Shown here: piece after piece, positions 1 through 60,318 of the stretch | Numbering within the stretch: the first letter of the stretch is position 1 | How the letters are laid out: each line of letters begins with the position of its first letter | Source of the DNA: a virus | DNA length: 60,318 bases | Strand: one strand, 5' to 3' | IMG/VR virus record: IMGVR_UViG_3300043783_000122 | Location: 1-60,318 of that record | The notes under the pieces: generated by a model | What the model saw: the letters and a program-made list of their open reading frames with translations, nothing else | Told to the model about the DNA's origin: nothing | Databases searched by the model: none | Translations under genes and position numbers: made by a program

Positions 1-190
1 GCACCGCGGCCTCGGTCAGCACGTCGGAGAGCTTGCTGAACGAGTTATTGAGAATCTTGAAATTTTCTGAAATTCCATCCATCTGAACGCGCAGTACGCG
101 AGCGTCAGCCTTTATCATGATGACGAAAAGCGCGGCCAGGACGATCATGCCAGTGATCTGCGCCAGTTGCCAGAGGCTTGCGACTTCCAT
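1..190 (-). CDS. Small membrane-anchored protein, N-terminal part (cut by window edge)
   Basis: An ATG at 190 opens a frame that stays open to base 1, giving 63 residues. Residues about 5-28 are hydrophobic and should anchor it in the inner membrane. The rest is polar with a coiled-coil look. It is the last gene seen of the late operon. Its missing C-terminus is probably the open frame at 60246-60318 (see findings). Function unknown. A weak AAAGAG sits before the start. Confidence 0.7.
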   Translation of the reverse strand, partial: MEVASLWQLAQITGMIVLAALFVIMIKADARVLRVQMDGISENFKILNNSFSKLSDVLTEAAV

Positions 191-241
191 AGGGCTCTTT
201 CTCGTTGAGAGTTTCTAGCATTTCTCTTCCGCCCGATGGCG

Positions 242-538
242 TCAGTCGTTCTTCTTCTCGTCTTGCAGTTCCATTTTCACCGAGGCCCTGGAGGCCTGCT
301 CTTCGTGAAGCTCTTTTCTTCCGGCCAGATTGCCCTCGGCCAGCTTCGCGGCCTCCAGCGCGGCCCGCATTCCGTTCGTCTCATGCTTCACCTGGGCCAT
401 GTCGGCGGCGACCTTGGTCAGCTTGTGCTCAGCGCGCCAGGACTTCCAGAGGCTCGCCCCAGCGATGAGCGCGATGAGCCAGGCTGGAAGGTCCCCCACA
501 TCGATCAGAATGGGCGTGGTTGGCAGGGGCAGAATCAC
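242..538 (-). CDS. Small membrane protein with coiled coil
   Basis: This gene encodes 98 residues. A hydrophobic stretch at about 12-29 (PAWLIALIAGASLW) is followed by a charged, alanine-rich helix (about 35-95) that reads as a coiled coil. Its start overlaps the stop of the upstream gene by 4 bases (ATGA), so the two are probably translated together. Position after the tail fibre and shape would fit a spanin-like or holin-accessory role, but no family was recognised. Confidence 0.75.
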   Translation of the reverse strand: MILPLPTTPILIDVGDLPAWLIALIAGASLWKSWRAEHKLTKVAADMAQVKHETNGMRAALEAAKLAEGNLAGRKELHEEQASRASVKMELQDEKKND

Positions 539-828
539 TTTTCAGGTTCCTGTGGCCCAGGCGGTAGGGCATTAGTGTCCTTGGACTTGTCGGCGAGCTG
601 CTTTTGTAAGCCAGCAATCGTCTTTTGCGCCTGGGCAAACTGTGCCTCGGCGCTGGCCGCCTCGTCGAGCGCTCGGTTGCGCTGGGCTTGCAAGGCATTG
701 AGCACATGTTCCAGGAACGCCGGATTGGACCCCTGCGGGCCGGCCTGCTGCGCCAAGGATGGTAATATACAGCATAAAAGCCAAAATGATATTGTAAGTA
801 ATGTGCCAGCTATATTTAAGAATTGCAT
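535..828 (-). CDS. Exported or anchored coiled-coil protein
   Basis: I place the start at 828 (97 residues) because AGGTGG lies just upstream and the protein then begins with a hydrophobic leader (about 5-25) ending LPSLAQQ, like a Sec signal peptide. The remainder is Ala/Gln-rich coiled coil with a proline-rich tail. A longer upstream start at 888 lies deep inside the tail-fibre gene and is less likely. Function unknown; an inner-membrane spanin-like role is possible. Confidence 0.7.
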   Translation of the reverse strand: MQFLNIAGTLLTISFWLLCCILPSLAQQAGPQGSNPAFLEHVLNALQAQRNRALDEAASAEAQFAQAQKTIAGLQKQLADKSKDTNALPPGPQEPEK

Positions 829-2483
829 GTGCCACCTGTGAGAATCCCCAGAGTGAAGATCAGTGTTTTGGCCTGATTGACCGTGCAAGTCTGCGTGAGG
901 CCGGGATTGCCATTTATTCTGAACCCTGTGGTGGCCTCGATTGTTGTTGTGGCCTTGATCGAGGTATTAGTTAAAAGTGCGCCTGTGCCCGCATCAGTTG
1001 TCGTTCCTATCGACAGCCCACCGCTCGTATTGAACCGAGCGTTCTCTGAGTTATTGATAAAAAACTGTAGCGGGGTATTTCCAGATGTGCCAATAATAAG
1101 TGGCGCCGTACCGTTTGCGGTCAGAAAGCCTTTTCCCTGGTACACGCCAGTGAGATTTACGCCACCGAGACCTACAGTGACGTTGTTTGTGCCATTGCTG
1201 TACAACGCCTCGATGATCGTGGCGTTGCCGCCATTATTGTTTGCCAGCCCAGATTGCGTCGTGGCGTTCTGGTTATTAAGATTGGAAATAAAGAATGGAT
1301 TACCAAAATTGATCGGCGTGTCTCCCGTTAGCGTGAAGTTTGCGCAGTTGCAGAAATTGGCAATCGTGAGCGCCTGTTGAACGGTGATGGCATTGCCAGT
1401 CAAGGCAATAGCTGGCGCCAAATTGACCGGAGACCCAAACGAAAGACCGTTGAAGTATGCACCTGCGGCTGTCCCCACATTGTCAATTGCGATGGCGGCA
1501 TCAAAGCCGCTTGCCTCGGCGCCAGTGTCATTTGTCACCTCAATACCGTAACGATTAGTTGCGGTGCCGCTACCATAAAATCCAGTCTCACTTTGCAAGC
1601 CAACTAAGTCTGGGGTCGAGCCTCCAGTGTCTACGGCCGCGACAGCATCAATACCCAACAAAAATCCGTTAATACTCTTATTGGTATAGGCATTCCCGAT
1701 GACAGCAACCTTATCTCCCGCTGGGGTTCCACTGTTGACAACCATATGGAAAGCGCCAGCTACTGCAACCGTTGTTCCGCTGCTGTCATCTGATTCCACG
1801 TAAAGAGCGCGGCTTTCCGCGTTCAACATCCCATTGGTGAGAGTACTTGGCGCCGTCACTGAACTTGGGTTGGCAACGACGATATTGTTGTAGATCAATG
1901 GCCCGGTCGTCGGCGCAGACGGGCCGGTTTGGGTGACCGTAAATCCTTGATTGGTCGTGCCGGTAGTCGGATTGATCGTCAGCGGGCCTCCAGAGAGCGT
2001 GGCGAGCGATCCTGTTCCACCTGCTGTTGAACAGACCCAGAGATTAGCAGTTGCATTATAAAGAGGGAAGGCACCAGAGGTGGTGCAGAGCGCAGTTAGA
2101 ATACTCGTACCAGGGGCCGAAAGGTAGCCGGACCAGATAAGGTTGTTGAATTGGTCATACACGCTCTCGGCATAATTGCCCGAGCCGAAGATGAAGGCGG
2201 AACCAGCACTGTCTAGGACGACCGGATTGGCATTGGGAGTGTTCTGGAATGCATCCTGCCAAGTCGTCTTGGGGGTGAAGCTGCCAGGAACGCAGATGTT
2301 GTTCGTATTGGGCACGCAGAAATAGACGAAGCCCCCGACGAGCGGGGTGCCAGTGGCATCGAGGAACTGGGTCTTGGCGTTGGGCAAGATGCTGGCGGTC
2401 TGTGCGCTCAGGGGCGTAGCGAGTAGCAATGTGGCGAGGAGCGCCCAGAGCCCACGCGTTGTTCGTGCAACCTTGCCCATCAT
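816..2483 (-). CDS. Tail fibre protein with signal-peptide-like leader
   Basis: The chosen ATG at 2483 overlaps the upstream stop (ATGA) and gives 555 residues. It opens with a basic/hydrophobic leader ending TPLSAQ. Next is a module typical of phage fibre N-termini (about residues 30-110: FLDATGTPLVGGFVYF, then TTWQDAF, NPVVLDSAG and YDQFNNLIWSGYL). The rest is Thr/Gly/Asn-rich repetitive beta structure. Base composition is clearly richer in A+T than the neighbouring injection genes, as expected for a swapped receptor-binding module. Probable host-recognition fibre. Confidence 0.85.
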   Translation of the reverse strand: MMGKVARTTRGLWALLATLLLATPLSAQTASILPNAKTQFLDATGTPLVGGFVYFCVPNTNNICVPGSFTPKTTWQDAFQNTPNANPVVLDSAGSAFIFGSGNYAESVYDQFNNLIWSGYLSAPGTSILTALCTTSGAFPLYNATANLWVCSTAGGTGSLATLSGGPLTINPTTGTTNQGFTVTQTGPSAPTTGPLIYNNIVVANPSSVTAPSTLTNGMLNAESRALYVESDDSSGTTVAVAGAFHMVVNSGTPAGDKVAVIGNAYTNKSINGFLLGIDAVAAVDTGGSTPDLVGLQSETGFYGSGTATNRYGIEVTNDTGAEASGFDAAIAIDNVGTAAGAYFNGLSFGSPVNLAPAIALTGNAITVQQALTIANFCNCANFTLTGDTPINFGNPFFISNLNNQNATTQSGLANNNGGNATIIEALYSNGTNNVTVGLGGVNLTGVYQGKGFLTANGTAPLIIGTSGNTPLQFFINNSENARFNTSGGLSIGTTTDAGTGALLTNTSIKATTTIEATTGFRINGNPGLTQTCTVNQAKTLIFTLGILTGGTCNS

Positions 2484-4522
2484 TGGCTCCCTGTCAGCGC
2501 GTTCGCCCCACTCGGATCGATATTGGCGGGATTCAGCGGGACGACGATGCGCGTCCCAGCGTCTGACCCTGGCAGCCCCGCGTTGGCATCGCCCGACCAG
2601 CCGTGCCATGCGCCCCAGCCGTTGCGCAGCGCATGGTCGAGGGCGAAGTCGATTTGCGCTCGCGTCGTCGCGGGATCGCTCGCGTGCAGGCCGGTCGCTT
2701 TGGTGAACGCATCGCCCAGGCCGGGCACGGCGTTGCCCTTGCTCGTCCCCGGCATTCCGCCATAGTGAAGCTGGAAGGGGCCGAAGGAGCTTCCCTCGTC
2801 TCCGGCATATGCGCCGCCGAGGCCCTCGGAGCGCGCCACCTTGACCGCCACGTCGGGGTCGATCCCACGAGCGCCCGCAGCTTGGCGAATGTACGCCTCG
2901 GTCTCGGCCGTCTTCGGCGAGAATTCTGGATTATAATTCCTCGCCGCGCTGGCGAAGGGGATGATCGGATTGGCCACGAAGCCAGGGCCGCCGCGCAGGA
3001 GCATGTTCGTTCCGGTCTCGGTGTTCAAGAGCGCGCCGCCGAGAGAGTATGGAAGCGTCAACGCGCCAAGGCCGCTGGCGAGAATTGGATGATTCTCGGC
3101 CAGACCGGAGAGGAAGTTCCCCCCGTGCTCGCCCGCGAGGATGCCAATGCCCATGCCAGTCCCCGGCGTAATATGTGGCCCGGCGCTGAGGTTGCGAGAG
3201 AACTGGCTAGCTCCCCCGGCGAGCGTTCCGATGTCCACGGGATTTCCCGCATTCGCAGCAGTCTCACTAGCCTCGCCCGTCCCGCCGTAGTTCTGTTTGA
3301 CCAGACTGAAGAGCTTGGCCGGATTGGCGATGCCGGTCTCGTTGTCCTTGAGCTTGTCCGCAATGATGGCGTTGCGGTATTGATTCCTTGCGAGACGAAT
3401 ATTCGCCGCCTCATCTCCAGCGTTGCGCTCAAGCGCGTCGTCGAGCGAGGTGCGGAACTGATTAGCGTATTGGCCGAGTAGCGGATCGCGCTGGGCATTC
3501 GATAGGGCGCTTCCGCGCTGGGTCAAGTTCTGATAGACCGTGCCGTCGAGATTGCCCTGCTGGATCGCTCGATATATCGGCCCAGCCACGGCGGCCATCT
3601 GGCGATATTTCTCCGGCTGGCCAGCTAGGCCCTCGTGCGCTTGCTGGGCCGTGGCGCGGAACTCGTCGGAGAGCGTGCTGTCGCCAATGTGATACGGGAT
3701 TCGCTGGGCGCTTTGATTGAGCCTATCCCCCGCCGCGTCGAGCGCCGCACTGGTCGTCTCGTTATTCATAAGCTCCGCGTTCGAGCCTGTGGCGGCCATA
3801 ATTCGCCGCGTCAGCGCCTGCAAATCCGGATGAGCCATTCCGAGCACCTTGGCCATGATCCTCGCCGCAGGCGGGCTTCCGGGAATGTTCGCAGTGCGCA
3901 GCGGGACGCCCTGGGCCATATAGCGTCGGGCGAGCTCGGCTATCTCTGGCGAGATGGACGAACGCAGCGGAGCAGCCAGAACACTTATGGCACCACCAAT
4001 GGCGCCTCCGGTGAGCATGTTTCGTTCGAGGTTCTCCCGCATTTCGGGATCATAGAGTGCCGGTGTGGCGCTCTGCCATGTGCCACTGACGATGCCGCTG
4101 AGCGCACGAAGAGGCCACGCCCCGCCGCCAGCGCCGGTCAGCGCGGCACCAAGTTCGGGCGAGAGAGCACGAGCGCCTCGGCCGAGTGCCGTCGCAGCTA
4201 GGACGGCAGGTAGCACCTTGCCAGCGACAGCGGCGTTCCAAGCTTCGCCGGGGTGAGCTTGGGTCCACTCCGCTTTCGCCCGCGCCACGGCCGTCGAGTC
4301 ATGTGAGCCCGTCGCTCGTCCACTCGTCGCAGCATCGACGAAGTGGCGGCCAACGTCCCAGTCAGGTAGGGCCTCACCGCTCGACGTGACGGGCAAATCC
4401 TCGCTAGGGAGCTGCGTCAGTGCGTGATCGATCAGTCGCTGTGAGAATTCGTCCACCGGCTGACGGCCGCCGGAGATGTACTTCTTCACGAGGCCCTGGG
4501 AGAAGGCATCAACGTCGGGCAT
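2480..4522 (-). CDS. Internal virion/ejection protein with lytic transglycosylase-like domain
   Basis: This protein has 680 residues. The first 500 are helical and Ala/Gly-rich, with a hydrophobic region near 105-190, as in large ejected proteins. From about residue 541 there is a lysozyme-like (SLT) segment: VARSEG with candidate catalytic Glu at 566, then SFGPFQLHYGG (about 579-589) and a C-terminal WGAWHGW. In P22-like virions the gene just before the tail fibre encodes gp16-like ejection proteins, so I infer that it opens the peptidoglycan during DNA entry. Confidence 0.8.
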   Translation of the reverse strand: MPDVDAFSQGLVKKYISGGRQPVDEFSQRLIDHALTQLPSEDLPVTSSGEALPDWDVGRHFVDAATSGRATGSHDSTAVARAKAEWTQAHPGEAWNAAVAGKVLPAVLAATALGRGARALSPELGAALTGAGGGAWPLRALSGIVSGTWQSATPALYDPEMRENLERNMLTGGAIGGAISVLAAPLRSSISPEIAELARRYMAQGVPLRTANIPGSPPAARIMAKVLGMAHPDLQALTRRIMAATGSNAELMNNETTSAALDAAGDRLNQSAQRIPYHIGDSTLSDEFRATAQQAHEGLAGQPEKYRQMAAVAGPIYRAIQQGNLDGTVYQNLTQRGSALSNAQRDPLLGQYANQFRTSLDDALERNAGDEAANIRLARNQYRNAIIADKLKDNETGIANPAKLFSLVKQNYGGTGEASETAANAGNPVDIGTLAGGASQFSRNLSAGPHITPGTGMGIGILAGEHGGNFLSGLAENHPILASGLGALTLPYSLGGALLNTETGTNMLLRGGPGFVANPIIPFASAARNYNPEFSPKTAETEAYIRQAAGARGIDPDVAVKVARSEGLGGAYAGDEGSSFGPFQLHYGGMPGTSKGNAVPGLGDAFTKATGLHASDPATTRAQIDFALDHALRNGWGAWHGWSGDANAGLPGSDAGTRIVVPLNPANIDPSGANALTGSQ

Positions 4523-5868
4523 TACTCTTTCCCCTCACGTTGTTCGAGATACTGGTTGAACGTCTTGGCCCAATCGTTCTGGACGTTCGACATGTCGTAG
4601 AAGCCGTGGTTCGCTTGGTCCTGGCGGCCCCGGAAGTGGTCGCTCTCCATGTTCGTCACGTGGGCCAGTTCCTTCATCGAGGTCAGAATCTTCGAGGTCG
4701 CACCGGGGTCGAGATCGATATTGGGTGCCCCCTCGGTCAGGGTCTTTCCCCATTCGGTCTGGGTCATTCTCCCGCCGCCAGCATGGATGAGCTGGGCCGC
4801 TATCTGCGACCCTATGCCGAACATCTGTTTCCGCGCTGCTTGGGCGGACGAGAAGTCGCCAGATGCAATGGCGTCCAGCGTAGCCTTAGGCATTCCGGCA
4901 GCTTGGGCGAGGCCAGCGAGCTCGACACGCATACTCTCTCCCCCGCCCTGGGTGAAATTCTTGAGATACCGCTGGGACTGTTGCATGGTCAAGAGGAGCT
5001 GGTTCGCACTATTCGTCCGCTCATTCACATCCTTGCCATAGTCGGCCGCAGCGTCGAGGGCCTTCTGGCGGAATGATCCTATGCCGGTCTGAGTAAGCTG
5101 TGGCTGTTGCGGTGCAGGCGCAACGCTGGGCGCTCCCCCGCCTGCGCTCTGGAACGGCCCAGCGCCCGGAGCGGTCGAGGTGGCGTTCGGCAGAGCGCCG
5201 GTGGGCGAGCCGACTCCCCCGCTGGGCACCGCGCTGCCCTGCATCTTGTTCACGAAGCCAGGGACGGGGTTACCATTGCCATCATGGAAGGCATCTGGCC
5301 GGTAGTCGATGTTTCCAGCGAGCTCGCCCCCTCGCAGCGAAGATTGCGCCAGTTGCTTCAGGTGGGAGTTTAGCTCCGGCCCCTTGAGACCAGAGATGCC
5401 AGCCATGTACGCCACGGCATCTGGGGCCTCGATGCCATGCGCGGCCATCAGTTCGGTCAGCTTCGACATCACGTCCTTTGGCGTGACGGTATCGCCCTTC
5501 TCTTGGGAGAGGCCATAGGCGGCCGAGCCGATTGCGCTCTGCTTCTTCGCGAAGTTGTCCAGGTTCGTCTTCATCGTCTCGGCCTGGATCAATTGCTTTT
5601 GGGCGAACTGGTTCAGAATATCCGGTGCCATGAAGGCCGTGTCGGGGTTCGTCGAGACGAGCAAGCCAGCCTTGTTATAGTCCATCTGCCCATCCGGGCC
5701 GACGGCCTGCTGCATGAGTGGGCCGAGCGCCTGCCTCGCGCGAAAGGTCTGCTGGAAGAGGGCGTTCTGGTTGAGCTGATTCTGCGCCCCGGCGAACTGG
5801 CCAACCATGCCGAGCAGATTCGGCGTATTCGTTCCCAGCGAGGCATATGGACTGACATCAACGGGCAT
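4522..5868 (-). CDS. Probable internal virion (ejection) protein
   Basis: This is a 448-residue soluble protein rich in Gln, Ala and Gly, with helical N- and C-terminal thirds and a disordered Pro/Gly/Ser-rich middle (about 205-265). It starts by one-base overlap (TAATG) with the gene downstream in the map. No family was recognised from sequence. Its place between the gp7-like protein and the muralytic protein matches P22 gp20, so an ejection role is inferred from position. Confidence 0.75.
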   Translation of the reverse strand: MPVDVSPYASLGTNTPNLLGMVGQFAGAQNQLNQNALFQQTFRARQALGPLMQQAVGPDGQMDYNKAGLLVSTNPDTAFMAPDILNQFAQKQLIQAETMKTNLDNFAKKQSAIGSAAYGLSQEKGDTVTPKDVMSKLTELMAAHGIEAPDAVAYMAGISGLKGPELNSHLKQLAQSSLRGGELAGNIDYRPDAFHDGNGNPVPGFVNKMQGSAVPSGGVGSPTGALPNATSTAPGAGPFQSAGGGAPSVAPAPQQPQLTQTGIGSFRQKALDAAADYGKDVNERTNSANQLLLTMQQSQRYLKNFTQGGGESMRVELAGLAQAAGMPKATLDAIASGDFSSAQAARKQMFGIGSQIAAQLIHAGGGRMTQTEWGKTLTEGAPNIDLDPGATSKILTSMKELAHVTNMESDHFRGRQDQANHGFYDMSNVQNDWAKTFNQYLEQREGKE

Positions 5869-6209
5869 TAGACGAGTCCAATGTTGTTGGAGAGCGGGCT
5901 CGGCGCGGAGGATATGGTGCTCTGGGGCATGGAGGAGAAGAGCTGCGTTAGCATATTCGTGGCCCCGCCAGTAACGCCGCTCGGGGCCTGTGTGTTACCT
6001 GCGACTGGCTGCATCCCACCGACGACGCTGGGGGAGCCGGTGAGCGCATTCCCCTGGGTGTTCTGCCCGCCCAGGAGCGCGTTGCCGCCAACACCTGCGC
6101 TCGCCGTGCCCGTTCCGAAGAGCGAGGCTAGCCCGCCCGCGCCACCCTGGCCGCTGCCGAAGAGCTGGAGCAGATAGGGCATCAGCATTTGCAAGAGCTG
6201 GGGGTTCAC
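5868..6209 (-). CDS. Small Gly/Ala/Ser-rich virion-cluster protein
   Basis: This protein has 113 residues. A short leucine-rich helix at 4-18 is followed by low-complexity Gly/Ala/Ser/Thr sequence. It sits between the gp7-like transfer protein and the ejection protein and overlaps the latter at its stop. Probably a minor internal virion component; no domain was recognised. Confidence 0.7.
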   Translation of the reverse strand: MNPQLLQMLMPYLLQLFGSGQGGAGGLASLFGTGTASAGVGGNALLGGQNTQGNALTGSPSVVGGMQPVAGNTQAPSGVTGGATNMLTQLFSSMPQSTISSAPSPLSNNIGLV

Positions 6210-6215
6210 AGCGGG

Positions 6216-6974
6216 CTAGCCTGTGGTGAACGGATTGTTCGTGTACGGCACTGCTGTTCCGCCCCACATTGGCCCGCTGGCCACAGCGCTCGGATTAGTG
6301 GCTCCGCCCCTACTCGCCAAGAGCTGCTGGATGAGCTGATACTGCATGGCCGTGCTGATACCACCCGTGAGCGCGTTCGCGCCGCCCGTCGCCGCACCAG
6401 CGATAGCGTTGCCGCCGCCAGTCAGAGCGTTCGAGATACCCTGGCCGGTCGAGATGGCACCTCCAGCGAGGGCACCAGCGGCGTTCGCCCCGGTCTGCAC
6501 GGGCTGGAAGAGCAGATTGGCGATCTGCTGGTTCTGGGTGAGGTAATTCGTAAGTTGCTGATTATACGTGCTCTGCGCCAGCCCGGTGGCGTAGCTCGCC
6601 GCGCCCTTCTCGGCGGCGCCGGAGCTTCCTAGGCCATTGGCGGCATACGAATTCTGGGTACTCTTCAGCCCCTGGTCCAGCGTGAACTGATACCCCGGCG
6701 TGCTTGCGAGCATACTCGCATCGAACGGCTTGGTGAGCGTCGGCAGCGCGGCATTATATGATGTAAGCGCGTTATCCCCCGCCGTGATATACGGATTGAG
6801 CTCATTCTGCGCGGTGTTGAACATCGCGAGCTGGGTCGCCTCGGCGCCCCCAGCGGCCTTGGTCTGCGCGCTAGCCCCGATGCCAGCAGAGAGCAGTCCC
6901 GCGCCTGCTGAGAGGCCGCCAAGGGCGAGGCTTCCGCCTGCGCCCAATGTTCCAGCTGCTGTTACGAATGGCAT
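6216..6974 (-). CDS. DNA transfer (P22 gp7-like) protein
   Basis: This protein has 252 residues. It opens with a Gly/Ala-rich hydrophobic stretch. A pattern I recognise from phage DNA transfer proteins follows: LNPYITAGDNAL, then PGYQFTLDQGLKS, then NSYAANGLGSSG, then YNQQLTNYLTQ. A Gly/Ala tail ends the protein. Members of this family are ejected with the DNA and help form the channel across the envelope. The place between gp10-like and ejection genes agrees. Confidence 0.85.
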   Translation of the reverse strand: MPFVTAAGTLGAGGSLALGGLSAGAGLLSAGIGASAQTKAAGGAEATQLAMFNTAQNELNPYITAGDNALTSYNAALPTLTKPFDASMLASTPGYQFTLDQGLKSTQNSYAANGLGSSGAAEKGAASYATGLAQSTYNQQLTNYLTQNQQIANLLFQPVQTGANAAGALAGGAISTGQGISNALTGGGNAIAGAATGGANALTGGISTAMQYQLIQQLLASRGGATNPSAVASGPMWGGTAVPYTNNPFTTG

Positions 6975-6976
6975 GA

Positions 6977-7792
6977 CTAGGCCGCCCTTTCTGTGTGCAG
7001 ATCGCGTGGGCTCGCTTCGAGCAGATAGAAGTCCCTCTTGGCGAAATCGACCTGAATGAGCGCGTCGCCGATGTTCAGCACGAGCGGGGATTGCACGATA
7101 ACGCTCGCGGGGGCGAACCCCGCCACCTTGGCCCAGCGATTGTAGAGTACGAGGCCCTTGGCCACCACGCCGTTCAGCACGAGCTCGCTCGTCGCGCCGA
7201 CCATACGATCATGCGCTGGCTCGTCGGCATGTGCGAGGTGCCCTCGCCCCTGCTCGGCGAATTGGAGCTCTAGCCGCTCGTGGAACCACTTCCCGCGCTC
7301 TTCGAGGCTAGCCCCGCCCGGTCCCCAGAGCCAGTCAGACCAGCGCAGCGCCCAGTACTGGCACGGCTTTCCGTCGAAGCCCTCGGAGAGGTCATATTCG
7401 TGCCGGCCGTGGATGAGGCGGACGAGACCAAGCGCGGCCTCGTTCTCCGCTGGCACCCTCGTGTAGAGCTCCATCGCCCCGCTGCATAAGAAGATCGTGC
7501 GAAGAGCGTCCTGCACAGCGCGCAGATACGGTCTCCCGCGAGCGGTGAGTCTGGCCATTGTGTGAACCTCATATACCCCGTCCTCTTGGAAGTGGAAGAG
7601 AATGGCGCCCTGAGTGACGTGCTCCTCGTCCTCCGCGACGAGGCCGATGTTTGCCAGATTCTTCAAGAATTCGTCGGCACTAGCCTCCTCACTCGACCCG
7701 AGCAATGCGAACGGGCGAATGGCCTCGTCGGAGAGCAGGTCGTTGATCTTGCTTGCTTCGGCCGAGAGCACCCTGCGAATAACTAGCTTCAT
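6977..7792 (-). CDS. GNAT acetyltransferase-like protein in the virion cluster
   Basis: This protein has 271 residues. Residues 1-150 resemble a GNAT fold: an N-terminal strand-helix, a central VTQGAILFHF strand, then a helix (TARGRPYLRAVQDALRTIF) and a strand followed by NEAALGLVRLIHG. I did not see a textbook acetyl-CoA loop (Q/RxxGxG/A), so enzymatic activity is doubtful. The C-terminal 100 residues are separate. Several podovirus virion clusters carry such a gene beside the transfer proteins. Domain call is tentative. Confidence 0.7.
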   Translation of the reverse strand: MKLVIRRVLSAEASKINDLLSDEAIRPFALLGSSEEASADEFLKNLANIGLVAEDEEHVTQGAILFHFQEDGVYEVHTMARLTARGRPYLRAVQDALRTIFLCSGAMELYTRVPAENEAALGLVRLIHGRHEYDLSEGFDGKPCQYWALRWSDWLWGPGGASLEERGKWFHERLELQFAEQGRGHLAHADEPAHDRMVGATSELVLNGVVAKGLVLYNRWAKVAGFAPASVIVQSPLVLNIGDALIQVDFAKRDFYLLEASPRDLHTERAA

Positions 7793-8097
7793 GACTGGCC
7801 TACGGCCTTGGAGAGCGCGCTCACTTGATCGATCAAATCCTGTATCTGGGCCTGATTGTACGTCGCCTCCGCGTTGCTTGTGTACGTCGCAGGGACACTC
7901 GACGAGCGCTTGACGAACGTGCCGAAGAGATAACGCCAGCTGGGCGTCACATATGCAAAGAGCGCCTGGAGCGAACCCGTAATGGGCTTCCCAAGCGAGT
8001 CGTAGAGTCCCTCGACCTCGCCCTCGACCGTGGCGATAGCCGCGCTATTGTTGGGCGTCTGGGCGGGGAGGCTTTGCGCGCTGAGAGGTGCTGCCAT
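7789..8097 (-). CDS. Hypothetical protein next to the gp10-like hub
   Basis: This gene encodes 102 residues, ATGA-coupled to the GNAT-like gene. The centre carries an aromatic segment (AYVTPSWRYLFG) and the end is a predicted amphipathic helix (about 80-100). In P22 the tail-needle gene follows gp10 at this place, but nothing here looks like the needle's long coiled coil, so I do not make that call. Confidence 0.75.
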   Translation of the reverse strand: MAAPLSAQSLPAQTPNNSAAIATVEGEVEGLYDSLGKPITGSLQALFAYVTPSWRYLFGTFVKRSSSVPATYTSNAEATYNQAQIQDLIDQVSALSKAVGQS

Positions 8098-8098
8098 G

Positions 8099-10561
8099 TC
8101 AGTTATCGCTCGGCGTGGTATCTAGCCACGCCCCTGAAAACGCGGTGAACGCCGATCCCGACCATGATAACCTGAAAACGACATCCCGTGCCATACCCAT
8201 GCGATGCCAGACCATTTGGACCAAGTAGTCCCCTTGCGCGCCCATTGATTGCGGCGGGAGGACGTTGAATGTTCTCCCCCGGTCGTAGGAGATTTCGAGG
8301 GTGACGAGCTGTTGCACGGTGGGATTGACAGCGTCGCCGTTGCCGCAGTCCATATCCAGCGCGAGTCGGTCATATGTCGCCTTCTTTCCATCGTTCAAGA
8401 GATGCGGGAAGCCCCGGCGGCGTACAATCGGTCCGCCGAAGTCGTTATACGTATTCAGATCAAGCACGTATATCTTCCCATTCTGCCAGTCTCCGCAGAC
8501 GTTCAGGCCATACGCCAGCGCCATGCAGTTCGCCCGGATGCGGTTCTGGGCGCCGCTGGCTGGATCGGTCCAGGTACGCTCGTGCCAGAGATTCTCCCCG
8601 ACATCGTACACGATGGTTGCATTCGCGCTGGCGCTCGTCAGCACGTAGAAGATGTGATCCTGCTGCTTATAGACCATGCCGATAGCGTCGGAGAGGTTCG
8701 CGCCGGCGGCGATCCAGCCGGAGATGATCTTCTCTATGGCATACGTGCTGATCCTCCGTGCAGCATAGCCCACTCCCGAGAAGATCGTCCCCAGCCCCGC
8801 TTGGTCGATGCCCAGCCAGAAGGTCTGGAGATCGTGCGTAGCCACGCTATACGGAGCCATACAGCCGTGCTGGAGGAACACTCCGGGCATGATCTGGAAG
8901 GGGAACGACGTGCCCCCAGCGTCGTACCAGACCTCAGCGCTGTTCACCGCGCCCATGAGCCAGATCTCACGATGCAGCACCACGAGCGTCGAGAGCAAAT
9001 CTGGGTATCCCGTCTTCGCCGCGACATAGGTCGGATCGAACGCGGGAGGGTTGATCGCGATGAGGCTATACTGGAAGCCGAAGAGGGTGTTCCCCAGCGT
9101 CGCACTCAGCACGTCCCCTGCGTTATATCCAAGCCCGGTCGGAAGCAGCACGACATTCGTCACCACCCCGCTGACCGTGGTGATGTTCGCCGCAGCGCCA
9201 GCGCCCGAGCCCCCGGTGAGCGCCACATTATTGTACGTCGCACTTCCCGCAGTGCCCGCGCCCGCTCCGATGATCTGGCCCTGGAGGGGCTGGCCGGGGA
9301 CGCCAGTCAGCTCGCTATAGGTGATATTGCTGAGCGAGCTATACCAGTTCCTCGTTCCCGGCTGGGAGAACACCAGGAACGTGTCGAGATACCCTATGCC
9401 CACGCCCCCGAGGAAATTCGGATCGGTAATCACGCCGAACGTATTGACCGCTGTGCCCACATTCGTCACAACGAACGCGAACGCCCCGAGGCCTGGAATG
9501 GCACTCGTCCCGAGCACATCGCCCACGCTATAGCCGTTCCCAGTGTTGTCGAGCGAGAACGAGGTGACAGCCCCGTTTACTATCTGGAACTCTCCCGTCG
9601 CCCCCGCGCCCGTTCCGCCGGAGAGCGGAACATTCGAGTACACTCCAGAGACCGCTCCGACAGCGGTCACTGTGAGCTGCTCGCCGCTAAGCCCCGGCAC
9701 GGCCGCCGAGGCCAACACGTCCCCGACGAGGTAATTCGTCCCAGTCGGATTGAGTGCAACGCTCGTAATCGTCCCGTTCCCACCTGTGACGATGGAGCCG
9801 AATATCGTGGGGACCTGGAGCGTCGCCGGGGCGAGGAAGTTGAGCGTCGTCCCGCCCGTGCCCGCCGTAGCGGTGAAGGTTCCGTTCCACTGGGGAACGT
9901 TCAGCCCGGCCAGGGTGAACGGACTACCTGGAGAGAGCCCATGTGCAACGCTCGTGGTGAGCGTGACGATGCCGCCCAGCCCCGGCCCGATGAGGTTGGT
10001 GATGGGATTGGTGACGGTCAATGTCGCCGTCGCCCCGGTGCCACTACCGCCCGTGAGCGCCGCGCTGGGATAACTCCCGTTCGCCCCGCCAGTCCCGCCG
10101 TTCGTAATGGCCACGCTGCCCGGCTGGCCACTCGACGTGTCCCCCGCATTCGTCACTTGGCCAGCGAGGGGCCGCCCAGCGATTCCCGCCTGCAAATTGA
10201 TCGCATATCCGCTCGTCGTGCCGTCAACGATCACCAGCACATTCCCGTTGTCCTGCATCCCCACGGGAGTCGTCAGCGCGGCGGACAGGGTGCCAAGCAG
10301 GTGCAAGACGAACGCTGAGTCGATGAAGTAAACGTTCTGGCCGCAGACATAGTAGAGCGAGCCGTTCGTCGCAGTGTAGAGCTGCCGCCCGACCCCTGCC
10401 GCCGGGCTGGCCTTCAGTACGAGCCCTGGCGTGAGCTGGTTCGTGTACGGCGCGCTAGCATCCTGGGGGTTCTTCTCGGGATAAAGATTCTGGCACCTCT
10501 GAGCATCCGCGATAACGCTCCGGGCGAGGTACGTACCCCCGAGGAGATTAATTCTGGCCAC
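8099..10561 (-). CDS. P22 gp10-like tail hub (packaged-DNA stabilisation) protein
   Basis: This protein has 820 residues, much longer than P22 gp10 (about 470). The C-terminal half (about 505-820) has the family's features: DLLSTLVVLHREIWLMG, VEVWYDAGG-type strands, FLQHGCMAPYS, and an ending with EISYDRGRTFN and VWHRMGMARDVVF. The N-terminus (LLGGTYLARS, QRCQNLYPE) also fits. Two inserts (about 130-375 and 425-505) consist of repeats with a GxGYxxGDVL signature. It should plug the portal channel below the gp4-like adaptor and bind the fibres. Confidence 0.88.
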   Translation of the reverse strand: MARINLLGGTYLARSVIADAQRCQNLYPEKNPQDASAPYTNQLTPGLVLKASPAAGVGRQLYTATNGSLYYVCGQNVYFIDSAFVLHLLGTLSAALTTPVGMQDNGNVLVIVDGTTSGYAINLQAGIAGRPLAGQVTNAGDTSSGQPGSVAITNGGTGGANGSYPSAALTGGSGTGATATLTVTNPITNLIGPGLGGIVTLTTSVAHGLSPGSPFTLAGLNVPQWNGTFTATAGTGGTTLNFLAPATLQVPTIFGSIVTGGNGTITSVALNPTGTNYLVGDVLASAAVPGLSGEQLTVTAVGAVSGVYSNVPLSGGTGAGATGEFQIVNGAVTSFSLDNTGNGYSVGDVLGTSAIPGLGAFAFVVTNVGTAVNTFGVITDPNFLGGVGIGYLDTFLVFSQPGTRNWYSSLSNITYSELTGVPGQPLQGQIIGAGAGTAGSATYNNVALTGGSGAGAAANITTVSGVVTNVVLLPTGLGYNAGDVLSATLGNTLFGFQYSLIAINPPAFDPTYVAAKTGYPDLLSTLVVLHREIWLMGAVNSAEVWYDAGGTSFPFQIMPGVFLQHGCMAPYSVATHDLQTFWLGIDQAGLGTIFSGVGYAARRISTYAIEKIISGWIAAGANLSDAIGMVYKQQDHIFYVLTSASANATIVYDVGENLWHERTWTDPASGAQNRIRANCMALAYGLNVCGDWQNGKIYVLDLNTYNDFGGPIVRRRGFPHLLNDGKKATYDRLALDMDCGNGDAVNPTVQQLVTLEISYDRGRTFNVLPPQSMGAQGDYLVQMVWHRMGMARDVVFRLSWSGSAFTAFSGAWLDTTPSDN

Positions 10562-10806
10562 TACTCATGTCTCCAGCCATTACAGTGGGCCTTTTCATGC
10601 TCCTCGATCTGCTTTCTCTCCGGCAAGTCCGCGATGATGATGAGACAACCGCCGAAGGGCCAGAGCTGGCAGCCATAAATCGTCCCCGCGTCCTTCACGC
10701 CCAAGTCTCGGCAGAGTGCCTGGACCTGCCAGAGCGGACGGAGAACCTCGACGAGCGGGCCGTCGTAGGGCAGATATTCCGCTGGAGGCTGCTGGATGTC
10801 GAGCAT
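10561..10806 (-). CDS. Small protein with HExxHxxGxxH zinc-protease-like motif
   Basis: Starting at ATG 10806 this is 81 residues (82 if the GTG at 10809 is used). The C-terminus is HEKAHCNGWRH, an exact HExxHxxGxxH pattern like the metzincin zinc site, ending two residues from the stop. The N-terminal part is short, with QVQALCRDLG and two more cysteines. It overlaps the 28-residue gene upstream. A tiny metalloprotease or metal-binding protein is possible; the fold seems too small for a classical metzincin. Confidence 0.75.
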   Translation of the reverse strand: MLDIQQPPAEYLPYDGPLVEVLRPLWQVQALCRDLGVKDAGTIYGCQLWPFGGCLIIIADLPERKQIEEHEKAHCNGWRHE

Positions 10807-10892
10807 CACTCGTGCTCCTCAATCTGCGGCGCACGATAGAGTAGCTCGACCCAGATCGTTAGCATGAACAGCCAGAGTACTGCCGCTATCAT
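10806..10892 (-). CDS. 28-residue single-span membrane peptide
   Basis: This is a very short gene with a perfect ribosome site (AAGGAGG seven bases before the ATG at 10892). It encodes MIAAVLWLFMLTIWVELL followed by a short polar tail ending IEEHE. One transmembrane helix is expected. It is ATGA-linked to the gene before and shares one base with the gene after, so it lies in a fully coupled string. Role unknown. Confidence 0.7.
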   Translation of the reverse strand: MIAAVLWLFMLTIWVELLYRAPQIEEHE

Positions 10893-11275
10893 TTAGCCTC
10901 CTTAAACGCCGCCTCGACATCGCTCTGCTGCTTGACGGTCTTGCCGATGTTGGTGAGGACGGATTGCTCGGTGGCGAAGGGAGTGGCTACAGCAGCCTTT
11001 GCCGTATCGAATGCCGCCTGCACCTGGGCGAGGGTCATGTCGGAGGTGATCTTGGGCACGATGCCGAGCACCTGACCGTGGCGAAGATCGCGGGCGACCT
11101 GCTGGCAGGTTTCCGGCATGGCCTTGAAGGCGTCGATCTGCGCTGGCGTGAGATTCGTGTAGCTGCGCCATTGCGGGTCGTAGGTGGTCGGGATGATGTG
11201 GCCCGTATAAAGTTTCGGCCGCGGCTTATTTGGCCGGGGTCGTGTCAGTGCCGTTGTGTTTCTCAGGTCGGTCAT
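10889..11275 (-). CDS. Hypothetical structural-cluster protein
   Basis: This gene encodes 128 residues: a basic, proline-rich N-terminus (about 10-25), then LTPAQIDAFKAMP and a helical C-terminal half. No domain was recognised. It lies between the beta-helix fibre gene and the small membrane peptide. Confidence 0.75.
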   Translation of the reverse strand: MTDLRNTTALTRPRPNKPRPKLYTGHIIPTTYDPQWRSYTNLTPAQIDAFKAMPETCQQVARDLRHGQVLGIVPKITSDMTLAQVQAAFDTAKAAVATPFATEQSVLTNIGKTVKQQSDVEAAFKEAK

Positions 11276-11285
11276 TTGTTCCTCA

Positions 11286-12512
11286 TTAGACCAAGGTTAC
11301 TTTCTTGATCGTGCCAGCGTCATTGTAGGCGAGATAGACATCACCACCGACAGTATCCTTAAATACATTGTAAAATCCCGCACTCAAATCGGTCGTCGTG
11401 GGAGGGGCGGACAACTGAACGGCCAATACTTCCTCGTTGGCATGTTGGAAGCGATCATTGCCAATAGCGTCTTGATAGAGATAAGCCCCACCACCTCCTA
11501 AAAATCCGCCAGGACCGAGCAACGCTACGGGACTACTCCCTAGGCCGAATACATCGAGATAGCTGTTCTGCCCGTTTACTGACCAATTGACGGCAGAACT
11601 ATAGTCGCCGGTGACATCCGTAAAAGTCGCTGACTCAAATTGAATGACAGCATTGAAATCAACATCAGGGAAAGACCCCGCACTTGCAAAAGGCCCGGTC
11701 GGGCTTTCGAAAAGGAAATTTGCCGCAGAAAAGTCGTAGCCGATCGAGACAAATCCGTTTTGTGTCGCGCGTATCCAAACATTCGGCGAGCCGGTCATAG
11801 TGATGTTATCACTCAACGACAAAGTTGCGCCGTTGCCAGCAGTTAAGAAATCTCCGGTAGTACCAATGCACTTGACGCCGTTCGATGGGCCGTAGGAGCC
11901 GCCATCTCCGATAGCGAAAAATGTTCCGCCGCCAGAGGCGAAAACAACAATGGTGTCTTCGCTAAGGCTTGTTCCGTCGATGGTGCAATTCTTTAATATA
12001 TATGGGACAAGCGACGGTGGAGTAATGAAAATTATCCCGATTGCACCATCGACCTCCCCGGAGGGAATTTCAGTGAACGAAACTAAAGTTATGTCGCTGG
12101 GATCACCTTGAATGACCCAGGCCACGGGAACACCATTTTGCCCCTGCGACGAACTGAAAGGAGCGCATAGAGCAACACCGCCGTAAGCGCCAGCGACAAA
12201 ATTGGTGATGACAACATAGCCGTTGAAATCTAGCGCACCAACATAGGCGTTTGCTTTGGCGAACGTCGCCCACGGCCCATTCACGCCCCCCGTATAAGTC
12301 GCCGACAATCCATTGTAGCTGTCGCTGCCGGTAGAGGCGTTGACGTAGAGGGAGAGGTTGCCGGTGAGGATGGTGCGGATCGGCGTCTCGCCCAGAACGC
12401 CGGCATTATCAATCAGCGCACTGCCGCTTGTTCCACCGGAAATGGCCGTGGCGCCAACAGTCAGCCCGCTGCTTCCTCCGCCATCGCCGCCGCCCAGAAG
12501 AGATGACATCAT
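11286..12512 (-). CDS. Tail fibre/spike with parallel beta-helix character
   Basis: The start at 12512 follows AGGAGCG and gives 408 residues (an upstream start at 12575 overlaps the previous gene too far). After a Gly/Ser-rich N-terminus, residues about 60-110 read LYVNASTGSDSYNGLSA then WATFAKANAY, the usual entry of right-handed beta-helix spikes. Repetitive short strands follow. The C-terminus (NVFKDTVGGDVYLAYNDAG) is a compact end domain. Receptor binding or polysaccharide binding is inferred. A+T content is higher than in the head genes. Confidence 0.82.
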   Translation of the reverse strand: MMSSLLGGGDGGGSSGLTVGATAISGGTSGSALIDNAGVLGETPIRTILTGNLSLYVNASTGSDSYNGLSATYTGGVNGPWATFAKANAYVGALDFNGYVVITNFVAGAYGGVALCAPFSSSQGQNGVPVAWVIQGDPSDITLVSFTEIPSGEVDGAIGIIFITPPSLVPYILKNCTIDGTSLSEDTIVVFASGGGTFFAIGDGGSYGPSNGVKCIGTTGDFLTAGNGATLSLSDNITMTGSPNVWIRATQNGFVSIGYDFSAANFLFESPTGPFASAGSFPDVDFNAVIQFESATFTDVTGDYSSAVNWSVNGQNSYLDVFGLGSSPVALLGPGGFLGGGGAYLYQDAIGNDRFQHANEEVLAVQLSAPPTTTDLSAGFYNVFKDTVGGDVYLAYNDAGTIKKVTLV

Positions 12513-12853
12513 CGCTCCTGTGTGTACCAAACAGTACCGGCCAGCAGCACGCCAATGGAGAGATTCATTATCCAATCGTCTCCGGCGAGCGTGGTGAACC
12601 AGGGCTTAGTGTCGAAATCGAAGATCGCTCCCTGAAAGGCGGTGAATGGTACTGGCCCAGATTGAGCTGTCTGACCACTCTTGAAAGTGATACTCGTCGC
12701 GCTTTGAGGGATGAAGAAGAGCTTATATATTCGGATGTATAAGTGCTTGATTCCAGGTACTACAACATTATCTCCCAGGCTGTTGAAACCAACTACAGCC
12801 TGGATAAGATTATCTTGGTACTGATTGAGTGCAACATTGAATTTCGCGCCCAT
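12509..12853 (-). CDS. Hypothetical beta-rich fibre-associated protein
   Basis: This gene encodes 114 residues, mostly beta-type sequence with no charged clusters (LYIRIYKLFFIPQ, FDFDTKPWFTTLAGDDW). It is coupled to the spike gene by an ATGA overlap, so it may be a fibre attachment or chaperone protein. No family was recognised. Confidence 0.75.
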   Translation of the reverse strand: MGAKFNVALNQYQDNLIQAVVGFNSLGDNVVVPGIKHLYIRIYKLFFIPQSATSITFKSGQTAQSGPVPFTAFQGAIFDFDTKPWFTTLAGDDWIMNLSIGVLLAGTVWYTQER

Positions 12854-13338
12854 TAGCCACTCGCGAATTCATGCGCCCTTTTCCTCAGCGCAGCGAGGCT
12901 ATCCGAGGCCTCAGCGTGTTGGGCATGAATGGAGTCCAGCTGGGCCTGGGCAGCACTAATCTTGCTCACGAGCTCCGCGTGCTGCTTACCAGCCTCCACA
13001 AGGCTCACCTGGGCATCGCTCTTCGCCTTCGCTCGCGTGCCGTCTGCTTCCGCGCGAGCGTCTTCTTTCATCCGCGCCGAGGCTACTTGCGCCTCGGCGC
13101 GGATGCGTCGCGAATCGGCCTTGGCCTTGTCAATCTCCCCTTGCACTCCCGCCCGCTCGCCCTGTACGCGGGCCAGTCTTGTCCGTTGATCTTGCTCCTC
13201 TTCCTGCAGCACAGCCAGTCTTGCCTCATTCCCCTTAGCCGCCTGCGCGAGGCCATCAAGACGAGCGAGCTCGTTCTCCAGCCCCCCAAAAATCACCTGG
13301 AGAGAGGCTAAAGCCTGCGTGAATGCCGGATTATTCAT
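12853..13338 (-). CDS. Coiled-coil protein
   Basis: This protein has 161 residues, nearly all one long alpha-helical coiled coil (about 15-150), with Ala/Glu/Lys/Arg heptads such as EEEQDQRTRLARVQGERAG. No signal peptide or membrane span. It sits within the fibre cluster; a fibre shaft, chaperone or tape-like spacer is possible. Confidence 0.78.
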   Translation of the reverse strand: MNNPAFTQALASLQVIFGGLENELARLDGLAQAAKGNEARLAVLQEEEQDQRTRLARVQGERAGVQGEIDKAKADSRRIRAEAQVASARMKEDARAEADGTRAKAKSDAQVSLVEAGKQHAELVSKISAAQAQLDSIHAQHAEASDSLAALRKRAHEFASG

Positions 13339-13347
13339 GTTACCTCG

Positions 13348-14370
13348 CTATGTGCTCTCAAAAGTTCCAGCGATATAGTAGTTATTCGCTGCAGGCGCGG
13401 TTACGAATGGGAGAATAATGCCGCTTGAAGAATTCGCCACAGCTCCCAGCGGCGTCGTCGCGACCGAGGCATTGTACGCGGCCAGAGGATAATTAGTCCC
13501 AGTAGCGTTCACCGAGATGCCGCCAGGGAGTGTTATGGTGAGATTGCCCAAACAGGTTCCAAGCGTTGCGATGTTCACATTGATCTGTATGAAGACCGTT
13601 TTGCCCAGAGTCTTATATCTTCCCGTCACAGTGTCTGTCGTAATAGTTCCGCTTGTCGTACAAGCTACTACGGGCGTATAGGTGCTCCAGGCTGCACCAG
13701 TGTCGCCTGTCCCGCCTGTCGTGACACTCTGTACCACACCGGCGCAGCCAACTGCGCTAGTTGAAAGTACTCCAGAACTTGCGTTGCAGACTACGCCCTG
13801 AGAAGAAAGGCCAGAGAACGTGACCGTGCTACTCGCCGTAAGCGTCGTGTGCGTCGCGGCCGCGGGCGTCGAGGCGCCGAGGATGACAGCATTGAGCCCC
13901 CCGCTCGTCCAAGTCCCACTATCCGGCCCAGTCACGGTGCCAGAGAACATCGGCGAGGCCAGCGGGGCGACGCCAGTCAGGGTGTTCGAGGAGAACGCCA
14001 CAGTTTTATTCGTCAACGTCTGCGTTGCCGCCAACACGGCGAATGTATCTGTCGCTGCGGGGAGCGTCAGCGTCGGCGTTCCAAGCGCGCCTGCCACGGG
14101 CTGGAGCTTAATCGTGCCAGAGCTGGCATTGCCTAACGTGACCGTGCCGAGCGAGCCGCTCGCGCCGAGTGCTAATGCCCCTGCATTAACCGTGGCTAGA
14201 GTATCACTCTGGCAGCCGTTGGAGCCAGAGTTGGTGATAATTTGGTTGACTGAACCGCCGGAGATTGTGCAGCCATTCCCCGTGTCCGGCGGGCCAGAGC
14301 CAACAATGGGTGTCTGGGCGCCTGCGGGTGAAACGGCAAGGACGAACGCGACGCTAAGAGCTTTCCACAT
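13348..14370 (-). CDS. Tail-fibre-like protein with Sec signal peptide
   Basis: Starting at ATG 14370 gives 340 residues with a clear leader, MWKALSVAFVLAVSPAGAQ (AGA-Q cleavage site). The mature part has repeats common in phage fibres: LTNKTVAFSSNTLTGVA, SPMFSGTVTGPDSGTWTSGG, ASSTVTFSGL. A beta-sandwich-like C-terminal domain (about 230-340) starts at WSTYTPVVAC. One base separates it from the upstream gene. A signal peptide on a virion protein is odd (see findings). Confidence 0.82.
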   Translation of the reverse strand: MWKALSVAFVLAVSPAGAQTPIVGSGPPDTGNGCTISGGSVNQIITNSGSNGCQSDTLATVNAGALALGASGSLGTVTLGNASSGTIKLQPVAGALGTPTLTLPAATDTFAVLAATQTLTNKTVAFSSNTLTGVAPLASPMFSGTVTGPDSGTWTSGGLNAVILGASTPAAATHTTLTASSTVTFSGLSSQGVVCNASSGVLSTSAVGCAGVVQSVTTGGTGDTGAAWSTYTPVVACTTSGTITTDTVTGRYKTLGKTVFIQINVNIATLGTCLGNLTITLPGGISVNATGTNYPLAAYNASVATTPLGAVANSSSGIILPFVTAPAANNYYIAGTFEST

Positions 14371-14371
14371 A

Positions 14372-14836
14372 TTATTGGCTCGACACAATGAAGATGTCAC
14401 CAGACGTTCCGGTGACGAAGATGCTGTCTGTCGCCACTCCTGTTCCACCGATGGCGCACGTCATGCCCGAGAATTCCGGTGCGGTATCACCCAGCCGAAA
14501 GCTAGTAGTGGTATCTGCTGGACTCGCGCCGAAGAAGACATAGCCTACATCGGTGTTAGCTGCAGGAATGTACTGTATCGCGCACCCTGCGCGAGCGGTG
14601 TTTGCAGCAAGTGCCAGCACATACGTATTCGTGACGGCAACAGTGATCTTCACTTGTGTAGTAGACTTACCGTTGCCCCCACCGAGCAGGGTGACAGGCA
14701 GCGGCCAGGAGGGCGTGATGGGCGAGAATGGAGGATTTCCAGTCGTGGAGTAGCTTGGAACGACGGGGGCTTGGGCATGGGCGAGTGGAGAGTAGAGCGC
14801 CCCAAGCAGCACGAAAGCGGCGAGACCTTTGCGCAT
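14372..14836 (-). CDS. Exported structural-cluster protein
   Basis: The start at 14836 is set by AGGAGGG and yields 154 residues beginning MRKGLAAFVLLGALYSPLAH, ending AHA-Q, a standard signal peptide. The mature part is beta-rich (VKITVAVTNTYVLALAAN, CAIQYIPA, GYVFFG, DIFIVSS) and could be a small virion decoration or fibre-cap domain. Two cysteines (in GCAIQ and TCAIG) could form a disulphide if it is exported. Confidence 0.78.
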   Translation of the reverse strand: MRKGLAAFVLLGALYSPLAHAQAPVVPSYSTTGNPPFSPITPSWPLPVTLLGGGNGKSTTQVKITVAVTNTYVLALAANTARAGCAIQYIPAANTDVGYVFFGASPADTTTSFRLGDTAPEFSGMTCAIGGTGVATDSIFVTGTSGDIFIVSSQ

Positions 14837-14861
14837 CTTGCGCCCTCCTACGACCCGCGCC

Positions 14862-15359
14862 CTACGATATCGCCCCACAATACCACGCGCCATTCGCCGG
14901 GGCGAAGCACAGCACGTTCTTCCCGGTCGTCACGCCGGTGTAGGCGGTCGAGCCAGTCGTCCCGTTGATGGTGTCCTGGGTGCCCAGCACGGCGCTCGCG
15001 GTGATCGGGGCGCCATACAGATCGATCGTCTGGCCAGCGGCGTTGCCAATCAGTATCTCCTTCCCCGAGATCGCGGCGGGGAGGCAGACGTAGCCGGTGC
15101 TCGCGCTGGTCTTGACCTCTTGCAAGGCGTTCGAGTCGAGTTGGGTGCAATTCGCCTGACCCAAGGTCTGGGAGACGGAGAGACCTCCGTGTGCCCCGTA
15201 GCCACTCCCAGTGATATACGCCTGGGTGATGGCATAGAGGTTGTTGAGCTGGTCGCCCAGGTACGGCCCGTTCACAGCGGGGAGCGGAAGTTGGGCGGCC
15301 CAAGCCAGGGCGACACTCGTCACAAGTGCGGCGAAGCCGATGGTCAATTTGCGAAGCAT
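14862..15359 (-). CDS. Exported structural-cluster protein
   Basis: This protein has 165 residues with a signal peptide (MLRKLTIGFAALVTSVALAW, AWA-A site). The mature part begins LPLPAVNGPYLGDQLNNLYA and is Gly/Thr-rich. The C-terminal third (IDLYGAPITASAVLG, CFAPANGAWYCGA) looks like a fibre-tip or decoration domain. It lies directly after the gp4-like adaptor gene. Confidence 0.78.
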   Translation of the reverse strand: MLRKLTIGFAALVTSVALAWAAQLPLPAVNGPYLGDQLNNLYAITQAYITGSGYGAHGGLSVSQTLGQANCTQLDSNALQEVKTSASTGYVCLPAAISGKEILIGNAAGQTIDLYGAPITASAVLGTQDTINGTTGSTAYTGVTTGKNVLCFAPANGAWYCGAIS

Positions 15360-15368
15360 AGCTCTCTC

Positions 15369-16202
15369 CTAGTTGATCTGATCGCTGAAGACGTTGTAGA
15401 CGCCTGGACGGACGAGCGAGGCTGGCATCCGCAGGCGCGACAGCGCGGTATTCGCCCCCCGGATGACCTGCATGGACTCTTTCGCCCGCTGGACCAGCAC
15501 CTCGTCCATGGGCAGGCGATAGGCCGTCCTCGCGATGACGGCGAGGTTCAGATAGAGCGCCTGGAAGTACTCGTTCGGGATGATGAGCTTCTCGGTGAGC
15601 GCAGCGAACTCGCTCAGCTGGCGCTTCACGAGGATATGGATTTCGTAAATGTTCGCCTGGGGAACGGGCCAGGGGTAGAGCTGCCCGAGCGGATACGGCG
15701 CGGGATCGTAGAAGACGAACTCGGGGAAGGTGGTCAGTTGTTTCAAGGTAATGCGATTGTAGTCCTCCCAGGACTCCAGCAGCTCCAGTTGATAGTCCAC
15801 CTGATTCGGCGAGCTCTGCACGAGCTGGCGGAAGAAGTTTCCATCCTCCAGGCGATCCGGGCGAACCGGCGTCGCGATGTCGCCCCCAGGGCCGACGGAG
15901 TAGCTCTTCGCCCCGGTGCTGACGATGGAGAGATTCTCCAGCCCCCAGACGAGGTAACGCTTGCGTTGCCACTGGGCGAGGAGGAAATTCAACCTTGTGA
16001 ACATATCGTTCACATCCTCGGCCATCGCAGTCTGGCCGACGCCGATCACCCCAGCGTCCCGCAGGGCGAGATTGATGAGCGTCTGAGGCGTCGTTCCGTC
16101 GAGCGGAGGCGCGGCTGGCTTCGGCCCAAAGTCTGGCCCGAAATCGTTGTTGAAATCCTGGTTGCTCACAACGTCGGCCGAATCTCCAAGGCCGCGCTGC
16201 AT
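15369..16202 (-). CDS. P22 gp4-like head-tail adaptor (tail accessory factor)
   Basis: This protein has 277 residues. The core from about 38 matches the gp4/tail-completion pattern: TPQTLINLALRDAGVIGVG, then EDVNDMFTRLNFLLAQWQ, then SYSVGPGGDI, and near 200 a helix ELSEFAALTEKLIIPNEY preceding ALYLNLAVIAR. Such proteins bind under the portal after packaging. The start is uncertain: ATG 16202 overlaps the previous gene by 37 bases and lacks a good ribosome site. Later GTG codons (16172, 16169) are alternatives. Confidence 0.87.
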   Translation of the reverse strand: MQRGLGDSADVVSNQDFNNDFGPDFGPKPAAPPLDGTTPQTLINLALRDAGVIGVGQTAMAEDVNDMFTRLNFLLAQWQRKRYLVWGLENLSIVSTGAKSYSVGPGGDIATPVRPDRLEDGNFFRQLVQSSPNQVDYQLELLESWEDYNRITLKQLTTFPEFVFYDPAPYPLGQLYPWPVPQANIYEIHILVKRQLSEFAALTEKLIIPNEYFQALYLNLAVIARTAYRLPMDEVLVQRAKESMQVIRGANTALSRLRMPASLVRPGVYNVFSDQIN

Positions 16203-16741
16203 GTCACAGGCGAGCCTTGAGCAGTCGTCACTCGGAAGAACAGGGAGGTCGAATTGCTATATACCGTATTGTTCGACACTGCCTGTGCGGTGTTAGCAGC
16301 GTTCACTCCAGCGGTGGTAATAGTCACAGCGGTCACGGGGATGAGCGCAAAGCCGGTCGCACCTGCTCCGGTGTAAATGGCCACGCTTGCACTTGACGCG
16401 CTGGCGGAGCAATTATAGAGCCGTAAGATTGGCCCCACAAAATTTGGAAGCCCGTTAGGAAGGAAGAAGGAGAACGGCGTATCGGCGACGGAGTTGAGGT
16501 TGATTCCGACGCCAATCGGGACTGTGTAAGCTGGGTTGCTCTGAAAGATGGCCGAGTTCATCGCATTCAGCGTCGTGCGCAGCGCGCTCGCCGCGATCTG
16601 CTGCTGGCCGTTGGTCGGGAGGTTCTGGAGGATGATAGCGGCGACGCTGGCCTGGGTAGCGGGCGACTGCGCACGACAAGGCGAAGCGAGGGTCGCTAGG
16701 ACCCCCGCCAGAACGGCCGCTCGTAGCGCGAAACGAGTCAC
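16166..16741 (-). CDS. Exported fibre-cluster protein
   Basis: This protein has 191 residues with a leader MTRFALRAAVLAGVLATLAS ending CRA-Q. Next come a helical segment (IAASALRTTLNAMNSAIFQ) of a kind seen in fibre N-termini and a beta domain with DTPFSFFLPNG, RLYNCSASASS and VAIYTGAGATGF, which I associate with small phage appendage domains. It shares 4 bases with the upstream gene. Confidence 0.78.
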   Translation of the reverse strand: MTRFALRAAVLAGVLATLASPCRAQSPATQASVAAIILQNLPTNGQQQIAASALRTTLNAMNSAIFQSNPAYTVPIGVGINLNSVADTPFSFFLPNGLPNFVGPILRLYNCSASASSASVAIYTGAGATGFALIPVTAVTITTAGVNAANTAQAVSNNTVYSNSTSLFFRVTTAQGSPVTCSAALEIRPTL

Positions 16742-17244
16742 GATTTGATCGCTCCGAAGCCCTTGGTCGCACGTTCCTCGGCGTCAGGACGATGCTGCTG
16801 CGCCTCTGGCACCTTGTCTATGTTCTTCTCCTGCTCCAACGCTGGAGCGCCCTGCGTGATTTTCTCCATCTGCGCCATGAGCGTCGTCATTTGCCCGGCC
16901 ATCTTCTCCATCATGGCCTGTTGGGCACCCAGGGCCTTATCTTGCTCGGCCACCGTGCGGGCGAGCGCGTCACGCTCTTTCTCCAGCGGGCTCTGGAAGG
17001 TGAGCTCATCGGGCGCTTCGGCGATTAGCTTGAGCTCCTCGCTCTTGCTCCCGACGGTCTTCTCCAGGATCGTGCCATCGACCCTGACGCGCCGAACGAC
17101 CTTGGGATACTCCTGGAACGGCCGGGCGACGAGCTGGCCCGGCATCTGTCCGGTCGGATCGACAATCGGCTTCCCATCTGTTCCGACCTTCATCATCGGG
17201 CCGATGACGCCATTCTGGACGAGCGTCTTATATGTGTCGAGCAT
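16738..17244 (-). CDS. Hypothetical coiled-coil protein downstream of the coat gene
   Basis: This protein has 168 residues. The N-terminal half has a small beta-rich region (KVVRRVRVDGTILEK). Residues 85-140 form a Gln/Met-rich coiled coil (QQAMMEKMAGQMTTLMAQME). No signal peptide. Possibly a head-cluster accessory; no family was recognised. Confidence 0.75.
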   Translation of the reverse strand: MLDTYKTLVQNGVIGPMMKVGTDGKPIVDPTGQMPGQLVARPFQEYPKVVRRVRVDGTILEKTVGSKSEELKLIAEAPDELTFQSPLEKERDALARTVAEQDKALGAQQAMMEKMAGQMTTLMAQMEKITQGAPALEQEKNIDKVPEAQQHRPDAEERATKGFGAIKS

Positions 17245-17247
17245 GGC

Positions 17248-17397
17248 TTATCTCTTCCTCTTCTTGCGGGCCGGGAGCTTGCCCCCACGATCCGCCTTGA
17301 TGAACTCTTTCCCGACGCTCTTGGGAATCCCCAGCGAGCTCTTCCCACTGGCCGCAGCGCCCATCGCTGCTCGTTGCTTCTGGCTTACTGGAGGCAT
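17248..17397 (-). CDS. Small basic phage protein (49 residues)
   Basis: I choose ATG 17397 (GAGGA just upstream); an ATG at 17412 is also possible. The peptide reads [20 protein letters not shown] then IPKSVGKEF and ends in a lysine/arginine tail. Short proteins of this pattern are common next to phage head genes. The longer open frame upstream, running to 17622, overlaps the HNH gene and is not used. Confidence 0.65.
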
Positions 17398-17488
17398 GTC
17401 CTCATTCTCCATTTGTCCTCGGGAAAGGGCACCCAGGAGGGAGCGAGGACTCTCCCTCCCAGGGCCTGCAGGATTGGGCCGTTTCGCG

Positions 17489-18010
17489 TTAGCGAGCGCC
17501 CAGCCCGAGTTCGGACGGCGCAGTGCGAGCGAACTCGCCCCAAGCCGCTTTGGCTGCAGTCGCGTAAGCTTCCATCGCCTCTTCGCGAGTTGCATATCGT
17601 CCGAGATTTTTGGAGCGCCCATTCACGACAATTTGCGCTCGCCACTTGCCGCGAGAAGTCTCGAAACGGACTCCTTTGGTGCCCGAGGTGTTGTTGCTCG
17701 GCACGCCCCGGTTCGCTTGATTCTGACTGTTCGACGCGAGTCGCAGATTGCGCCAAGCGTCGTTCGCCTTGTCTGTGTCCTCGTGATCGACCATCGCAGC
17801 AGGCCACTCGCCGGTCATGTAGAGCCACGCGAGACGCCCGGTGCGGTACGAGATATTGTCGATCTGAATATAGCGATAGCCGTTCGCGTAAACGCTCCCG
17901 GCACGCTGCCAAGTCAGCCCGACCATATTGTACGGCAACTTTTTCCAAGTGAAGATTCCAGTCTCGGGCTGATAACAAAGTATCTCTTGAAGTTGGTGCT
18001 GAGACAACAC
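17489..18010 (-). CDS. HNH homing endonuclease with AP2-type DNA-binding domain
   Basis: The start is GTG 18010, seven bases after AAGGAG, giving 173 residues. An HNH_3-like nuclease segment covers about 1-105 ([20 protein letters not shown], with [18 protein letters not shown]). The C-terminus (about 110-165: [34 protein letters not shown]) is an AP2-like fold. Free-standing enzymes of this type spread by homing. It sits just after the coat gene stop, a common insertion site, and interrupts the otherwise tightly packed head genes. Confidence 0.9.
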
Positions 18011-18027
18011 GCTGTTTCTCCTTCTAG

Positions 18028-19263
18028 TTAGATGACATCGGCTACAGCGCAAGCCCATTCGGGCCTTATCCAGAGATAGCCGTAGAGGACATCGAGCCGG
18101 GTGAGCAACTGATCCGTGCCCGGAATGTACGCCGTGAGCATCCGCATCGCCACCCCGTCGAATTCCTCCCTCGCCGCCTCCTCCACGCCCTTCGTCGGCA
18201 TGATGAGGTCGGCGGTGGCCATCGTCACGCCCTCGGGGGCGAAGAGGAAGTTCTTTCGATAGGCGACGCTGGCGGGGTTGACAAGCGTCACCGCTCCCGC
18301 ATTTGCGGGCGACACGTCCACGGTCTGGTACTGGACCGTGTTGGCGCCGACAGCGGGGATCAGCGCGGGATAGATCGAGACATTCGTGCCACCACCAGGG
18401 ACCGCCGCAGTCACGACGAACTGGCGAAGCTGCGAGCTGGCCTGCTTGGTGATCCGGTTGACCATATGCACGCCAGCGAAGGTGATGATGTCACCCACGT
18501 TGAGCGTGCCAGTGCCAGTGTTGATGAGAATGTTCAGCCCGGTCTGGCCAGCGCCGTTCACGAGATAGCCCGCGGCCGAACCTCCGGTATGCGTGAGGAC
18601 CGTCTGGTCCATGTACCAGTCGCCGCCGAGGGTGTCGCTGGCCATCTTGCCAGTCTTGTACTGCTCGCCGATCTTCTGCTGCGGGTTGAACAGTCCCGAC
18701 AGCGAAGAGACCGTGCGAGACTCCGTGATCGGATCGAGGATGAACTTCCAGTCGCCCATGGGGGCGGAGTTCTGCTTGAGGTACGCGCCGGCTTGCAGCC
18801 ACGTCTGCGCCACGGGCGAGATGAGGTTGCCGGCTCCGTCGCTGTTCTGCACATAGTTGCAGATTCCCGCTCCGTTCGTGCCGCCAGTATCGACGCCAGA
18901 CATCACGTCCGCCGCGACGTTGCCCGCGAGATTGTTCACCATAGGGGCCAGGACGCGGCGGGAGAAGTCGTCGAGGCTCATCGTGCGATCGACAGTGTTG
19001 AACGAGACATCGACGCCCTTTTGCGTAGCGAGCACCAGCGTAGTGTTCTGCTCCGCCGTGTCCTGGACGGACGCTGCAGGCCCCGTTCGCACCGTGAAGT
19101 CGTTCGGCAGACGAATTCGCAGCGAGGTGCCGATCTTGGCACCCGTCTTCGCGAAGTTGTCGTCGTACTGCATATCCAGGTGCTGGATGAATGCGTTGCT
19201 GTTCTTCCAGAGGCGAACGGCCTCTCGGGTAATCATGTTGATAGTGAGAAGACTGTTGGCCAC
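18028..19263 (-). CDS. Major capsid (coat) protein, P22 gp5-like family
   Basis: This protein has 411 residues and starts at GTG 19263 after GGAG. Hallmarks are ITREAVRLWKNSNAFI, YDDNFAKTGAKIG (33-45), LRIRLPNDFTVRTG (49-61), ATQKGVDVSFNTVDRTMSLD (79-98) and FLFAPEGVTMATADL near the C-terminus. This is the P22-type HK97-fold coat family. The scaffold gene lies upstream and the gp4-like adaptor downstream, as in P22. A divergent fragment of the same family occurs at 30144-30371. Confidence 0.93.
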   Translation of the reverse strand: MANSLLTINMITREAVRLWKNSNAFIQHLDMQYDDNFAKTGAKIGTSLRIRLPNDFTVRTGPAASVQDTAEQNTTLVLATQKGVDVSFNTVDRTMSLDDFSRRVLAPMVNNLAGNVAADVMSGVDTGGTNGAGICNYVQNSDGAGNLISPVAQTWLQAGAYLKQNSAPMGDWKFILDPITESRTVSSLSGLFNPQQKIGEQYKTGKMASDTLGGDWYMDQTVLTHTGGSAAGYLVNGAGQTGLNILINTGTGTLNVGDIITFAGVHMVNRITKQASSQLRQFVVTAAVPGGGTNVSIYPALIPAVGANTVQYQTVDVSPANAGAVTLVNPASVAYRKNFLFAPEGVTMATADLIMPTKGVEEAAREEFDGVAMRMLTAYIPGTDQLLTRLDVLYGYLWIRPEWACAVADVI

Positions 19264-19433
19264 TTTCGTCGCTCCAGGGTCAGCACGGAGCGTTTCTCGC
19301 TCAACGTGCGCTATGCCCCGGACGAGTGGCTATGAACGTCCAATGCGCAGGAGATCGTGGCTACTGCGAAAGCCTTTGGGAGTGGCGAGCTCCCATTACG
19401 CCAGTGCGAGGCTTGAGCGTGCCTCGAACGCTT

Positions 19434-19658
19434 TTAGTTCGTCGCTTTATTCGCCGTTGAAGGCGGAATCGGATCGGGCTGGGGCTCGGGCGCTTGGGGC
19501 GGCGGGAGAGCTGCGAGGCGCTCTTTCAGCGCATCGGTCAGGAGCAAGACAAGCGCACTGCCCAGCTTCTCCCAGTCCGATGAGACGTTCGAGGTCAGCG
19601 CGCCAAGGGCGAGATTGATCTGCTTCTCATCGTTCAATAGTTCGTCAAAGAGACTCAT
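19434..19658 (-). CDS. Small helical protein between scaffold and coat
   Basis: The start at 19658 has GGAG upstream and gives 74 residues (MSLFDELLNDEKQINLALGA...), a helical domain followed by a proline-rich tail. Position between scaffold and coat suggests a head-assembly helper or decoration protein, but no family was recognised. The 170 bases between its end and the coat start hold only the coat leader. Confidence 0.7.
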   Translation of the reverse strand: MSLFDELLNDEKQINLALGALTSNVSSDWEKLGSALVLLLTDALKERLAALPPPQAPEPQPDPIPPSTANKATN

Positions 19659-19691
19659 GTTCGCTCTCCTTCGGCCCCTCACGGGCGGCAA

Positions 19692-20558
19692 TCATTGCAA
19701 CTTCATCCCATTCTTGCGCTTGGCATTGACCTCGGCCTGACGCTTGGCGATCCAGTCAGCACTGGACGTGTTCTTGGTGTCGTACACGGAGAAGGCCGGT
19801 CGCGCACCGCGCGCTGCGCGTTCCCGTATTGGGGCCGGGGCTCTAGAGACGCCCTCGACCGCTGCTGGCCCCTCGTCCTCGTCAATTACTTCGTCGCCTG
19901 CAGGCACTTCGATCTCCTTGCTCGCCACGAGCTTGGCATGGAATCTGGTGATCTCGGCGGCGACACGCACGGGGTTCGAGCTGAGCTGCATCAACCTATC
20001 CGCCTCTGCGGGGTTCTGGCCGAGCGCGTAGAGAACCTCGTCCGGGGCGCCGGTCTCCAGGGCGGCTTCGACGAGGCTACGCGGCAGAACTGGCGTCCCC
20101 GCCCTCGGGTCGAAGAAGGGCGAGCTCTTCTTGAGCACATCCAGCACGGCGTCGAAGTCCTTGTGCGCCTCGCGGCCCTTCAGCACGGCGCCATTGCAGG
20201 CTTTGTCGAATTCGTTCTGGGCCGTCTGGGCGCTCACGAGCTCGCGCAGTTGCTCGGCCGTCAAGGGCTTGGCCGCAGGCGGCTGGCGCGCAGCATTCGG
20301 ATCGGGCTGCTCGCCTCCTGCTGCGCTCGTCGAGAGCTTCTTGAATTCTTCGAGAGTCTGGTTCGTCAGGGCGAGCTGCCGGCGAGCCTCTTCGAGCGCC
20401 CGCTCGGATTCGCGCCTCTCGGCCACGACGCTCTGGAAGCGCTCAAGCGGAACAGTCTGCGCGACGACCGGCTCCGGCTTTACAGTCGGAACGCTGGGCT
20501 TCGGCGTCTCTTTGACCGGCTCTACGACCGGCTCGACAACTGGTTCCTCTCCAGCCAT
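19692..20558 (-). CDS. Scaffolding protein
   Basis: This protein has 288 residues. The N-terminus is a low-complexity Pro/Val/Glu segment. A coiled coil follows (about 40-75: VVAERRESERALEEARRQLA), then a long helical middle, an acidic patch (GDEVIDEDEGP near 225) and a very basic C-terminus ending NAKRKNGMKLQ. An elongated helical protein with a basic C-terminal hook right before the coat gene is the standard form of P22-like scaffolds. Confidence 0.82.
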   Translation of the reverse strand: MAGEEPVVEPVVEPVKETPKPSVPTVKPEPVVAQTVPLERFQSVVAERRESERALEEARRQLALTNQTLEEFKKLSTSAAGGEQPDPNAARQPPAAKPLTAEQLRELVSAQTAQNEFDKACNGAVLKGREAHKDFDAVLDVLKKSSPFFDPRAGTPVLPRSLVEAALETGAPDEVLYALGQNPAEADRLMQLSSNPVRVAAEITRFHAKLVASKEIEVPAGDEVIDEDEGPAAVEGVSRAPAPIRERAARGARPAFSVYDTKNTSSADWIAKRQAEVNAKRKNGMKLQ

Positions 20559-20559
20559 A

Positions 20560-20958
20560 TCAGTGCCTCGTCTCTTTCACGCTACCGTCCTCGTTGACCG
20601 TGAGCCGCGCTCTGCGCTGGTCCTTCGTGCGCCCCACGTGAAGGGGCCAATCTTTGATGAGCGCGTCGGAGATGCTCTCGTGCAAGGCCGCATGCGCGGG
20701 ATCGCGCAACATGGCCGCCATGGTGGCCCGTGCGGGCTCCAGGAGTCGCGGGATCATCATCTCGACGAACTTCGCGCGGATCGCAGCAGGTGGGAGGCCG
20801 CTCGACGCGCACTCGTCCTTGAACTCCCTGTAGAGCTCATTCTGCGACATGACGAGCTCGAAGAGTTCCTCGGCCATCCCGCGTGCTGTCGCGGCCACTT
20901 GCTTGTGGGCATAGAGGGTCTTTGGCTTCGCCCGCTGCATCTTGCGTTCGAGGCTCAT
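20560..20958 (-). CDS. Hypothetical helical protein in the head cluster
   Basis: This protein has 132 residues, mostly helical (AEELFELVMSQNELYREFKD, ARATMAAMLRDPAHAALHES), with no membrane span. It is coupled by ATGA to the small gene upstream and ends one base before the scaffold start. Role unknown. Confidence 0.75.
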   Translation of the reverse strand: MSLERKMQRAKPKTLYAHKQVAATARGMAEELFELVMSQNELYREFKDECASSGLPPAAIRAKFVEMMIPRLLEPARATMAAMLRDPAHAALHESISDALIKDWPLHVGRTKDQRRARLTVNEDGSVKETRH

Positions 20959-21134
20959 TTCGCGTGCTCCCTCATGCTTTGAACGAGCAGTGCGAAACTT
21001 TTCTCGGCCATCGTAATATCTTCCTCGCTCACCGGCCAGCAGAAACGAACCTGTAACAATCTGCCGTTGCTGAGCGGCAACGACATCGTTTCTACCATGC
21101 CTAAGCCTTCTACCATTCGAGTCATGTCAACCAT
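20955..21134 (-). CDS. Small hypothetical protein (59 residues)
   Basis: An ATG at 21134 after AGGATGAGGA opens 59 codons ending at an ATGA overlap with the next gene. The sequence is methionine-rich (MVDMTRMVEGLGMVETM) with a strand LLQVRFCWPVSEED and a final helix. Fit with its neighbours' spacing argues it is real. Function unknown. Confidence 0.68.
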   Translation of the reverse strand: MVDMTRMVEGLGMVETMSLPLSNGRLLQVRFCWPVSEEDITMAEKSFALLVQSMREHAK

Positions 21135-21149
21135 CTTGTCCTCATCCTC

Positions 21150-22454
21150 TCACTTCGTCTGCACAATGGGATTATTATTCTCATCAAACAAGAGCCCCGT
21201 CCCGCCCGCAGTGCCCGCGAGGCCTGCGGCTAGCTCGGGCCACGCGAGCTTATTCGGGTCGAACTTCGCCCAGGGCGAGCGGACGCCAGTGACGAAGCCG
21301 GGGGCGACGGGGCTCTCGCTGAATTTGATGAAGCTATCGTGTCCTGGGTCCTCGGAGGTATTCTTATACACCACGCTGTCGTAGCCCTTTGAGGCGATAT
21401 AGTCGCGATAATCCTTCATCCCATCGAGTTTGTCAAGCTCCTCTGGCGGAAATTGTCCGATGGTGCTGGGAGAATCTTGACGCTTGTAGCCTCCATGCAG
21501 CGCGGCGTCAGCGTAACCGTTGTTGAGGTCCTTAAGCGCGGTGTTGATCCGATCCTCACTCCATGTCCCCATATCCCGCATTCGGAGTGGATTATTCGCC
21601 GCGACGACCACGGGATACTGCCTCGGCGCCTGCGAGCTCGTGAGCCAGTTAGACGAGAACACATTCGCCTGCTTCGGGTTTCCGAAATGCACGCCGAGTT
21701 CGTCGTCGGGCAACTTGAGCGCATCGTTCTCGGTTCCGATGTCCGCCGCTCCACCCTGGCTGGGCGTCTCCCAGTTCTTCAAAACGCGCGTGCCGTGGAC
21801 GAGGTTCTCACTCCGCCCCATCACGCTCGCGCGAAGGGGAGTGGCCAGCACCCCGCCCTCGCGGGGGATGTCGTCGAAGATACTCTGTGGAAAGTTCGTC
21901 TGATTTCCAGCCTTATTCATGTAACTGCTACTCGCCCCTCCCACATGCGTCCCAGCGACATCGAAGATGGAGGCGCCGGGATCGGAGGCGAGCTTCTTCG
22001 CAATGGCTGCGTCGGAGATGTCTGGCTGCGCATTCATCTTCTCGTAAGCAGCCATTTCTGGAGTATAATAGCTCTTACCAGGATTAAAGGGCGCTACTCC
22101 AGTCCCCTTGATTGCATCGGCTGCAAGCCGCTCGCCTCCGGTAAGCGCGTTGCCACCCTCGCGAGAGGCCAGTGAGCTCGCCCCTCGTATCAGGGCATTC
22201 TCAATCTTCGCCCCCGGCAGCAGGCCCATCGCAGCCGTCAGGGCGAAATGACTGGCCTCGTCCTCGGTCATCTCACCACGTAGGGCCTTCATCGCGTCAG
22301 GGAGGCCGAGAATCTCAGCGGCCGAGCGAAGAACGAGTTTCCTGCCTCCTTCGAGTTTATTCAAGATATCGGGTGTAGCAATAGTCTGGCCACTCTTGGG
22401 GGTGGGGGCCTCCGCGAGCCCGAGCGCACTAACGATGTCATCCTCGTCGCTCAT
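21150..22454 (-). CDS. ADP-ribosyltransferase-like (ART-PolyVal type) head-cluster protein
   Basis: This protein has 434 residues. Residues about 215-405 match the ADP-ribosyltransferase domain found in polyvalent and phage proteins: LVHGTRV (219-224), LGVHFGNPKQA (253-263), YPVVVAANNPLRMRDMG, a helix, KGYDSVVYKN, then DSFIKFSESPVAP. The N-terminal 200 residues are helical and unassigned. It overlaps the portal gene by 4 bases. Such enzymes may be packaged and act on host proteins after entry, as T4 Alt does; that role is inference. Confidence 0.75.
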   Translation of the reverse strand: MSDEDDIVSALGLAEAPTPKSGQTIATPDILNKLEGGRKLVLRSAAEILGLPDAMKALRGEMTEDEASHFALTAAMGLLPGAKIENALIRGASSLASREGGNALTGGERLAADAIKGTGVAPFNPGKSYYTPEMAAYEKMNAQPDISDAAIAKKLASDPGASIFDVAGTHVGGASSSYMNKAGNQTNFPQSIFDDIPREGGVLATPLRASVMGRSENLVHGTRVLKNWETPSQGGAADIGTENDALKLPDDELGVHFGNPKQANVFSSNWLTSSQAPRQYPVVVAANNPLRMRDMGTWSEDRINTALKDLNNGYADAALHGGYKRQDSPSTIGQFPPEELDKLDGMKDYRDYIASKGYDSVVYKNTSEDPGHDSFIKFSESPVAPGFVTGVRSPWAKFDPNKLAWPELAAGLAGTAGGTGLLFDENNNPIVQTK

Positions 22455-24745
22455 AGCCGGCGATATTCCTTGCTGCCGGTGAAATCTCTGGCGAACCAGT
22501 TGCCATTCACGTCCTGCTTGGCCCCGGCGACGGGCGGGCGCATCTGGGTAGCCGATAGCGGCAGCCCCGCGCTCGCGGGCGTGCCCATCTTCAGGGCCTC
22601 ATCGACATTCACCGTCGCAGGCTCCAGGCTGGCTTGGCCGCTCTGGTCGAGCAGGTCCCCCAGGACTGGCGCGAGGGTCTCCGGAGTGATCTCCGCCTCG
22701 CCCTTGGCCGCCGCATCGACGAGGACCTTCAAGCGCGCCGTCAGGGCATTGTAGATGTCTGTTTCGCTCTTGGCCTCCTTGCCGCGCAATTTCAACTTCT
22801 CCGCGGCCAGCTCGGTCATGGCGTTCGATAAGAGGTTCTGCAGATTCTGTATCATCTGCTGCTGGGCCTGCTCCTTCTGACTCGGGCCTTCGCCGAGCGC
22901 TTGAGCAGGCACAAGGCGCCGCAGCCGCTGCGCGGCCTCCTCGGCGTGCGGGAAGTCTCCAGCGCGGAAGAGGATGTCGCCCAGCACCGCGCTCAGTTGC
23001 GGATTCTGGGTGAGGATAAGCTTGAAGGCATCGAAGGCCTCCTCGCGCCGAGTGGCATAGTTCGGCCCAATGTCAGCCTGGACCTCGTATTTCCCCACGC
23101 TCGGATTGAGAATATGCTGCGCGACCTTATTATCCTCCGTCATCACCTGCTGGTAATGCTTGGCCGCTTGGGGGTCCAGCACGACCTCCATGCTCTGTCC
23201 GTCCTCGGCGAGCATCTGGATGACGCGCTTGGTGTCGTAAATCTTGGGAATCAAGTCAAGTATAACCCGACCAAGATGGCGAATAGCAACGCCGAGGTTA
23301 TCGATAAAATGATAAGTAGCATTATCACTTTGCCGTTGCCTTTCCCCGATGGCCTTCGCGGAGCGCTCATTTCCCTGGCCTCCCATTTGGGCCGCATATT
23401 GTCCGCTCGTCATGAGCAAGTCTTGGAGCGACGCTTGCATCTGCGTGGCGTAAATCGGCGCGGCAGTCGGAGGCTGTATGCGCGTGGGCGACGGAAGCTG
23501 GGAGCCATCCTCTCGCAGCGCCTTATACGGCAGGGCGCTAGTGTTCACCCTGTTCGCCTCATTCCAGTACGTTTCGAGCTCCTCGATACTCTCCACCGCC
23601 ACGAGCCAGGGCGTCTTCGTCTGCAGGCCCATGAATTCGACCGCAGAGCTGGCGGCGTAATTGTACATCCTCTGGGCATCGAGCATCGAGCGAGTGTGGC
23701 TCTTCCGATCCATCGTCCCCTCGATGATCGTCTCCTCGCCCAGCACGGGGATGATCGGGATGTACTTCCCCGGCCACTCGCGGGCCTCGCTCTCAATCTC
23801 ATGCTCGCCGATGATGAGCTTGTACTCGACGGTCTGGGTTATCACATCGCGCTTTCTGACGCGCTTATTACCCTCGATGGCCTTGACGATCAGGCGGAAC
23901 TGGAGGTTCTTCTTGCCGCCCGCTTCGAGGAGGCTCTTGCGGATGAAGCCGCCGGGGAAGCCCTTGATGAAGTCCTTCGGGAGGGCGTAGAGAACATCCT
24001 CTTTCTCGACGACCCGATAGTATTCCGCCACGCGGAAATAGTCCTCGCTGTGCCACCCGCTGTCGCCGCCTAGCGGCGCGGAGGTCGCAATGTCCTGGTA
24101 GTCCTTCCAGCGCGGAGACTTCTCGAACTCCTCCCGCTCGATGTCCTCGAACACAAAGGCGAACTTGGCGTCGCTCTTATCGGCCTCCTTCGCATCGGGG
24201 TCGAGGTAGATAGTGAGCGGGTCGATCACCCGCTTGATCTTAATACTCTGATCGAACGTATCGTCGTCGTCGTACTCCGTCACGACGCGCAAGTAGCCCC
24301 AGCCGGCGTTGACCTGGAAGTGCGTGGCAGTATCATACGCTGTGATGGCGTTGGAATCGTACTCTATGTGCCTCATCATGGCCGAGAGCACCTGTGCCGA
24401 CTCGAACGTCGCCTCATTCCCCGTGGGCATAACCTTGATGCCGGGTTTGTTCTGCTTGGCATCGTTGGTGATCTGCAGATTATGTTGCCGCACCCCGTTC
24501 AGCGTCAGGCTCGGCCGGTCATCGACCTCCCTCGTCCGCCGCAAGTCATTGGGCCACTGGTAGCCGTTATACGCATCGGCGTTGGCGAACTTGTAGTCGT
24601 CGAGAAAGTGCTGCCGCGCCGTCTGCTCCCACTTCAGGCAGCGCTCGAAGCGTTCCTGGGCCTCGGTCACGAGGTCGCTCAGGCCGGGGCCTCGTTCGTC
24701 GGCCTTATAGTCGCTCCGGGCGTCATCGGGAGGATGATTGGCCAT
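22451..24745 (-). CDS. Portal protein, P22 gp1-like
   Basis: This protein has 764 residues, close to P22 gp1 (725). Recognisable stretches are AQERFERCLKWEQTARQHFL, DDRPSLTLNGVRQHNLQITN, KPGIKVMPTG, the TAYDTATHFQVNAGWGYLRV segment, VIDPLTIYLDPDAKEADKSD, and the NERSAKAIGERQRQSDNATY crown/stem region. It forms the dodecameric DNA gate at the capsid vertex. It starts directly after the large terminase gene, without overlap. Confidence 0.93.
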   Translation of the reverse strand: MANHPPDDARSDYKADERGPGLSDLVTEAQERFERCLKWEQTARQHFLDDYKFANADAYNGYQWPNDLRRTREVDDRPSLTLNGVRQHNLQITNDAKQNKPGIKVMPTGNEATFESAQVLSAMMRHIEYDSNAITAYDTATHFQVNAGWGYLRVVTEYDDDDTFDQSIKIKRVIDPLTIYLDPDAKEADKSDAKFAFVFEDIEREEFEKSPRWKDYQDIATSAPLGGDSGWHSEDYFRVAEYYRVVEKEDVLYALPKDFIKGFPGGFIRKSLLEAGGKKNLQFRLIVKAIEGNKRVRKRDVITQTVEYKLIIGEHEIESEAREWPGKYIPIIPVLGEETIIEGTMDRKSHTRSMLDAQRMYNYAASSAVEFMGLQTKTPWLVAVESIEELETYWNEANRVNTSALPYKALREDGSQLPSPTRIQPPTAAPIYATQMQASLQDLLMTSGQYAAQMGGQGNERSAKAIGERQRQSDNATYHFIDNLGVAIRHLGRVILDLIPKIYDTKRVIQMLAEDGQSMEVVLDPQAAKHYQQVMTEDNKVAQHILNPSVGKYEVQADIGPNYATRREEAFDAFKLILTQNPQLSAVLGDILFRAGDFPHAEEAAQRLRRLVPAQALGEGPSQKEQAQQQMIQNLQNLLSNAMTELAAEKLKLRGKEAKSETDIYNALTARLKVLVDAAAKGEAEITPETLAPVLGDLLDQSGQASLEPATVNVDEALKMGTPASAGLPLSATQMRPPVAGAKQDVNGNWFARDFTGSKEYRRL

Positions 24746-26140
24746 CTAGCGTCCTAGCCATCCATGGCCACTCTGGTTCCCAGTGATGCGCAACGTCGTG
24801 CCTCCAGGATTCTCTGCTCCGATCCCCGCGCCCGACAGCACATTCATCATCGGCCCAAGGCCGAGCGACTTCGGGCGTTCGAGCTTGCACTCAATGGCCT
24901 TCACCCTCATCCCGGTCGATATGGCGAAATACTGGAACGCGTCTGCTGCATCGCTCGCCCAATTATGATCGGGCAACGTCGAGAACCTCCTCGTCACCGG
25001 ATCGACGATGTACTGGTAGTGGTGCAGCGCATGGAGCCCTTCGGCGCATTTCTCTTTATCGAAATAGCAGGAGGAGAAGACCGTGCGGGCCGCGTTCATC
25101 TTATCGGCGACGGAGAGCTTGGGGACGATCTTCTTTCTGTCCCAGCCATAGACCGCGGCCACTTGTTCCTCGATGGAGAGCTTCGTGCCCAGCGTCTTGC
25201 TCTTGGCGTCGTGCGGCAAAAAGATCATGCCGTAGATGTACCCACGATGCTGCATCACCTCAAGGTAGTGGTCAATGTGTTTGAGCCTGTTCTGATAGAA
25301 GTCGATCAGATGCCACTCAAAGCCGATACGCTGGACGAACCAGATGCTCGTGTGGTCGCTGCGGCCCAGATCGAAGATCGCCAGAACCGGCTGCGTTCGA
25401 TCGAGCGGGACGTGGCATATTCGGCCCTGGAGCTGCGCCTCGCGAAGCTCGTCGGCAAAGATCGCGCCATCGAGAACGACCTTCGTGTGGCCCTCGTAGA
25501 CGTGCAGATACTCGTCCGGGTCCGTCACCCGCATGTGCTCGATCTCGGCGAGAACCTCGGGCGCGAGCCAGTTATTGTCGGCAAAGGTGGTCTTCACGAC
25601 GACCGAATTTGGCGGGGGAGCGTGCAAGACGAAGTGCTGGTAGATGAAGTCCTCGTCCAGCTCGGGGTTCAAGCTGAGCCACATCTCAGCATCTTTGTTG
25701 CGAAAGATGGTCGGCCCGAGGATGTTGAAGCTCTCCTTGCTCATCTTGGCCGCTTCCTCGACCCAGGCCCGCGTGATGCCCTCGTAGCTCTTGACCTTCT
25801 GGACGTTATGCCTGAGGCCCTCGAAGGAGAACTGGGTGCCGTTCGCCGCCCCACGGCCGAGGATGTGGGCCTGCTGAACCTCATAAAGGTAGTTCATGCC
25901 CATATGAGATATTTGATCGGCCAGAAGTTTGTGAACCGACTCGTCCAGGGACTTCTGGAGCTCACGGGCACAGAGGATTCGCTCGGTCCCAGTCAGGCCG
26001 AGGATGAGAAGCGCTCGGGCGAAGCTCCAGCTCTTCAGGCCCATACGGCCACCATAGGCGACCTTATAGCGTGCGGGCTGGAACAAGAATTGGAGCTTGT
26101 CGGGAAAGTCTATGCTCGTCGTGGCTATCGGGTTGGACAT
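24746..26140 (-). CDS. terL: Terminase large subunit
   Basis: This protein has 464 residues, the packaging ATPase-nuclease. The ATPase part has a variant Walker A, GGRMGLKSW (30-38), and Walker B RAWVEEAAKM (124-133). The nuclease part has LAIFDLGRSDHTSIW with candidate metal ligand Asp 257 and a C-terminal NWASDAADAFQYFA. This is the PBSX/Terminase_3 type. A nested palindrome (26167-26228) lies just upstream of its start. The likely small subunit is unusually far away, at 32372-32989. Confidence 0.94.
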   Translation of the reverse strand: MSNPIATTSIDFPDKLQFLFQPARYKVAYGGRMGLKSWSFARALLILGLTGTERILCARELQKSLDESVHKLLADQISHMGMNYLYEVQQAHILGRGAANGTQFSFEGLRHNVQKVKSYEGITRAWVEEAAKMSKESFNILGPTIFRNKDAEMWLSLNPELDEDFIYQHFVLHAPPPNSVVVKTTFADNNWLAPEVLAEIEHMRVTDPDEYLHVYEGHTKVVLDGAIFADELREAQLQGRICHVPLDRTQPVLAIFDLGRSDHTSIWFVQRIGFEWHLIDFYQNRLKHIDHYLEVMQHRGYIYGMIFLPHDAKSKTLGTKLSIEEQVAAVYGWDRKKIVPKLSVADKMNAARTVFSSCYFDKEKCAEGLHALHHYQYIVDPVTRRFSTLPDHNWASDAADAFQYFAISTGMRVKAIECKLERPKSLGLGPMMNVLSGAGIGAENPGGTTLRITGNQSGHGWLGR

Positions 26141-26166
26141 CTGGCGAGCCTGACTGGGCGAACGAA

Positions 26167-26228
26167 GGGCGGGGCTTTAGGTGGGCCATGTTGTCGTGAC
26201 AACACCGACCCACCCTAAACCCCGCCCC
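26167..26228. repeat. Nested palindrome, copy A of an intergenic element
   Basis: The arms GGGCGGGGCTTTAGGTGGG (26167-26185) and CCCACCCTAAACCCCGCCC (26209-26227) pair over about 18 positions with two one-base bulges. The centre is a perfect GTTGTC-GT-GACAAC. It lies between the tail-fibre-like gene and the terminase gene. It could end transcription from 26256, stabilise mRNA, or be a mobile palindrome. The centre resembles copies B (43798) and C (35223). Confidence 0.75.
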
Positions 26229-26255
26229 ACTAGCAGGGCAGAAACTTCGCCGCGC

Positions 26256-27575
26256 TTAGAAGCCACTCCAGGCAGTTATGATGCCCGAGGCGCCCGAGGC
26301 GTCGGCCACGGTCATAGAGATACCGACTGCAGCAGTCGTTCCCGAGGCTATCGTGCACGTCGCCATGACCTGTGTAGTCGAGGGAATGAACGTGATAGTC
26401 GTATCAGTCCCAAGTCCTGTGCAGGCATTCGCCGTCGTCTCCGCAGTCGTCGTGAACCCCGCGAAGCCGGTCGTGTACGCCATCGTCGGCGCCTTGTACA
26501 TCGGCACCGGGAAGACTACAGGGAAGCTGAGCGCGGTGCCCGAGGTGGTGAAGTGCCCCTGCCAGCGGGAGAGAAGGGTCGCTCCCTCATGGACGGAGTA
26601 GACGAACTGGAGATTATCCAGCAACTCCGCCTGCCTCGGGCGAATTTCATACGTCGAGGGGAGGGCCGAGCGCTCCAGCTGCGCCCCGACGAAGGCGAAG
26701 CCGTCGGTGGCGCCGGAGCCCGAGGTCGTGGGGGTGAAGCAGATGCCAACGCCAAGCTCGGTCGCTGTGCTTGGCACCGCCGCCGTGGTGAAATATCTCG
26801 CGAACGCCGTGGTGAGCGAAATCGGCGTGTTCACCAGCGTCGAGATGCCGGTCCAAGCGGGGGTGATGAGCGGGGTGGTCGAGGGTGCGACCGCCAAGCC
26901 CTCGTCCGTGCCGGTGCCCGCGATGATGACAAGGTTCGCCGTGTTGCCGTTATCGGCGGCCAGACCGGCCAGCGCGGCCACTTGCACGGAGAAGCTAACG
27001 GTCGAGCCAGCGGCCAAGAGCGACTGGGGACTCGGCACGGCTTGCCAAGCGCAGATGGGCTGGGTGAGCGCACCCGAGGTGCGGAATACCTTGGCGACCT
27101 GGGTGAAGCCGGACGGCGCCGTCGGGGAGCTCGTCACGATGGCCGAGCGGCCCGCGCCCGAGCCGACGTTAGTCACGAGCACCCAGCGGTCGGCGATCAG
27201 GGCGGCGGAGGTGGGAGCGGAGGTCGTGGCCCCAGTGACGGTGCCGGTTCCATTGACTTGGGTTCCGAGCAGATCACCATTGCCCAGCAAGTTCCTGGGC
27301 GAGCTCGCCCCACCAAATTGCGTGATGCGCATTCTCTCGGTCTGGGGATTCTGGCCCTGGGAGAGTCCAGTATCGACCGGGGCGAGCTCATTCCCCGTAA
27401 TAGGCGCACCGGGCGGGAGGAAATACTGACACGCCCCGTTGACCTTCGAGGCACAGTCGGTGTTGGGCGTCGTGCTGCCCGCGAGCGGCAAGCCCGGCCA
27501 GAGGCCCTGTTGCGCGTTGGCGGTCGCGCATAGCGCGATAACGCCCACCGCGGCGAGAAGAATCTTCTTGAACAT
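26256..27575 (-). CDS. Tail-fibre-like protein with Sec signal peptide
   Basis: ATG 27575 with GGAG upstream gives 439 residues. The leader MFKKILLAAVGVIALCATAN ends ANA-Q. The mature protein has fibre features: SPRNLLGNGDL near 95, ALIADRWVLVTNVG, then the C-terminal ERSALPSTYEIRPRQAELLD followed by LQFVY, a junction I know from fibre tips. It lies apart from the main fibre cluster, upstream of the terminase. Receptor binding or decoration is inferred. Confidence 0.82.
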   Translation of the reverse strand: MFKKILLAAVGVIALCATANAQQGLWPGLPLAGSTTPNTDCASKVNGACQYFLPPGAPITGNELAPVDTGLSQGQNPQTERMRITQFGGASSPRNLLGNGDLLGTQVNGTGTVTGATTSAPTSAALIADRWVLVTNVGSGAGRSAIVTSSPTAPSGFTQVAKVFRTSGALTQPICAWQAVPSPQSLLAAGSTVSFSVQVAALAGLAADNGNTANLVIIAGTGTDEGLAVAPSTTPLITPAWTGISTLVNTPISLTTAFARYFTTAAVPSTATELGVGICFTPTTSGSGATDGFAFVGAQLERSALPSTYEIRPRQAELLDNLQFVYSVHEGATLLSRWQGHFTTSGTALSFPVVFPVPMYKAPTMAYTTGFAGFTTTAETTANACTGLGTDTTITFIPSTTQVMATCTIASGTTAAVGISMTVADASGASGIITAWSGF

Positions 27576-27649
27576 TCGAGGTCTCCAGGGCCTAGAGTGC
27601 CACACGGAACGTCTGGCTTGGCCCTAGCCAGCCAGATCGATCCGAATTG

Positions 27650-27931
27650 TTATCGCTTGCGAAGCGCGGACCAGTCCACCTTAGGCGCCTTGGCGCCGGA
27701 GGCAATGCTGCACGCGGCATCTTTCACGCTGTCGCTCCCCGTGCCGAGATGGCCCCCGTGGCGGCCGACTTCGCCGCTCGCTGGGCCATCCAGGTGGCAA
27801 TGCGGGCCGAGCGCGTTCGAGTCGATCTGCGGCGCGGCCGAGCGAGCGTGACGATCCTGCGCCGGGCCGTCGAAGCGATCTTTCTTATGGAATCGTGGAA
27901 GCATGTCAGGCGTGGGAGAGGTCTCGCTCAT
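27650..27931 (-). CDS. Hypothetical His-rich soluble protein
   Basis: The start at 27931 (one base after the preceding stop) gives 93 residues, polar and histidine-rich (FHKKDRF, GPHCHLDG, GRHGGHLG), ending APKVDWSALRKR. No domain was recognised. The longer frame from 28018 would overlap the upstream gene by more than 80 bases. Confidence 0.62.
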   Translation of the reverse strand: MSETSPTPDMLPRFHKKDRFDGPAQDRHARSAAPQIDSNALGPHCHLDGPASGEVGRHGGHLGTGSDSVKDAACSIASGAKAPKVDWSALRKR

Positions 27932-27932
27932 T

Positions 27933-28235
27933 CTAGCCTCGCTTCTGGTTGAGGAGCGAGATCGCCCCTCGCAAGTGATTCGGCCCTGGGGGCGTCTCCT
28001 TGCCCCGTGGTTCGCCACTGACGATCTCCTCGATCATCGGCCGCTTGGCGTGGAATTCCTCCTTGTACACCGGCTCCTCACCAGCAATCTTGCGAGAATG
28101 CGTGGAGACATAGCCGTTTGCAATCCTGCGCACGTCCACCGAGCAGTACTCCGGCCCATCCTCGTCCGGCGCAGGGGCTCCCCCGCCCGCTAGCACGCTG
28201 GCGCTGGTCGCCATCTTTCCGCTTCGCTTGGCCAT
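27933..28235 (-). CDS. Hypothetical protein (100 residues)
   Basis: A basic N-terminus is followed by a Gly/Ala/Pro-rich linker, then YCSVDVRRIANGYVSTHS and EEFHAKRPMIEEIV. This layout (small beta domain with conserved RxANGYxxxxS) occurs in short head-cluster proteins of related phages, as far as I recall. Function unknown. Confidence 0.72.
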   Translation of the reverse strand: MAKRSGKMATSASVLAGGGAPAPDEDGPEYCSVDVRRIANGYVSTHSRKIAGEEPVYKEEFHAKRPMIEEIVSGEPRGKETPPGPNHLRGAISLLNQKRG

Positions 28236-28334
28236 GAAGATGCCTCCAATGATTGGGAATAGTGAGCTCGTAGGGGCGCGTCTAGAGTCAATGTATCGCG
28301 TGGGGCGTGGAACGTGCGACGTGGCCCCCGTGGG

Positions 28335-28808
28335 CTAGATTGGCCCTTGGCCGATCCAGTGCAGCACTGGCACCCTCGACGTGGAGAGCTTGAGCGCGGT
28401 GTCCAGCGTCGAGCATATCGTCGCGAGTTGCGGGCAGCGATGCACGGACTTCGTGATGATGATGCCCCTGACTGGCACCCGATAGACGGCGCGCAGGATG
28501 GGGAAATACAGATCGAGCAACTGCTCCGTCGCCTGCTCCACGTTGGTGAGCTTGCACTCTAGCACGATAATCTCTAGAGCGTGCCACATGACGAAATCGG
28601 GCTGACAGTAGCCGAACTTCCCGTCGGCCATATATTCATACCACGGCCCGATCTCGATGTTCGGCGCGCGACGAGCGAGGGCCTTCGCGACCTTGCGCTC
28701 ATACGCGAGCCCCAGGCCCTTCGTGCCCCTGGGCCGCGAGCGCGGAATGCACGCCGGCCGAGCGACGGGCTTGGCCCATTCGACGTGCTCAACGCGGCGA
28801 TGTGGCAT
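28335..28808 (-). CDS. PD-(D/E)XK nuclease-like protein
   Basis: The start at 28808 overlaps the upstream stop by one base (TGATG), giving 157 residues. The order GLAYERKVAKAL, GPWYEYM, QPDFVMW, IIVLECKLTNVEQATEQLL, then a strand RGIIITK matches a PD-(D/E)XK fold: Asp in QPDF, and Glu/Lys in ECK are the catalytic candidates. It may act as a resolvase or DNA-trimming nuclease near packaging. The longer frame to 28970 is probably not used. Confidence 0.78.
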   Translation of the reverse strand: MPHRRVEHVEWAKPVARPACIPRSRPRGTKGLGLAYERKVAKALARRAPNIEIGPWYEYMADGKFGYCQPDFVMWHALEIIVLECKLTNVEQATEQLLDLYFPILRAVYRVPVRGIIITKSVHRCPQLATICSTLDTALKLSTSRVPVLHWIGQGPI

Positions 28809-29029
28809 CAGTGGAGCGTACCATTGTGTGAGTGCAGAGTCTCCAAGCCAAACGACAGCTTCGGCCGAAGGAGCGAGAATTCTGGTGAGACCCGCTCGGC
28901 CAGGGTGATCTTCGCCCGAATCGTCTCGGCGCGAAGGCCGCTCTTGTACGCGTGCAGCTCCTTGACCCACTTCGGCGCCCGAACGAACCAGGGCACATTG
29001 CCACTAGCACGTTTCACAGTATCGGTCAT
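28808..29029 (-). CDS. Hypothetical protein (73 residues)
   Basis: This is a short mixed protein with FVRAPKWVKELHAYKSGLRA and a helical middle. It lies between the nuclease-like gene and the HEIVEW-motif gene, overlapping both. No family was recognised. Confidence 0.68.
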   Translation of the reverse strand: MTDTVKRASGNVPWFVRAPKWVKELHAYKSGLRAETIRAKITLAERVSPEFSLLRPKLSFGLETLHSHNGTLH

Positions 29030-29669
29030 ACTTCCTCCTCACAAACCTATCACACACGTCCGAGGCGTTAACGTCCCCCGCGACGAGCGAGCAATCATGG
29101 GGGGCTCGGAACATCGTGCAGAGCGCGCACTTGCGGCTCGCGACCCCCAGTCCGTAGCTGACCTTGGCCTTGGGGAGCTTCCCGTGCTGGAGGTCATAAA
29201 GGTATCCCTTGAGCTTCCCGGAGTACGGCGAGAGATCGAGGTCCGGGGGACAGGATAGGATTTTCTCGTGCTCAATAGGTTTATAAAGCGGTCGAAGAAG
29301 CGCACGGTACTCGGCAGGAGTGTGACCGAGGGTACGACAATAGTCATCCTCGGCCGCCGTTGCGAGGTGGTGGCGGAATTCGTACTCGCGATGCCAGGGC
29401 TTGAGCGACCACTCGACGATCTCGTGAAGCGCCACGAGCGTCCGGCACCACGGCTCATCCCTCGTCCCCGCGATGAGCGTGGGGTCGAAATAGACGTGCT
29501 CGCCAGAGAGAGATGATCCTGCGAGGTATGGGACCTCGTACTTGAAGATATACTTGCGCGAGCGCGAGATTCTCGTCCTGAGCTCCCCGTGCTCATGGAT
29601 GAGTTCCCTGAGCCTTTCGAGCGAGCCTTCGGGCGGCTCGTCGTCGTAGATGCTGTCGCCAGAGCTCAT
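29004..29669 (-). CDS. Protein with HExxE-type motif and C-terminal cysteine cluster
   Basis: This protein has 221 residues. The middle has LVALHEIVEWSLKPW and then HHLATAAEDDYC, a helix-helix pattern with His/Glu spacing like metal-dependent hydrolases. The C-terminus carries a cysteine group, KCALCTMFRAPHDC then VCDRF, resembling short iron-sulphur or zinc modules seen in phage proteins. Whether it is an enzyme is open. Confidence 0.75.
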   Translation of the reverse strand: MSSGDSIYDDEPPEGSLERLRELIHEHGELRTRISRSRKYIFKYEVPYLAGSSLSGEHVYFDPTLIAGTRDEPWCRTLVALHEIVEWSLKPWHREYEFRHHLATAAEDDYCRTLGHTPAEYRALLRPLYKPIEHEKILSCPPDLDLSPYSGKLKGYLYDLQHGKLPKAKVSYGLGVASRKCALCTMFRAPHDCSLVAGDVNASDVCDRFVRRKYDRYCETC

Positions 29670-29748
29670 CTCGTTCCCACTGCGGGCGGGCGAAGGAAAG
29701 CAGGAGCGCTCTCCAAGGCCACGCCAGTATCATGCGGAACGTGCGCAA

Positions 29749-30093
29749 TTAGAAGATCGAAGACTGCGCGTTCACCGTGGTCTCGACCGCGGCGATCAGC
29801 TGGGCGATCTTGAGCGGATCGGTCGTCGCACGGAGGCTTTCGAGGAGCGGAAGCACGGTGCTCGGGAGCCCATTGATCGTCTCAATCTTCGTGATGATCG
29901 CCGGGCCGCTCGCCGCCAGGGCGGCCGGATTGTTCACCAGCGCCATCAGTTGCGTCAAGTCCTGGTTGACCTGATTGGCCACGCTGCCGGTCATGGTGCC
30001 GGCGACGGACGCCAGTACGCTCGTGGCCTGCGTTCCCGTGATGCCAGAGCTGTTGAGTGCTCCGACCAACGCCGAGAAGATATTCTGTCCCAT
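29749..30093 (-). CDS. Hypothetical Ala/Thr-rich helical protein
   Basis: ATG 30093, eight bases after AAGGAG, gives 114 residues (MGQNIFSALVGALNSSGITG...). It is a low-charge helical protein with NQVNQDLTQLMALVNNPAAL and a C-terminal helix. It has no clear membrane span despite its hydrophobic composition. Role unknown; located between lysis and packaging genes. Confidence 0.72.
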   Translation of the reverse strand: MGQNIFSALVGALNSSGITGTQATSVLASVAGTMTGSVANQVNQDLTQLMALVNNPAALAASGPAIITKIETINGLPSTVLPLLESLRATTDPLKIAQLIAAVETTVNAQSSIF

Positions 30094-30143
30094 CTTTATC
30101 GCTCCTTGGTTGTGTCGGAGAATTATGGAAAGGTCTGACACTG

Positions 30144-30371
30144 TTACCTCACCATGAAGTCGTTGGGGAGTCTGATACGCATTGTCTGTCCTATCTTGGC
30201 TCCAGCACTTGCGAACTCGCTATCGTAAGTGGTGAAAGCCACATCTACACTTCGTTGAGTTGCAATGGTCTTGATTGCCTTCGGGGCTGCTACTGGCGCA
30301 GCCTTCCAGCCGCCGGCGAGGAGTCCAGCAAGACCACCAAGGAAACCTCGCCGGGCTAATTGCATCGTCAT
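30144..30371 (-). CDS. Chimeric mini-coat gene: Tat-like leader plus rearranged coat segments
   Basis: This gene encodes 75 residues. Residues 1-30 look like a twin-arginine leader (LARRGFLGGLAGLLAGG). Residues 37-50 (ATQRSVDVAFTTYD) match coat residues 79-92, and residues 49-75 (YDSEFASAGAKIG then RIRLPNDFMVR) match coat residues 33-59. The two coat pieces are therefore in reverse order. By my count the second is 19/27 identical in protein but only 53/81 in DNA. It is ATGA-linked to its neighbour, so it looks like a maintained gene rather than debris. Confidence 0.72.
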   Translation of the reverse strand: MTMQLARRGFLGGLAGLLAGGWKAAPVAAPKAIKTIATQRSVDVAFTTYDSEFASAGAKIGQTMRIRLPNDFMVR

Positions 30372-30685
30372 CCTGCCAGAAAGTCTGGATTGGGCACCTG
30401 TCCGACGCTACCATCGGCGAGATACCCGTCAATGAACTGCGGCTGGTGCATCTTCCACGAGGCCGTGCCCGCGTGCGCCGGCCCCACACGGGAGATGTCC
30501 TCAATGAGCTTATCGAACGCCGGGTGTAGCGCCTGCACGGCCACGACGACGGCCGGTTCAGCGTCGGCGAGGGAGCCCGCGAGCCCGATCCAGTCGGCGA
30601 GCGAGAGCCCGCCGAGCACGGCGCCGATCGAGCCCCCAGAAATGAGCCCCGAGATGACCGGAATGAGTGCGAGAAGAGCGCCCAT
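30368..30685 (-). CDS. Small protein with hydrophobic N-terminus
   Basis: This gene encodes 105 residues. Residues 1-40 are hydrophobic (ALLALIPVISGLISGGSIGA) and probably membrane-inserted. The rest (FDKLIEDISRV, MHQPQFIDGYL) is soluble. It lies just downstream of the holin, coupled on both sides, and may be a lysis accessory. Confidence 0.7.
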   Translation of the reverse strand: MGALLALIPVISGLISGGSIGAVLGGLSLADWIGLAGSLADAEPAVVVAVQALHPAFDKLIEDISRVGPAHAGTASWKMHQPQFIDGYLADGSVGQVPNPDFLAG

Positions 30686-30867
30686 CAGTTCGCTCCCTTT
30701 ATACGTGCGGCCAGGATGGCATTCTCAATCATAAGCGCAAGCGCCCAACGAGAAGAGAATGTAATGCTAGCATCGCCTACATTAAATGGCAGCAAGATTT
30801 GCCCGGCTCCTGGCCCGTAGATTATGCTCATAGTTTCTTTCGAGACCTTCGGCGCTTCCTCGCCCAT
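30685..30867 (-). CDS. Small hypothetical protein (60 residues)
   Basis: ATG 30867 shares one base with the holin-like gene's stop (TGATG). The peptide begins MGEEAPKVSKETMSIIYGPG and ends in a helix WALALMIENAILAAR. Candidate lysis accessory or minor structural protein; no family was recognised. Confidence 0.65.
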   Translation of the reverse strand: MGEEAPKVSKETMSIIYGPGAGQILLPFNVGDASITFSSRWALALMIENAILAARIKGAN

Positions 30868-31316
30868 CAGCCTTGCCCCGGACGATAGGTGTCGGCCTGC
30901 GGGGGCGCTGGAGCCGCCGAACTGACCTGTGCCGCCACCAGCGAGCCAGCGACGACCACGGTCGGACTGGGAATGGCTTTGGCGAGTGCCTTGCCGGCCT
31001 CGGACTGATCCGTAATGACCCCCTTGACCTCGGGAATGGCATCGACCACCTCGGTCGCATACTTCTTCGTATGAACGTAGAGGCCCCAGATGAGCGTGGG
31101 GAGGGTCAGAATAGCCCAAACCGCAGCGTTCATGAACTCGGGAGAGTTCAAGAGCGCCATGATGGTCTTGGCATCAGCCCAACCCTTGCCCGCGACGAAG
31201 CCGGCGATGCCAGCCCCGAACGTTGTGACGAACCAAGAGACTGCGCTCTTCGCCTGCTCGGCGTTCGGAACGATGGTGATGCCGCTTGGCTTCGATGCGC
31301 TATTATCCGGGCTCAC
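30867..31316 (-). CDS. Holin, Pam3-gp28-like
   Basis: This protein has 149 residues, with GTG start at 31316 overlapping the lysin stop (GTGA). Two membrane spans are seen: VSWFVTTFGAGIAGFVAGKG (about 26-45) and AAVWAILTLPTLIWGLYV (about 64-81). They are followed by EVVDAIPEVKGVI, the usual continuation in this holin family, and a soluble C-terminal tail. It should release or activate the adjacent lysin at the end of infection. Confidence 0.8.
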   Translation of the reverse strand: MSPDNSASKPSGITIVPNAEQAKSAVSWFVTTFGAGIAGFVAGKGWADAKTIMALLNSPEFMNAAVWAILTLPTLIWGLYVHTKKYATEVVDAIPEVKGVITDQSEAGKALAKAIPSPTVVVAGSLVAAQVSSAAPAPPQADTYRPGQG

Positions 31317-32218
31317 TTTTCGTCCTCCTTGACGGCCAAGATGGCCTCTATTGCCGCGCGGCCGAGCACGTTGGCCATCTTCGCGCTCGCGCCCGAGGGA
31401 ATAACTAGACCCATCTCGGCCAGACCGGCGGCGAGGCTATGGACCCCGTTCGCCAGAATGGCCTGGATCGCCGTCGTGGCCGCGTCGAGCTGGCGGTCGT
31501 GGAGGCTGGGTGCGTTCGCGACCCTCGCAGCGATCTGCATTTGGGCTTCCTCGATGCTCTTTGCGCTTGGCGCGCTTGATGCGGCTATCTGAGCGTCAGA
31601 GAAGGGAATGAACTGGCCCCAATCCTCGCCATTGGGCGTGTCGATGTCACAATCGACGCCAGCGACCTTCGTGGGAAGCCCCTGGTGGAGGACCCATTTC
31701 TTGCTGGCGAGGAATTCGGCCGAGCCTAGCCACTTCCCCGGCGCGGCGAGCCAGGCGAGGTTCGCATATCCCGCCGCGAGGGCCGCGTTGCAGACCGCGC
31801 CGCTTGCATACACCCCCACGCGGGCTTTGAACGCGCTGGCATCGAAGGCTACTCGAATGGCCTTGAAGTACGGCATCACAAGCGACATGATTTGCGTCGT
31901 GCTGGCATCGGTATCGACGGCGAAATAGACGCAGGGGTTCCCCACGCCAATCGTCCCGAGCTCGCGCAGGGCGGCCAAGGCGTGCTGAGCGTCGCGCGTC
32001 CCGGCCGCCGCTGAGATGTCCCCATGGGCGAAGTCGCCCCAGCCCTCGCTCACGAGGGTGAGCGACATACGTGCGTCCGCGATGGCCTTCGTCCGTGCTG
32101 GCGTGATGACTTTCGACGTAGTGCCGTGCGGATTGAGATACCCTATGATGTCCGTCACCCCGGCCTTGGCGAGGGCGGGGAGATGCGCGGTCACATCGAC
32201 GTTCACATCAATTATCAT
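31313..32218 (-). CDS. Endolysin, DUF1906 (Rv2525c-like glycoside hydrolase) type
   Basis: ATG 32218 gives 301 residues. Residues 1-210 form a TIM-barrel-like domain: DVNVDVTAHLPALAKAGVTD, IGYLNPHG, then ARMSLTLVSEGWGDFAHG, VYFAVDTDAS, VGVYASG, and WGQFIPF. This matches the DUF1906 group related to GH25 lysozymes; acidic residues in EGWGD and DTD are candidate catalytic ones. The C-terminal 90 residues are helical. There is no signal peptide, so the holin would release it. Confidence 0.83.
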   Translation of the reverse strand: MIIDVNVDVTAHLPALAKAGVTDIIGYLNPHGTTSKVITPARTKAIADARMSLTLVSEGWGDFAHGDISAAAGTRDAQHALAALRELGTIGVGNPCVYFAVDTDASTTQIMSLVMPYFKAIRVAFDASAFKARVGVYASGAVCNAALAAGYANLAWLAAPGKWLGSAEFLASKKWVLHQGLPTKVAGVDCDIDTPNGEDWGQFIPFSDAQIAASSAPSAKSIEEAQMQIAARVANAPSLHDRQLDAATTAIQAILANGVHSLAAGLAEMGLVIPSGASAKMANVLGRAAIEAILAVKEDEK

Positions 32219-32372
32219 TTTCCTCGTCCTCTTCCTCGTCCTCAGGCGCCCGCACCGCATACGCTCCGAGCGCCACAAGCTCCCGCACGACCCGCTCATT
32301 TTCCTGCCTCCGCGAGGCAGCCTCGACCCGGCGGATATTGGCCTGTCGTTCGAAATAGGCGAAGAGGCCCAT
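32208..32372 (-). CDS. Small acidic-tailed protein (54 residues)
   Basis: ATG 32372 shares one base with the upstream stop (TGATG). The peptide opens MGLFAYFERQANIRRVEAAS, is helical, and ends in an acidic run (EDEEEDEENDN). Its stop overlaps the lysin start by 11 bases, and its Glu/Asp codons supply the GAGGA ribosome site for the lysin, so it may couple lysin translation. Confidence 0.65.
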   Translation of the reverse strand: MGLFAYFERQANIRRVEAASRRQENERVVRELVALGAYAVRAPEDEEEDEENDN

Positions 32373-32989
32373 CAGCGCTTGTCCTCAATGATGCTCGCCT
32401 CGACCACCGTGGCCTCGACCGTGCGCTCCTTGGCCGGGACGAAGTTAATGGAGACGTTCAGGCCGGACGAGGGGGCGCCGTTGCGCTGGCCGCCCCTTGC
32501 TGGCGCCGCCGAGCGGTCCATCGTGGCCTCCAGGATGCCCTTCAGGTCGTTGTTGGTGAACTTCTCGGGAGATTCCTCTAGTCGCTGCTGGAGAATCTCC
32601 AGCGCCGTGAGCCCGCTCGTGACGAGGCGATCGTAGACGTTGTGATCACGTTTCTCCTGCTGGGTGGCGTAGTACGCGAGGAGCTCGCGAAACGCGGGAT
32701 CGCCCCGGAGCGCCGTGATGCCTGTGACGCTGCGGCCAGTGATGAAGCTGGCCTCGGCGTCCTCGACCCCAGCAGCGAGTAACTGCGCTAGTTGATGATG
32801 CCCCGTGCGCAGCACGGTGATAACACTGGCCGCCCCGGTGCCCTTCGACCAGTTGTGCTCGCGGAGCTCTTGGAGCAATATGGGCACGTCGAGCGCCACG
32901 ATCTCGCGCAGAACCTCGCAGGGTTCCTCGCGACGTGGCGAGGCTGCGAGGGCGAGGCTTTCGAGGAGCTCTAGAGACTGTTCGCTCAT
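32372..32989 (-). CDS. Probable terminase small subunit
   Basis: This protein has 205 residues. The middle has a helix-turn-helix pattern common in TerS proteins: SFITGRSVTGITALRGDPAF then RELLAYYATQQEKRDHNVYD and LTALEILQQRLEESPEKFTN. A C-terminal strand (LNVSINFVPAK) fits an oligomer end. It would recognise the packaging site. It is separated from TerL by about 6 kb that includes the lysis genes, which lowers confidence. A TATGAT sequence lies just before the start but no good -35. Confidence 0.7.
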   Translation of the reverse strand: MSEQSLELLESLALAASPRREEPCEVLREIVALDVPILLQELREHNWSKGTGAASVITVLRTGHHQLAQLLAAGVEDAEASFITGRSVTGITALRGDPAFRELLAYYATQQEKRDHNVYDRLVTSGLTALEILQQRLEESPEKFTNNDLKGILEATMDRSAAPARGGQRNGAPSSGLNVSINFVPAKERTVEATVVEASIIEDKR

Positions 32990-33018
32990 CTGGGAGTATC
33001 ATACCTGCAGAGTGTCAC

Positions 33019-33040
33019 GGCGAGAGACTGCTGTCTCGCC
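33019..33040. terminator. Hairpin between the RlpA-like and TerS-like genes
   Basis: GGCGAGA (33019-33025) pairs with TCTCGCC (33034-33040) around an 8-base loop. There is no T-run, so it may attenuate rather than end transcription of the secreted-protein operon before TerS. Confidence 0.45.
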
Positions 33041-33116
33041 TCGCTATACGTTCTTGCAGGCTTCCACTTCCGCGAGCGGTTCAATCGACCAATAGCGCGC
33101 CTGCGTGACTGTTTCA

Positions 33117-33500
33117 TTAGAAGTTCCCCCAGCCCGAGCGCGTGGTCGGGATAAAGGGCTTCGGGACCACCTCTAGCGTGACCCGGCAGACGCCCGGACA
33201 GGCTATTCTCTTCGCAGCGGCCGGGGTGAGATCAATCTCTCTCCCGCGCACGAACGGGCCTCGGTCAGTTATGCGAACCGTGACGCTACGCCCGCCCAGC
33301 GTGACCCGCACCCACGTGCCGAACGGGAGCGTTCGATGCGCCGCGGTCATCGCGGAGCAATCCAGCCTGCCTCCGCCGGCCATGCGCGAGCCGCAGTAGC
33401 CATCGGCCCCGCCGTACACGCTCGCCACGGCCGCGTGGCCGCCCACCGGGGCGGCTAGAAGCGAGACCGTGAACAAGACCGTGAACAAGATTGTCCTCAT
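33117..33500 (-). CDS. RlpA-like secreted double-psi beta-barrel protein
   Basis: ATG 33500 overlaps the upstream stop (ATGA), giving 127 residues. A signal peptide (MRTILFTVLFTVSLLAAPVG, ending GHA-A) precedes an RlpA-type barrel: ASVYGG, GRLDCSAMTAAHRTLPFGTW, VRITDRGPFV and REIDLTPAAAKRIAC. RlpA homologues cleave or bind peptidoglycan; the catalytic Asp in TDRGPF is present. A role in envelope opening at lysis is inferred. Confidence 0.88.
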   Translation of the reverse strand: MRTILFTVLFTVSLLAAPVGGHAAVASVYGGADGYCGSRMAGGGRLDCSAMTAAHRTLPFGTWVRVTLGGRSVTVRITDRGPFVRGREIDLTPAAAKRIACPGVCRVTLEVVPKPFIPTTRSGWGNF

Positions 33501-33694
33501 CTCACGCACTCGTCCAGACCGCTGCACGGATCGACGTAATACGGCACGTGCTGGTGACGCGAGTGCGCGTCGTGCTGGCGGCAGGGCTGCTCTCGATTGG
33601 CATCTTTTGACAGCGCAACATCGGTAGATTCGTGGCCGACGTGACCATCGACGAGCGCGCTGACGGCGGCGCATAAGATGAGGGCACGGATCAT
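33497..33694 (-). CDS. Small secreted His/Cys-containing protein
   Basis: This gene encodes 65 residues with a leader MIRALILCAAVSALVDGHVG. The mature part is polar (REQPCRQHDAHSRHQHVPYY then VDPCSGLDECVR) with three cysteines. GGAG precedes the start. Small host proteins ending with this YYVDPC-type tail exist in alphaproteobacteria as far as I recall. Its place among secreted lysis genes suggests an envelope role. Confidence 0.68.
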   Translation of the reverse strand: MIRALILCAAVSALVDGHVGHESTDVALSKDANREQPCRQHDAHSRHQHVPYYVDPCSGLDECVR

Positions 33695-33736
33695 TCGGTT
33701 GACTCCGAAATCCGTTGCTGATGTACCTGCATTGCT

Positions 33737-34273
33737 TTAGACCTCCCGAAAGATTGCGCCACGCACTGGCACGCACCTCGTGCGCACGGCGTGGCCATCA
33801 TTTCCCGAGTGCAGCATGATTCGCCCGGCTGGACACGAGCCGCTGGCCACCTCGCCCACATGATGATGCCAGACCGCGACAGCGCCAGGATGAGCGTCAG
33901 TCGCGTGGCCCCACCTCGACCAGTTCCAGGCGAGATTGAACGCCGGATCAAGCACCCCGCGCACCTGGCGCATAAACCAGCCGCACCAAGCGTGCGGGCG
34001 GGGGCCAAGGCCGGAGATGGCGAGTCGCACATGACGCTCGGCGAACGTTTCGGGGGAGCTATGGGCATCCGACTTCCACCAGGGCTGCTGGTCCCCCGTC
34101 CATCTCGGGCCGAAGAAGGTGCTCTTGGGCCACTCGGGATAGTGCGTCGTGAGGGGCCAAGTCGAGCGATGTACATGGTGCTGGTGGCGATAATAATGCA
34201 CCTTCGCCGAGGCGGGCGAGCCCATAACGAGAAACGTGGTTATCGCTGCGATTGCCGCGCAGGCGAGCTTCAT
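33737..34273 (-). CDS. Secreted NlpC/P60- or CHAP-like amidase candidate
   Basis: This protein has 178 residues. The leader MKLACAAIAAITTFLVMGSP ends ASA-K. The mature part has HAWCGWFMRQV (candidate catalytic Cys), GAVAVWHHHVGEV (candidate His) and HSGNDGHAVRTR, the order seen in small secreted Cys/His peptidases of Hyphomicrobiales. AAGGAGG precedes the start. It is the first gene after the leftward promoter at 34416-34445. Confidence 0.78.
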   Translation of the reverse strand: MKLACAAIAAITTFLVMGSPASAKVHYYRHQHHVHRSTWPLTTHYPEWPKSTFFGPRWTGDQQPWWKSDAHSSPETFAERHVRLAISGLGPRPHAWCGWFMRQVRGVLDPAFNLAWNWSRWGHATDAHPGAVAVWHHHVGEVASGSCPAGRIMLHSGNDGHAVRTRCVPVRGAIFREV

Positions 34274-34415
34274 GCTGAATCCTCCTTCGAGCGTCCCGAA
34301 ACGCTTGTTGGCGAGGGCTCACCTGACCTGGGGGATGTCGGGGGAGGAATGGGCCGAGATAAGCCCTCGCCGGGGTGGCGCAGGTTATGTGGGGACACGG
34401 GCCTGCGCAATGGAT

Positions 34416-34445
34416 GACGTAGCACAGTGCTCGCCGTGCTGTCAA
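34416..34445 (-). promoter_or_regulatory. Leftward promoter for the secreted/lysis genes
   Basis: On the minus strand TTGACA (34445-34440) and TACGTC (34421-34416) are 18 bases apart, with TGC just before the -10. It faces the amidase-like gene at 34273, leaving a leader of about 135 bases that holds an inverted repeat. Confidence 0.55.
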
Positions 34446-34464
34446 GTCCAGGCGGGGAGGCGAA

Positions 34465-34557
34465 TGGCCAATCGTGGGCCGCATGGAACTTCCTGTTGCG
34501 CGAAAATCGAACTGGCACCATCCAACGTCCTACGAGCAAAGTGGCCAATCGTGGGCC
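34465..34557. repeat. Direct repeat TGGCCAATCGTGGGCC, two copies
   Basis: Copies lie at 34465-34480 and 34542-34557, 77 bases apart. A partial copy (CAATCGTGGGC) is at 35119-35129. They lie just upstream of the leftward promoter at 34416-34445 and could be regulator-binding sites. Confidence 0.6.
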
Positions 34558-34605
34558 TTGTGAGAATTCGATCACGTCTGAACTGCTCCAGACCCACCAC
34601 GAGCG

Positions 34606-34652
34606 AGCGCCCGCCCCTCGGCCCTCTATCCCCCCTTGCGCGGGCGGGCGCT
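34606..34652. terminator. Strong GC-rich hairpin downstream of the 57-residue gene
   Basis: AGCGCCCGCCC (34606-34616) pairs perfectly with GGGCGGGCGCT (34642-34652) across a 25-base loop. It lies downstream of the leftward gene 34761-34934 and of the promoter at 34736-34764. There is no T-run. Confidence 0.5.
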
Positions 34653-34735
34653 GGGCGTTGGATGGTTCCTCGGCTCGGAGGACGCTGGCCGCTCGCCCGG
34701 CGCGCTGGACGTGGGCGGTGCCGCGACCATGCAGC

Positions 34736-34764
34736 ACCGTACCACGCTGCGCGCAACGAGTCAA
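34736..34764 (-). promoter_or_regulatory. Leftward promoter-like site
   Basis: TTGACT (34764-34759), a 17-base spacer and TACGGT (34741-34736) lie on the minus strand, overlapping the stop codon of the 57-residue gene. No gene follows within 450 bases, only the hairpin at 34606-34652, so it may make a short RNA. Confidence 0.4.
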
Positions 34765-34934
34765 GCCCCACGTGCGCTGATCGCCCGAGCATAGTTCATC
34801 GCCCGCATAATCGCCGGGCGGGCGGACTTGCAGTCGCGGTTCGCATCGGCCAGGGCAAAGCGCAACGCGATCATCGCCTCGCCCGGATCGCGGCGCATGA
34901 CGTGGTATTCAGCCAGGATTAACCAATAGCGCAT
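34761..34934 (-). CDS. Small hypothetical protein (57 residues)
   Basis: ATG 34934 lies after GGAGG and behind a near-consensus promoter (34962-34990). The peptide (MRYWLILAEYHVMRRDPGEA..., then LRFALADANRDC) is helical and basic. It is the gene nearest the early/late switch, so a regulatory role is possible. No known DNA-binding motif was recognised. Confidence 0.72.
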   Translation of the reverse strand: MRYWLILAEYHVMRRDPGEAMIALRFALADANRDCKSARPAIMRAMNYARAISARGA

Positions 34935-34961
34935 GTGAGCCTCCGTTGTGATCGTTCGAGT

Positions 34962-34990
34962 ATCATACGCGCAACGATGTTCCGAGTCAA
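34962..34990 (-). promoter_or_regulatory. Leftward sigma-70-like promoter
   Basis: TTGACT (34990-34985), 17 bases, TATGAT (34967-34962) on the minus strand. It drives the 57-residue gene 28 bases further on. Confidence 0.7.
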
Positions 34991-35151
34991 GAGGAAAGAT
35001 CGCGCGGGGCGCAACAATGCGCAGGACGTGCGCAGATTGGCGTTGTACCCGACTACGTTGCCCGCGTATATCGGTCGTGTATGAATTGGTGGCTTGGTGT
35101 TCATGTCTTGCGTTCGTTCAATCGTGGGCTCCTGGGTCATCAAAATCTGGC

Positions 35152-35192
35152 CTTTCTCTCTTTTTCTTAATATATATATTTTTTTATAGAAA
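35152..35192. other. AT-rich segment, possible origin or promoter element
   Basis: A run rich in T/A (CTTTTTCTTAATATATATAT followed by seven T) is the strongest AT tract I saw in this GC-rich genome. It sits in the divergent control region, a usual place for a replication origin or upstream promoter element. Confidence 0.4.
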
Positions 35193-35222
35193 GAAGGAAG
35201 CGAGCCCACGCGGGGACAGGAC

Positions 35223-35252
35223 GGCCCATGCGTTGACAAGGCAACACGGCCC
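35223..35252. repeat. Palindromic element, copy C
   Basis: The 30-base core starts GGCCCATG, has GTTG-6 bases-CAAC in the centre (35232-35245) and ends ACACGGCCC. It matches copy B at 26 of 30 positions. It lies 80 bases before the first rightward early gene. Confidence 0.7.
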
Positions 35253-35331
35253 CATGAACATACCCCTTGCAATTCATACTAGTCTTATATTACGGTCGCA
35301 TAGTCTAGGCAACATACCAGGAGGACATCCC

Positions 35332-35919
35332 ATGCCCATCACCCAAGAGCGTATGATCGACTTGCTCGCCGAGTCGGAGAGCGCATTCGACGCCATGGAG
35401 TCGCTAGTGAAGGACATTCGCACCACGCTCGATTCGCGCAATCTTAGCGACGCGCAGAAAATCGCGGTCATCGGCGCGACATGCGCGATGCCATTACCAC
35501 AGCCCCTTTACACTATCGTCGAGCGCAGACACTTCAAGCGCTTCGCCAAATATAACGATAGAATGAAGGACAAGGCGTACAATCGTCGCCATGCGCGCGA
35601 ACTAGACCGCGAAGCGGACCGCGCGGCCAGCATGAATCCGCCAAAACATCCCGCATGGCAGTCCCCCACGCCAAACGCGCCCGAAATGGTCAAATCGGAG
35701 GACATGGCGCAGCCGGCGTTCAGTGCAAGCGAAATGGCGGCCAAGCGGGAGGCGACTAGGCTCGCGGCACTACGTACGACCGAGGCTGATGTGATCCAGC
35801 ACCAACGGGATATGTATCTGATGACAATAAGTGAATTCCCAATAGGCGAGCAGGAAAGAATGCTCGCCCGTTGGGATGCTCAGCGGCCGCAAGCGCCGCT
35901 AGACGACAATGCGGAATAG
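35332..35919 (+). CDS. First early protein, hypothetical
   Basis: ATG 35332 follows AGGAGG and gives 195 residues. The N-terminus MPITQERMIDLLAESESAF resembles that of the protein at 41315. A middle basic region has FKRFAKYNDRMKDKAYNRRH. The C-terminal part is Met/Ala/Glu-rich with ISEFPIGEQERMLARWDA. The 3' end overlaps the opposing gene by 21 bases. As the first gene after the switch it could act early on the host; function unknown. Confidence 0.82.
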   Translation: MPITQERMIDLLAESESAFDAMESLVKDIRTTLDSRNLSDAQKIAVIGATCAMPLPQPLYTIVERRHFKRFAKYNDRMKDKAYNRRHARELDREADRAASMNPPKHPAWQSPTPNAPEMVKSEDMAQPAFSASEMAAKREATRLAALRTTEADVIQHQRDMYLMTISEFPIGEQERMLARWDAQRPQAPLDDNAE

Positions 35920-36177
35920 CGACGTATCGGCCATGTTCAGGTCGGTTATCTCGCCGCAGGAGCGCAGACCAGCCTTGACGGGAATGCGGAATTCGCCGGG
36001 GCGAGTCTTCCACGTCTGCGTCTTGCCGTTCCGGCGAAGCGCCCACCATTTCCCGCCGCTCATGGCGGCATAAACGCGGCCATCGGCCAACGCTTGCTCG
36101 ATGATCTCGCGCGTCACGGGCTTGGAGAAGAATTGGCCGCTTGCGATAGCAGCGTTAATGGCTAGTTTCGCGTTCAT
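35899..36177 (-). CDS. Hypothetical protein on the opposite strand
   Basis: ATG 36177 after GAGGAG gives 92 residues: MNAKLAINAAIASGQFFSKP, a helix-turn region VTREIIEQALADGRVYAAM, then KWWALRRNGKTQTWKT with beta strands. It has its own promoter with a palindrome in the spacer (36205-36233). It could be a small regulator, but no DNA-binding family was recognised. Confidence 0.72.
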   Translation of the reverse strand: MNAKLAINAAIASGQFFSKPVTREIIEQALADGRVYAAMSGGKWWALRRNGKTQTWKTRPGEFRIPVKAGLRSCGEITDLNMADTSLFRIVV

Positions 36178-36204
36178 TGTTCGCTCCTCGTTGTGCATGC
36201 CGCT

Positions 36205-36233
36205 GGTATAGCGCAATTATTGCGCCGAGTCAA
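36205..36233 (-). promoter_or_regulatory. Leftward promoter with a palindromic operator in its spacer
   Basis: TTGACT (36233-36228) and TATACC (36210-36205) are 17 bases apart. The perfect palindrome GCGCAATTATTGCGC (36211-36225) fills the spacer, so a bound dimer would block RNA polymerase. It also overlaps the 3' end of the gene at 36217-36375. Confidence 0.68.
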
Positions 36234-36375
36234 TGGCTGCGATGATCTTATACTCAAGATATTTTCGCACTTGCTTAGCGGCGAACACCGCGTGGCCAAG
36301 GCGATAGGTGCCAACGAGCACGGAAAGCGCGTTGTACAACGCAGCAGCAATGAGCTCGTAGTCTCGGTGAGTCAT
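36217..36375 (-). CDS. Small phage protein (52 residues)
   Basis: ATG 36375 after GGAG encodes MTHRDYELIAAALYNALSVL, then TYRLGHAVFAAKQVRKYLEY and a short helix. Proteins starting M-x-x-x-DYELIAxAL are frequent in phages of alpha- and gammaproteobacteria, as far as I recall; their role is unknown. It is transcribed from the promoter at 36399-36427. Confidence 0.72.
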   Translation of the reverse strand: MTHRDYELIAAALYNALSVLVGTYRLGHAVFAAKQVRKYLEYKIIAAIDSAQ

Positions 36376-36398
36376 GTTCGTTCTCCGATTGAAGCTAA

Positions 36399-36427
36399 AG
36401 TATAGCACACAACGGCGCGCACAACAA
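36399..36427 (-). promoter_or_regulatory. Leftward promoter
   Basis: TTGTTG (36427-36422), 17 bases, TATACT (36404-36399) with TGC just before the -10. It drives the gene starting at 36375. Confidence 0.6.
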
Positions 36428-36494
36428 GGGGCGCATTGGCCAATTCAATCACAATGTCGTGATCGCCAGCGCATTCGCTAAGTGCATTTTCCTC

Positions 36495-36523
36495 TTGCAT
36501 CCAGCGTAGCCGCATGCTACTGT
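36495..36523 (+). promoter_or_regulatory. Rightward promoter
   Basis: TTGCAT (36495-36500), 17 bases, TACTGT (36518-36523), with TGC before the -10. It precedes the gene at 36635. Confidence 0.55.
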
Positions 36524-36634
36524 TCGGGCATGGGAAGGACGGAACGGGGCAGGTTGCCACGAAACGACATTCCCTTATAGCGCGCCGGGCGCAACCCGGC
36601 AATAGGTGGCGATGCCACATAAGGAAGATGTAAC

Positions 36635-37174
36635 ATGACCGAAGATACCGAGGACAAGTCTTTCAAATGGGGCGACATCATCGTTTCCCCGCAAGACGTT
36701 CCCACAGTCTCCCTCTTCGCCCTCGCGCAGCGTGGCTTCACGCATGTCCTGGGCAACGAGGTGGCCAGCGCCCTCACAGCGTGGCGGAAGACCGAGGAGG
36801 GCGTGAAGGCCGACGACGCGCAGATTGCCACTTGGACCGCCGACAAGCGCAAGGCGAAGCTGGAGCAAATCCTCGCGGGTACGCTCGGCGTGCGGCAGCC
36901 CGGTGCGCCCAGAGCGACGGGCATCGAGGCCATCATGCACTCGATCGCCGTGGAGAACTTGCGGGCCAAGCTCGCCAAGTTCAAACTGAAACTGCCGACC
37001 GGCGATAAGACGATCAACGTGGCGGGGAAGGACATGGACCGGGATGCGCTCATTGCCGCCGAACTGCGCGCGGGCAAGATGCCGGACAAAGTCACGTCCA
37101 TCGCGGACGAGGCCAAGCGGCGCCAAGAGGCGCACGAGGCCAGCGTCGCCTCGGCGGACGAATTGTTCGCCTAG
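36635..37174 (+). CDS. Conserved hypothetical early protein upstream of the AAA+ gene
   Basis: This protein has 179 residues: an N-terminal beta region with DIIVSPQDVPTVSLFALAQR, then RGFTHVLGNEVASALTAWR, a helical basic middle and an acidic end SADELFA. Proteins like this often sit just before CobS-like ATPase genes in related phages, as I recall. It is flanked by its own promoter and by a terminator at 37201. Confidence 0.82.
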   Translation: MTEDTEDKSFKWGDIIVSPQDVPTVSLFALAQRGFTHVLGNEVASALTAWRKTEEGVKADDAQIATWTADKRKAKLEQILAGTLGVRQPGAPRATGIEAIMHSIAVENLRAKLAKFKLKLPTGDKTINVAGKDMDRDALIAAELRAGKMPDKVTSIADEAKRRQEAHEASVASADELFA

Positions 37175-37200
37175 CACGTCGCACGGCAAGCGGTACGATT

Positions 37201-37224
37201 GGGGCGGAGCGTTTCCGCCCCTTT
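37201..37224 (+). terminator. Rho-independent terminator
   Basis: GGGGCGGA (37201-37208), loop GCGTT, TCCGCCCC (37214-37221), then TTT. It lies 26 bases after the stop at 37174 and before the next promoter at 37287. Confidence 0.7.
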
Positions 37225-37286
37225 CGCTTGCCCGGTCGCGCGCAGGACGTATCACGACAATGTTACCACCCATATGACGAATTTAG

Positions 37287-37315
37287 TTGACACGCCCCAC
37301 GCGCCGTGCTACAAA
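37287..37315 (+). promoter_or_regulatory. Rightward promoter of the AAA+ operon
   Basis: TTGACA (37287-37292), 17 bases, TACAAA (37310-37315), TGC before the -10. It precedes the ATPase gene at 37345. Confidence 0.7.
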
Positions 37316-37344
37316 CACGGACGGCACAACGAGGAACGAGGACC

Positions 37345-38610
37345 ATGCCAAGCGATTTCGTCGATAGCACTCACGACGCGAAATTGAAACGCGATCTCGC
37401 GCGCCTCGCGCCGTTCTTGCCGGGGAAGAATGATCGCAATAAGGCGGAGAGCCTCGCGCGATGGTCACGGGAGTTCTCGAGCCCGCAGCGTTTCTTCGCG
37501 CAGCAGCTCATAGATCGCGCACGCAAGTTCGAGCGCGCGGGCTCGTTGCCCGCCTCGGCAGATGATCTATGGTCGGGCGATAGCGAGGAGCCCAAGGCGC
37601 CGCTAGGGAAGCCAGCGGGCGCAGCCGCTCCCGCGCCAACGAGCGCTGGCCCGAGTGTGGTCGAGGTAAACGGGGCGGATTTGCAGGCGTGCGTCGAGCG
37701 AGTGCTCGCGCCGGGGCTGGAGGCGATCAAGGGGCAGCTCGACGTTAGCGCCCAGGCGCGCCAGGACGCATTCAACCGTCTCGCGGCCAAGAGCATTGCA
37801 GAGCAAGTTCTCGCGGCAGCACTTGACGCGCTAGAGAAGCGCAAGCCGCGCGAGGTGAATATCAGCGTCGTGCAAGGCGATGCAATCCGCACGGTCGAGG
37901 GTTTGAAGCATAAACGCCTCGCAGATGCCATGTCAGTCGTGGCTGCAGGCATCCCGCTCTTGCTCGTTGGCCCAGCGGGCAGCGGAAAGTCCACCGCTGG
38001 CGAGCAAATCGCCCAGGCATTCGGAACATCGTTCTATCTCCAGGGCGCGGCCAGCGGGACGCACGAGTATCTCGGCTACAAGGACGGCAGCGGGACGTAC
38101 CACAGCACGCCATTTCGCCAAGCGTTCGAGCATGGCGGGCTCTTCATGGCCGAGGAACTCGATAGCGGCTCGGCGGATGTGCCGCTCATTCTGAACGCGG
38201 GGCTGGCGAACGGGCATATGGCCTTTCCCGATAGCGTCAATCCGGTGCCCAAGCACAAGGAGTTCAGGATCATCGCCAACGCGAACACCTATGGCAACGG
38301 GGCGGATCGCATCTATGTCGGCCGGACGCAATTGGACGGCGCGACAATCGACCGCTTTGCCTTCCTCGACTGGAACTATGACGAAGACCTGGAGCGGGCG
38401 TGCTCGACGAACGCAGATTGGACAACATACGTTCAGCGCGTGCGAGCGGCAGTGCAGGCCGAGAAGGCCAGGATCATAGTGTCGCCACGGGCGAGCATCA
38501 ATGGTGGAAAGCTCCTCGCCCAGGGCCTCCCGCGCGCGACGGTCTGCGAGATGGTGCTCTGGAAAGGCGTGGATGGCGAATTGCGCAAGCGGGTGGAGGC
38601 GAGGATATGA
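37345..38610 (+). CDS. CobS/MoxR-like AAA+ ATPase
   Basis: ATG 37345 after ACGAGGACC gives 421 residues. The first 170 are helical and partly disordered and include ADDLWSGDS (72-80). The ATPase core has LLLVGPAGSGKST (206-217), a Walker B GGLFMAEELDSG, and the sensor region RIIANANTYGNGADRIYVGR with ATIDRF. This is the CobS-like AAA_5 type, which usually works with a von Willebrand-type partner; the next gene, coupled by ATGA, may be that partner. Substrate unknown. Confidence 0.87.
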   Translation: MPSDFVDSTHDAKLKRDLARLAPFLPGKNDRNKAESLARWSREFSSPQRFFAQQLIDRARKFERAGSLPASADDLWSGDSEEPKAPLGKPAGAAAPAPTSAGPSVVEVNGADLQACVERVLAPGLEAIKGQLDVSAQARQDAFNRLAAKSIAEQVLAAALDALEKRKPREVNISVVQGDAIRTVEGLKHKRLADAMSVVAAGIPLLLVGPAGSGKSTAGEQIAQAFGTSFYLQGAASGTHEYLGYKDGSGTYHSTPFRQAFEHGGLFMAEELDSGSADVPLILNAGLANGHMAFPDSVNPVPKHKEFRIIANANTYGNGADRIYVGRTQLDGATIDRFAFLDWNYDEDLERACSTNADWTTYVQRVRAAVQAEKARIIVSPRASINGGKLLAQGLPRATVCEMVLWKGVDGELRKRVEARI

Positions 38611-39512
38611 GCGAGATAGTGCGCAAGAATGACTCGTCGGGCTTGCTCGACTTGCTCCCGGCGATGCCCCAGGCACGGCAGACATGGCATTGTTTCGCCT
38701 CGCCAGAAAAGGTGGCAGATTATCTGCGCGGAGTCCCAGAACACGAGCACTGGTGCACAGATTATCTCGCGCGGCGGGCGACAGAACTATGTGGCCAGCA
38801 GTCGTTCGGCGAGGCCCTTGATATGGTCGCTAGCGGCTGGCAGGAGGGCGCGGCGCGAGTCGCGAGGCTGCGGGACAAGATCGTCATCTCGTTGCCGGTC
38901 AAGCGCAAACTGGCCGAGTTCCACGTCGCCGGGGCGCTGGTGGATGTGCCGCGTTATCTCGCCGGCGAGCCTAAGTGTATGCGCAGACCCTCACTACGTG
39001 TTAATCATGCCAGACCAGTGCTGACGCTCGTTAACCATATGGGCGGGAAATCGAGGGTGCCGAAAGAGTGCTTCATTAATCGCTGCGCAGTGGTCGCGGC
39101 CATTGTGGATGCTATTGAGGCTAATGGCTATAGTTGCCACGTTATAGGGTTGAGTATGGCCGAGCAGGACAGCTATCTGTGCGGCTTCGTCACGACGATT
39201 AAGGAGCCGGGAGACGTGCCGGACTTGGCGAAGCTCGCCTTCGCGCTGGGTCACGTCAGCATGTTCAGGCGGCTGGTATTCGGCGTGCGAACGAGCGAGG
39301 TGGCCAACCGGCCGCTCGGAGACTCACTTGGCTCGACTTGTGACTTTTCCATGCTCGATGTTCTAGGCACGTTCGTTCTGCCGAGTATGAATACGACTTA
39401 TAGCAGCTTTACGAGCGAGCAGGAAGCCGAGACGAGGGGACTGGAGACAATGTTAGCCGCGCTCCGCGCCCAGGACTGCCCGGCCTTCCCTCATGACGAG
39501 ATAGCCGCATAA
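38607..39512 (+). CDS. Partner of the CobS-like ATPase (VWA-like candidate)
   Basis: This protein has 301 residues. N-terminal half: TWHCFASPEKVADYLRGV, SFGEALDMVASGW. C-terminal half has RVPKECFINRCAVVAAIVDA then IEANGYSCHVIGLS, which resembles a von Willebrand A-like core without a clear DxSxS metal site, and LAFALGHVSMFRRLVFG. Phage CobS-like genes are commonly followed by such a protein. The two would form a MoxR-VWA-type remodelling pair (inference). Confidence 0.78.
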   Translation: MSEIVRKNDSSGLLDLLPAMPQARQTWHCFASPEKVADYLRGVPEHEHWCTDYLARRATELCGQQSFGEALDMVASGWQEGAARVARLRDKIVISLPVKRKLAEFHVAGALVDVPRYLAGEPKCMRRPSLRVNHARPVLTLVNHMGGKSRVPKECFINRCAVVAAIVDAIEANGYSCHVIGLSMAEQDSYLCGFVTTIKEPGDVPDLAKLAFALGHVSMFRRLVFGVRTSEVANRPLGDSLGSTCDFSMLDVLGTFVLPSMNTTYSSFTSEQEAETRGLETMLAALRAQDCPAFPHDEIAA

Positions 39513-39529
39513 GACTGGCACGATTTCGG

Positions 39530-39558
39530 TTGACAATGGGCGGGATGTGTGCTATGAT
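39530..39558 (+). promoter_or_regulatory. Rightward consensus promoter
   Basis: TTGACA (39530-39535), exactly 17 bases, TATGAT (39553-39558) with TGC before the -10: the best sigma-70 match in the window. It drives the long string of small genes from 39583. Confidence 0.8.
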
Positions 39559-39582
39559 GTGGCCACAATGGGAGGTCGTTCG

Positions 39583-39741
39583 ATGACGACATCTGACCGC
39601 TGGTTCATCAATATGTGGGGCACGATAATCATCTCGGCGCTTGCCAACGACAGCGAGGTAAAATGGACTGCGCTAGGCGCAGCGGCGATCGCAGGGATAG
39701 TCTTTCTCGTGCTCAAAGGGGAGGAAAAGAGATGCCACTAA
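39583..39741 (+). CDS. Small membrane protein (52 residues)
   Basis: ATG 39583 after GGAGG encodes MTTSDRWFINMWGTIIISAL and a second hydrophobic stretch LGAAAIAGIVFLVL, so one or two membrane spans. Its end overlaps the next gene by 10 bases. Unknown role. Confidence 0.75.
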   Translation: MTTSDRWFINMWGTIIISALANDSEVKWTALGAAAIAGIVFLVLKGEEKRCH

Positions 39742-40202
39742 CCCTGGCCGACTTCAGCGACCCGTTCGAGCCAATATACACGTTCGTCGAGCGCGCGACC
39801 GGGGCGAACGTGAACATCGCCAGCGCGAGGCTCTGCAAGTGGTGCGAGGGCGCGGGGCTGGAGATCGTGGGCGTGCTGGTTGATCGCGTGCTGGCCGGCT
39901 CGTTCGTTCGGGACAATATCGTCGCGCCCAAGTGGTGTGAGCATCTCTTGTCGCTCGTCGAGCAGGGAATGAAGTTCCCCCCGGTCATCTTCGCCAAGGA
40001 CGGCGGGGAGACGGACGGGGCGCCAGATGTGATGCTCGTGGACGGTCATCATCGTTATTTCATCGCGGCCATGAGCGGCGTGCGGTTCATTCCGTCATAT
40101 GTGCTCGAAGTCGAGCAATGGCGCCCGTTCGAGATCCTCGGGCTGCGCGACACGACGGCCGAGGCGCTCAAGCGGGCGCCGATAATGAAGGAGCTAAGGT
40201 GA
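39732..40202 (+). CDS. ParB/sulfiredoxin-fold nuclease-like protein
   Basis: This protein has 156 residues. Near residues 92-125, PPVIFAKDGG then VMLVDGHHRYFIAAMSG is the ParB-type signature (xxDGHHRxxA). The N-terminal part is helical with LCKWCEGAGLEIVG. In phages such domains can be nucleases or NTP-dependent DNA-binding modules. It is the first enzyme-like gene of the operon and overlaps both neighbours. Confidence 0.78.
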   Translation: MPLTLADFSDPFEPIYTFVERATGANVNIASARLCKWCEGAGLEIVGVLVDRVLAGSFVRDNIVAPKWCEHLLSLVEQGMKFPPVIFAKDGGETDGAPDVMLVDGHHRYFIAAMSGVRFIPSYVLEVEQWRPFEILGLRDTTAEALKRAPIMKELR

Positions 40203-40411
40203 TGGACGTGAGGCTATTGAGCGAACCGCGTGGGACCATCGTCGTGGCCGAGTGCGAGGGATTTCGGGAGCGGGCGAGCGATGAGCGAGTTCACTTGCTC
40301 GACGATGGCGAGACGTGCTGTCAGCGCTGCTTTGCGAGCGGCTCGCTCGTCTGGACGGACAACGTCGAGCGCTGGGCGCAACACGCCGCCCGCTGCGAGG
40401 TGATGCCATGA
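40202..40411 (+). CDS. Small hypothetical protein with Cys/His residues
   Basis: This gene encodes 69 residues (MDVRLLSEPRGTIVVAECEG...), with TCCQRCFASG and HAARCEVMP possibly binding zinc. It is coupled at both ends (TGATG and ATGA). No family was recognised. Confidence 0.7.
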   Translation: MDVRLLSEPRGTIVVAECEGFRERASDERVHLLDDGETCCQRCFASGSLVWTDNVERWAQHAARCEVMP

Positions 40412-40605
40412 CGTTCAGATGGATCGGCCTAGGGGCGCTCATGGCGATGACGCCAGAGCAGCGCCAAGCGTTCGAGGTCCAGGGGGAGTACGCGATTGAT
40501 CTTGATGATCTCTCTGGAGCACCGAGGGCACGCTTCGTGCGGGACCTAGAATGCGATGACGCGAGCGCGAAGCGGGATGGCGAGGACTGGTGGGGTGGGG
40601 AATAA
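40408..40605 (+). CDS. Small protein with acidic aromatic C-terminus
   Basis: This gene encodes 65 residues, starting MTFRWIGLGALMAMTPEQRQ and ending DGEDWWGGE. The ending is a variant of the DLW-type motif shared by four other early proteins (see findings). Otherwise unassigned. Confidence 0.7.
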   Translation: MTFRWIGLGALMAMTPEQRQAFEVQGEYAIDLDDLSGAPRARFVRDLECDDASAKRDGEDWWGGE

Positions 40606-40609
40606 CGAG

Positions 40610-40789
40610 ATGAGTAAACGCAACGAATGCCGCCGCTGCAAACACTGGACACGCCTCAACCCAGAGGATGAAACGGCACCGGAAGGGACGTGCGGGCTGC
40701 CCGCTGATCCCGGCGTATGGCCATTCTATTGGCCACATACCCTGCAGCAAGATGGCTGTGGAGACGGTTTCGAGGAGAGAAGGACATGA
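40610..40789 (+). CDS. Small zinc-ribbon-like protein
   Basis: This gene encodes 59 residues with NECRRCKHWTR, GTCGLP and DGCGDGFEER; cysteine spacing suggests a zinc or iron-sulphur knuckle. Coupled to the next gene by ATGA. Confidence 0.7.
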   Translation: MSKRNECRRCKHWTRLNPEDETAPEGTCGLPADPGVWPFYWPHTLQQDGCGDGFEERRT

Positions 40790-41022
40790 CTCGGCGGGAG
40801 AGGCATCTCAACATCATTGCCAACTGGGGCAGCTTTGCGCTGCGTTCGCAGACGCTGAGATATGAATTTGACTGTTTGATCGCTCGTCGCGGGCTCAGCG
40901 CACTGAACGATGCGGCGGTGCGCGAGCTAGCCACGGCACTCGTTCGCGCGAGGGCTCGGCAGAACAGATACAATGCGGAGAATAAGAAAATTCGAGAGGA
41001 GCGAACGAAATGCACGCCATGA
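40786..41022 (+). CDS. Small helical basic protein
   Basis: This gene encodes 78 residues, helical and Arg-rich (ELATALVRARARQNRYNAEN), possibly nucleic-acid binding. Coupled to its neighbours. No family was recognised. Confidence 0.7.
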   Translation: MTRRERHLNIIANWGSFALRSQTLRYEFDCLIARRGLSALNDAAVRELATALVRARARQNRYNAENKKIREERTKCTP

Positions 41023-41324
41023 GCGCAGCGGTCTTAAAGGGTAATCGACCTGTTGCGCAGAATGATGCGCCGTTGCACGGGACAAAACTGCGCAAGACTT
41101 ACGACAGGCTCAAAGGAAAGCCAGGGTTGCTTGTGAAAGCGGGAAGGACGGGGCAGCTCTTCCAACTACGTGACACTTATGGACTCGACATTCGCGCGTT
41201 CAAAACCTCGCGGGCGAAAGGTAGAGGCTGGAAATCGCGCTGGTGTCTCGCCGGCGAGTACGTTGCAGGTGGAAGATATATTGATTATGTGGCCGAACGC
41301 TGGAAGGATAAAGAATGCCCATAA
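41010..41324 (+). CDS. Hypothetical small beta-rich protein
   Basis: This gene encodes 104 residues; basic, with KPGLLVKAGRTGQLFQLRDT and SRWCLAGEYVAGGRYIDYVA. It overlaps the previous gene by 13 bases and the next by 10. Function unknown. Confidence 0.7.
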   Translation: MHAMSAAVLKGNRPVAQNDAPLHGTKLRKTYDRLKGKPGLLVKAGRTGQLFQLRDTYGLDIRAFKTSRAKGRGWKSRWCLAGEYVAGGRYIDYVAERWKDKECP

Positions 41325-41605
41325 CCCAGGCCAGAATGCTGGCGATCATATCGGAGGCCCAGGCGCTCAGGGACGGCTGGCGGGATTTCGCCCTCGCACT
41401 CTCCGAGGTCGTGGCCAAGCGAGGGCAGCCCTATGGGCTCTCGCTCGCGGAGATCGCCACGCTCGTCGAGCGCAATGCGCTGCCGGCGACGCCAGCTCTA
41501 ACCGCAGAGCGCAACCACTTTGTCAAGCAGGGCAAGAGGAATGAGAAGAACGCGAAGAGCATGGCGCTCAAGCGGGGCGCAGCGAACGTGGAGCGAGCAA
41601 CATGA
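41315..41605 (+). CDS. Hypothetical protein with MPITQ N-terminus
   Basis: This gene encodes 96 residues, beginning MPITQARMLAIISEAQALRD, close to the N-terminus of the protein at 35332 (MPITQERMIDLLAESESAFD). The rest (YGLSLAEIATLVERNALPAT and a Lys-rich end) differs. Possibly two members of a small phage family. ATGA-coupled to the next gene. Confidence 0.72.
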   Translation: MPITQARMLAIISEAQALRDGWRDFALALSEVVAKRGQPYGLSLAEIATLVERNALPATPALTAERNHFVKQGKRNEKNAKSMALKRGAANVERAT

Positions 41606-41991
41606 GCGCCCTCGACTATCCCCCGCCAAGCCACGCCGCATTCATCTGGCACCGGGGCGACGCGCTCTGCATCGGGCTCCCGGACTACTCGGGGGGCGGG
41701 AGCGTCGGGCACACGCTCGTTATTCCGCTAGCCAAGCTCGCGGTCGCACGAGATAAGGCCGACCAGCGCGGGTGGCAAATATTGCTCGACGTTCTCTTCG
41801 CCCGGAAGCACGCGGGAGACGGGCCGAAGCTGGCCACGCCGAGCGAGCCCACCTCGCGGCAGCTAGAGGCCCTCCTCGCTGGGCATAAGATCGAAAGCTG
41901 GGCGGCGGACGGGCGAAGGAAGCTGGCCGGAGAGGACCTTTGGGAGTCGGATGTTGAAACAACGGAGGAGAGAAATGGCGAAGATCAGTAA
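41602..41991 (+). CDS. Hypothetical protein carrying a DLW motif
   Basis: This gene encodes 129 residues: a beta-rich N-terminal domain (AAFIWHRGDALCIGLPDYSG, HTLVIPLAKLAVARD) and an acidic tail with GEDLWESDVETTEE (110-123). The tail motif recurs in other early proteins. Overlaps the next gene by 17 bases. Confidence 0.73.
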   Translation: MSALDYPPPSHAAFIWHRGDALCIGLPDYSGGGSVGHTLVIPLAKLAVARDKADQRGWQILLDVLFARKHAGDGPKLATPSEPTSRQLEALLAGHKIESWAADGRRKLAGEDLWESDVETTEERNGEDQ

Positions 41992-42388
41992 TTTTCTATC
42001 AGTCACCTTCCACGTCGAGAGTCGCAAGCTCCCGACGGTGCTGGAGGTTGTGCGAGGCTCGGCGACGCTGGTGAGCGTGCTGCCGATGACGGAGGAGGTC
42101 AGCGCGCCGCGAGAGGCGAGTGAGGGCTCAAACGGCCAACGCTATCATGGCGGGAAGCGAGATAAGGGCATCTCGGGCGAGTCGCTCGTGCTCAAAGTGC
42201 TGGAACAGTACACAGGCCTCGCTACGTTCTCCCAATTCGCCCAAGCGTTCGAGGAGCACGGGTTTGCGAAGAACAGCGCGAGCCCGGCGCTCAGCATAGC
42301 AGTCGCGGCGCAGAAGGTCCGAGCGCTAGGCGGCGGGAGATATTGCCTGCCAGGGACGGTTATCAAACAGGGAGCGGACGTGCGATGA
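41975..42388 (+). CDS. Hypothetical protein with winged-helix-like C-terminus
   Basis: ATG 41975 after GGAGGAGAG gives 137 residues. The C-terminal half (GISGESLVLKVLEQYTGLAT, FSQFAQAFEEHGFAKNSASP, LGGGRYCLPG) reads like a small winged helix, with a Ser/Gly/Lys-rich linker before it. Could bind DNA; tentative. Confidence 0.72.
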   Translation: MAKISNFLSVTFHVESRKLPTVLEVVRGSATLVSVLPMTEEVSAPREASEGSNGQRYHGGKRDKGISGESLVLKVLEQYTGLATFSQFAQAFEEHGFAKNSASPALSIAVAAQKVRALGGGRYCLPGTVIKQGADVR

Positions 42389-42774
42389 CGAAATACACAC
42401 TTGCCATCGTGGGGGCGAAGTTCAGCCCGCCAGCGCAGGGCATTCTCAGCGTGCTCCCCACGAACGCGGCGCTCGTTGTCCGCCGCGAGCCCTCGAACGC
42501 GTATGATGAGAACGCTATGCAAGTTCTCGCTCCCACGGACGACTGGGCCAACGCTCCGGGCGTGGCCAAGCTCGACGAGGCGTGCGCTGGCTATGGCCAT
42601 AGCGGAGACGACGTGCTGGCCAAGCCCGAGTGGCACCTGGGATACATCCCGCGCCAGGACGCGCTCTTGCTCGCCCCCAGGATGGACAAGGCGGAAGTGC
42701 GCGAGGTGCCGGGCGTTCTCACATGGAGCGCCGAGGGCGCCCCGAGGGTGCAATTCGAGGTCGCGGAGGGCTAG
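42385..42774 (+). CDS. HIRAN domain protein
   Basis: This protein has 129 residues, one domain: LAIVGAKFSPPAQGILSVLP, then VVRREPSNAYDENAMQVLAP and WHLGYIPRQDALLLAPRMD. This is the HIRAN fold, which binds 3' DNA ends at stalled forks or damaged DNA. Stand-alone HIRAN proteins occur in phage replication regions. ATGA-coupled to the gene before. Confidence 0.85.
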   Translation: MTKYTLAIVGAKFSPPAQGILSVLPTNAALVVRREPSNAYDENAMQVLAPTDDWANAPGVAKLDEACAGYGHSGDDVLAKPEWHLGYIPRQDALLLAPRMDKAEVREVPGVLTWSAEGAPRVQFEVAEG

Positions 42775-42778
42775 CACG

Positions 42779-42973
42779 ATGATGCGACGGAAACATAGGC
42801 TGTATATCGATGTGACATACAGCACGAAGCAAACGAGGCGGGACGCAGCGAAGGGACTGCAGCTATTTCTGGACACTAATCTGGATATAGCCAAGCAGCC
42901 AGTGTGGGCTATTGATCCTGTCTCGTATATTGATAAACTCAAGATCGTGGAGAGCCCGTATGCTCAAAGGTGA
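42779..42973 (+). CDS. Small hypothetical protein (64 residues)
   Basis: The start at 42779 follows GGAGG. The peptide has RLYIDVTYSTKQTRRDAAKG, LQLFLDTNLDIAKQPVWAID and a short end: a beta-alpha-beta outline. It overlaps the next gene by 14 bases. Unknown function. Confidence 0.7.
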   Translation: MMRRKHRLYIDVTYSTKQTRRDAAKGLQLFLDTNLDIAKQPVWAIDPVSYIDKLKIVESPYAQR

Positions 42974-43235
42974 TGAACTATACGCGCAGATGACCACACT
43001 CAAGGCCCGATACCAGCGGGCGATGGAGAGGCACGATCTGGGCGCAGCCCTCGGCGCGCGGGACGATGCGGCCAAGCTGCTCTGTGCGAACTTCGCCAAT
43101 GTCGTGGCCGCGCTCGAACTCTGGGCCTTCCCGCTCTCGCACGGGGCGTTGCCGGACGAACAGTACGCTCGCTGCCCGACTCCGCTGGACCCGAGTGGAG
43201 ATGGTTCGTATCGCGGGCCGGACGGGGCGAGATGA
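42960..43235 (+). CDS. Small helical hypothetical protein
   Basis: ATG 42960 gives 91 residues, mostly helical (ELYAQMTTLKARYQRAMERH, ANVVAALELWAFPL), ending in a Gly/Pro/Asp-rich tail. Coupled to the next gene. No family was recognised. Confidence 0.7.
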   Translation: MLKGDELYAQMTTLKARYQRAMERHDLGAALGARDDAAKLLCANFANVVAALELWAFPLSHGALPDEQYARCPTPLDPSGDGSYRGPDGAR

Positions 43236-43666
43236 TGCGCTACGACGATCCCGTGCGGCCGCAGAGTATCGGCGCAGACGCCAGCCCGATGCAGACCAAT
43301 GGCTCCCCCCTCCCTGTGGTGACGCTCATCCGGCCGATGGAGAGCGAGGGCAGCGCGCGTTATCGTTGCACGCGGGGCTGCGAGAAGCTAGACCGCCTCG
43401 GCGAGCCCGAAGAGGGAATGGAGGAGTGCGCCGGGTGCGAGGTCACGCGAGACACGCGATGGGGCTGGCTGGCCTGCATTCACGCACATCGCGAGGGCTC
43501 CAGGTTTGGCTATCACACCGCCTGGATCAGTAGCCTGGAAGAATTCAGCGCTGCGTACCTCGCCGATCCGGAGGCCGCGCTGGCGAAGTGGTTCAAATAC
43601 TTCGGCCCCGAGGCGAGGAAGCCCATTCCGCGCGAGGTGGCGCCAGATCTCTGGGGGTCCGAATGA
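43232..43666 (+). CDS. Hypothetical protein with cysteine motif and C-terminal DLW motif
   Basis: This gene encodes 144 residues. RYRCTRGCEKLD and EECAGCEVTRDTRWGW give a possible four-cysteine metal site. The protein ends EVAPDLWGSE, the DLW-type motif at the very C-terminus. Coupled on both sides. Confidence 0.73.
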   Translation: MMRYDDPVRPQSIGADASPMQTNGSPLPVVTLIRPMESEGSARYRCTRGCEKLDRLGEPEEGMEECAGCEVTRDTRWGWLACIHAHREGSRFGYHTAWISSLEEFSAAYLADPEAALAKWFKYFGPEARKPIPREVAPDLWGSE

Positions 43667-43785
43667 TGTGGTCGCTCTTGGAGATACCGGAGATCGCGGG
43701 CTTCGCCGTTGGCATTCTCATTGGAATAGGACTCGGTTTTGCTGGTGGAGTGTGCGTGACGCTAGCACTGATGGCGGTGATATGA
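43663..43785 (+). CDS. 40-residue membrane peptide
   Basis: ATG 43663 overlaps the upstream stop. The peptide has one long hydrophobic helix (IAGFAVGILIGIGLGFAGGV...). It is the last gene of this operon before palindromic element B. Confidence 0.7.
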   Translation: MMWSLLEIPEIAGFAVGILIGIGLGFAGGVCVTLALMAVI

Positions 43786-43797
43786 CGGGGCGGGCTA

Positions 43798-43827
43798 GGC
43801 CCATGGGTTGCCTACGCAACACGGCCC
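43798..43827. repeat. Palindromic element, copy B
   Basis: The core GGCCCATG...ACACGGCCC has a centre GTTGC-CTAC-GCAAC (43807-43820). Outer arms GGGGCGGGC (43787-43795) and the CCACGCCCC end (43831-43839) extend the pairing. It matches copy C at 26 of 30 core positions. It lies between two operons and directly before a promoter-like site. Confidence 0.72.
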
Positions 43828-43842
43828 ACGCCACGCCCCCCA

Positions 43843-43871
43843 TTGCACCCATGGGCACGCCATGCTATCAC
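43843..43871 (+). promoter_or_regulatory. Rightward promoter after element B
   Basis: TTGCAC (43843-43848), 17 bases, TATCAC (43866-43871), TGC before the -10. It precedes the gene at 43896 by 25 bases. Confidence 0.5.
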
Positions 43872-43895
43872 ATTGGGCATCGGAGGGACGGCCTA

Positions 43896-44414
43896 GTGGC
43901 GAAGATCAACATCTTGGGCTTCTCGATCGACGTGCCCACCACATATAGCGCCGGCCATCCTTGCACGGCCAGTGAGGCCGAGGTGCTCAATCGCATTCTC
44001 ACCCGGACCATCGCCAAGGGGCTCTACAAGACGCTGGTCACAGGGCTGGCTCTTCGCCACGCCGAATCGTTCGACGGCCTGAGTAGCGACGAAGAGCGCA
44101 GCGAGGTCCGGGCGCTCGCGCAGGGCTTCATAGAGCGATTCACACTCGGGTTCTCCCAGGGCCACGAGCGCCTCGCGGCGGTGGAGGTAGAGGCGAGGCG
44201 GATCGCCATGGCCGTGCTTGAGGCCGCGCTCTATCGCCGGGGGCAGAAGCTGGGCGAGCTGCACGAACAAGAGCGAGAGGACAAAATTCGTGAATTGATG
44301 CTCTCCGCAAACGTGCGACGAGAGGCCGAGACGCGAGTGGACGGCGCTCGCGCCCTCGCCGGCGCGGCACACGAGGAGCTCTTGGCGAGCATCGCAGGAG
44401 GCGACGATGTTTAG
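43896..44414 (+). CDS. Conserved phage protein (IDVPxxYxxGH family)
   Basis: GTG 43896 follows GGAGG (43882-43886), giving 172 residues. FSIDVPTTYSAGHPCTASEA followed by EVLNRILTRTIAKGL resembles a widespread phage protein of unknown role that reads IDVPxxYxxGHxLTAxEAxALN. A long helical C-terminal part follows. An ATG at 43784 would read through element B and is not preferred. Confidence 0.72.
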   Translation: MAKINILGFSIDVPTTYSAGHPCTASEAEVLNRILTRTIAKGLYKTLVTGLALRHAESFDGLSSDEERSEVRALAQGFIERFTLGFSQGHERLAAVEVEARRIAMAVLEAALYRRGQKLGELHEQEREDKIRELMLSANVRREAETRVDGARALAGAAHEELLASIAGGDDV

Positions 44415-44721
44415 AGTCGGGCAGAAGGTGGTCTGTGTCGATGCAGAGACGCTCTTTCCGCATAGACTAGGAACTGGGTCATTCCAGATCGATGAGGCGC
44501 TAGTCAATGGCGCGATTTATACAGTAAGACGAGATTTCATTGACCATGAAGGTGATCGTATTCTCTGGCTGGAGGAGGTCAAACGTAACGAGCGCGCAAA
44601 GACATTCTGGGGTCCAGATGCTGGATATGGCGCTTGGCGCTTCCGCCCCCTCGTCGAGCGCAAAACGTCAATCGAAATCTTCGAGCGCATGTTGACGCCG
44701 GACTTGGAGCGGGTGAGATGA
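44407..44721 (+). CDS. Hypothetical beta-barrel-like phage protein
   Basis: This gene encodes 104 residues: FRVGQKVVCVDAETLFPH, then NGAIYTVRRDF, RILWLEEV, and WRFRPLVERKTSIEIFERML. This short pattern (VGxKVVCVD ... YTV ... FRPLVExxT) is common in phages of alphaproteobacteria as I recall; function unknown. Confidence 0.78.
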   Translation: MFRVGQKVVCVDAETLFPHRLGTGSFQIDEALVNGAIYTVRRDFIDHEGDRILWLEEVKRNERAKTFWGPDAGYGAWRFRPLVERKTSIEIFERMLTPDLERVR

Positions 44722-44930
44722 GGGCACCAGGGTCTCGGACGAGGATGGATGCCCTTCGTGCGGAGCTAGCGCAAGTCTGGCTCGCCCCGCACTTCGACGC
44801 CCAGCGCGCGGCTAGCATCTATGCAGCGCTCGCCTGCGAGCTCCATGTCCTCGGCCGCCGGCCGCAGTACGACATCGGGCGACAGGGTTTCCAGTTCAAG
44901 CGAAGGAGCGAACGCCTTGGGCGCCGCTGA
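44718..44930 (+). CDS. Small hypothetical protein (70 residues)
   Basis: ATGA-coupled. A basic helical protein with RMDALRAELAQVWLAPHFDA and a basic end (QFKRRSERLGRR). No family was recognised. Confidence 0.65.
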   Translation: MRAPGSRTRMDALRAELAQVWLAPHFDAQRAASIYAALACELHVLGRRPQYDIGRQGFQFKRRSERLGRR

Positions 44931-44937
44931 GCAGGAC

Positions 44938-45138
44938 ATGATCTATTCAGCCGCTCGCGCCACGTTCGGCCTAGTCGTCCGTGGGGACGCCAAACGCTTG
45001 CGCGCCGCTCGCACCGTGCTAGTGGCGAGCGATGCTAGCCTCGTCGATCTAGCGGTGTTGGGACCTGATAGGAGCGGCCAAGTCTGGCTCGTCCGGAAGG
45101 ATGCCCTCAGGCGACATCTGTTGAGTGATGCAATATGA
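44938..45138 (+). CDS. Small hypothetical protein (66 residues)
   Basis: ATG 44938 with AGGA is chosen. A TTG at 44917 behind AAGGAG is also possible and would add seven residues. The peptide has YSAARATFGLVVRGDAKRLR and a beta-rich end. Unknown function. Confidence 0.65.
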   Translation: MIYSAARATFGLVVRGDAKRLRAARTVLVASDASLVDLAVLGPDRSGQVWLVRKDALRRHLLSDAI

Positions 45139-45317
45139 AACGAGGAATGCGAAAGGTAATACCACTCTGCCCGCTTCAAATACCGCTAAGACAGTATCTC
45201 GTTAACCGCGAGTATATCTTGCTATCGCAGATAGTTGCAATCAAGGCGGCTATAATACGGGCAGAGCAGGAGTTGCAAACTATAGATAAGATGAGGCAAA
45301 ATGCCCAAAGTTCCTGA
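45135..45317 (+). CDS. Small hypothetical protein (60 residues)
   Basis: ATGA-coupled. A basic N-terminus is followed by a helix (SQIVAIKAAIIRAEQELQTI). Its A+T content is higher than its neighbours'. No family was recognised. Confidence 0.65.
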   Translation: MKRGMRKVIPLCPLQIPLRQYLVNREYILLSQIVAIKAAIIRAEQELQTIDKMRQNAQSS

Positions 45318-45519
45318 AAAGACGCGGCGAGTGCACATCCTCTTATACGAGAACGACTGGCAGACGCTGGGCTCGCTCTACGGAGATACCGTGAAGCGAG
45401 GCCAGGTCATCCGGGCGCTCGTTCGCGCGCACGTCAGGGGCATCAGGGCGAGGGTGGAGCAGCGCTCGGCGAGCGTGGCGAGCGAGCCCGAAGGGGCGCA
45501 AGCGGAGGAACTGGAATGA
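45301..45519 (+). CDS. Ribbon-helix-helix-like DNA-binding protein
   Basis: This protein has 72 residues. RRVHILLYENDWQTLGSLYG then VKRGQVIRALVRAHVRGIRA fits a strand followed by two helices as in Arc/MetJ-type regulators, with an acidic tail. A phage transcription regulator is the natural guess; target unknown. Confidence 0.7.
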   Translation: MPKVPEKTRRVHILLYENDWQTLGSLYGDTVKRGQVIRALVRAHVRGIRARVEQRSASVASEPEGAQAEELE

Positions 45520-45776
45520 GCGAAACACAAACGTCGCCCTTGGCCGAGGCCAGTGAGGTCTCGCTCGACGAATTCTTCTCCAGGCGTCCCCCGTTCGACG
45601 GAGTGGCGCTCAGCGCCATGGTGGCCGAATTCCGGCGAATGCGAGTGAAGTGGCAGTCGGGCGAGGGAGGGGCGAGCGCCAAGAAGGCGCCCAGAGCGGC
45701 CAAGGGCAAGCCCAGTGCGATACCGCTTGGCGCGGACGACCTCTGGGCTTCGGAGCCCGATGAGGCCCCCAAGTGA
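45516..45776 (+). CDS. Hypothetical protein ending in a DLW motif
   Basis: This gene encodes 86 residues. SLDEFFSRRPPFDGVALSAM, then AEFRRMRVKWQ form a helical domain. A basic Lys/Ala linker leads to GADDLWASEPDEAPK, nearly the same as ADDLWSGDS in the AAA+ ATPase. Coupled to both neighbours. Confidence 0.75.
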   Translation: MSETQTSPLAEASEVSLDEFFSRRPPFDGVALSAMVAEFRRMRVKWQSGEGGASAKKAPRAAKGKPSAIPLGADDLWASEPDEAPK

Positions 45777-46717
45777 GCTGGCCTGAGAACACAGCATTCT
45801 CTCCCTTGCTGCCCGATATGCAGCTTGCGGTCGATAGTACATCGCTCGGAGCAATGAAGACCTGCGCGAAGTTCTATGAACTCTCAATCATTCGCGGCTG
45901 GACCAGTAAGAAGAAGAATATTCATCTGGAGTTCGGCTTAGCCCTTCATGGTGGGAGAGAGCGGTATTACCATCTCCGTGCCGAGGGATCGGACCACAAC
46001 TATGCTGTGTGCTGCGCGCTCAAATACGTGCTGCACTATTCCTGGGACTTCGAGCTCGATCGGCCCAAGGCGGTCTTTTCAGAGGACACTTATAAAAATC
46101 GCTTCACGCTCGCTCGCACAATGGTCTGGTATCTCGATCATTGGGAGAATGATCCACTGGAGACGATAATCCTGGCCAACGGCAAGCCAGCGGTGGAGCT
46201 CTCCTTTCAAGTTCCTCTTGGCCTGAAAACCCAGACGACGGGGGAGGACTATACGCTCTGCGGCCACTTGGACCGTGCAGTGGGGTTTCAAGAGGCCAAC
46301 TGGGGCAGTGATCTTAAGAGCACGAAGAACTCGCTGGACAGTTATTATTTCGCCAATTTTACGCCGGATAATCAGATGAGCACGTATTCGTTCGCGGGCA
46401 AGATCATTTTCTCGGAGCCCTTGAAGGGCATCATCCTCGACGCCGCGCAGGTTGGCGTGGGGTTTTCTCGCTTTGCCCGTGGCCTTGTCCATCGCACCAG
46501 CGCCCAACTCGATGAATGGCACAGAGGGGTGAAGGTCTTGCTGGCGCAATTCGAGCAATACGCGCGGGCACAGTTCTGGCCGATGAATGAGAAGGCGTGC
46601 TATAACTGTCAGTATCGCTCGATATGCAGCCACTCGCCTCAGGTACGCGAGAAGTGGCTAGCGGCGGACTTCGTTAAGAGGCTGTGGAATCCGCTCGTGG
46701 CTCGTGGGGATATCTAG
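45773..46717 (+). CDS. PD-(D/E)XK nuclease of the RecB/Cas4 type
   Basis: GTG 45773 overlaps the previous stop (GTGA), giving 314 residues. Core: SLGAMKTCAKFYELSIIRGW, a helix FGLALHGGRERYYHL, then YTLCGHLDRAVGF, WGSDLKSTKNSLDSYYFANF and FTPDNQMSTYSFAGKIIF. Candidate catalytic residues are Asp in GHLDR and Asp/Lys in SDLKST. The C-terminus has CYNCQYRSIC, part of the Cys cluster often holding an Fe-S centre. It lies next to the Sak4-like ATPase, so it probably makes ends for recombination. Confidence 0.85.
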   Translation: MSWPENTAFSPLLPDMQLAVDSTSLGAMKTCAKFYELSIIRGWTSKKKNIHLEFGLALHGGRERYYHLRAEGSDHNYAVCCALKYVLHYSWDFELDRPKAVFSEDTYKNRFTLARTMVWYLDHWENDPLETIILANGKPAVELSFQVPLGLKTQTTGEDYTLCGHLDRAVGFQEANWGSDLKSTKNSLDSYYFANFTPDNQMSTYSFAGKIIFSEPLKGIILDAAQVGVGFSRFARGLVHRTSAQLDEWHRGVKVLLAQFEQYARAQFWPMNEKACYNCQYRSICSHSPQVREKWLAADFVKRLWNPLVARGDI

Positions 46718-46728
46718 GGGAGATCGTG

Positions 46729-46878
46729 ATGATTACAGGATGGATTATCTGTACTCTCGTCGGCGCCATCTGCGGATGGCAACTCGCGAAATATAAATAT
46801 AGTGTTTGGTGGTGCCTCGCGCTATTCCCCATTGGAATGGGGATAGTTGCAGTCACACTCGGCTTGGGGGCTCCATGA
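46729..46878 (+). CDS. 49-residue membrane protein
   Basis: ATG 46729 after GGGGAG encodes two hydrophobic stretches (MITGWIICTLVGAICGWQLA; WWCLALFPIGMGIVAVTLGL). ATGA-coupled to the Sak4-like gene. Function unknown. Confidence 0.72.
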   Translation: MITGWIICTLVGAICGWQLAKYKYSVWWCLALFPIGMGIVAVTLGLGAP

Positions 46879-47675
46879 TTTCACCCGTCAAGCTCCTCGT
46901 CTGCGCAGAGTCCGGTAGCGGCAAGACCGGGGCGCTAGCCAGTCTGGCCGCAGCAGGCTACAATCTCCGCATCATCGATTTGGACAACAACTCCAGGGTG
47001 CTCGCGAGCCTGCTGACCGACCCTGAGTCGCCCTATGTCAAGGCGAACGCCAAGGTGGCCGAGAGGCTCCAGAGCGTCATCGGGCTGAGCGAAAAGCGCA
47101 TCGCCACCGGCGGCAAGCTCGGAATGCAAAAGGCCGAGGTCTGGAGCAAGGCTTGCGGGCTCTTGGAGAAGTGGAAGGACGGCGAGCGGGACTTCGGGAG
47201 CATCACCACCTGGACGACGCAGGAGGTGCTCGTGGTCGATAGCTTCACGCGCCTCGGGGAAAGCGCCATGAGGTTCATTCAGGCGATGAATGGGCGACTG
47301 AACGCCCATCCGTATCAGAGCGACTATGGCGAGGCCCAGGGGCTCGTCAAGTCGTTTCTGGAAATCGTCTCGGACCCAGAGGTGAAGTGCAATGTCATCT
47401 TGAATTGCCACATCCAGAGCGTTGAGGACACCGATGGCGTCAATCGGGACTTCCCAAAGGCTCCGGGCAAAGCGATTGCCAAGGACATCGCGACGTACTT
47501 TGGCTCGCTCTTGCATATCACCAAGACCGGCGTGGGGACGAATGTCAAGCGCGTGCTGAAGACCGTTCCGGCCGGGACGCTCGGAGTGAAGAATACCGCG
47601 CCCTTCCGTGTACTCCCCGAGTACCCTATTGAAACCGGCTTGGCCAGCTATTTCGCGGCCGTTAGAGGAGAATGA
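46875..47675 (+). CDS. Sak4-like RecA-fold ATPase (AAA_24)
   Basis: This protein has 266 residues. Walker A: VCAESGSGKTGAL (about 9-21). A strand RIIDLDNN follows, then Walker B VLVVDSFTRLG near residue 120 and a sensor-like strand NVILNCHIQS. These are marks of the Sak4/AAA_24 ATPases, which assist single-strand annealing with a phage SSB. The neighbours are a nuclease and a DUF669-like candidate, as is usual for this recombination module. Confidence 0.86.
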   Translation: MISPVKLLVCAESGSGKTGALASLAAAGYNLRIIDLDNNSRVLASLLTDPESPYVKANAKVAERLQSVIGLSEKRIATGGKLGMQKAEVWSKACGLLEKWKDGERDFGSITTWTTQEVLVVDSFTRLGESAMRFIQAMNGRLNAHPYQSDYGEAQGLVKSFLEIVSDPEVKCNVILNCHIQSVEDTDGVNRDFPKAPGKAIAKDIATYFGSLLHITKTGVGTNVKRVLKTVPAGTLGVKNTAPFRVLPEYPIETGLASYFAAVRGE

Positions 47676-47676
47676 A

Positions 47677-48123
47677 ATGAGGAAACTTCAGTTAGCATTA
47701 CTCGCGAGCGCGGCCCTCTTCCTGGCCTCGCCAGCACAGGCGCAATACTACCAATGTGGACTAAATCAGGTCTGTGCTCTTTCCAGCATTATAGTAACCA
47801 ACACTTGCTGCACAATAAGCTCCGACGACTCCTATGCCGCCATGGTCGCCTCGTGGGCGGTGTCGCTGCAGCTTCGCGGGTGGCTTTCCAAGGATGAGGA
47901 CAAGCTCACGCGAGAGGATGTGAAGGATCGACAGGAGAAGCTCAAAGTTCTCTGCGACTGGATCAAGACGGTCGAGAATCATGTGTACGCACAGGCGTAC
48001 ACACAGTGGGCACAGAGTATGGCAATCAAGCTCAACTCGGCCAGCAACAGGCTGGATCATAATGAGATCGCCAGCGCGCTCTTGCTCCACGGCCTTCCGG
48101 CGCTGCCAGACGGAGCGAAGTAA
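47677..48123 (+). CDS. Exported protein inside the recombination cluster
   Basis: This protein has 148 residues. A clear signal peptide, MRKLQLALLASAALFLASPA then AQA-Q, precedes a mature part with five cysteines (YQCGLNQVCALS, NTCCTISS, KVLCDWI) and a helical remainder. It is odd among replication genes. It may be an envelope-acting early protein, for example in superinfection exclusion, but this is a guess. Confidence 0.75.
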   Translation: MRKLQLALLASAALFLASPAQAQYYQCGLNQVCALSSIIVTNTCCTISSDDSYAAMVASWAVSLQLRGWLSKDEDKLTREDVKDRQEKLKVLCDWIKTVENHVYAQAYTQWAQSMAIKLNSASNRLDHNEIASALLLHGLPALPDGAK

Positions 48124-48176
48124 TTCAGCGCGAACGAGCGCTGAAAGAGGGCAGCACGGTGCCCATTCCCCCGTGC
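48124..48176. terminator. Two hairpins after the exported protein gene
   Basis: TTCAGCGC-GAACGA-GCGCTGAA (48124-48145) begins directly after the stop. A second stem GCACGG/CCGTGC spans 48154-48176. Neither has a T-run. They may end or process the message. Confidence 0.5.
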
Positions 48177-48197
48177 GAACACATGGAGAGAAGAGAG

Positions 48198-48644
48198 ATG
48201 ATTGACTTCAGTAAGCTTGGAAAGACCCAGATGGGCGCAGTGCCGCCACCCCCAGTCATGCCGGCAGGGACGATGTACGGGACGATATTGAAGTGGGCCT
48301 GGGCAGAGTCTCGGTGGAAGAACAAGGAGACCGGGCAGCCCGAGGCACAAGTCCACTTCACGATCAAACCGACCGAATTCGGCGAGGACATCGACGAGGC
48401 GGAGAAGGTCGGCGTCGTGCTGAAGGACAAGATCGTGATCGCCGAGCAGGGTTGCGACAGCGGCGCGCAGGTCTATTACATGCAGGAGTTCCTGCGGTCG
48501 CTGGGCATCCCGGTCGAGGGCAAGACACTCGACCAGTGCCTCCCCGAGACCATTGGGACGAGCGTGATGTACGAGGTGGTGCACAAGACCGGAGAGCGCG
48601 GGACTATCGCGAACGTCCGAAAGCTCCGCGCCAGAGTGCAGTAG
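48198..48644 (+). CDS. DUF669-like companion of the Sak4-like ATPase
   Basis: ATG 48198 after GAGAAGAGAG gives 148 residues: IDFSKLGKTQMG, then GTMYGTILKWAWAESRWKNK, AQVHFTIKPTEFGED, GIPVEGKTLDQCLPETIGTS and VMYEVVHKTG. The size, the strand pattern with a mid-gene GIPVEG turn, and the place after an AAA_24 gene recall DUF669 proteins, which bind single-stranded DNA. Assignment is tentative. Confidence 0.72.
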   Translation: MIDFSKLGKTQMGAVPPPPVMPAGTMYGTILKWAWAESRWKNKETGQPEAQVHFTIKPTEFGEDIDEAEKVGVVLKDKIVIAEQGCDSGAQVYYMQEFLRSLGIPVEGKTLDQCLPETIGTSVMYEVVHKTGERGTIANVRKLRARVQ

Positions 48645-48664
48645 AGCGTACTGGCAACGAGCGG

Positions 48665-48692
48665 CCCCAGGAGAGCACTATGCCTCCTGGGG
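48665..48692. terminator. Perfect 9-bp hairpin
   Basis: CCCCAGGAG (48665-48673) pairs with CTCCTGGGG (48684-48692) around a 10-base loop, 20 bases after the stop at 48644. There is no T-run, but the position fits transcript termination or end protection. Confidence 0.6.
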
Positions 48693-48758
48693 AAAGGCGA
48701 GCGCCACGGCGTTGATCAGTGAAACAGGCACATATCAGTAGGCTGTCGGGAGAAAATC

Positions 48759-48968
48759 ATGACAACGACGGTTGATGAAATCCACAGCGCCATTGATCGC
48801 ATTTGCGCGGAGCAATTCAAGGGCATTGGTCGCCCCGCCATGATCTTGCCCGGCGACAAGGTTTCGGTATCGTACATCGAGGGCAAGCCGTATCTGTTCA
48901 TGGAAATGCGCGAGGTTGTGCGTCTGGCGTGCTCCATCTTGGACTACCGGCCGACACCGCAAGAATAA
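48759..48968 (+). CDS. Small hypothetical protein (69 residues)
   Basis: ATG 48759 after GGGAG. MTTTVDEIHSAIDRICAEQF, then DKVSVSYIEGKPYLFMEMRE: a small alpha-beta protein. First of a run of tiny genes. No family was recognised. Confidence 0.72.
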   Translation: MTTTVDEIHSAIDRICAEQFKGIGRPAMILPGDKVSVSYIEGKPYLFMEMREVVRLACSILDYRPTPQE

Positions 48969-48992
48969 CATCACATTACTTTGGAGAATCCG

Positions 48993-49142
48993 ATGAGCGA
49001 AGCCGCGCCGGAAAGCAATCTGTTCTTCCCACCTGACCGGGGGTGTGCTGATCGGATGCACTGTAAGATGTTCTACGACCACGAAACGCTAAAGTGGTCG
49101 TGCGAGCGGAAAGACTGTCCGGGGCGTACCGATGAAAATTAG
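48993..49142 (+). CDS. 49-residue Cys-containing protein
   Basis: ATG 48993 after TTGGAG. RGCADRMHCKMFYDHETLKW then SCERKDC places four cysteines and a histidine as in a small zinc finger. Overlaps the next gene by 11 bases. Confidence 0.65.
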   Translation: MSEAAPESNLFFPPDRGCADRMHCKMFYDHETLKWSCERKDCPGRTDEN

Positions 49143-49257
49143 CCTAGTGATCGCTTGGTATGATCTCTGGATCGGCGTCTTTTGGGATCGAGCCAAGCGA
49201 AAACTCTACATCTTGCCGCTGCCGTGCATCGGCATCGCGATTACGTTTGGGCAATAA
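49132..49257 (+). CDS. 41-residue phage peptide (KISLVIAWYDLW type)
   Basis: ATG 49132 gives MKISLVIAWYDLWIGVFWDR, then KRKLYILPLPCIGIAI. Nearly identical short proteins are common in phages and prophages as I recall, always of unknown role. It starts inside the end of the preceding gene. Confidence 0.7.
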   Translation: MKISLVIAWYDLWIGVFWDRAKRKLYILPLPCIGIAITFGQ

Positions 49258-49280
49258 ACCCCCACAAGCGGACAACTCAA

Positions 49281-49472
49281 ATGGACAACCCTAAGCTACC
49301 AGACGGAGCCCACATCGACGGCGACAAAGTCTATAACGCTCGTGGCGATTTGATCGAAGTCTTTGAAGGCAGATGGTGCATCGTCAAAGACGGGGGGCGC
49401 TCTGGCTGGTGGAGATTCCACGAGCACTACGACCGCGACGGATACTGCGATAACCCGGCACGCGGCTACTAA
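49281..49472 (+). CDS. Small hypothetical protein (63 residues)
   Basis: ATG 49281. MDNPKLPDGAHIDGDKVYNA, then GDLIEVFEGRWCIVKDGG and an aromatic/His-rich end. A small beta-hairpin protein; no family was recognised. Confidence 0.65.
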   Translation: MDNPKLPDGAHIDGDKVYNARGDLIEVFEGRWCIVKDGGRSGWWRFHEHYDRDGYCDNPARGY

Positions 49473-49484
49473 CAGGACGTTAAC

Positions 49485-49622
49485 ATGGACGAGGATGGCG
49501 AGCCGCCAATGATCTGCCCTATGACCGGGACGATCTGCCTCCATGAGCAAGACGAGTTTTGCGAGGATTACGGGTGCGCTCGCAAGGCCGGCATCGACGT
49601 GGACGCGGACCTTTACACTTAG
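49485..49622 (+). CDS. 45-residue Cys-containing acidic protein
   Basis: ATG 49485 after AGGA. Cysteines in MICPMTGTICLHEQ, FCEDYGCAR could bind a metal. Strongly acidic. Function unknown. Confidence 0.6.
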   Translation: MDEDGEPPMICPMTGTICLHEQDEFCEDYGCARKAGIDVDADLYT

Positions 49623-49651
49623 GCACAGTTAGGACGGCAGGGAGGTTGAAT

Positions 49652-49738
49652 ATGATGGACCCGGCAATGGCAATGGGCTTGTTCGTTGGATGTGGCGCGC
49701 TTCTAGTGATTGCGCTGATGTTTATGTTTGTTAGATAG
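49652..49738 (+). CDS. 28-residue membrane peptide
   Basis: The start follows GGGAGG. MMDPAMAMGLFVGCGALLVI and a short hydrophobic end form one transmembrane helix. No homologue was recognised. Confidence 0.55.
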   Translation: MMDPAMAMGLFVGCGALLVIALMFMFVR

Positions 49739-49757
49739 GCATTGGCTGGATGCCGCC

Positions 49758-49838
49758 ATGACAATGCAAATCATCTGTTTCGTGGTTGGCGTGGGTGTGG
49801 GTGGGATGCTGGTCTACCTTTCACCACTCGCGCGATAA
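49758..49838 (+). CDS. 26-residue membrane peptide
   Basis: ATG 49758 gives MTMQIICFVVGVGVGGMLVY and six more residues, one helix. The ribosome site is weak, so the call rests on its resemblance in size and hydrophobicity to the peptide just upstream. Confidence 0.4.
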   Translation: MTMQIICFVVGVGVGGMLVYLSPLAR

Positions 49839-49853
49839 CTCAGGGAATTTAAC

Positions 49854-50048
49854 ATGGCGCGGCGAGGATTTCAGGAGTTCCAATGCGAGGGCGAGCCTGC
49901 ATTCTTTTGGGCGCGCTGCGAGATTACGGGATGCCCTAATTGCGTCTGCATTGGCATGAGCCCGAGCCTTTGCTACCAGCACGGCATTGAATTTGGGGAA
50001 TTTACGAAAGAGGATTTTGACCGCAACCGGGCTGAAAAAACCGACTAA
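49854..50048 (+). CDS. Cysteine-rich small protein (64 residues)
   Basis: ATG 49854 after AGGGAA. FQCEGEPAFFWARCEITGCP, then NCVCIGMSPSLCYQHG gives six cysteines and a histidine, likely a zinc-binding fold, with an acidic tail. It comes just before the methyltransferase gene. Confidence 0.7.
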   Translation: MARRGFQEFQCEGEPAFFWARCEITGCPNCVCIGMSPSLCYQHGIEFGEFTKEDFDRNRAEKTD

Positions 50049-50076
50049 CCGCCGATTAACAGGGAAGACGAACGAA

Positions 50077-51516
50077 ATGACAGCAACGGACAAGTACGCG
50101 CGGCTGGCCACACAGAGCGTGGTGGTCGGGCCAGATAGGCAGCGCACAGAGCTCGATCTCGACGAATCGTTCGTCAAGAGCATCGCGGAGCGGGGCATTC
50201 TAGCCCCCTTGCTCGTGACGAGCGCCAATGTGCTCGTCGCGGGCGGACGGCGGCTCGCGGCGGCGACGAAGCTGGGTGCGGTGGACGTACCCGTGCGGTA
50301 CGTGGCGGAGGGGCTATCGAACGATGAGCTTCGCCTGATCGAGCTAGAAGAAAACGTGCGACGATGCGAGCTCCCCTGGAGAGACCACGTGCGCGCGGTG
50401 GCGGAATTGCACGCTCTATGGGCCAAGTCCCGTCCGGGCTGGACGACAGACAAGACCTCGGCGGAGTTGGGCGTCCAGACGCGCATCTACACCCGTGTAG
50501 CGCGCGAGCTCGACAATCCCAAGCTCGCCCAGGCCACGAACGTCCGGGCGGCGTTCAACATTTGCGCGAGGCTAGATGAGCGGCTGGCCGACGCGGTTAT
50601 GGAGGACATCTCGCACAGCAGCAGCGAGCTCCTCGCAGGGCTCGATCTGGCCGAGAGCGCTCTAGCGGCGAACGAGCATGAGTTGGCGGCAACGGTTGGA
50701 GAGCCAGCCGTCAGCGGAGGGGAGGAAACGGGTCCCAGGTCTCCACCTGCCACTACGACCTCCCCTCTTGTAATTCGCCAATCGACGGGAGTGGAGCTCA
50801 AGCCAGCGCTGCCCGATGTGCTCTGTGCGGACTTCATTTCATGGAGCAGCACATATGCCGGGTCTCGTTTCAATTTCCTTCATTGCGACTTCCCATACGG
50901 CAAGCGGGTCTTCGCCGGCGAGTGGGGCGGAAAGCACGCGGAGGAGGAGTTCAAGTACGACGATGATCCAAGCGTCTATTGGAAACTGATCGAGGCCCTC
51001 TGCGCGAATCTTGACCGGCTACTGACTCCGACCGCTCATATGATGTTCTGGCTCAGTAGCGAGATCGAGAATATACACGCCACGATTGAGCGCTTCCGCG
51101 AGCTCGCTCCGAGCCTCATCTTCCAGCCCCGGCCGCTGGTCTGGCTAAAGAGCTGCAACACCGGCATTACGCCCGATCCGGTGCGAGCGCCCAGGTGGAT
51201 TTGTGAGTTTGCCCTGACAGCAACTAGAGGAGACCGCCCACTTGTCCGTCCGCTCGCTAGTGGCTATGCTGCGCCGACTGCGCGCTCGCTTCATCCCTCG
51301 ACGAAACCGGAGCCGGTATTGCGTCACTTCTTCGGGATGTACATCGACAGTACATCCCGTGTCTTGGACCCCACCTGTGGAGCTGGAAGCGCTCTCCGAG
51401 CGGCCGAATCGCTCGGGGCGGCCAGCGTGATGGGCATCGAGCGCAGCGAGGAGTACGTCGCTAGCGCGAACAAGGCCCTAAGAGATTTCCGCAACTTGAG
51501 AGAGCTCACACGATGA
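50077..51516 (+). CDS. ParB-domain/DNA methyltransferase fusion
   Basis: ATG 50077 gives 479 residues. Residues 1-110 are a ParB-like nuclease/NTPase domain (SFVKSIAERGILAPLLVTSA, NVLVAGGRRLAAATKLG, ELRLIELEENVRR), followed by a helical DNA-binding part. From about 245 it is an amino-methyltransferase: LCADF, HCDFPYGKRVF (motif IV as DFPY, 271-274) and LDPTCGAGSALRAAES (motif I, 430-445). The motif order IV then I marks a beta-class N6A/N4C enzyme. It probably marks phage DNA against host restriction. Confidence 0.88.
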   Translation: MTATDKYARLATQSVVVGPDRQRTELDLDESFVKSIAERGILAPLLVTSANVLVAGGRRLAAATKLGAVDVPVRYVAEGLSNDELRLIELEENVRRCELPWRDHVRAVAELHALWAKSRPGWTTDKTSAELGVQTRIYTRVARELDNPKLAQATNVRAAFNICARLDERLADAVMEDISHSSSELLAGLDLAESALAANEHELAATVGEPAVSGGEETGPRSPPATTTSPLVIRQSTGVELKPALPDVLCADFISWSSTYAGSRFNFLHCDFPYGKRVFAGEWGGKHAEEEFKYDDDPSVYWKLIEALCANLDRLLTPTAHMMFWLSSEIENIHATIERFRELAPSLIFQPRPLVWLKSCNTGITPDPVRAPRWICEFALTATRGDRPLVRPLASGYAAPTARSLHPSTKPEPVLRHFFGMYIDSTSRVLDPTCGAGSALRAAESLGAASVMGIERSEEYVASANKALRDFRNLRELTR

Positions 51517-51974
51517 CGAAACCCTGCTTTATCTTCGACATGGACGGAACGCTGGCGGACGACTCGCACCGCGCGGAGCATATGAAGGCGGGGGACTGGG
51601 ATCGATATTTCTCCCTCTGCGGAGAGGACCCGGTGATCGCCCATGTCGCGCACATTGCTCGCGCGCTCAGCGAGGCCGGCTACACCATCATCGTCGTGAC
51701 TGGGCGCAGCGATAGCGTCCGGGCCGAGACGACGCTATGGCTCGCCGAGCACAAAATCGACGCCTATCTGATCTTCATGCGGAAGAAGGGGGACGTGAGG
51801 AACAATAGCGTCATGAAGCTCGAAGCCCTCGCTGAGCTCTGCGCACGAGGCTTCGCGCCCCTCATGGCCTTCGATGACCAGCCACAGACGTGCAAGATGT
51901 GGCGGGACGCCGGGGTGCCTTGTGCGCAGGTCAAGGGGTCGGACGAATTTATCGAGTACAAACAGAGGGCATGA
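51513..51974 (+). CDS. HAD phosphatase, polynucleotide 3'-phosphatase-like
   Basis: This protein has 153 residues: CFIFDMDGTLADDSHRAEHM (motif I Asp in FDMDGT), IIVVTGRSD (motif II), a Lys/Asn region RKKGDVRNN and MAFDDQPQTCKMWRDAG (motif III-IV). This order matches the phosphatase half of T4 Pnkp. It would clean DNA or RNA ends for repair. ATGA-coupled on both sides. Confidence 0.88.
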   Translation: MTKPCFIFDMDGTLADDSHRAEHMKAGDWDRYFSLCGEDPVIAHVAHIARALSEAGYTIIVVTGRSDSVRAETTLWLAEHKIDAYLIFMRKKGDVRNNSVMKLEALAELCARGFAPLMAFDDQPQTCKMWRDAGVPCAQVKGSDEFIEYKQRA

Positions 51975-52300
51975 CAATGGAATTTCTATACGAACTGCGC
52001 GAGGCGAATATCGCCCGTGATGCTGTGTGGAATCCGAAGAAGCTACTCTCGCTCTCGTTTCGTGGCAACGAGCTTGGTGGCGAGATTGGCGAGGCGCAGA
52101 ACATTCTTAAGAAGATCGAGCGAGAGCGTTTGGGCCTTCGGGGCTCCCGCGCGACGCCAGAGATGCTGGCCGAGGAACTCGCCGACGGAGTGATCTGTCT
52201 CGATCTCATCGCTATGGAGTTCAGGATCAATATGATCTCCGCTATTCGAGCGAAGTTCAATAAGACCTCGCAGGAGCGAGAGCTGGATGTGATGCTATGA
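51971..52300 (+). CDS. MazG-like NTP pyrophosphohydrolase candidate
   Basis: This protein has 109 residues. NELGGEIGEAQNILKKIERE, then ATPEMLAEELADGVICLDLI resemble the ExxE...EE..D metal-binding helices of MazG-type enzymes. Phage MazG proteins can hydrolyse (d)NTPs or ppGpp. The start is the ATG at 51971 that overlaps the previous stop; a second ATG lies two codons later. Confidence 0.8.
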   Translation: MTMEFLYELREANIARDAVWNPKKLLSLSFRGNELGGEIGEAQNILKKIERERLGLRGSRATPEMLAEELADGVICLDLIAMEFRINMISAIRAKFNKTSQERELDVML

Positions 52301-52413
52301 GGTTCTGGCCAGAGAGTTTCTCGAAAACGCCGCCGCTGCACTGCTGGTTCGATGTGCTGGTCGTGGTGGGGTTAATAACTTCTTTGCTGTTGCTCGGAGC
52401 AGCAAGCAGGTGA
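52297..52413 (+). CDS. 38-residue membrane peptide
   Basis: ATG 52297 overlaps the MazG-like stop, and its own stop overlaps the next GTG. MRFWPESFSKTPPLHCWFDV and a hydrophobic helix VLVVVGLITSLLLLGAA. Coupling on both sides supports it. Confidence 0.65.
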   Translation: MRFWPESFSKTPPLHCWFDVLVVVGLITSLLLLGAASR

Positions 52414-53558
52414 GCGAGCCCTTCGCCCACACGAGCGGGCCGCACGATGCTAGGGTGGTCATCTGCGGCGAAGCGTGGGGGGAAAGCGAGGAGCGCCACC
52501 TCGTGCCCTTCGCTGGTCAGAGCGGCCGGGAGCTCTTCAGAATGCTCGGCGAAGCGTGGAGCTCCCCCGAGGCCATCGAGGTGGCCAATGTGCGGGAGGA
52601 CGGGGTGTGGCTGGCGAGGCGGGACGAGTGGCTCAGAGAGCACTCCGTCCTGCTGACCAATGTCTTCGCCCTACGGCCGCCTGGGAATAATCTGGGCGCG
52701 CTGTGCGCCTCCAAGGGGGAATTGCCCGCCGACTACGCGCTCCCCCACGTCCGCACGGAGAACCCTCGTTATGTCCGAATGGAGTTCTTGCCACATCTGC
52801 AACGACTTGAAGCAGAAGTTATACGATGCGATCCGAACCTTATCATCACGTTCGGAGGCACAGCTACGTGGGCTGTTGCACGAACATCGGCAATCGGGAG
52901 TGTGCGAGGAGCAGTTACGCTTGGCAACTTTGTCTTGGGACCGTCCGATCTCAATTTCTTCAAAGTTCTGCCTTGCTATCACCCTGCAGCCGTCCTCCGC
53001 CAGTGGAGCTGGCGACCAATCGTTCTGGCAGATTTGCTTAAGGCTCGCAGAGAGCGAGAGTTCCCAGAGATCAGACGCCCGGCGCGAACAGTCCTCGCCG
53101 AACCGACCCTCGACGAGGTGGAGAGATGGACTGCCGAAACACTCGTGGCTGGACGATACAGGCTACTGAGCCCGGACATTGAAACGATGAACGGCCAAAT
53201 CAGGTGCATCGGCTTCGCCCGCTCGTCGAGCGAAAGCCTTGTCGTGCCCTTCATACGCGACCTCTCCGGGGCGAGCTATTGGCCCACCCAAGACGAGGAA
53301 CTTCGCGCGTGGTACGCGGTGCGCACGTTGCTCGATAGCCCCATTCCCAAGATTTTCCAGAACGGCATCTTCGATATGAGCTATCTCACGCGTATGGGAT
53401 TGTACGTTCGTAATGCTTTACACGATACCATGCTCATTCACCATGTTTTATATCCAGAATTGCAGAAGGGCTTGGGCTTCTTGGGCTCGATCTACACAGG
53501 CGAGTCATCATGGAAGCTCATGCGCAAGCACGGGGAGGAATTGAAGCGAGATGAATGA
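52410..53558 (+). CDS. Uracil-DNA glycosylase-like/3'-5' exonuclease fusion
   Basis: GTG 52410 gives 382 residues. Residues 1-215 match the UDG superfamily: VICGEAWGESEERHLVPFAG, LLTNVFALRPPGNN, LIITFGGTATWAV and LPCYHPAAVLRQ. Residues 245-380 start a DnaQ-like exonuclease: SPDIETMNGQ (Exo I), FQNGIFDMSYL (Exo II), then HDTMLIHHVLYPELQKGLGF. The Exo III motif is missing and is found at the start of the polymerase gene at 55259. The gene pair is thus a split repair-exonuclease-polymerase unit. Confidence 0.85.
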   Translation: MSEPFAHTSGPHDARVVICGEAWGESEERHLVPFAGQSGRELFRMLGEAWSSPEAIEVANVREDGVWLARRDEWLREHSVLLTNVFALRPPGNNLGALCASKGELPADYALPHVRTENPRYVRMEFLPHLQRLEAEVIRCDPNLIITFGGTATWAVARTSAIGSVRGAVTLGNFVLGPSDLNFFKVLPCYHPAAVLRQWSWRPIVLADLLKARREREFPEIRRPARTVLAEPTLDEVERWTAETLVAGRYRLLSPDIETMNGQIRCIGFARSSSESLVVPFIRDLSGASYWPTQDEELRAWYAVRTLLDSPIPKIFQNGIFDMSYLTRMGLYVRNALHDTMLIHHVLYPELQKGLGFLGSIYTGESSWKLMRKHGEELKRDE

Positions 53559-53591
53559 CGAGATAATCTCAGCCTTCCCATTCGCGGCAAG

Positions 53592-53669
53592 GTGTATCGT
53601 CTGCGCTATGTGGACATCTACGAGCGCATTGAGGTATTACTCATTGCCAATCTGGACCTGAAACTATGA
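53592..53669 (+). CDS. Possible short gene or remnant after the exonuclease
   Basis: In the same frame as the preceding gene, after its TGA, the frame stays open to 53669 and reads VYRLRYVDIYERIEVLLIAN. It ends in an ATGA overlap with the next gene, as genes here usually do. A GTG at 53592 could start it, but no ribosome site is seen. It may be a remnant of the exonuclease. Confidence 0.25.
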   Translation: MYRLRYVDIYERIEVLLIANLDLKL

Positions 53670-54019
53670 CCGATGCAGCCAGGTTCTGTTGGTGCGGAAA
53701 GCCGCTCTTGCTCCGTCGCGAGCTTCCCCAGCGCCGAGGAGGGGAGAACTTCGAGTTCATCGTGGGCAGCACGCGGTTCACGGCGAGCGTTCGACGTGAG
53801 TCACGCCGCTCGCAAGTGACCGAGGTCTTCGTGAATGGGCCAAAGGTGGACAGCGATGTGGACGTGACCATTCGCGACGCAGCGGTGGTCATTTCGATCG
53901 CGCTCCAGTACGGGATTCCGGCAAACGAGCTCGCGAACTCCACCGGGCGGAACCCCGATGGCAGCGCGGCCAGTCCGATCGGGGCGATTCTGGACATCCT
54001 AGCGCGGGAAGAGAAATGA
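53666..54019 (+). CDS. TSCPD-like domain protein
   Basis: This protein has 117 residues. RRGGENFEFIVGSTRFTASV, then VTEVFVNGPKVDSDVDVTIR, then ISIALQYGIPANELANST and PIGAILDILA. This resembles the TSCPD domain of ribonucleotide reductases as found in small stand-alone proteins of alphaproteobacteria and phages. A cysteine pair (FCWCG) is at the N-terminus. Role unknown; one of the genes that split the exonuclease/polymerase. Confidence 0.75.
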   Translation: MTDAARFCWCGKPLLLRRELPQRRGGENFEFIVGSTRFTASVRRESRRSQVTEVFVNGPKVDSDVDVTIRDAAVVISIALQYGIPANELANSTGRNPDGSAASPIGAILDILAREEK

Positions 54020-54288
54020 CGAAGCCTCGTGCGCAGCGGGCAGAGCGGGGCTACACGAACGCGGAGCGGCGAGCAAAGCTCCTGCGCCAATGCGCGACGT
54101 TCCTGGCCTCGCTGGTCATGCAGAGCGACCACGCGGTGCGCGAGTCGGGCAGGGTGCGCGGCGAGCTCGCGCAGGCCCAATATGACTTCGCGGGAGACTT
54201 GGCGGAGACGATTGATGCCGAACTCGCACGAGACAGGCGCTATGATGACAATCGCAACGAGGTGAGAGATGAAAAAAGAACAGTCTAA
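54016..54288 (+). CDS. Small helical hypothetical protein
   Basis: This gene encodes 90 residues, mainly one long polar helix (LLRQCATFLASLVMQSDHAV; LAETIDAELARDRRYDD). Overlaps both neighbours. No family was recognised. Confidence 0.7.
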   Translation: MTKPRAQRAERGYTNAERRAKLLRQCATFLASLVMQSDHAVRESGRVRGELAQAQYDFAGDLAETIDAELARDRRYDDNRNEVRDEKRTV

Positions 54289-54427
54289 GCCACGCAAATT
54301 TAACTCTCGTGGGATGCCGGTAATCACCGATGCTGATGTTTATAGGATGAGACGAGAGGGACGAAGGGGCACTTCCTATAAGGTCGGTCCAAGAATTCGT
54401 CGGTGTTGTCGTCCTAGCTGCCGTTGA
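54269..54427 (+). CDS. Small basic protein (52 residues)
   Basis: ATG 54269 after GAGGTGAG. RKFNSRGMPVITDADVYRMR, then a very basic Cys-containing end (RRCCRPSCR). Possibly nucleic-acid binding. Lower GC than its neighbours. Confidence 0.65.
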   Translation: MKKEQSKPRKFNSRGMPVITDADVYRMRREGRRGTSYKVGPRIRRCCRPSCR

Positions 54428-54433
54428 CTCAGC

Positions 54434-54595
54434 ATGCGGGAGGATAGTGAGTTGGCCCAGGCCGTTGCGAGGCAAATCGCGACGTATAACGGGCAAATAT
54501 TCTCGAAGTGTTCGCTCGACACGCGGAGCGCGCTCATCACGCTCGCATACAGCATCATGGCCACGGTCGAGCGGCTGAAAGGCGGGCAACAATGA
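54434..54595 (+). CDS. Small helical protein (53 residues)
   Basis: ATG 54434. MREDSELAQAVARQIATYNG and a second helix TRSALITLAYSIMATVERL. Overlaps the next gene (ATGA). Unknown function. Confidence 0.65.
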   Translation: MREDSELAQAVARQIATYNGQIFSKCSLDTRSALITLAYSIMATVERLKGGQQ

Positions 54596-54765
54596 GACAT
54601 TACCTCTTCGCTGTGCCAGAGGGCGCAATCGAGATCAATTTGCCCGATGCAACGCTATCGGCCGAATCAGTAGCAGACCTGACTGCGTACATTGCCGTGA
54701 CTATGCGGATAGTCGAGCGTAGCATACGCGAGAAGGAGGCCAAAGATGGAAAAGCCTCGTCCTAG
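54592..54765 (+). CDS. Small hypothetical protein (57 residues)
   Basis: ATG 54592. MRHYLFAVPEGAIEINLPDA, then SVADLTAYIAVTMRIVERSI: strand plus helix. Overlaps the next gene by 20 bases. No family was recognised. Confidence 0.65.
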   Translation: MRHYLFAVPEGAIEINLPDATLSAESVADLTAYIAVTMRIVERSIREKEAKDGKASS

Positions 54766-55096
54766 CATCACCCCCCTCCCCGCCAGCGCGCTCTTCCACT
54801 TTGCCTTCACGCTGGACGAGTACGCGGCCATCAAGGCGGCCACGGCGTTCTTTGCGGAGAAGTTGCGTGATCCGAGGGAGAAGGATAAGGCCCAGCGGGC
54901 GCTGGCGAAGCTGGAGAGCCCCACAGGGCTTTCGCTGCCGAGCGTGGAGGGCGAGGGAGCGGGCACAGAGGCCGGTTACGTCAAGAGCGGCGATTCGAAA
55001 CTCGATACCATCGTTGGACCGCCAAAGAAGGGCGAGGTGGCGAACGAGAAACGCCCTGCGAAGGGCCTCGCGGGACTGGGAGGGAAGAAAGCGTGA
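54746..55096 (+). CDS. Hypothetical protein (116 residues)
   Basis: ATG 54746 after AAGGAGG. A helical domain (ALFHFAFTLDEYAAIKAATA, FFAEKLRDPREKDKAQRALA) is followed by a disordered Gly/Lys-rich tail. GTGA-coupled to the next gene. Confidence 0.72.
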   Translation: MEKPRPSITPLPASALFHFAFTLDEYAAIKAATAFFAEKLRDPREKDKAQRALAKLESPTGLSLPSVEGEGAGTEAGYVKSGDSKLDTIVGPPKKGEVANEKRPAKGLAGLGGKKA

Positions 55097-55269
55097 CACT
55101 CCGAACGCCTTATGATGGCGCGCCATACTACTGCGCTGTATGCGGCATTGGTCACTACGCCATGCTGCGCTGTACACGACCTGATTGCGAGCGTGAGGAC
55201 GTGCGGGAGGCACAGCGGAGGAAAGAAGAGATGACACGGCAATTTGAAAGAGACTTTAATGCTCGTTAA
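55093..55269 (+). CDS. Zinc-ribbon-like small protein (58 residues)
   Basis: GTG 55093 overlaps the previous stop. APYYCAVCGIGHYAMLRCTR then PDCEREDVREAQRR gives CxxC...CxxxxC, a probable zinc ribbon, with a basic helix after it. Its end overlaps the polymerase start by 11 bases. Confidence 0.65.
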   Translation: MTLRTPYDGAPYYCAVCGIGHYAMLRCTRPDCEREDVREAQRRKEEMTRQFERDFNAR

Positions 55270-56803
55270 GACCGAGGAACTGACCCGCGAGAAGCTCGCG
55301 ACCATGCCAGAGGGCCTCGTGCATCAGGTCTATTGCGGCCTCGACACGTGCGTCACGTTCGAGGTCTTCGAGGCGCTCAGCGCGCTTCTCGGCGGCACAG
55401 CGGACGTGGAGCTCTCCTGGCCACTCTTGTACTCCTTCGAGCGCGCGCTCCAAGCCCCCGCGCTGGACATGATGCTCAGGGGCTTCAAGATCGACGAATT
55501 CGAACGTGAGCGCGCTATCGCCCAACTCTCTGGCCAGCTAGCTACCCTGCGTGGCCAGTTAGACACGCTGGGCCGCGCGGTCTGGGATGACTCGCTCAAT
55601 CCTGGCTCGCCCAAGCAGCTCAAGGAGTTCTTCTACCAGCGCATGAGGCTCCCGGAGGTGTGGATACGCGACAAGGGACAGAGAAAGCTCTCCACGAACA
55701 TCGAGGCCCTGGAGAAGCTAGAGGTCTATTTCCACGCCCGGCCCTTCGTGGCGCTCATCCTGGCCTGCCGGGAGACAGCGGGGCTTCTCAAGAAGATTGA
55801 GTCCCCGCTTGAAAATGGCCGCTTCATGTTCAGCTACAACATCGCCGGGACGGAGACGGGGAGGCCCAGCTCGTCGAAGTCTAGCACTGGGAGCGGCAAT
55901 AATATCCAGAACCTCAAGCGCGACGAGGACCTTGAGGAAGGTGAGATCTCCATCCGCAAGATGTTCATAGCGGACCCAGGATATAAGCTCTGCAATATCG
56001 ACCTCGAACAGACCGAGAGCCGCGACGTGGGATTTCTCCAGGGCGCCATCTTGGGCGACTGGACGTACCTCGACGCCTGCGAGAAGGGGGACTTGCACAC
56101 CGCTACGGCGAAGATGGTCTGGCCGGAGCTGGGCTGGAGCGGAGACGCCTCACGCGACCGGGAGATCGCCAACCAGAACTTCTATCGGCACTTCAGTTAT
56201 CGGGATATGAGCAAGCGTGGTGGTCATCTGAGCAACTACATGGGCACCGCGTGGACCGCCGCGCGCTCGCTCAAAGTGCCGCTCCCAATTATGGAGAGCT
56301 TCCGGGAGAAGTACATCGAGCGCGCATTTCCAGCCTTCGCCCCCTGGTGGCAGTGGACGGCGCAGGAGCTTCAGACCAAGGGCGTGCTGACCACGCCCTA
56401 TGGCTTCTCCCGCCAGTTCTTCGGCCGGAGCGATGATGACGCGACGCTGCGGGAGGCCATAGCGTTCGTCCCCCAGAGCATGACGGCCAATAGGATGTCA
56501 CTGGGGATGTGGAGAATCTGGAAGTTCATGCCAGAGGTGGAGCTCTTGGCGGAGGTGTACGACAGCGTGTGCTTCCAGTACAAAGAGGGCACCGAGCTAG
56601 CAGTGATCCCCAAGGCCCTGAAGCTCTGCGAGGTCCCGCTCGTCGCCCCGAGCGGCCGAGTGATGACCGTTCCGGCCGAGGCGAAGACGGGATTCAACTG
56701 GGGAGCCCATAGTGCCGCCAACCCTGACGGGCTGATGAAATGGTCACCCAAACGTCCTGACACTCGAAAGCGGTCGCTCGGCGGCCGGGAGAGGATTCTT
56801 TAG
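55259..56803 (+). CDS. Family A DNA polymerase, polymerase part
   Basis: ATG 55259 gives 514 residues (a TTG at 55244 would add five). Residues 25-32 (YCGLDTCV) are the Exo III motif missing from the gene at 52410. Polymerase motifs: A as NIDLEQTESRDVGFLQG, B around DMSKRGGHLSNYMGTAW, C as AEVYDSVCFQ, where the usual VHDE reads VYDS. TETGRPSSSKSSTGSG with NNIQNLKR is the thumb/palm link. It replicates the phage genome, with proofreading perhaps by assembly of the two chains. Confidence 0.92.
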   Translation: MLVKTEELTREKLATMPEGLVHQVYCGLDTCVTFEVFEALSALLGGTADVELSWPLLYSFERALQAPALDMMLRGFKIDEFERERAIAQLSGQLATLRGQLDTLGRAVWDDSLNPGSPKQLKEFFYQRMRLPEVWIRDKGQRKLSTNIEALEKLEVYFHARPFVALILACRETAGLLKKIESPLENGRFMFSYNIAGTETGRPSSSKSSTGSGNNIQNLKRDEDLEEGEISIRKMFIADPGYKLCNIDLEQTESRDVGFLQGAILGDWTYLDACEKGDLHTATAKMVWPELGWSGDASRDREIANQNFYRHFSYRDMSKRGGHLSNYMGTAWTAARSLKVPLPIMESFREKYIERAFPAFAPWWQWTAQELQTKGVLTTPYGFSRQFFGRSDDDATLREAIAFVPQSMTANRMSLGMWRIWKFMPEVELLAEVYDSVCFQYKEGTELAVIPKALKLCEVPLVAPSGRVMTVPAEAKTGFNWGAHSAANPDGLMKWSPKRPDTRKRSLGGRERIL

Positions 56804-56804
56804 C

Positions 56805-57002
56805 ATGTCCAGATGCGCTGAACATTTCACTTGTGACCGCTGTGGAAATGCGATAGATGAAAGGCGCCATGCCATGGCCGAGATAATTTTGGACGATATG
56901 CACCACATTTCTAAGCCGGATAATATGTTCGATCTGTGCCAATACTGCTATATTGATTTGCAGACTTGGCTTCTTGCAAAGTATCATAAAGGAGGAAGGT
57001 GA
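56805..57002 (+). CDS. Small zinc-binding-like protein (65 residues)
   Basis: One base after the polymerase stop. HFTCDRCGNAIDERRHAMAE and FDLCQYCYIDLQTWLL give two CxxC knuckles, a typical zinc ribbon. Possibly a replication accessory. Confidence 0.72.
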   Translation: MSRCAEHFTCDRCGNAIDERRHAMAEIILDDMHHISKPDNMFDLCQYCYIDLQTWLLAKYHKGGR

Positions 57003-57277
57003 TGCCAATCGAACTGACCGACGAGGCCAGAATGGCCATTGCGCACATGCTCGCCACCACGCAGGCGGCCTTCGAGGCAGGGGAGCTGGAGGGGCTAATC
57101 ATCATCCCGATCCGTGCGGACACCGGCGGGGTGGGGATACTGGCCGGCCCGACGCCCCTGATCTCCCACCAACTGCGCATGGCCGAATTGAACCTCATGC
57201 TGCATGAGATCTCCGAGGCCCAAAAGCGCGCGCAGGCGGCGCAGGGCATCTTCATCCATACTGCTGGTAATGCGTAA
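57002..57277 (+). CDS. Hypothetical protein (91 residues)
   Basis: ATG 57002 follows AGGAGGAAG and shares one base with the previous stop. An alpha-beta protein: MAIAHMLATTQAAFEAGELE, GLIIIPIRADTGGVGILAGP, then a C-terminal helix. No family was recognised. Confidence 0.72.
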   Translation: MPIELTDEARMAIAHMLATTQAAFEAGELEGLIIIPIRADTGGVGILAGPTPLISHQLRMAELNLMLHEISEAQKRAQAAQGIFIHTAGNA

Positions 57278-57294
57278 CGAGTCGGACGTGCAGA

Positions 57295-58557
57295 GTGCAT
57301 CAGGTCATTCCCCTAGTTCCACAAGAAGCCCCTTTGGCCGAGAAGGAGGACTGGCTAAAGGGCTATCTCGCTATAACGGAGGGACTGCCCACGGCGCCGA
57401 TCTTTCGCCTCTGGTCGGGCATCGCCACGGTAGCCGCTGCAATGGAGCGCCGCGCGTGGGTGTGGTACAATAAGCAGTTGCTCTTTCCCAATATGTTCGT
57501 TCTTCTCTGTGCTCCGCCAGCGGCGGGGAAAAGTCAGAGTATAAAACCGGCCAAGAGGCTCTTGAAAGAGTCGAAAGCTGCTTTCATGGCGCCAGATGAT
57601 ATGACGAAGGCGTTCACGCTGGACGAGCTCAGCGGCAGCGTCAGGAGGATACTCTACAAGGGGACGACAATGGAGTACCATCCGCTCTGCATCATGGCCC
57701 CGGAGTTCGGAACGCTGGTCAACGCCCATGATCTGGAGTTCTTCAGCTTGCTCAACAAGCTCTTCGATAACGAGGACGAGCACAGGTCAGGTCGGCGCGG
57801 TCATCACGGGGGGAAAGAGATACACATACCGTACCCGACGATCAACATTCTGGCCGGGACCCAGCCTGGCTATCTTGCGAGCCTGCTCCCCGAGGAGGCT
57901 TGGCACATGGGGACGACCTCGCGTCTCATGATGATCTACGCCGCCGGGGCGGAGCCCAGGGCGACCTCTCCGTTCGACCGGGGGGAGGACCCCAAGGAGC
58001 TCCACGACTCGCTCGTAGCCTCCCTGGCCGAGATGGCCAAGCAGATCGGGGAGTTCGTCGTCACGCCGGAGGCGAGGCTGGCGGTGGAATTGTGGCTCAG
58101 CGCAGGGCTCAATCCAGTGCCTGAGCACCCCAGATTGATCTACTATAACGGCCGGAGGGAGATATACGTGATGAAACTCGCGATGATCGCGGCGATGTCG
58201 AGGGCGCAGGAGCTCGTCATCACGCTCGCGGACGTGCAGCGGGCGAAAAGCTGGATGCTCAGCGCGGAGAACGCTATGCCCGACATCTTCCGGGATATGC
58301 ACCTCAAGAGCGACGCCACGCTCATGAACGAGTGCCACCGCTTCGTCATGGCGATGTGGGTAGAGTCGTCCCGCGTTATCGCCGACCGCGTGCCTGTGCA
58401 TAAGAGCGACGTGATGCGCTTCCTCGCCCTGAGATGCCCCGCCGATAAGGCCGAGAAGGTCCTGGAGACGATGGTCATGAGCGATTGGCTCGCGGTGGAT
58501 CATAATAATCCCATGCTGTATCATCCCCGAGCGCGCGGGTTCCGGACGGATGAATGA
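57295..58557 (+). CDS. DUF3987-like replicative helicase/primase-helicase
   Basis: This protein has 420 residues, GTG start at 57295 with a weak ribosome site. LWSGIATVAAAMERRAWVWY then LFPNMFVLLCAPPAAGKSQS (Walker A APPAAGKS near 73-80) is the DUF3987 signature. Then PLCIMAPEFGTLVN (Walker B with acidic Glu), and TINILAGTQPGYLASLLPEE with a downstream arginine-rich SRLMM. The C-terminal third is helical (winged-helix-like). With the polymerase just upstream, it is the likely replicative helicase. Confidence 0.82.
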   Translation: MHQVIPLVPQEAPLAEKEDWLKGYLAITEGLPTAPIFRLWSGIATVAAAMERRAWVWYNKQLLFPNMFVLLCAPPAAGKSQSIKPAKRLLKESKAAFMAPDDMTKAFTLDELSGSVRRILYKGTTMEYHPLCIMAPEFGTLVNAHDLEFFSLLNKLFDNEDEHRSGRRGHHGGKEIHIPYPTINILAGTQPGYLASLLPEEAWHMGTTSRLMMIYAAGAEPRATSPFDRGEDPKELHDSLVASLAEMAKQIGEFVVTPEARLAVELWLSAGLNPVPEHPRLIYYNGRREIYVMKLAMIAAMSRAQELVITLADVQRAKSWMLSAENAMPDIFRDMHLKSDATLMNECHRFVMAMWVESSRVIADRVPVHKSDVMRFLALRCPADKAEKVLETMVMSDWLAVDHNNPMLYHPRARGFRTDE

Positions 58558-58586
58558 TTGACATTTTACACGAATTGTGCTACACA
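58558..58586 (+). promoter_or_regulatory. Rightward promoter
   Basis: TTGACA (58558-58563), 17 bases, TACACA (58581-58586), TGC before the -10. It starts right after the helicase stop and drives the gene at 58625. Confidence 0.7.
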
Positions 58587-58624
58587 TTGGCAATCCTGCC
58601 ATGTGCAAATGAGGAGAGACGACG

Positions 58625-58837
58625 ATGAAGTTCTTCGTGATGGATTATACAGGCCACAGCACGCTCGAATTCTCGCCCGAGCAGAAGGCCGAGGCACAGA
58701 GCAAGTTCGACGAACTACTCGCCGAGGGCAAGATCGCCGGAACGCGAAAGGCCGGGGCGAGCGACTACCAAAAGGTGAAGAGCTTCGACGAGCTCTCCGA
58801 CGAGACTACCTTCACGCCCCAGCGCGTCGGAGGCTAG
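58625..58837 (+). CDS. Small hypothetical protein (70 residues)
   Basis: ATG 58625 after GGAGAG. MKFFVMDYTGHSTLEFSPEQ, then helical KAEAQSKFDELLAEGKIAGT. It has its own promoter, suggesting strong or timed expression. No family was recognised. Confidence 0.75.
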   Translation: MKFFVMDYTGHSTLEFSPEQKAEAQSKFDELLAEGKIAGTRKAGASDYQKVKSFDELSDETTFTPQRVGG

Positions 58838-58852
58838 CACTGTGCGCATAGT

Positions 58853-59626
58853 GTGATTCAGCTCGAACATGATGGCCTGTGCTGTCGGTGGCTTTACGAT
58901 TATGATATAGCCACCGACAGCATGCTCACGCGTTTCGACGCGATTATGGGCCAGCAGCTTCGCGAGAATCGGTTCAATCATATTACACCGGAGATAATTA
59001 TCTTCGCCCTGGAGCACTACGCAGCGCAGATCGAGGAAGTCAAACGACGAGCGAGAGCCGAGCCGGGGCTCCAGTTCTCCTATAACTTTCATATAACGCA
59101 CCATGAGATCATTCGCGCACAAGAGAGGCCAAGGCATCTTGATGTTCTCTACGACCATATGCACTTTAGGCCAGAGTGGCTCGTCTATCACGAGGGCGCA
59201 AACAGCTCGTATGCCGATCGAGCCAGGGCGGAGGCTAAGAGTATCGAGCTGCTCAAGTCCTGGCTAGACCCAACTCAGCTGCGAGACTATAAAAGCCACC
59301 GGCACTTCACTGTGCGAGGTAGCGACACGGGGAAGTTTTATCGTCTGGTCGGAGAGAGGAGCTACAATATCCTCGAACTTGGAGGCTCCTCGATGGAGCC
59401 CAATGGGAACAAGTTCTGCGTCGTTCCGCGTGATAGCGTAGCCATGGGAGACCAGCTCCTGGCGCAGAAAATCTGGCTGGAGACGGACGAGGCTAGAACG
59501 CTCGCGATAGCGAATAAGGTCGCTAGGGGCGGCAATGGACAACTCTTGCAACATATCACGCGGGAGGTGATAGAGATGTTTCAGAACAGTAATGTGTTTC
59601 TTCGAAATCTCCGAGACCACGAATGA
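58853..59626 (+). CDS. Hypothetical protein with conserved C-terminal QKIWLET-type motif
   Basis: The frame from GTG 58853 encodes 257 residues. The C-terminal part (HRHFTVRGSDTGKFYRLVGE, NILELGG, KFCVVPRDSVAMGDQLLAQK, IWLETDEARTLAIANKV) follows a pattern I know from small bacterial and phage proteins of unknown function. The start is uncertain: no ribosome site is seen, and a perfect 13-base inverted repeat (58881-58921) lies in codons 10-23, ending right before an in-frame ATG at 58922. Confidence 0.75.
   Translation: MIQLEHDGLCCRWLYDYDIATDSMLTRFDAIMGQQLRENRFNHITPEIIIFALEHYAAQIEEVKRRARAEPGLQFSYNFHITHHEIIRAQERPRHLDVLYDHMHFRPEWLVYHEGANSSYADRARAEAKSIELLKSWLDPTQLRDYKSHRHFTVRGSDTGKFYRLVGERSYNILELGGSSMEPNGNKFCVVPRDSVAMGDQLLAQKIWLETDEARTLAIANKVARGGNGQLLQHITREVIEMFQNSNVFLRNLRDHE
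58881..58921. repeat. Perfect 13-bp inverted repeat
   Basis: GCTGTCGGTGGCT (58881-58893) pairs perfectly with AGCCACCGACAGC (58909-58921) around a 15-base AT-rich loop. It abuts the ATG at 58922. It could be a translational regulator, an operator or a terminator without T-run. Confidence 0.7.
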
Positions 59627-59880
59627 CAAGAAAAGGCCCCCGCAGGCTAGAGATAGAGCGCCGCCTCGCGCTCTTTCACGCGAATAGGCCGAGGGTGATC
59701 GCCCGTGAGCTCGGGGTCTCGACCGCGTGGGTCAATGACGTTTCGCTGATGATGCGGGCGGCGCGAGTAAGGGCGCAAAGGGGCGAAAAACGGCCTTCAC
59801 AAATCGACGTGGGTAAGGAATTTGGTGGAAAAGGTACGGAACATTCAAGAATTGGAAAACGCACCACGGACGCGTGCTAG
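59623..59880 (+). CDS. Small helix-turn-helix protein
   Basis: This gene encodes 85 residues, ATGA-coupled. LALFHANRPRVIARELGVST then AWVNDVSLMMRAARVRA is a helix-turn-helix with recognition helix around STAWVND. A basic, disordered tail follows. It may regulate late transcription; last gene of the rightward block. Confidence 0.68.
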   Translation: MTRKGPRRLEIERRLALFHANRPRVIARELGVSTAWVNDVSLMMRAARVRAQRGEKRPSQIDVGKEFGGKGTEHSRIGKRTTDAC

Positions 59881-59911
59881 GGCGGCAAAACGGGTATCTA
59901 TCCCCTTGAAA

Positions 59912-60049
59912 TCATTGACGAATTAGCGACTTCCTAATAAATCTCGCCGCCCTCGGCCGCAGTCGTCTCGCTCTTCTTCTGGCGAGTCGAACCTTCCACA
60001 GGGCGAAGTCCTCCAGTATCTCTTCGGGCGTCAGAGCTCTCTTACTCAC
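59912..60049 (-). CDS. Possible small basic protein (45 residues)
   Basis: GTG 60049 opens a frame reading SKRALTPEEILEDFALWKVR followed by an Arg-rich helix. The ribosome site is weak. The opening resembles real small phage helices, so I list it with low confidence. Confidence 0.4.
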   Translation of the reverse strand: MSKRALTPEEILEDFALWKVRLARRRARRLRPRAARFIRKSLIRQ

Positions 60050-60079
60050 TCGTGATAGCCCCTGGAACCCATAACGAGG

Positions 60080-60244
60080 CTAGATTCGCCCGGCTAGAAG
60101 CAGCACAAGCAGGATAATGACGAGCAAGCCCAGCCCGCCTCCGCCGTAGTATCCCGTGCCGTAGAAGTTCCCACCGCGAAGGCCGCTGAAGCCGCCCAGC
60201 AGGAGGATGACCAGGATGACTAGAATAATCGTACCTGCGCTCAT
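60080..60244 (-). CDS. DUF3309-like membrane protein (54 residues)
   Basis: ATG 60244 behind AAGGAG gives SAGTIILVILVILLLGGFSG, a Gly/Tyr-rich loop (FYGTGYYGGGG), and LGLLVIILLVLLLAGRI. Two hydrophobic spans around a Gly-rich loop are the DUF3309 pattern, common in Hyphomicrobiales chromosomes. Role unknown. Confidence 0.8.
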   Translation of the reverse strand: MSAGTIILVILVILLLGGFSGLRGGNFYGTGYYGGGGLGLLVIILLVLLLAGRI

Positions 60245-60245
60245 C

Positions 60246-60318
60246 TCATTTCTCCTTAATCTTCCCCCTGATGGTGTATTCCCCATTCACGTCCGGCTGG
60301 ACGACGCCGCGACCGTGA
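60246..60318 (-). CDS. C-terminal part of a protein, cut by window edge
   Basis: A minus-strand frame enters from beyond 60318 and stops at 60246, encoding HGRGVVQPDVNGEYTIRGKI and three more residues. It overlaps the ribosome site of the DUF3309-like gene. It probably belongs to the N-terminal piece at 1-190 (see findings). Confidence 0.6.
   Translation of the reverse strand, partial: HGRGVVQPDVNGEYTIRGKIKEK

What the first reader, a model, noticed from the sequence alone, without database searches (positions are those of the whole stretch)
816..27575. Sec-type signal peptides on six or more fibre or virion-like proteins
Seen: clear n-h-c leaders with AxA-type sites on genes at 816-2483 (PLSA-Q), 13348-14370 (AGA-Q), 14372-14836 (AHA-Q), 14862-15359 (AWA-A), 16166-16741 (CRA-Q) and 26256-27575 (ANA-Q). 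They alternate with ordinary cytoplasmic head and tail genes such as the gp4-like adaptor. Known: tail fibres normally assemble in the cytoplasm and lack such leaders. Inference: these proteins may be exported and displayed or deposited in the periplasm, or join the particle only at lysis. Alternatively the leader is a moved module that serves as a virion attachment peptide.
Basis: partly seen in the sequence, partly recalled or inferred. Interest (0 to 1): 0.75.

Follow-up and report, generated by a model that had tools for sequence, protein, structure and literature searches.

The report
Phage tail spikes with export signals
An uncultivated short-tailed phage and all of its sampled near relatives put a bacterial export signal on their host-recognition spikes and fibres, which suggests that these parts mature outside the cytoplasm and join the particle only when the cell bursts, unlike the textbook picture of tailed-phage assembly.

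Summary
Six late genes of this P22-like podovirus begin with Sec/signal-peptidase-I-type leaders. On a home-made scorer they reach 8.1-19.4; every other structural gene of the window stays at 3.7 or below, and E. coli cytoplasmic proteins pass 0 of 61 times. The new evidence is comparative. (1) The 816 protein is the tailspike: its mature N-terminus is a tailspike head-binding domain (PDB 7eeq, E 1e-13). The predicted cut regenerates the start of leaderless cultured spikes. All nine related records that hold this spike have one copy each, and each has a leader. (2) The 26256 fibre family keeps a leader in 33 of 34 members. (3) Leadered proteins carry even, co-varying cysteine pairs; leaderless homologues of the same domains lack those cysteines. 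Head, packaging and ejection proteins lack leaders. Best reading: Sec export, cleavage and disulfide formation in the periplasm, then docking on particles at lysis. Export is well supported, virion membership fairly well, docking at lysis is inferred. The 'virion attachment peptide' alternative is disfavoured. The held library shows no earlier report. No wet data exist.

The parts
816..2483 (-). Tailspike precursor, 555 aa: leader, head-binding domain, distal part; 8 mature Cys
   Evidence: translation; score 12.6; profile match to PDB 7eeq tailspike head-binding domain; only such domain in the window
2403..2483 (-). Leader of the tailspike (27 aa, cut A|QTASILP)
   Evidence: nine of nine relatives have one
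2094..2402 (-). Head-binding domain of the tailspike, starting at the predicted cut
   Evidence: alignment A2
13348..14370 (-). Leadered fibre-like protein, 340 aa, 6 mature Cys; TLPAATDTFAVLAATQTLTNKT stretch shared with other viral contigs
   Evidence: score 8.1; partial relatives only
14317..14370 (-). Leader (18 aa)
14372..14836 (-). Leadered small protein, 154 aa, 2 mature Cys
   Evidence: score 17.8; one leadered homologue in L006; other leadered genes in the same slot of relatives
14774..14836 (-). Leader (21 aa)
14862..15359 (-). Leadered small virion-type protein, 165 aa, 4 mature Cys; predicted beta domain like phage spike/connector domains
   Evidence: score 12.5; relatives; AF2 model and VIA-align Z 8.8-11.4 to tailspike 24qj, CBA120 TSP4 and T4 gp9
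15297..15359 (-). Leader (21 aa)
16166..16741 (-). Leadered protein, 191 aa, GTG start overlapping the upstream stop; 2 mature Cys
   Evidence: score 10.5; no relatives found
16670..16741 (-). Leader (24 aa if cut at CRA|Q)
   Evidence: cut site ambiguous
26256..27575 (-). Leadered tail-fibre protein with carbohydrate-binding-like fold, 439 aa, 6 mature Cys
   Evidence: score 19.4; 33 of 34 family members leadered; fold matches to tail fibres
27513..27575 (-). Leader (21 aa)
15369..16202 (-). Head-tail adaptor Ad3 (P22 gp4-like), no leader; one border of the fibre slot between Ad3 and Hc3
   Evidence: phrog_637
8099..10561 (-). Head closure Hc3 (P22 gp10-like), no leader; other border of the fibre slot
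   Evidence: phrog_578 E 3.5e-77

Best explanation
The six proteins are the adhesion parts (tailspike, fibres, small connector-type proteins) of a P22-like podovirus and are made as Sec preproteins. They are translated late, from the same operon as the head genes, exported through SecYEG, cut by signal peptidase I to the same N-terminus that leaderless spikes have, and folded in the periplasm with disulfide bonds. Heads, ejection proteins and neck assemble in the cytoplasm. When the envelope fails at lysis the two pools meet and spikes dock by their head-binding domain, as P22 tailspikes are known to do on finished heads in vitro (own knowledge). Shown here: leader signature and conservation, position of the cut, cysteine pairing pattern, head-binding homology. 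Inferred: actual export and cleavage, oxidation, presence in virions, docking at lysis.
For: Leader scores with controls. Conservation: 26256 family 33/34 leadered against MCP 0/63, scaffold 0/44, TerL 0/40, portal 4/105 with alternative starts; 2 of 44 core genes in relatives, both apparent artefacts. Tailspike: profile match to solved tailspike head-binding domains 7eeq E 1.3e-13 and 9vyg about 5e-11. Nine of nine records with this domain have one copy, leadered, scores 10.9-22.4, in seven cut at the domain start. Mature ATLLPNGKQQF (L268) or QTASILPNAK (window) matches the start of leaderless spikes MATLLPEGKQSF (phage P26218), VATLLPNGKQQF, MTAQILPNAK. Cysteines: window leadered set 28 Cys in 1712 aa, all six even, against 27 in 6762 aa (p 4e-7; others 7 odd, 4 even, 11 none). 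Pooled leadered proteins 57 even, 6 odd; leaderless 384 even, 597 odd; clusters 16:5 against 133:189, Fisher p 0.0025. In the 26256 family columns 89/128 and 235/253 are present or absent together in every row and 297/406 are invariant. Leaderless homologues lack these Cys. Conserved three-place synteny: spike after the ejection genes, slot between Ad3 and Hc3, fibre next to terminase. Cultured Bradyrhizobium phage ppBdUSDA122-1 has leaders on both fibre genes; its host strain releases siphophages seen by TEM (PMC10127595).
Against: No wet evidence of export, cleavage, oxidation or virion membership. SignalP was not run. 13348, 14372 and 16166 have few or no informative relatives and rest on the leader and even Cys alone. 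A leaderless spike-like gene (11286-12509) shows that not all adhesins use this route. Fibres of cultured Rhizobium phages and of ppBeUSDA76-1/-2 lack leaders, so the route is clade-specific. Some leadered proteins elsewhere have odd Cys. Tree support for more than one gain of the spike leader is weak.
Confidence: 0.66

Rival explanations
1. The proteins are exported but not virion parts: periplasmic or surface adhesins that block re-adsorption to the infected cell or debris, coat host polysaccharide, or act in lysogens.
For: Leader and cysteine pattern equally explain export. The 26256 fibre has a carbohydrate-binding-like fold and no detected head-binding domain. Other phage proteins with leaders, such as Lom, are host-envelope proteins (PMC12309495).
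Against: The spike keeps a head-binding domain as similar to leaderless spikes (55%) as to another leadered one (54%), it is the only such spike in each record, and the genes lie in the late structural module with translational coupling for two of them. No lipobox and no hydrophobic stretch in the mature part typical of an anchor.
Confidence: 0.2
2. The leader is not used for export: it is a hydrophobic tip that anchors the fibre in the particle or membrane, or a loading signal like the N-terminal 'signal peptides' of PVC cargo.
For: Leaders sit at the end that binds the particle; PVC injection systems use N-terminal peptides for loading (title cited in PMC13314943).
Against: Leader sequence is not conserved although the mature part is (29% against 47%); cut at the native domain start; cysteine pattern of exported proteins; leaderless homologues of the docking domain exist (7eeq).
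Confidence: 0.06
3. Chance or misannotation: hydrophobic starts of GC-rich ORFs or wrong start codons.
For: High-GC DNA yields Ala/Leu-rich frames; 2 of 168 spurious ORFs pass.
Against: 33/34 and 9/9 conservation across divergent families, 4-base start/stop overlaps, negative controls.
Confidence: 0.03

Closest known systems
Podovirus tailspikes with N-terminal head-binding domain (PDB 7eeq; Rhodoferax P26218; Pseudomonas PAE2; P22 gp9 by role)
   Same: Head-binding domain at the mature N-terminus; gene next to the ejection-protein genes
   Different: Known members start directly at the domain; here a cleavable Sec leader precedes it and the protein carries an even set of cysteines
Phage-encoded exported endolysins (SAR endolysins, signal-peptide lysins)
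   Same: Late phage proteins that use host Sec before lysis
   Different: Lysis enzymes, not virion adhesins; SAR leaders are uncleaved
Filamentous phage coat proteins pIII and pVIII (own knowledge)
   Same: Virion proteins made with Sec leaders; pIII has disulfides
   Different: Those are membrane-anchored and assembled during extrusion; here the mature parts show no anchor and the particle is a tailed phage
Lom/Bor/Llp-type envelope proteins of tailed phages
   Same: Leadered products next to tail genes (Lom, PMC12309495)
   Different: Outer-membrane barrels or lipoproteins, not fibre-fold proteins with a head-binding domain

Membership tests
Podovirus tailspike with head-binding domain | Homology to a solved tailspike head-binding domain | tested here: met
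   816 domain profile to 7eeq E 1.3e-13, 9vyg about 5e-11
Podovirus tailspike with head-binding domain | Gene beside the DNA-ejection genes of a P22-like module | tested here: met
   816 follows the ejection-type genes in the window and relatives; similar order in P26218 and ctfPj964
Podovirus tailspike with head-binding domain | Primary translation product starts at the domain | tested here: not met
   27-residue leader in front; restored only after the predicted cut
Podovirus tailspike with head-binding domain | Trimeric spike present in virions | not testable with these tools
   needs virion proteomics or cryo-EM
Sec/signal peptidase I preprotein | n-h-c leader with small residues at -3 and -1, no lipobox, no Tat motif | tested here: met
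   16166 has Arg at -2 and an ambiguous cut
Sec/signal peptidase I preprotein | Mature part adapted to an oxidising compartment (even, paired cysteines) | tested here: met
Sec/signal peptidase I preprotein | Translocated and cleaved in vivo | not testable with these tools
   needs PhoA fusion and N-terminal sequencing
Phage tail fibre (26256, 14862) | Fold shared with tail fibre, spike or connector proteins | tested here: met
   26256 model matches annotated tail fibres at E about 1e-16 in BFVD; 14862 model Z 8.8-11.4 to 24qj, CBA120 TSP4, T4 gp9; both are predicted models of moderate confidence (pLDDT 74 and 68)
Membrane-anchored virion protein (filamentous-phage type) | Hydrophobic anchor in the mature part | tested here: not met
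   highest 19-residue hydropathy of the mature parts 1.08-1.55
Envelope lipoprotein (Bor/Llp type) | Lipobox | tested here: not met
   none in the first 40 residues of any of the six

The most novel reading that the evidence does not exclude
A lineage of tailed phages has split its assembly line in two: the nucleocapsid is built in the cytoplasm, while the host-recognition apparatus is secreted, disulfide-bonded in the periplasm and attached only when the cell is opened. Particles would then be unable to adsorb until lysis.
Probability: 0.55. Interest if true: 0.9.

Novelty: new variant of a known kind. Interest (0 to 1): 0.78.

Why it matters
Tailed-phage structural proteins are taken to fold and assemble in the reducing cytoplasm, and lack of a signal peptide has even been read as supporting phage origin (PMC6199706 on DGR target proteins). 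If tailspikes pass through Sec, that rule fails, spikes can carry disulfides, final assembly becomes a lysis-coupled step, and annotation tools that read 'signal peptide' as 'bacterial' would misassign host-recognition genes of soil phages. It also makes a clear bench question: where and when does the spike dock?

Tried and rejected
Pfam and PHROGs found nothing for the six proteins. Searches for relatives of 14372 and 16166 in viral contigs, and of five of the six proteins in cultured phages, gave none. Moved-module idea: global alignment of the six leader DNAs gave z 0.7-3.6 against base shuffles, which I read as shared ATG and codon bias, not a copied module. Leader hits on Hc3 (MKTPILGQSYVARSVNA), ejection protein, portal and Ad3 homologues are scorer or alternative-start artefacts and were excluded from conclusions. 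Cysteine parity over loosely called leaders was diluted by such artefacts and was repeated with stricter calls. PDB Foldseek matches of the 26256 model have low to middling TM-scores and only suggest carbohydrate-binding-module-like domains. Host: the nearest portal in a Hyphomicrobiales MAG (47%) is only a hint. Literature searches for leadered tail fibres found no precedent in the held open-access library, which lacks most subscription journals.

Full report
WHAT IS THERE. The window is a 60,318-base IMG/VR virus record with a P22-like podovirus structural module on the minus strand: major head protein phrog_283, head closure Hc3 phrog_578, adaptor Ad3 phrog_637, ejection protein phrog_598, and a portal with 195 matching records among cultured-phage genomes, several annotated P22-like.

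IS IT MORE THAN CHANCE. I built a signal-peptide scorer from 23 E. coli leaders recalled from general knowledge and tested it on three annotated MG1655 segments. At threshold 7 it finds 20/26 exported, 0/61 cytoplasmic and 2/22 inner-membrane proteins. The six score 8.1-19.4; every other structural gene is at or below 3.7. Spurious ORFs of the window pass 2/168 times. Start codons are supported by tight packing: 816 and 16166 start in a 4-base overlap with the upstream stop. There is no lipobox, no Tat motif and no clear anchor in the mature parts.

CONSERVATION. In relatives fetched by the portal and by the 26256 protein a codon-usage gene caller gave 1841 genes with a complete 5' end. Homologues of 26256 are leadered in 33 of 34 cases, although the stretch behind the leader differs so much that it barely aligns. 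Major head protein 0/63, scaffold 0/44, terminase 0/40, portal 4/105 (alternative start). In long stretches of six near relatives, leadered genes recur in the same three places: the spike after the ejection genes, a variable set between Ad3 and Hc3, and the fibre beside the terminase.

THE TAILSPIKE. The first 100 residues behind the leader of 816 match cultured-phage spikes and, as a profile, the solved tailspike head-binding domain 7eeq (E 1.3e-13) and tail spike 9vyg (about 5e-11). Leaderless spikes begin MTAQILPNAK (L083), MAATILPNAK (L084), MTQLLPNGK (PAE2), MATLLPEGK (P26218); the predicted mature window spike begins QTASILPNAK. I then searched whole records of relatives with this domain. 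Nine records, the window included, have exactly one copy each; all nine have a leader scoring 10.9-22.4, and in seven the cut lies at the domain start. In L269 and L270 the leader is followed by the related start ATLLPPGEQCF and the rest of the domain comes after an insert. One mature form, ATLLPNGKQQF (L268), is identical over these residues to the leaderless ctfPj964 spike, (V)ATLLPNGKQQF. In the wider portal family the spike usually has no leader (2 leadered of 22), so the leader is a clade-level trait. The tree does not settle whether it arose once.

CYSTEINES. Independent of the leader, the mature proteins look oxidised. In the window the six hold 8, 6, 2, 4, 2 and 6 cysteines (all even; 1.6% of residues) against 0.4% in the other structural genes, where counts are 7 odd, 4 even, 11 none. 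Over all loci, strictly called leadered proteins are 57 even, 6 odd, 2 none; leaderless 384 even, 597 odd, 385 none. By cluster 16:5 against 133:189, Fisher p 0.0025. In the 26256 alignment, columns 235 and 253 are both Cys in 20 rows and both not Cys in the same five; columns 89 and 128 occur together in the same six; 297 and 406 are invariant; 477/494 and 529/554 mostly pair. The leaderless homologue of 14862 in L259 lacks all four Cys of that family, and leaderless homologues of the 26256 domain in Hyphomicrobiales genomes lack the pairs. So leader and cysteines come and go together within one fold, which is what export to an oxidising space predicts.

WHAT THE PROTEINS ARE. 816: tailspike, by domain homology and place. 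26256: AlphaFold2 model, pLDDT 74, matches tail fibre proteins in BFVD at E about 1e-16 and better and weakly carbohydrate-binding modules in the PDB. 14862: model pLDDT 68, its beta domain near 80, aligns with a phage tailspike depolymerase (Z 11.4), CBA120 TSP4 (9.6) and T4 gp9 (8.8). 13348 shares a fibre-like stretch with many viral contigs. 14372 and 16166 are unassigned.

CULTURED COUNTERPARTS. Bradyrhizobium phage ppBdUSDA122-1 carries leaders on its tail fibre (865 aa) and the neighbouring fibre-like gene, but not on tape measure, portal or head proteins. The host strain USDA 122 releases siphophages seen by TEM (PMC10127595). Acetobacter phage phiAX1 has a leadered, 4-Cys gene in the same Ad3-Hc3 slot, though its authors' software called it incomplete (PMC8566455). 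Fibres of several Rhizobium phages and of ppBeUSDA76-1 and -2 have no leader.

MECHANISM. Best reading: Sec export, cleavage, disulfide formation in the periplasm, docking on cytoplasmic particles at lysis. That P22 spikes add spontaneously to finished heads in vitro is from my own knowledge. Export is likely (about 0.85), virion membership likely for the spike (about 0.75), docking at lysis an inference (about 0.55). The main rival is export for a purpose outside the particle. An attachment-peptide role is unlikely, since the leader sequence drifts (29% identity against 47%) while the docking domain behind it is kept.

NOVELTY. I found no paper in the held library that reports Sec leaders on tailspikes or tail fibres; PMC6199706 instead treats the absence of signal peptides as supporting the phage origin of DGR targets. 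The parts are known kinds; their combination, and the assembly route it implies, appear new. Limits: open-access library only, own scorer, no experiments.

Noticed in passing
33117-33500 (-): Leadered RlpA-like double-psi beta-barrel protein (PF03330 E 2.4e-20) in the lysis region; ppBdUSDA122-1 has a leadered RlpA-family gene too.
   Followed up: partly
33737-34273 (-) and 47677-48123 (+): Two further leadered small proteins (scores 12.3 and 13.9) with odd mature Cys counts (3 and 5), outside the structural module.
   Followed up: no
11286-12509 (-): Leaderless spike-like protein with a VNASTGSDSYNGLS motif typical of beta-helix proteins (by eye), next to leadered fibre genes; no family match.
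   Followed up: no
535-828 (-): Short protein with a hydrophobic start (MQFLNIAGTLLTISFWLLCCILPSLAQ, score 3.7) and a likely coiled coil; perhaps a spanin, or a weak seventh leader.
   Followed up: no
7789-8097 (-): N-terminus MAAPLSAQSLPAQTPNN looks like the end of a signal peptide, but homologues (L252, L256) start the same short way.
   Followed up: partly
52410-53558 (+): Uracil-DNA glycosylase domain fused to a 3'-5' exonuclease domain.
   Followed up: no
31313-32218 (-): Rv2525c-like glycoside-hydrolase domain protein (PF08924), a possible endolysin.
   Followed up: no
L260 21065-22555: The annotated start of the major capsid protein of Bradyrhizobium phage ppBeUSDA76-1 gives a leader-like N-terminus (score 13.7); probably a wrong start codon.
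   Followed up: no

What the first reader, a model, noticed from the sequence alone, without database searches (positions are those of the whole stretch)
30144..30371. Mini-coat gene built from two coat-protein segments in swapped order behind a twin-arginine-like leader
Seen: residues 37-50 match coat residues 79-92 (9 of 14 identical) and residues 49-75 match coat residues 33-59 (19 of 27 identical), in reverse order to the coat protein. DNA identity is only about 65% in both pieces, so this is not a recent copying error; the protein pattern has been kept or came from another phage. The N-terminus has ARRGFLGG plus a hydrophobic run. The gene is ATGA-coupled to its neighbour. Inference: it could be a decoy or inhibitor of coat assembly, an exported capsid piece, or a superinfection factor; or a frozen recombination relic.
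Basis: partly seen in the sequence, partly recalled or inferred. Interest (0 to 1): 0.82.

Follow-up and report, generated by a model that had tools for sequence, protein, structure and literature searches.

The report
Leader-tagged shuffled phage coat fragments
A 75-residue phage gene joins an export-signal-like start to two coat-protein pieces in swapped order, and related soil phages carry many such genes made from shuffled coat pieces, a gene family I found described nowhere and whose function is unknown.

Summary
The gene is on the minus strand (30371 to 30144). Residues 35-48 match coat 77-90 (P about 5e-5) and residues 49-75 match coat 33-59 (P<1e-15), in swapped order. No direct homologue exists in the collections searched, and the sister phage G001 has the same two neighbour genes side by side without it.

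It is not unique in kind. Phages with the same coat type carry small ORFs with a Tat-like leader (RRxFLxGLxxLxAAPAIVRASSLMPVKA) followed by pieces of head proteins. In 50 coat-bearing records, 7 of 8 non-coat ORFs with coat pieces have such a leader, against 1 of 1,991 ORFs of similar size. Mosaics that combine distant coat regions are mostly permuted. Leader proteins of other phages carry pieces of other coat types and of a portal. The window holds a second mosaic (58853-59626, +), kept in G001 at dN/dS about 0.15.

Function is unproven. My best reading is a leader-targeted mimic of capsid contact segments that docks on coat subunits, as an assembly inhibitor or modulator. The main rival is a fast-turnover relic: tails are hypervariable, one is frameshifted, and the mini gene has low GC3.

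The parts
30144..30371 (-). Mini-coat mosaic gene, 75 aa, ATG start, TAA stop
30306..30371 (-). Tat-like leader, residues 1-22
   Evidence: leader HMM rank 1 of 1,324 window segments, E 0.0036; not reported by Pfam or NCBIfam Tat models
30228..30269 (-). Coat piece 1, residues 35-48 = coat 77-90
   Evidence: profile P about 5e-5
30147..30227 (-). Coat piece 2, residues 49-75 = coat 33-59
   Evidence: 19/27 identical, profile P<1e-15
18028..19263 (-). Major coat protein, 411 aa, P22 type
   Evidence: PF11651 E 2.4e-33, phrog_283 E 1.9e-61
30368..30685 (-). Upstream 105-aa gene, overlaps the mini gene by ATGA
   Evidence: 64% identical in G001, where the next gene follows directly
29749..30141 (-). 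Downstream 130-aa gene, GTG start
   Evidence: 80% identical in G001
29004..29669 (-). 221-aa gene; its homologues directly follow leader-mosaic genes in G030 and G036
58853..59626 (+). Second mosaic protein, 257 aa, no leader
   Evidence: coat pieces by profile; ortholog in G001, dN/dS about 0.15
58871..58939 (+). Coat piece 369-391 in the 257-aa protein
   Evidence: P 6e-6
59138..59179 (+). Coat piece 390-403 in the 257-aa protein
   Evidence: P 4e-5
59555..59608 (+). Coat piece 11-28 in the 257-aa protein
   Evidence: P 4e-6

Best explanation
Shown: the ORF belongs to an undescribed class of phage proteins in which short pieces of head proteins (mostly the coat: N-arm, F-loop and E-loop, P-domain, I-domain, C-terminus) are joined, often in permuted order, usually behind a Tat-like leader. 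Inferred: the leader takes the protein to the inner membrane or periplasm, and the coat pieces imitate segments by which coat subunits grip their neighbours, so the protein docks on coat subunits or procapsids and blocks or modulates their assembly. Because the pieces are no closer to the phage's own coat than to other coats, coats of competing relatives are as likely a target as its own. Targeting, docking and interference are all untested.
For: Both pieces are significant. The same architecture recurs in independent contigs. In 50 coat-selected records 7 of 8 non-coat ORFs with coat pieces carry a Tat-like leader, against 1 of 1,991 ORFs of 60-300 aa. Leader ORFs of other phages carry pieces of other head proteins: a phrog_9953 coat, an annotated major capsid protein, probably a phrog_212 coat, and a portal. 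In 21 P22-type mosaics, pieces come from N-arm, F/E-loop, P-domain, I-domain and C-terminus, none from coat residues 131-230 of the A-domain; in mature P22 the N-arm projects into a neighbouring subunit (PMC9965877). The 257/294-aa mosaic pair is under purifying selection, dN/dS about 0.15, and leaders are better conserved than tails. AlphaFold puts strands at 41-47 and 61-67 of the mini protein, the swapped coat strands (pLDDT only 60).
Against: No direct homologue of this gene; absent in the sister phage. Tails vary fast, and one (L102) has a frameshift inside its coat part. Low GC3. The A-domain is also the least conserved part of the coat, so part of the gap may be poor detection. Tat export and capsid assembly in the cytoplasm fit together badly unless the leader only anchors. 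The mini leader misses the Tat family models. The 257-aa mosaic has no leader.
Confidence: 0.36

Rival explanations
1. Relic or gene-birth turnover: a conserved leader cassette repeatedly captures short in-frame pieces of head genes by illegitimate recombination. Most products have no selected function in the tail and decay or are replaced; the mini gene is one such recent capture from an unsampled coat.
For: Hypervariable tails, faster evolving than leaders; frameshift in the L102 coat part; mini gene absent in the sister phage; GC3 0.53 against 0.75-0.82 in core genes; the mini junction falls where both coat sites read xCGAy, which would fit microhomology.
Against: Captures are sense and in frame, several leader mosaics occur per genome (G030), leaders are conserved, and the permuted 257/294-aa pair has dN/dS about 0.15. 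Association with head proteins is strong.
Confidence: 0.35
2. Membrane tether: the leader anchors in the inner membrane and the coat pieces hold procapsids or coat subunits there, helping the phage's own head assembly or local concentration.
For: Leader plus capsid pieces; genes lie in the packaging and late gene block next to terminase, portal or coat genes.
Against: A helper of the phage's own assembly should keep pieces of its own coat, but own coat is rarely the best match; permuted and variable pieces fit a fixed structural role badly; the sister phage lacks this gene.
Confidence: 0.14
3. Decoy or modulator for host defence or superinfection: exported or membrane-bound head-protein mimics occupy host sensors of coat or portal proteins, or block entry of a second phage.
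For: Host systems that sense coat protein exist (PMC9712102); leader suggests export; coat and portal pieces are both used.
Against: Known coat sensors act in the cytoplasm (established knowledge), a fragment could trigger instead of block them, and coat is not injected during entry. No direct evidence.
Confidence: 0.1

Closest known systems
P22-type major coat protein (PF11651, phrog_283)
   Same: Source of the sequence pieces; the 49-75 piece keeps the YD..FA..GAKIG...RIRLPNDF core of the coats
   Different: Only short pieces, permuted, behind a leader; Pfam and PHROGs report no coat hit for the mini protein
Tat signal-bearing proteins (PF10518, TIGR01409)
   Same: RRxFL motif and short hydrophobic run; several leaders of the class score just below the curated cut-offs
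   Different: The mini leader is degenerate and not reported; the cargo is a head-protein fragment instead of a folded enzyme or binding protein
Satellite and prophage assembly interference (Tai, PMC11364771; PLE coat remodelling, PMC10945586; SaPI capsid redirection, PMC12409344)
   Same: Would work alike if the mosaics bind coat subunits: proteins that disturb or redirect assembly of another phage
   Different: Their abstracts do not describe coat fragments or a Tat-like leader; here the genes lie in the phages themselves; no sequence comparison was run
CapRel-type host sensors triggered by coat protein (PMC9712102)
   Same: Coat protein is recognised by a host protein, so a coat mimic could matter
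   Different: The sensor is host-encoded; there is no evidence that the mosaics touch it

Membership tests
Leader plus head-protein-fragment class (proposed here) | Tat-like leader RRxFLxGLxxL at the N-terminus | tested here: met
   HMM from 80 leaders, mini left out: rank 1 of 1,324 window segments, E 0.0036; the APAIVRASSLMPVKA part is degenerate in the mini protein
Leader plus head-protein-fragment class (proposed here) | Tail made of coat or portal pieces | tested here: met
   Two coat pieces, P about 5e-5 and <1e-15
Leader plus head-protein-fragment class (proposed here) | Located in the late or packaging gene block | tested here: met
   Two genes upstream of the 221-aa gene, whose homologues directly follow leader genes in G030 and G036
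P22-type major coat protein (PF11651) | Full-length coat with HK97 fold | tested here: not met
   No Pfam or PHROG coat hit; 41 residues aligned to a 411-residue coat, permuted
Tat substrate (PF10518, TIGR01409) | Score above the curated cut-off for a Tat signal | tested here: not met
   No hit for the mini protein; relatives reach 12.7-14.4 bits (cut-off 16.7) and 13.2-17.7 bits (cut-off 22.7)
Tat substrate (PF10518, TIGR01409) | Actual export by the Tat pathway | not testable with these tools
   Needs a reporter assay
Tai or satellite assembly interference proteins | Blocks or redirects assembly of another phage | not testable with these tools
   Needs expression and plating tests; sequence comparison with these proteins was not run

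The most novel reading that the evidence does not exclude
Alphaproteobacterial soil phages keep and diversify a set of leader-targeted proteins assembled from permuted pieces of their own and other phages' head proteins: a general phage-against-phage (or self-assembly control) system based on mimicry of capsid contacts, spanning several coat types.
Probability: 0.3. Interest if true: 0.92.

Novelty: categorically new. Interest (0 to 1): 0.78.

Why it matters
Phage mosaicism is usually described at the level of genes or whole domains. Here pieces of about 14 to 60 residues of a highly constrained virion protein are rearranged, often in permuted order, and mostly placed behind a targeting signal, repeatedly and for several coat types. 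If functional, this would be a new way for phages to make capsid-binding effectors and a source of assembly inhibitors. If not functional, it would still show gene birth by capture of short coat fragments at one conserved leader. Either way, family-model annotation misses most of these ORFs.

Tried and rejected
Direct homologues of the 75-aa protein: none in IMG/VR or GTDB genomes; in annotated phages only coats matched. Pattern scan for the coat motif RIRLPND-x-x-V-R followed by a stop: nothing. A tblastn hit of a coat to the 130-aa neighbour was an artefact of summed statistics. BLAST hits of some tails to longer ORFs were the same frame read from an upstream start (L106, L132, L149, L161, L176, L177) and were not counted by themselves. 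AlphaFold of the 257-aa mosaic gave pLDDT 36 and was not used. Full-text searches for the leader sequence, Tat leaders on phage proteins or coat-fragment proteins found no description. G011's first piece is weak (profile P 0.08, BLAST E 0.012) and counted only as probable; G030_120 is weak (P 4e-3) and L124 had no significant piece. The idea that the pieces are duplicates of the own coat was tested and not supported. The 257-aa family was not found beyond G001 in viral contigs or annotated phages.

Full report
What is there. The ORF at 30371-30144 (minus strand) encodes 75 residues: MTMQLARRGFLGGLAGLLAGGWKAAPVAAPKAIKTIATQRSVDVAFTTYDSEFASAGAKIGQTMRIRLPNDFMVR. It overlaps the stop of a 105-aa gene by ATGA and ends 2 bases before the GTG start of a 130-aa gene. 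Against ORFs of the window, piece 2 gives E 1e-8. Against a profile of 82 coats, piece 1 (residues 35-48 = coat 77-90) has P about 5e-5, with 0 of 1000 shuffles reaching it, and piece 2 (49-75 = coat 33-59) has P below 1e-15. In an all-against-all comparison of window ORFs the coat/mini pair is by far the strongest match between separate genes.

Where it came from. The sister phage G001 (60,064 bases; neighbours 64% and 80% identical, coat 79%) has the 105-aa and 130-aa genes next to each other with no gene between, and its only match to the mini protein is its coat. So the gene was gained here or lost there. The pieces are not recent copies of the own coat, which ranks 26th and 15th of 82 coats. 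GC3 is 0.53 against 0.75-0.82 for core genes. Piece 2 is somewhat more distant from coats (mean identity 0.70) than coats are from each other (0.83), with synonymous sites saturated.

It belongs to a class. A search of 50 coat-bearing phage records with the mini protein gave one further match outside a coat gene, in G030: a 128-aa ORF with leader SRRGFLAGLGAFAFAAPAIVRASSLMPVKA followed by coat 4-59. The next gene overlaps it and has the same kind of leader, then coat 369-403, then coat 97-122. A leader profile then found G029 (coat 95-110 followed by 3-27 and 45-53), G011 (probable 95-124 followed by 2-48), G024 and G036. A coat-profile search of 50 records, blind to the leader, found 8 non-coat ORFs with coat pieces; 7 have a Tat-like leader. 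By a strict motif, Tat-like leaders occur in 1 of 1,991 ORFs of 60-300 aa in the coat-selected loci and window, and that one is the G024 mosaic; the mini leader itself fails this strict motif. A leader HMM built without the mini protein still picks it first among 1,324 window segments, E 0.0036.

Permutation is a theme. Among mosaics that join distant coat regions, five are clearly permuted (mini, G029, G030_126, the window's 257-aa protein and G001's 294-aa protein; the last two are orthologs), G011 probably, and G024 is in order.

Breadth. A scan of IMG/VR with the leader gave 87 relatives, of which 80 loci were kept. About 24 of 80 tails resemble head proteins: P22-type coat (11), phrog_9953 coat (5), a coat type annotated as major capsid protein (5, one of them verified at E 3e-4), probably phrog_212 coat (2 identical loci, E 6e-4) and portal (1, E 5e-5). 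The rest have no recognised match. In bacterial genomes such leader ORFs turned up only in a Hyphomicrobiales and a Methylocapsa MAG, beside one Bradyrhizobium binding protein with an ordinary Tat signal, which suggests alphaproteobacterial hosts.

A second mosaic in the window. The ORF 58853-59626 (+) holds coat 369-391, 390-403 and 11-28 around a non-coat domain. Its ortholog in G001 is 53% identical by BLAST (59% over aligned columns), with dN 0.37 and dS 2.5, so this permuted protein is maintained. A relative of the non-coat domain occurs in G095 without recognised P22-type coat pieces. G001 also has a leader-bearing 196-aa mosaic.

What it may do. In 21 mosaics the pieces cover N-arm, F/E-loops, P-domain, I-domain and C-terminus, and never coat residues 131-230, most of the A-domain (P22 domain limits from PMC9965877). 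The same paper describes the P22 N-arm projecting into a neighbouring subunit. The A-domain stretch is also the least conserved (consensus frequency 0.68 against 0.75-0.90), so this gap is suggestive only. I infer docking on coat subunits; the leader would place the protein at the membrane. No binding, export or phenotype has been shown. The relic reading is almost as likely for this gene.

Known systems. Assembly interference is established for Tai (PMC11364771), and capsid remodelling or redirection for satellites (PMC10945586, PMC12409344); coat sensing is established for CapRel (PMC9712102). The abstracts read do not describe permuted coat fragments behind a leader. I did not compare sequences with these systems.

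Verdict. The class looks new within the databases and papers searched; the mechanism is open.

Noticed in passing
58853-59626 (+): 257-aa ORF with three coat pieces around a domain 'LLKSWLDPTQLRDY..FTVRGSDTGKFYRL..GDQLLAQKIWLETDE'; ortholog in G001 (L181:1146-2030).
   Followed up: yes
30685-30867 (-): 60-aa ORF between the holin-like gene and the 105-aa gene, absent at this place in the sister phage, with the same low GC3 (0.54) as the mini gene; no family match.
   Followed up: partly
L182:1926-2516 (-): Sister phage G001 has a 196-aa protein with a Tat-like leader and a coat C-terminal region, in a virion gene block.
   Followed up: partly
L102:9977-10387 (+): Frameshift inside the coat-derived tail: another frame reads IRLPKAFTVR just where the coat homology ends.
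   Followed up: yes
L152:10459-11049 (+): Non-leader ORF next to a leader mosaic, with coat I-domain 235-301 after what looks like a coat C-terminal piece.
   Followed up: partly
L189 (G095:6050-6346): Relative of the non-coat domain of the 257-aa protein in a leader-bearing phage, flanked by different sequence.
   Followed up: partly
L138, L140, L144, L141; L135, L146, L150, L151: Leader ORFs with tails of no recognised origin (e.g. PPRCDHCFAAWGMCSHTGGP; IPERWATVWGVGWDFEVV) shared between several contigs.
   Followed up: no
31313-32218 (-): Endolysin-like gene with Rv2525c-like glycoside hydrolase domain (PF08924, E 5e-21), with a clear counterpart in G001 (L003:8445-9278).
   Followed up: no
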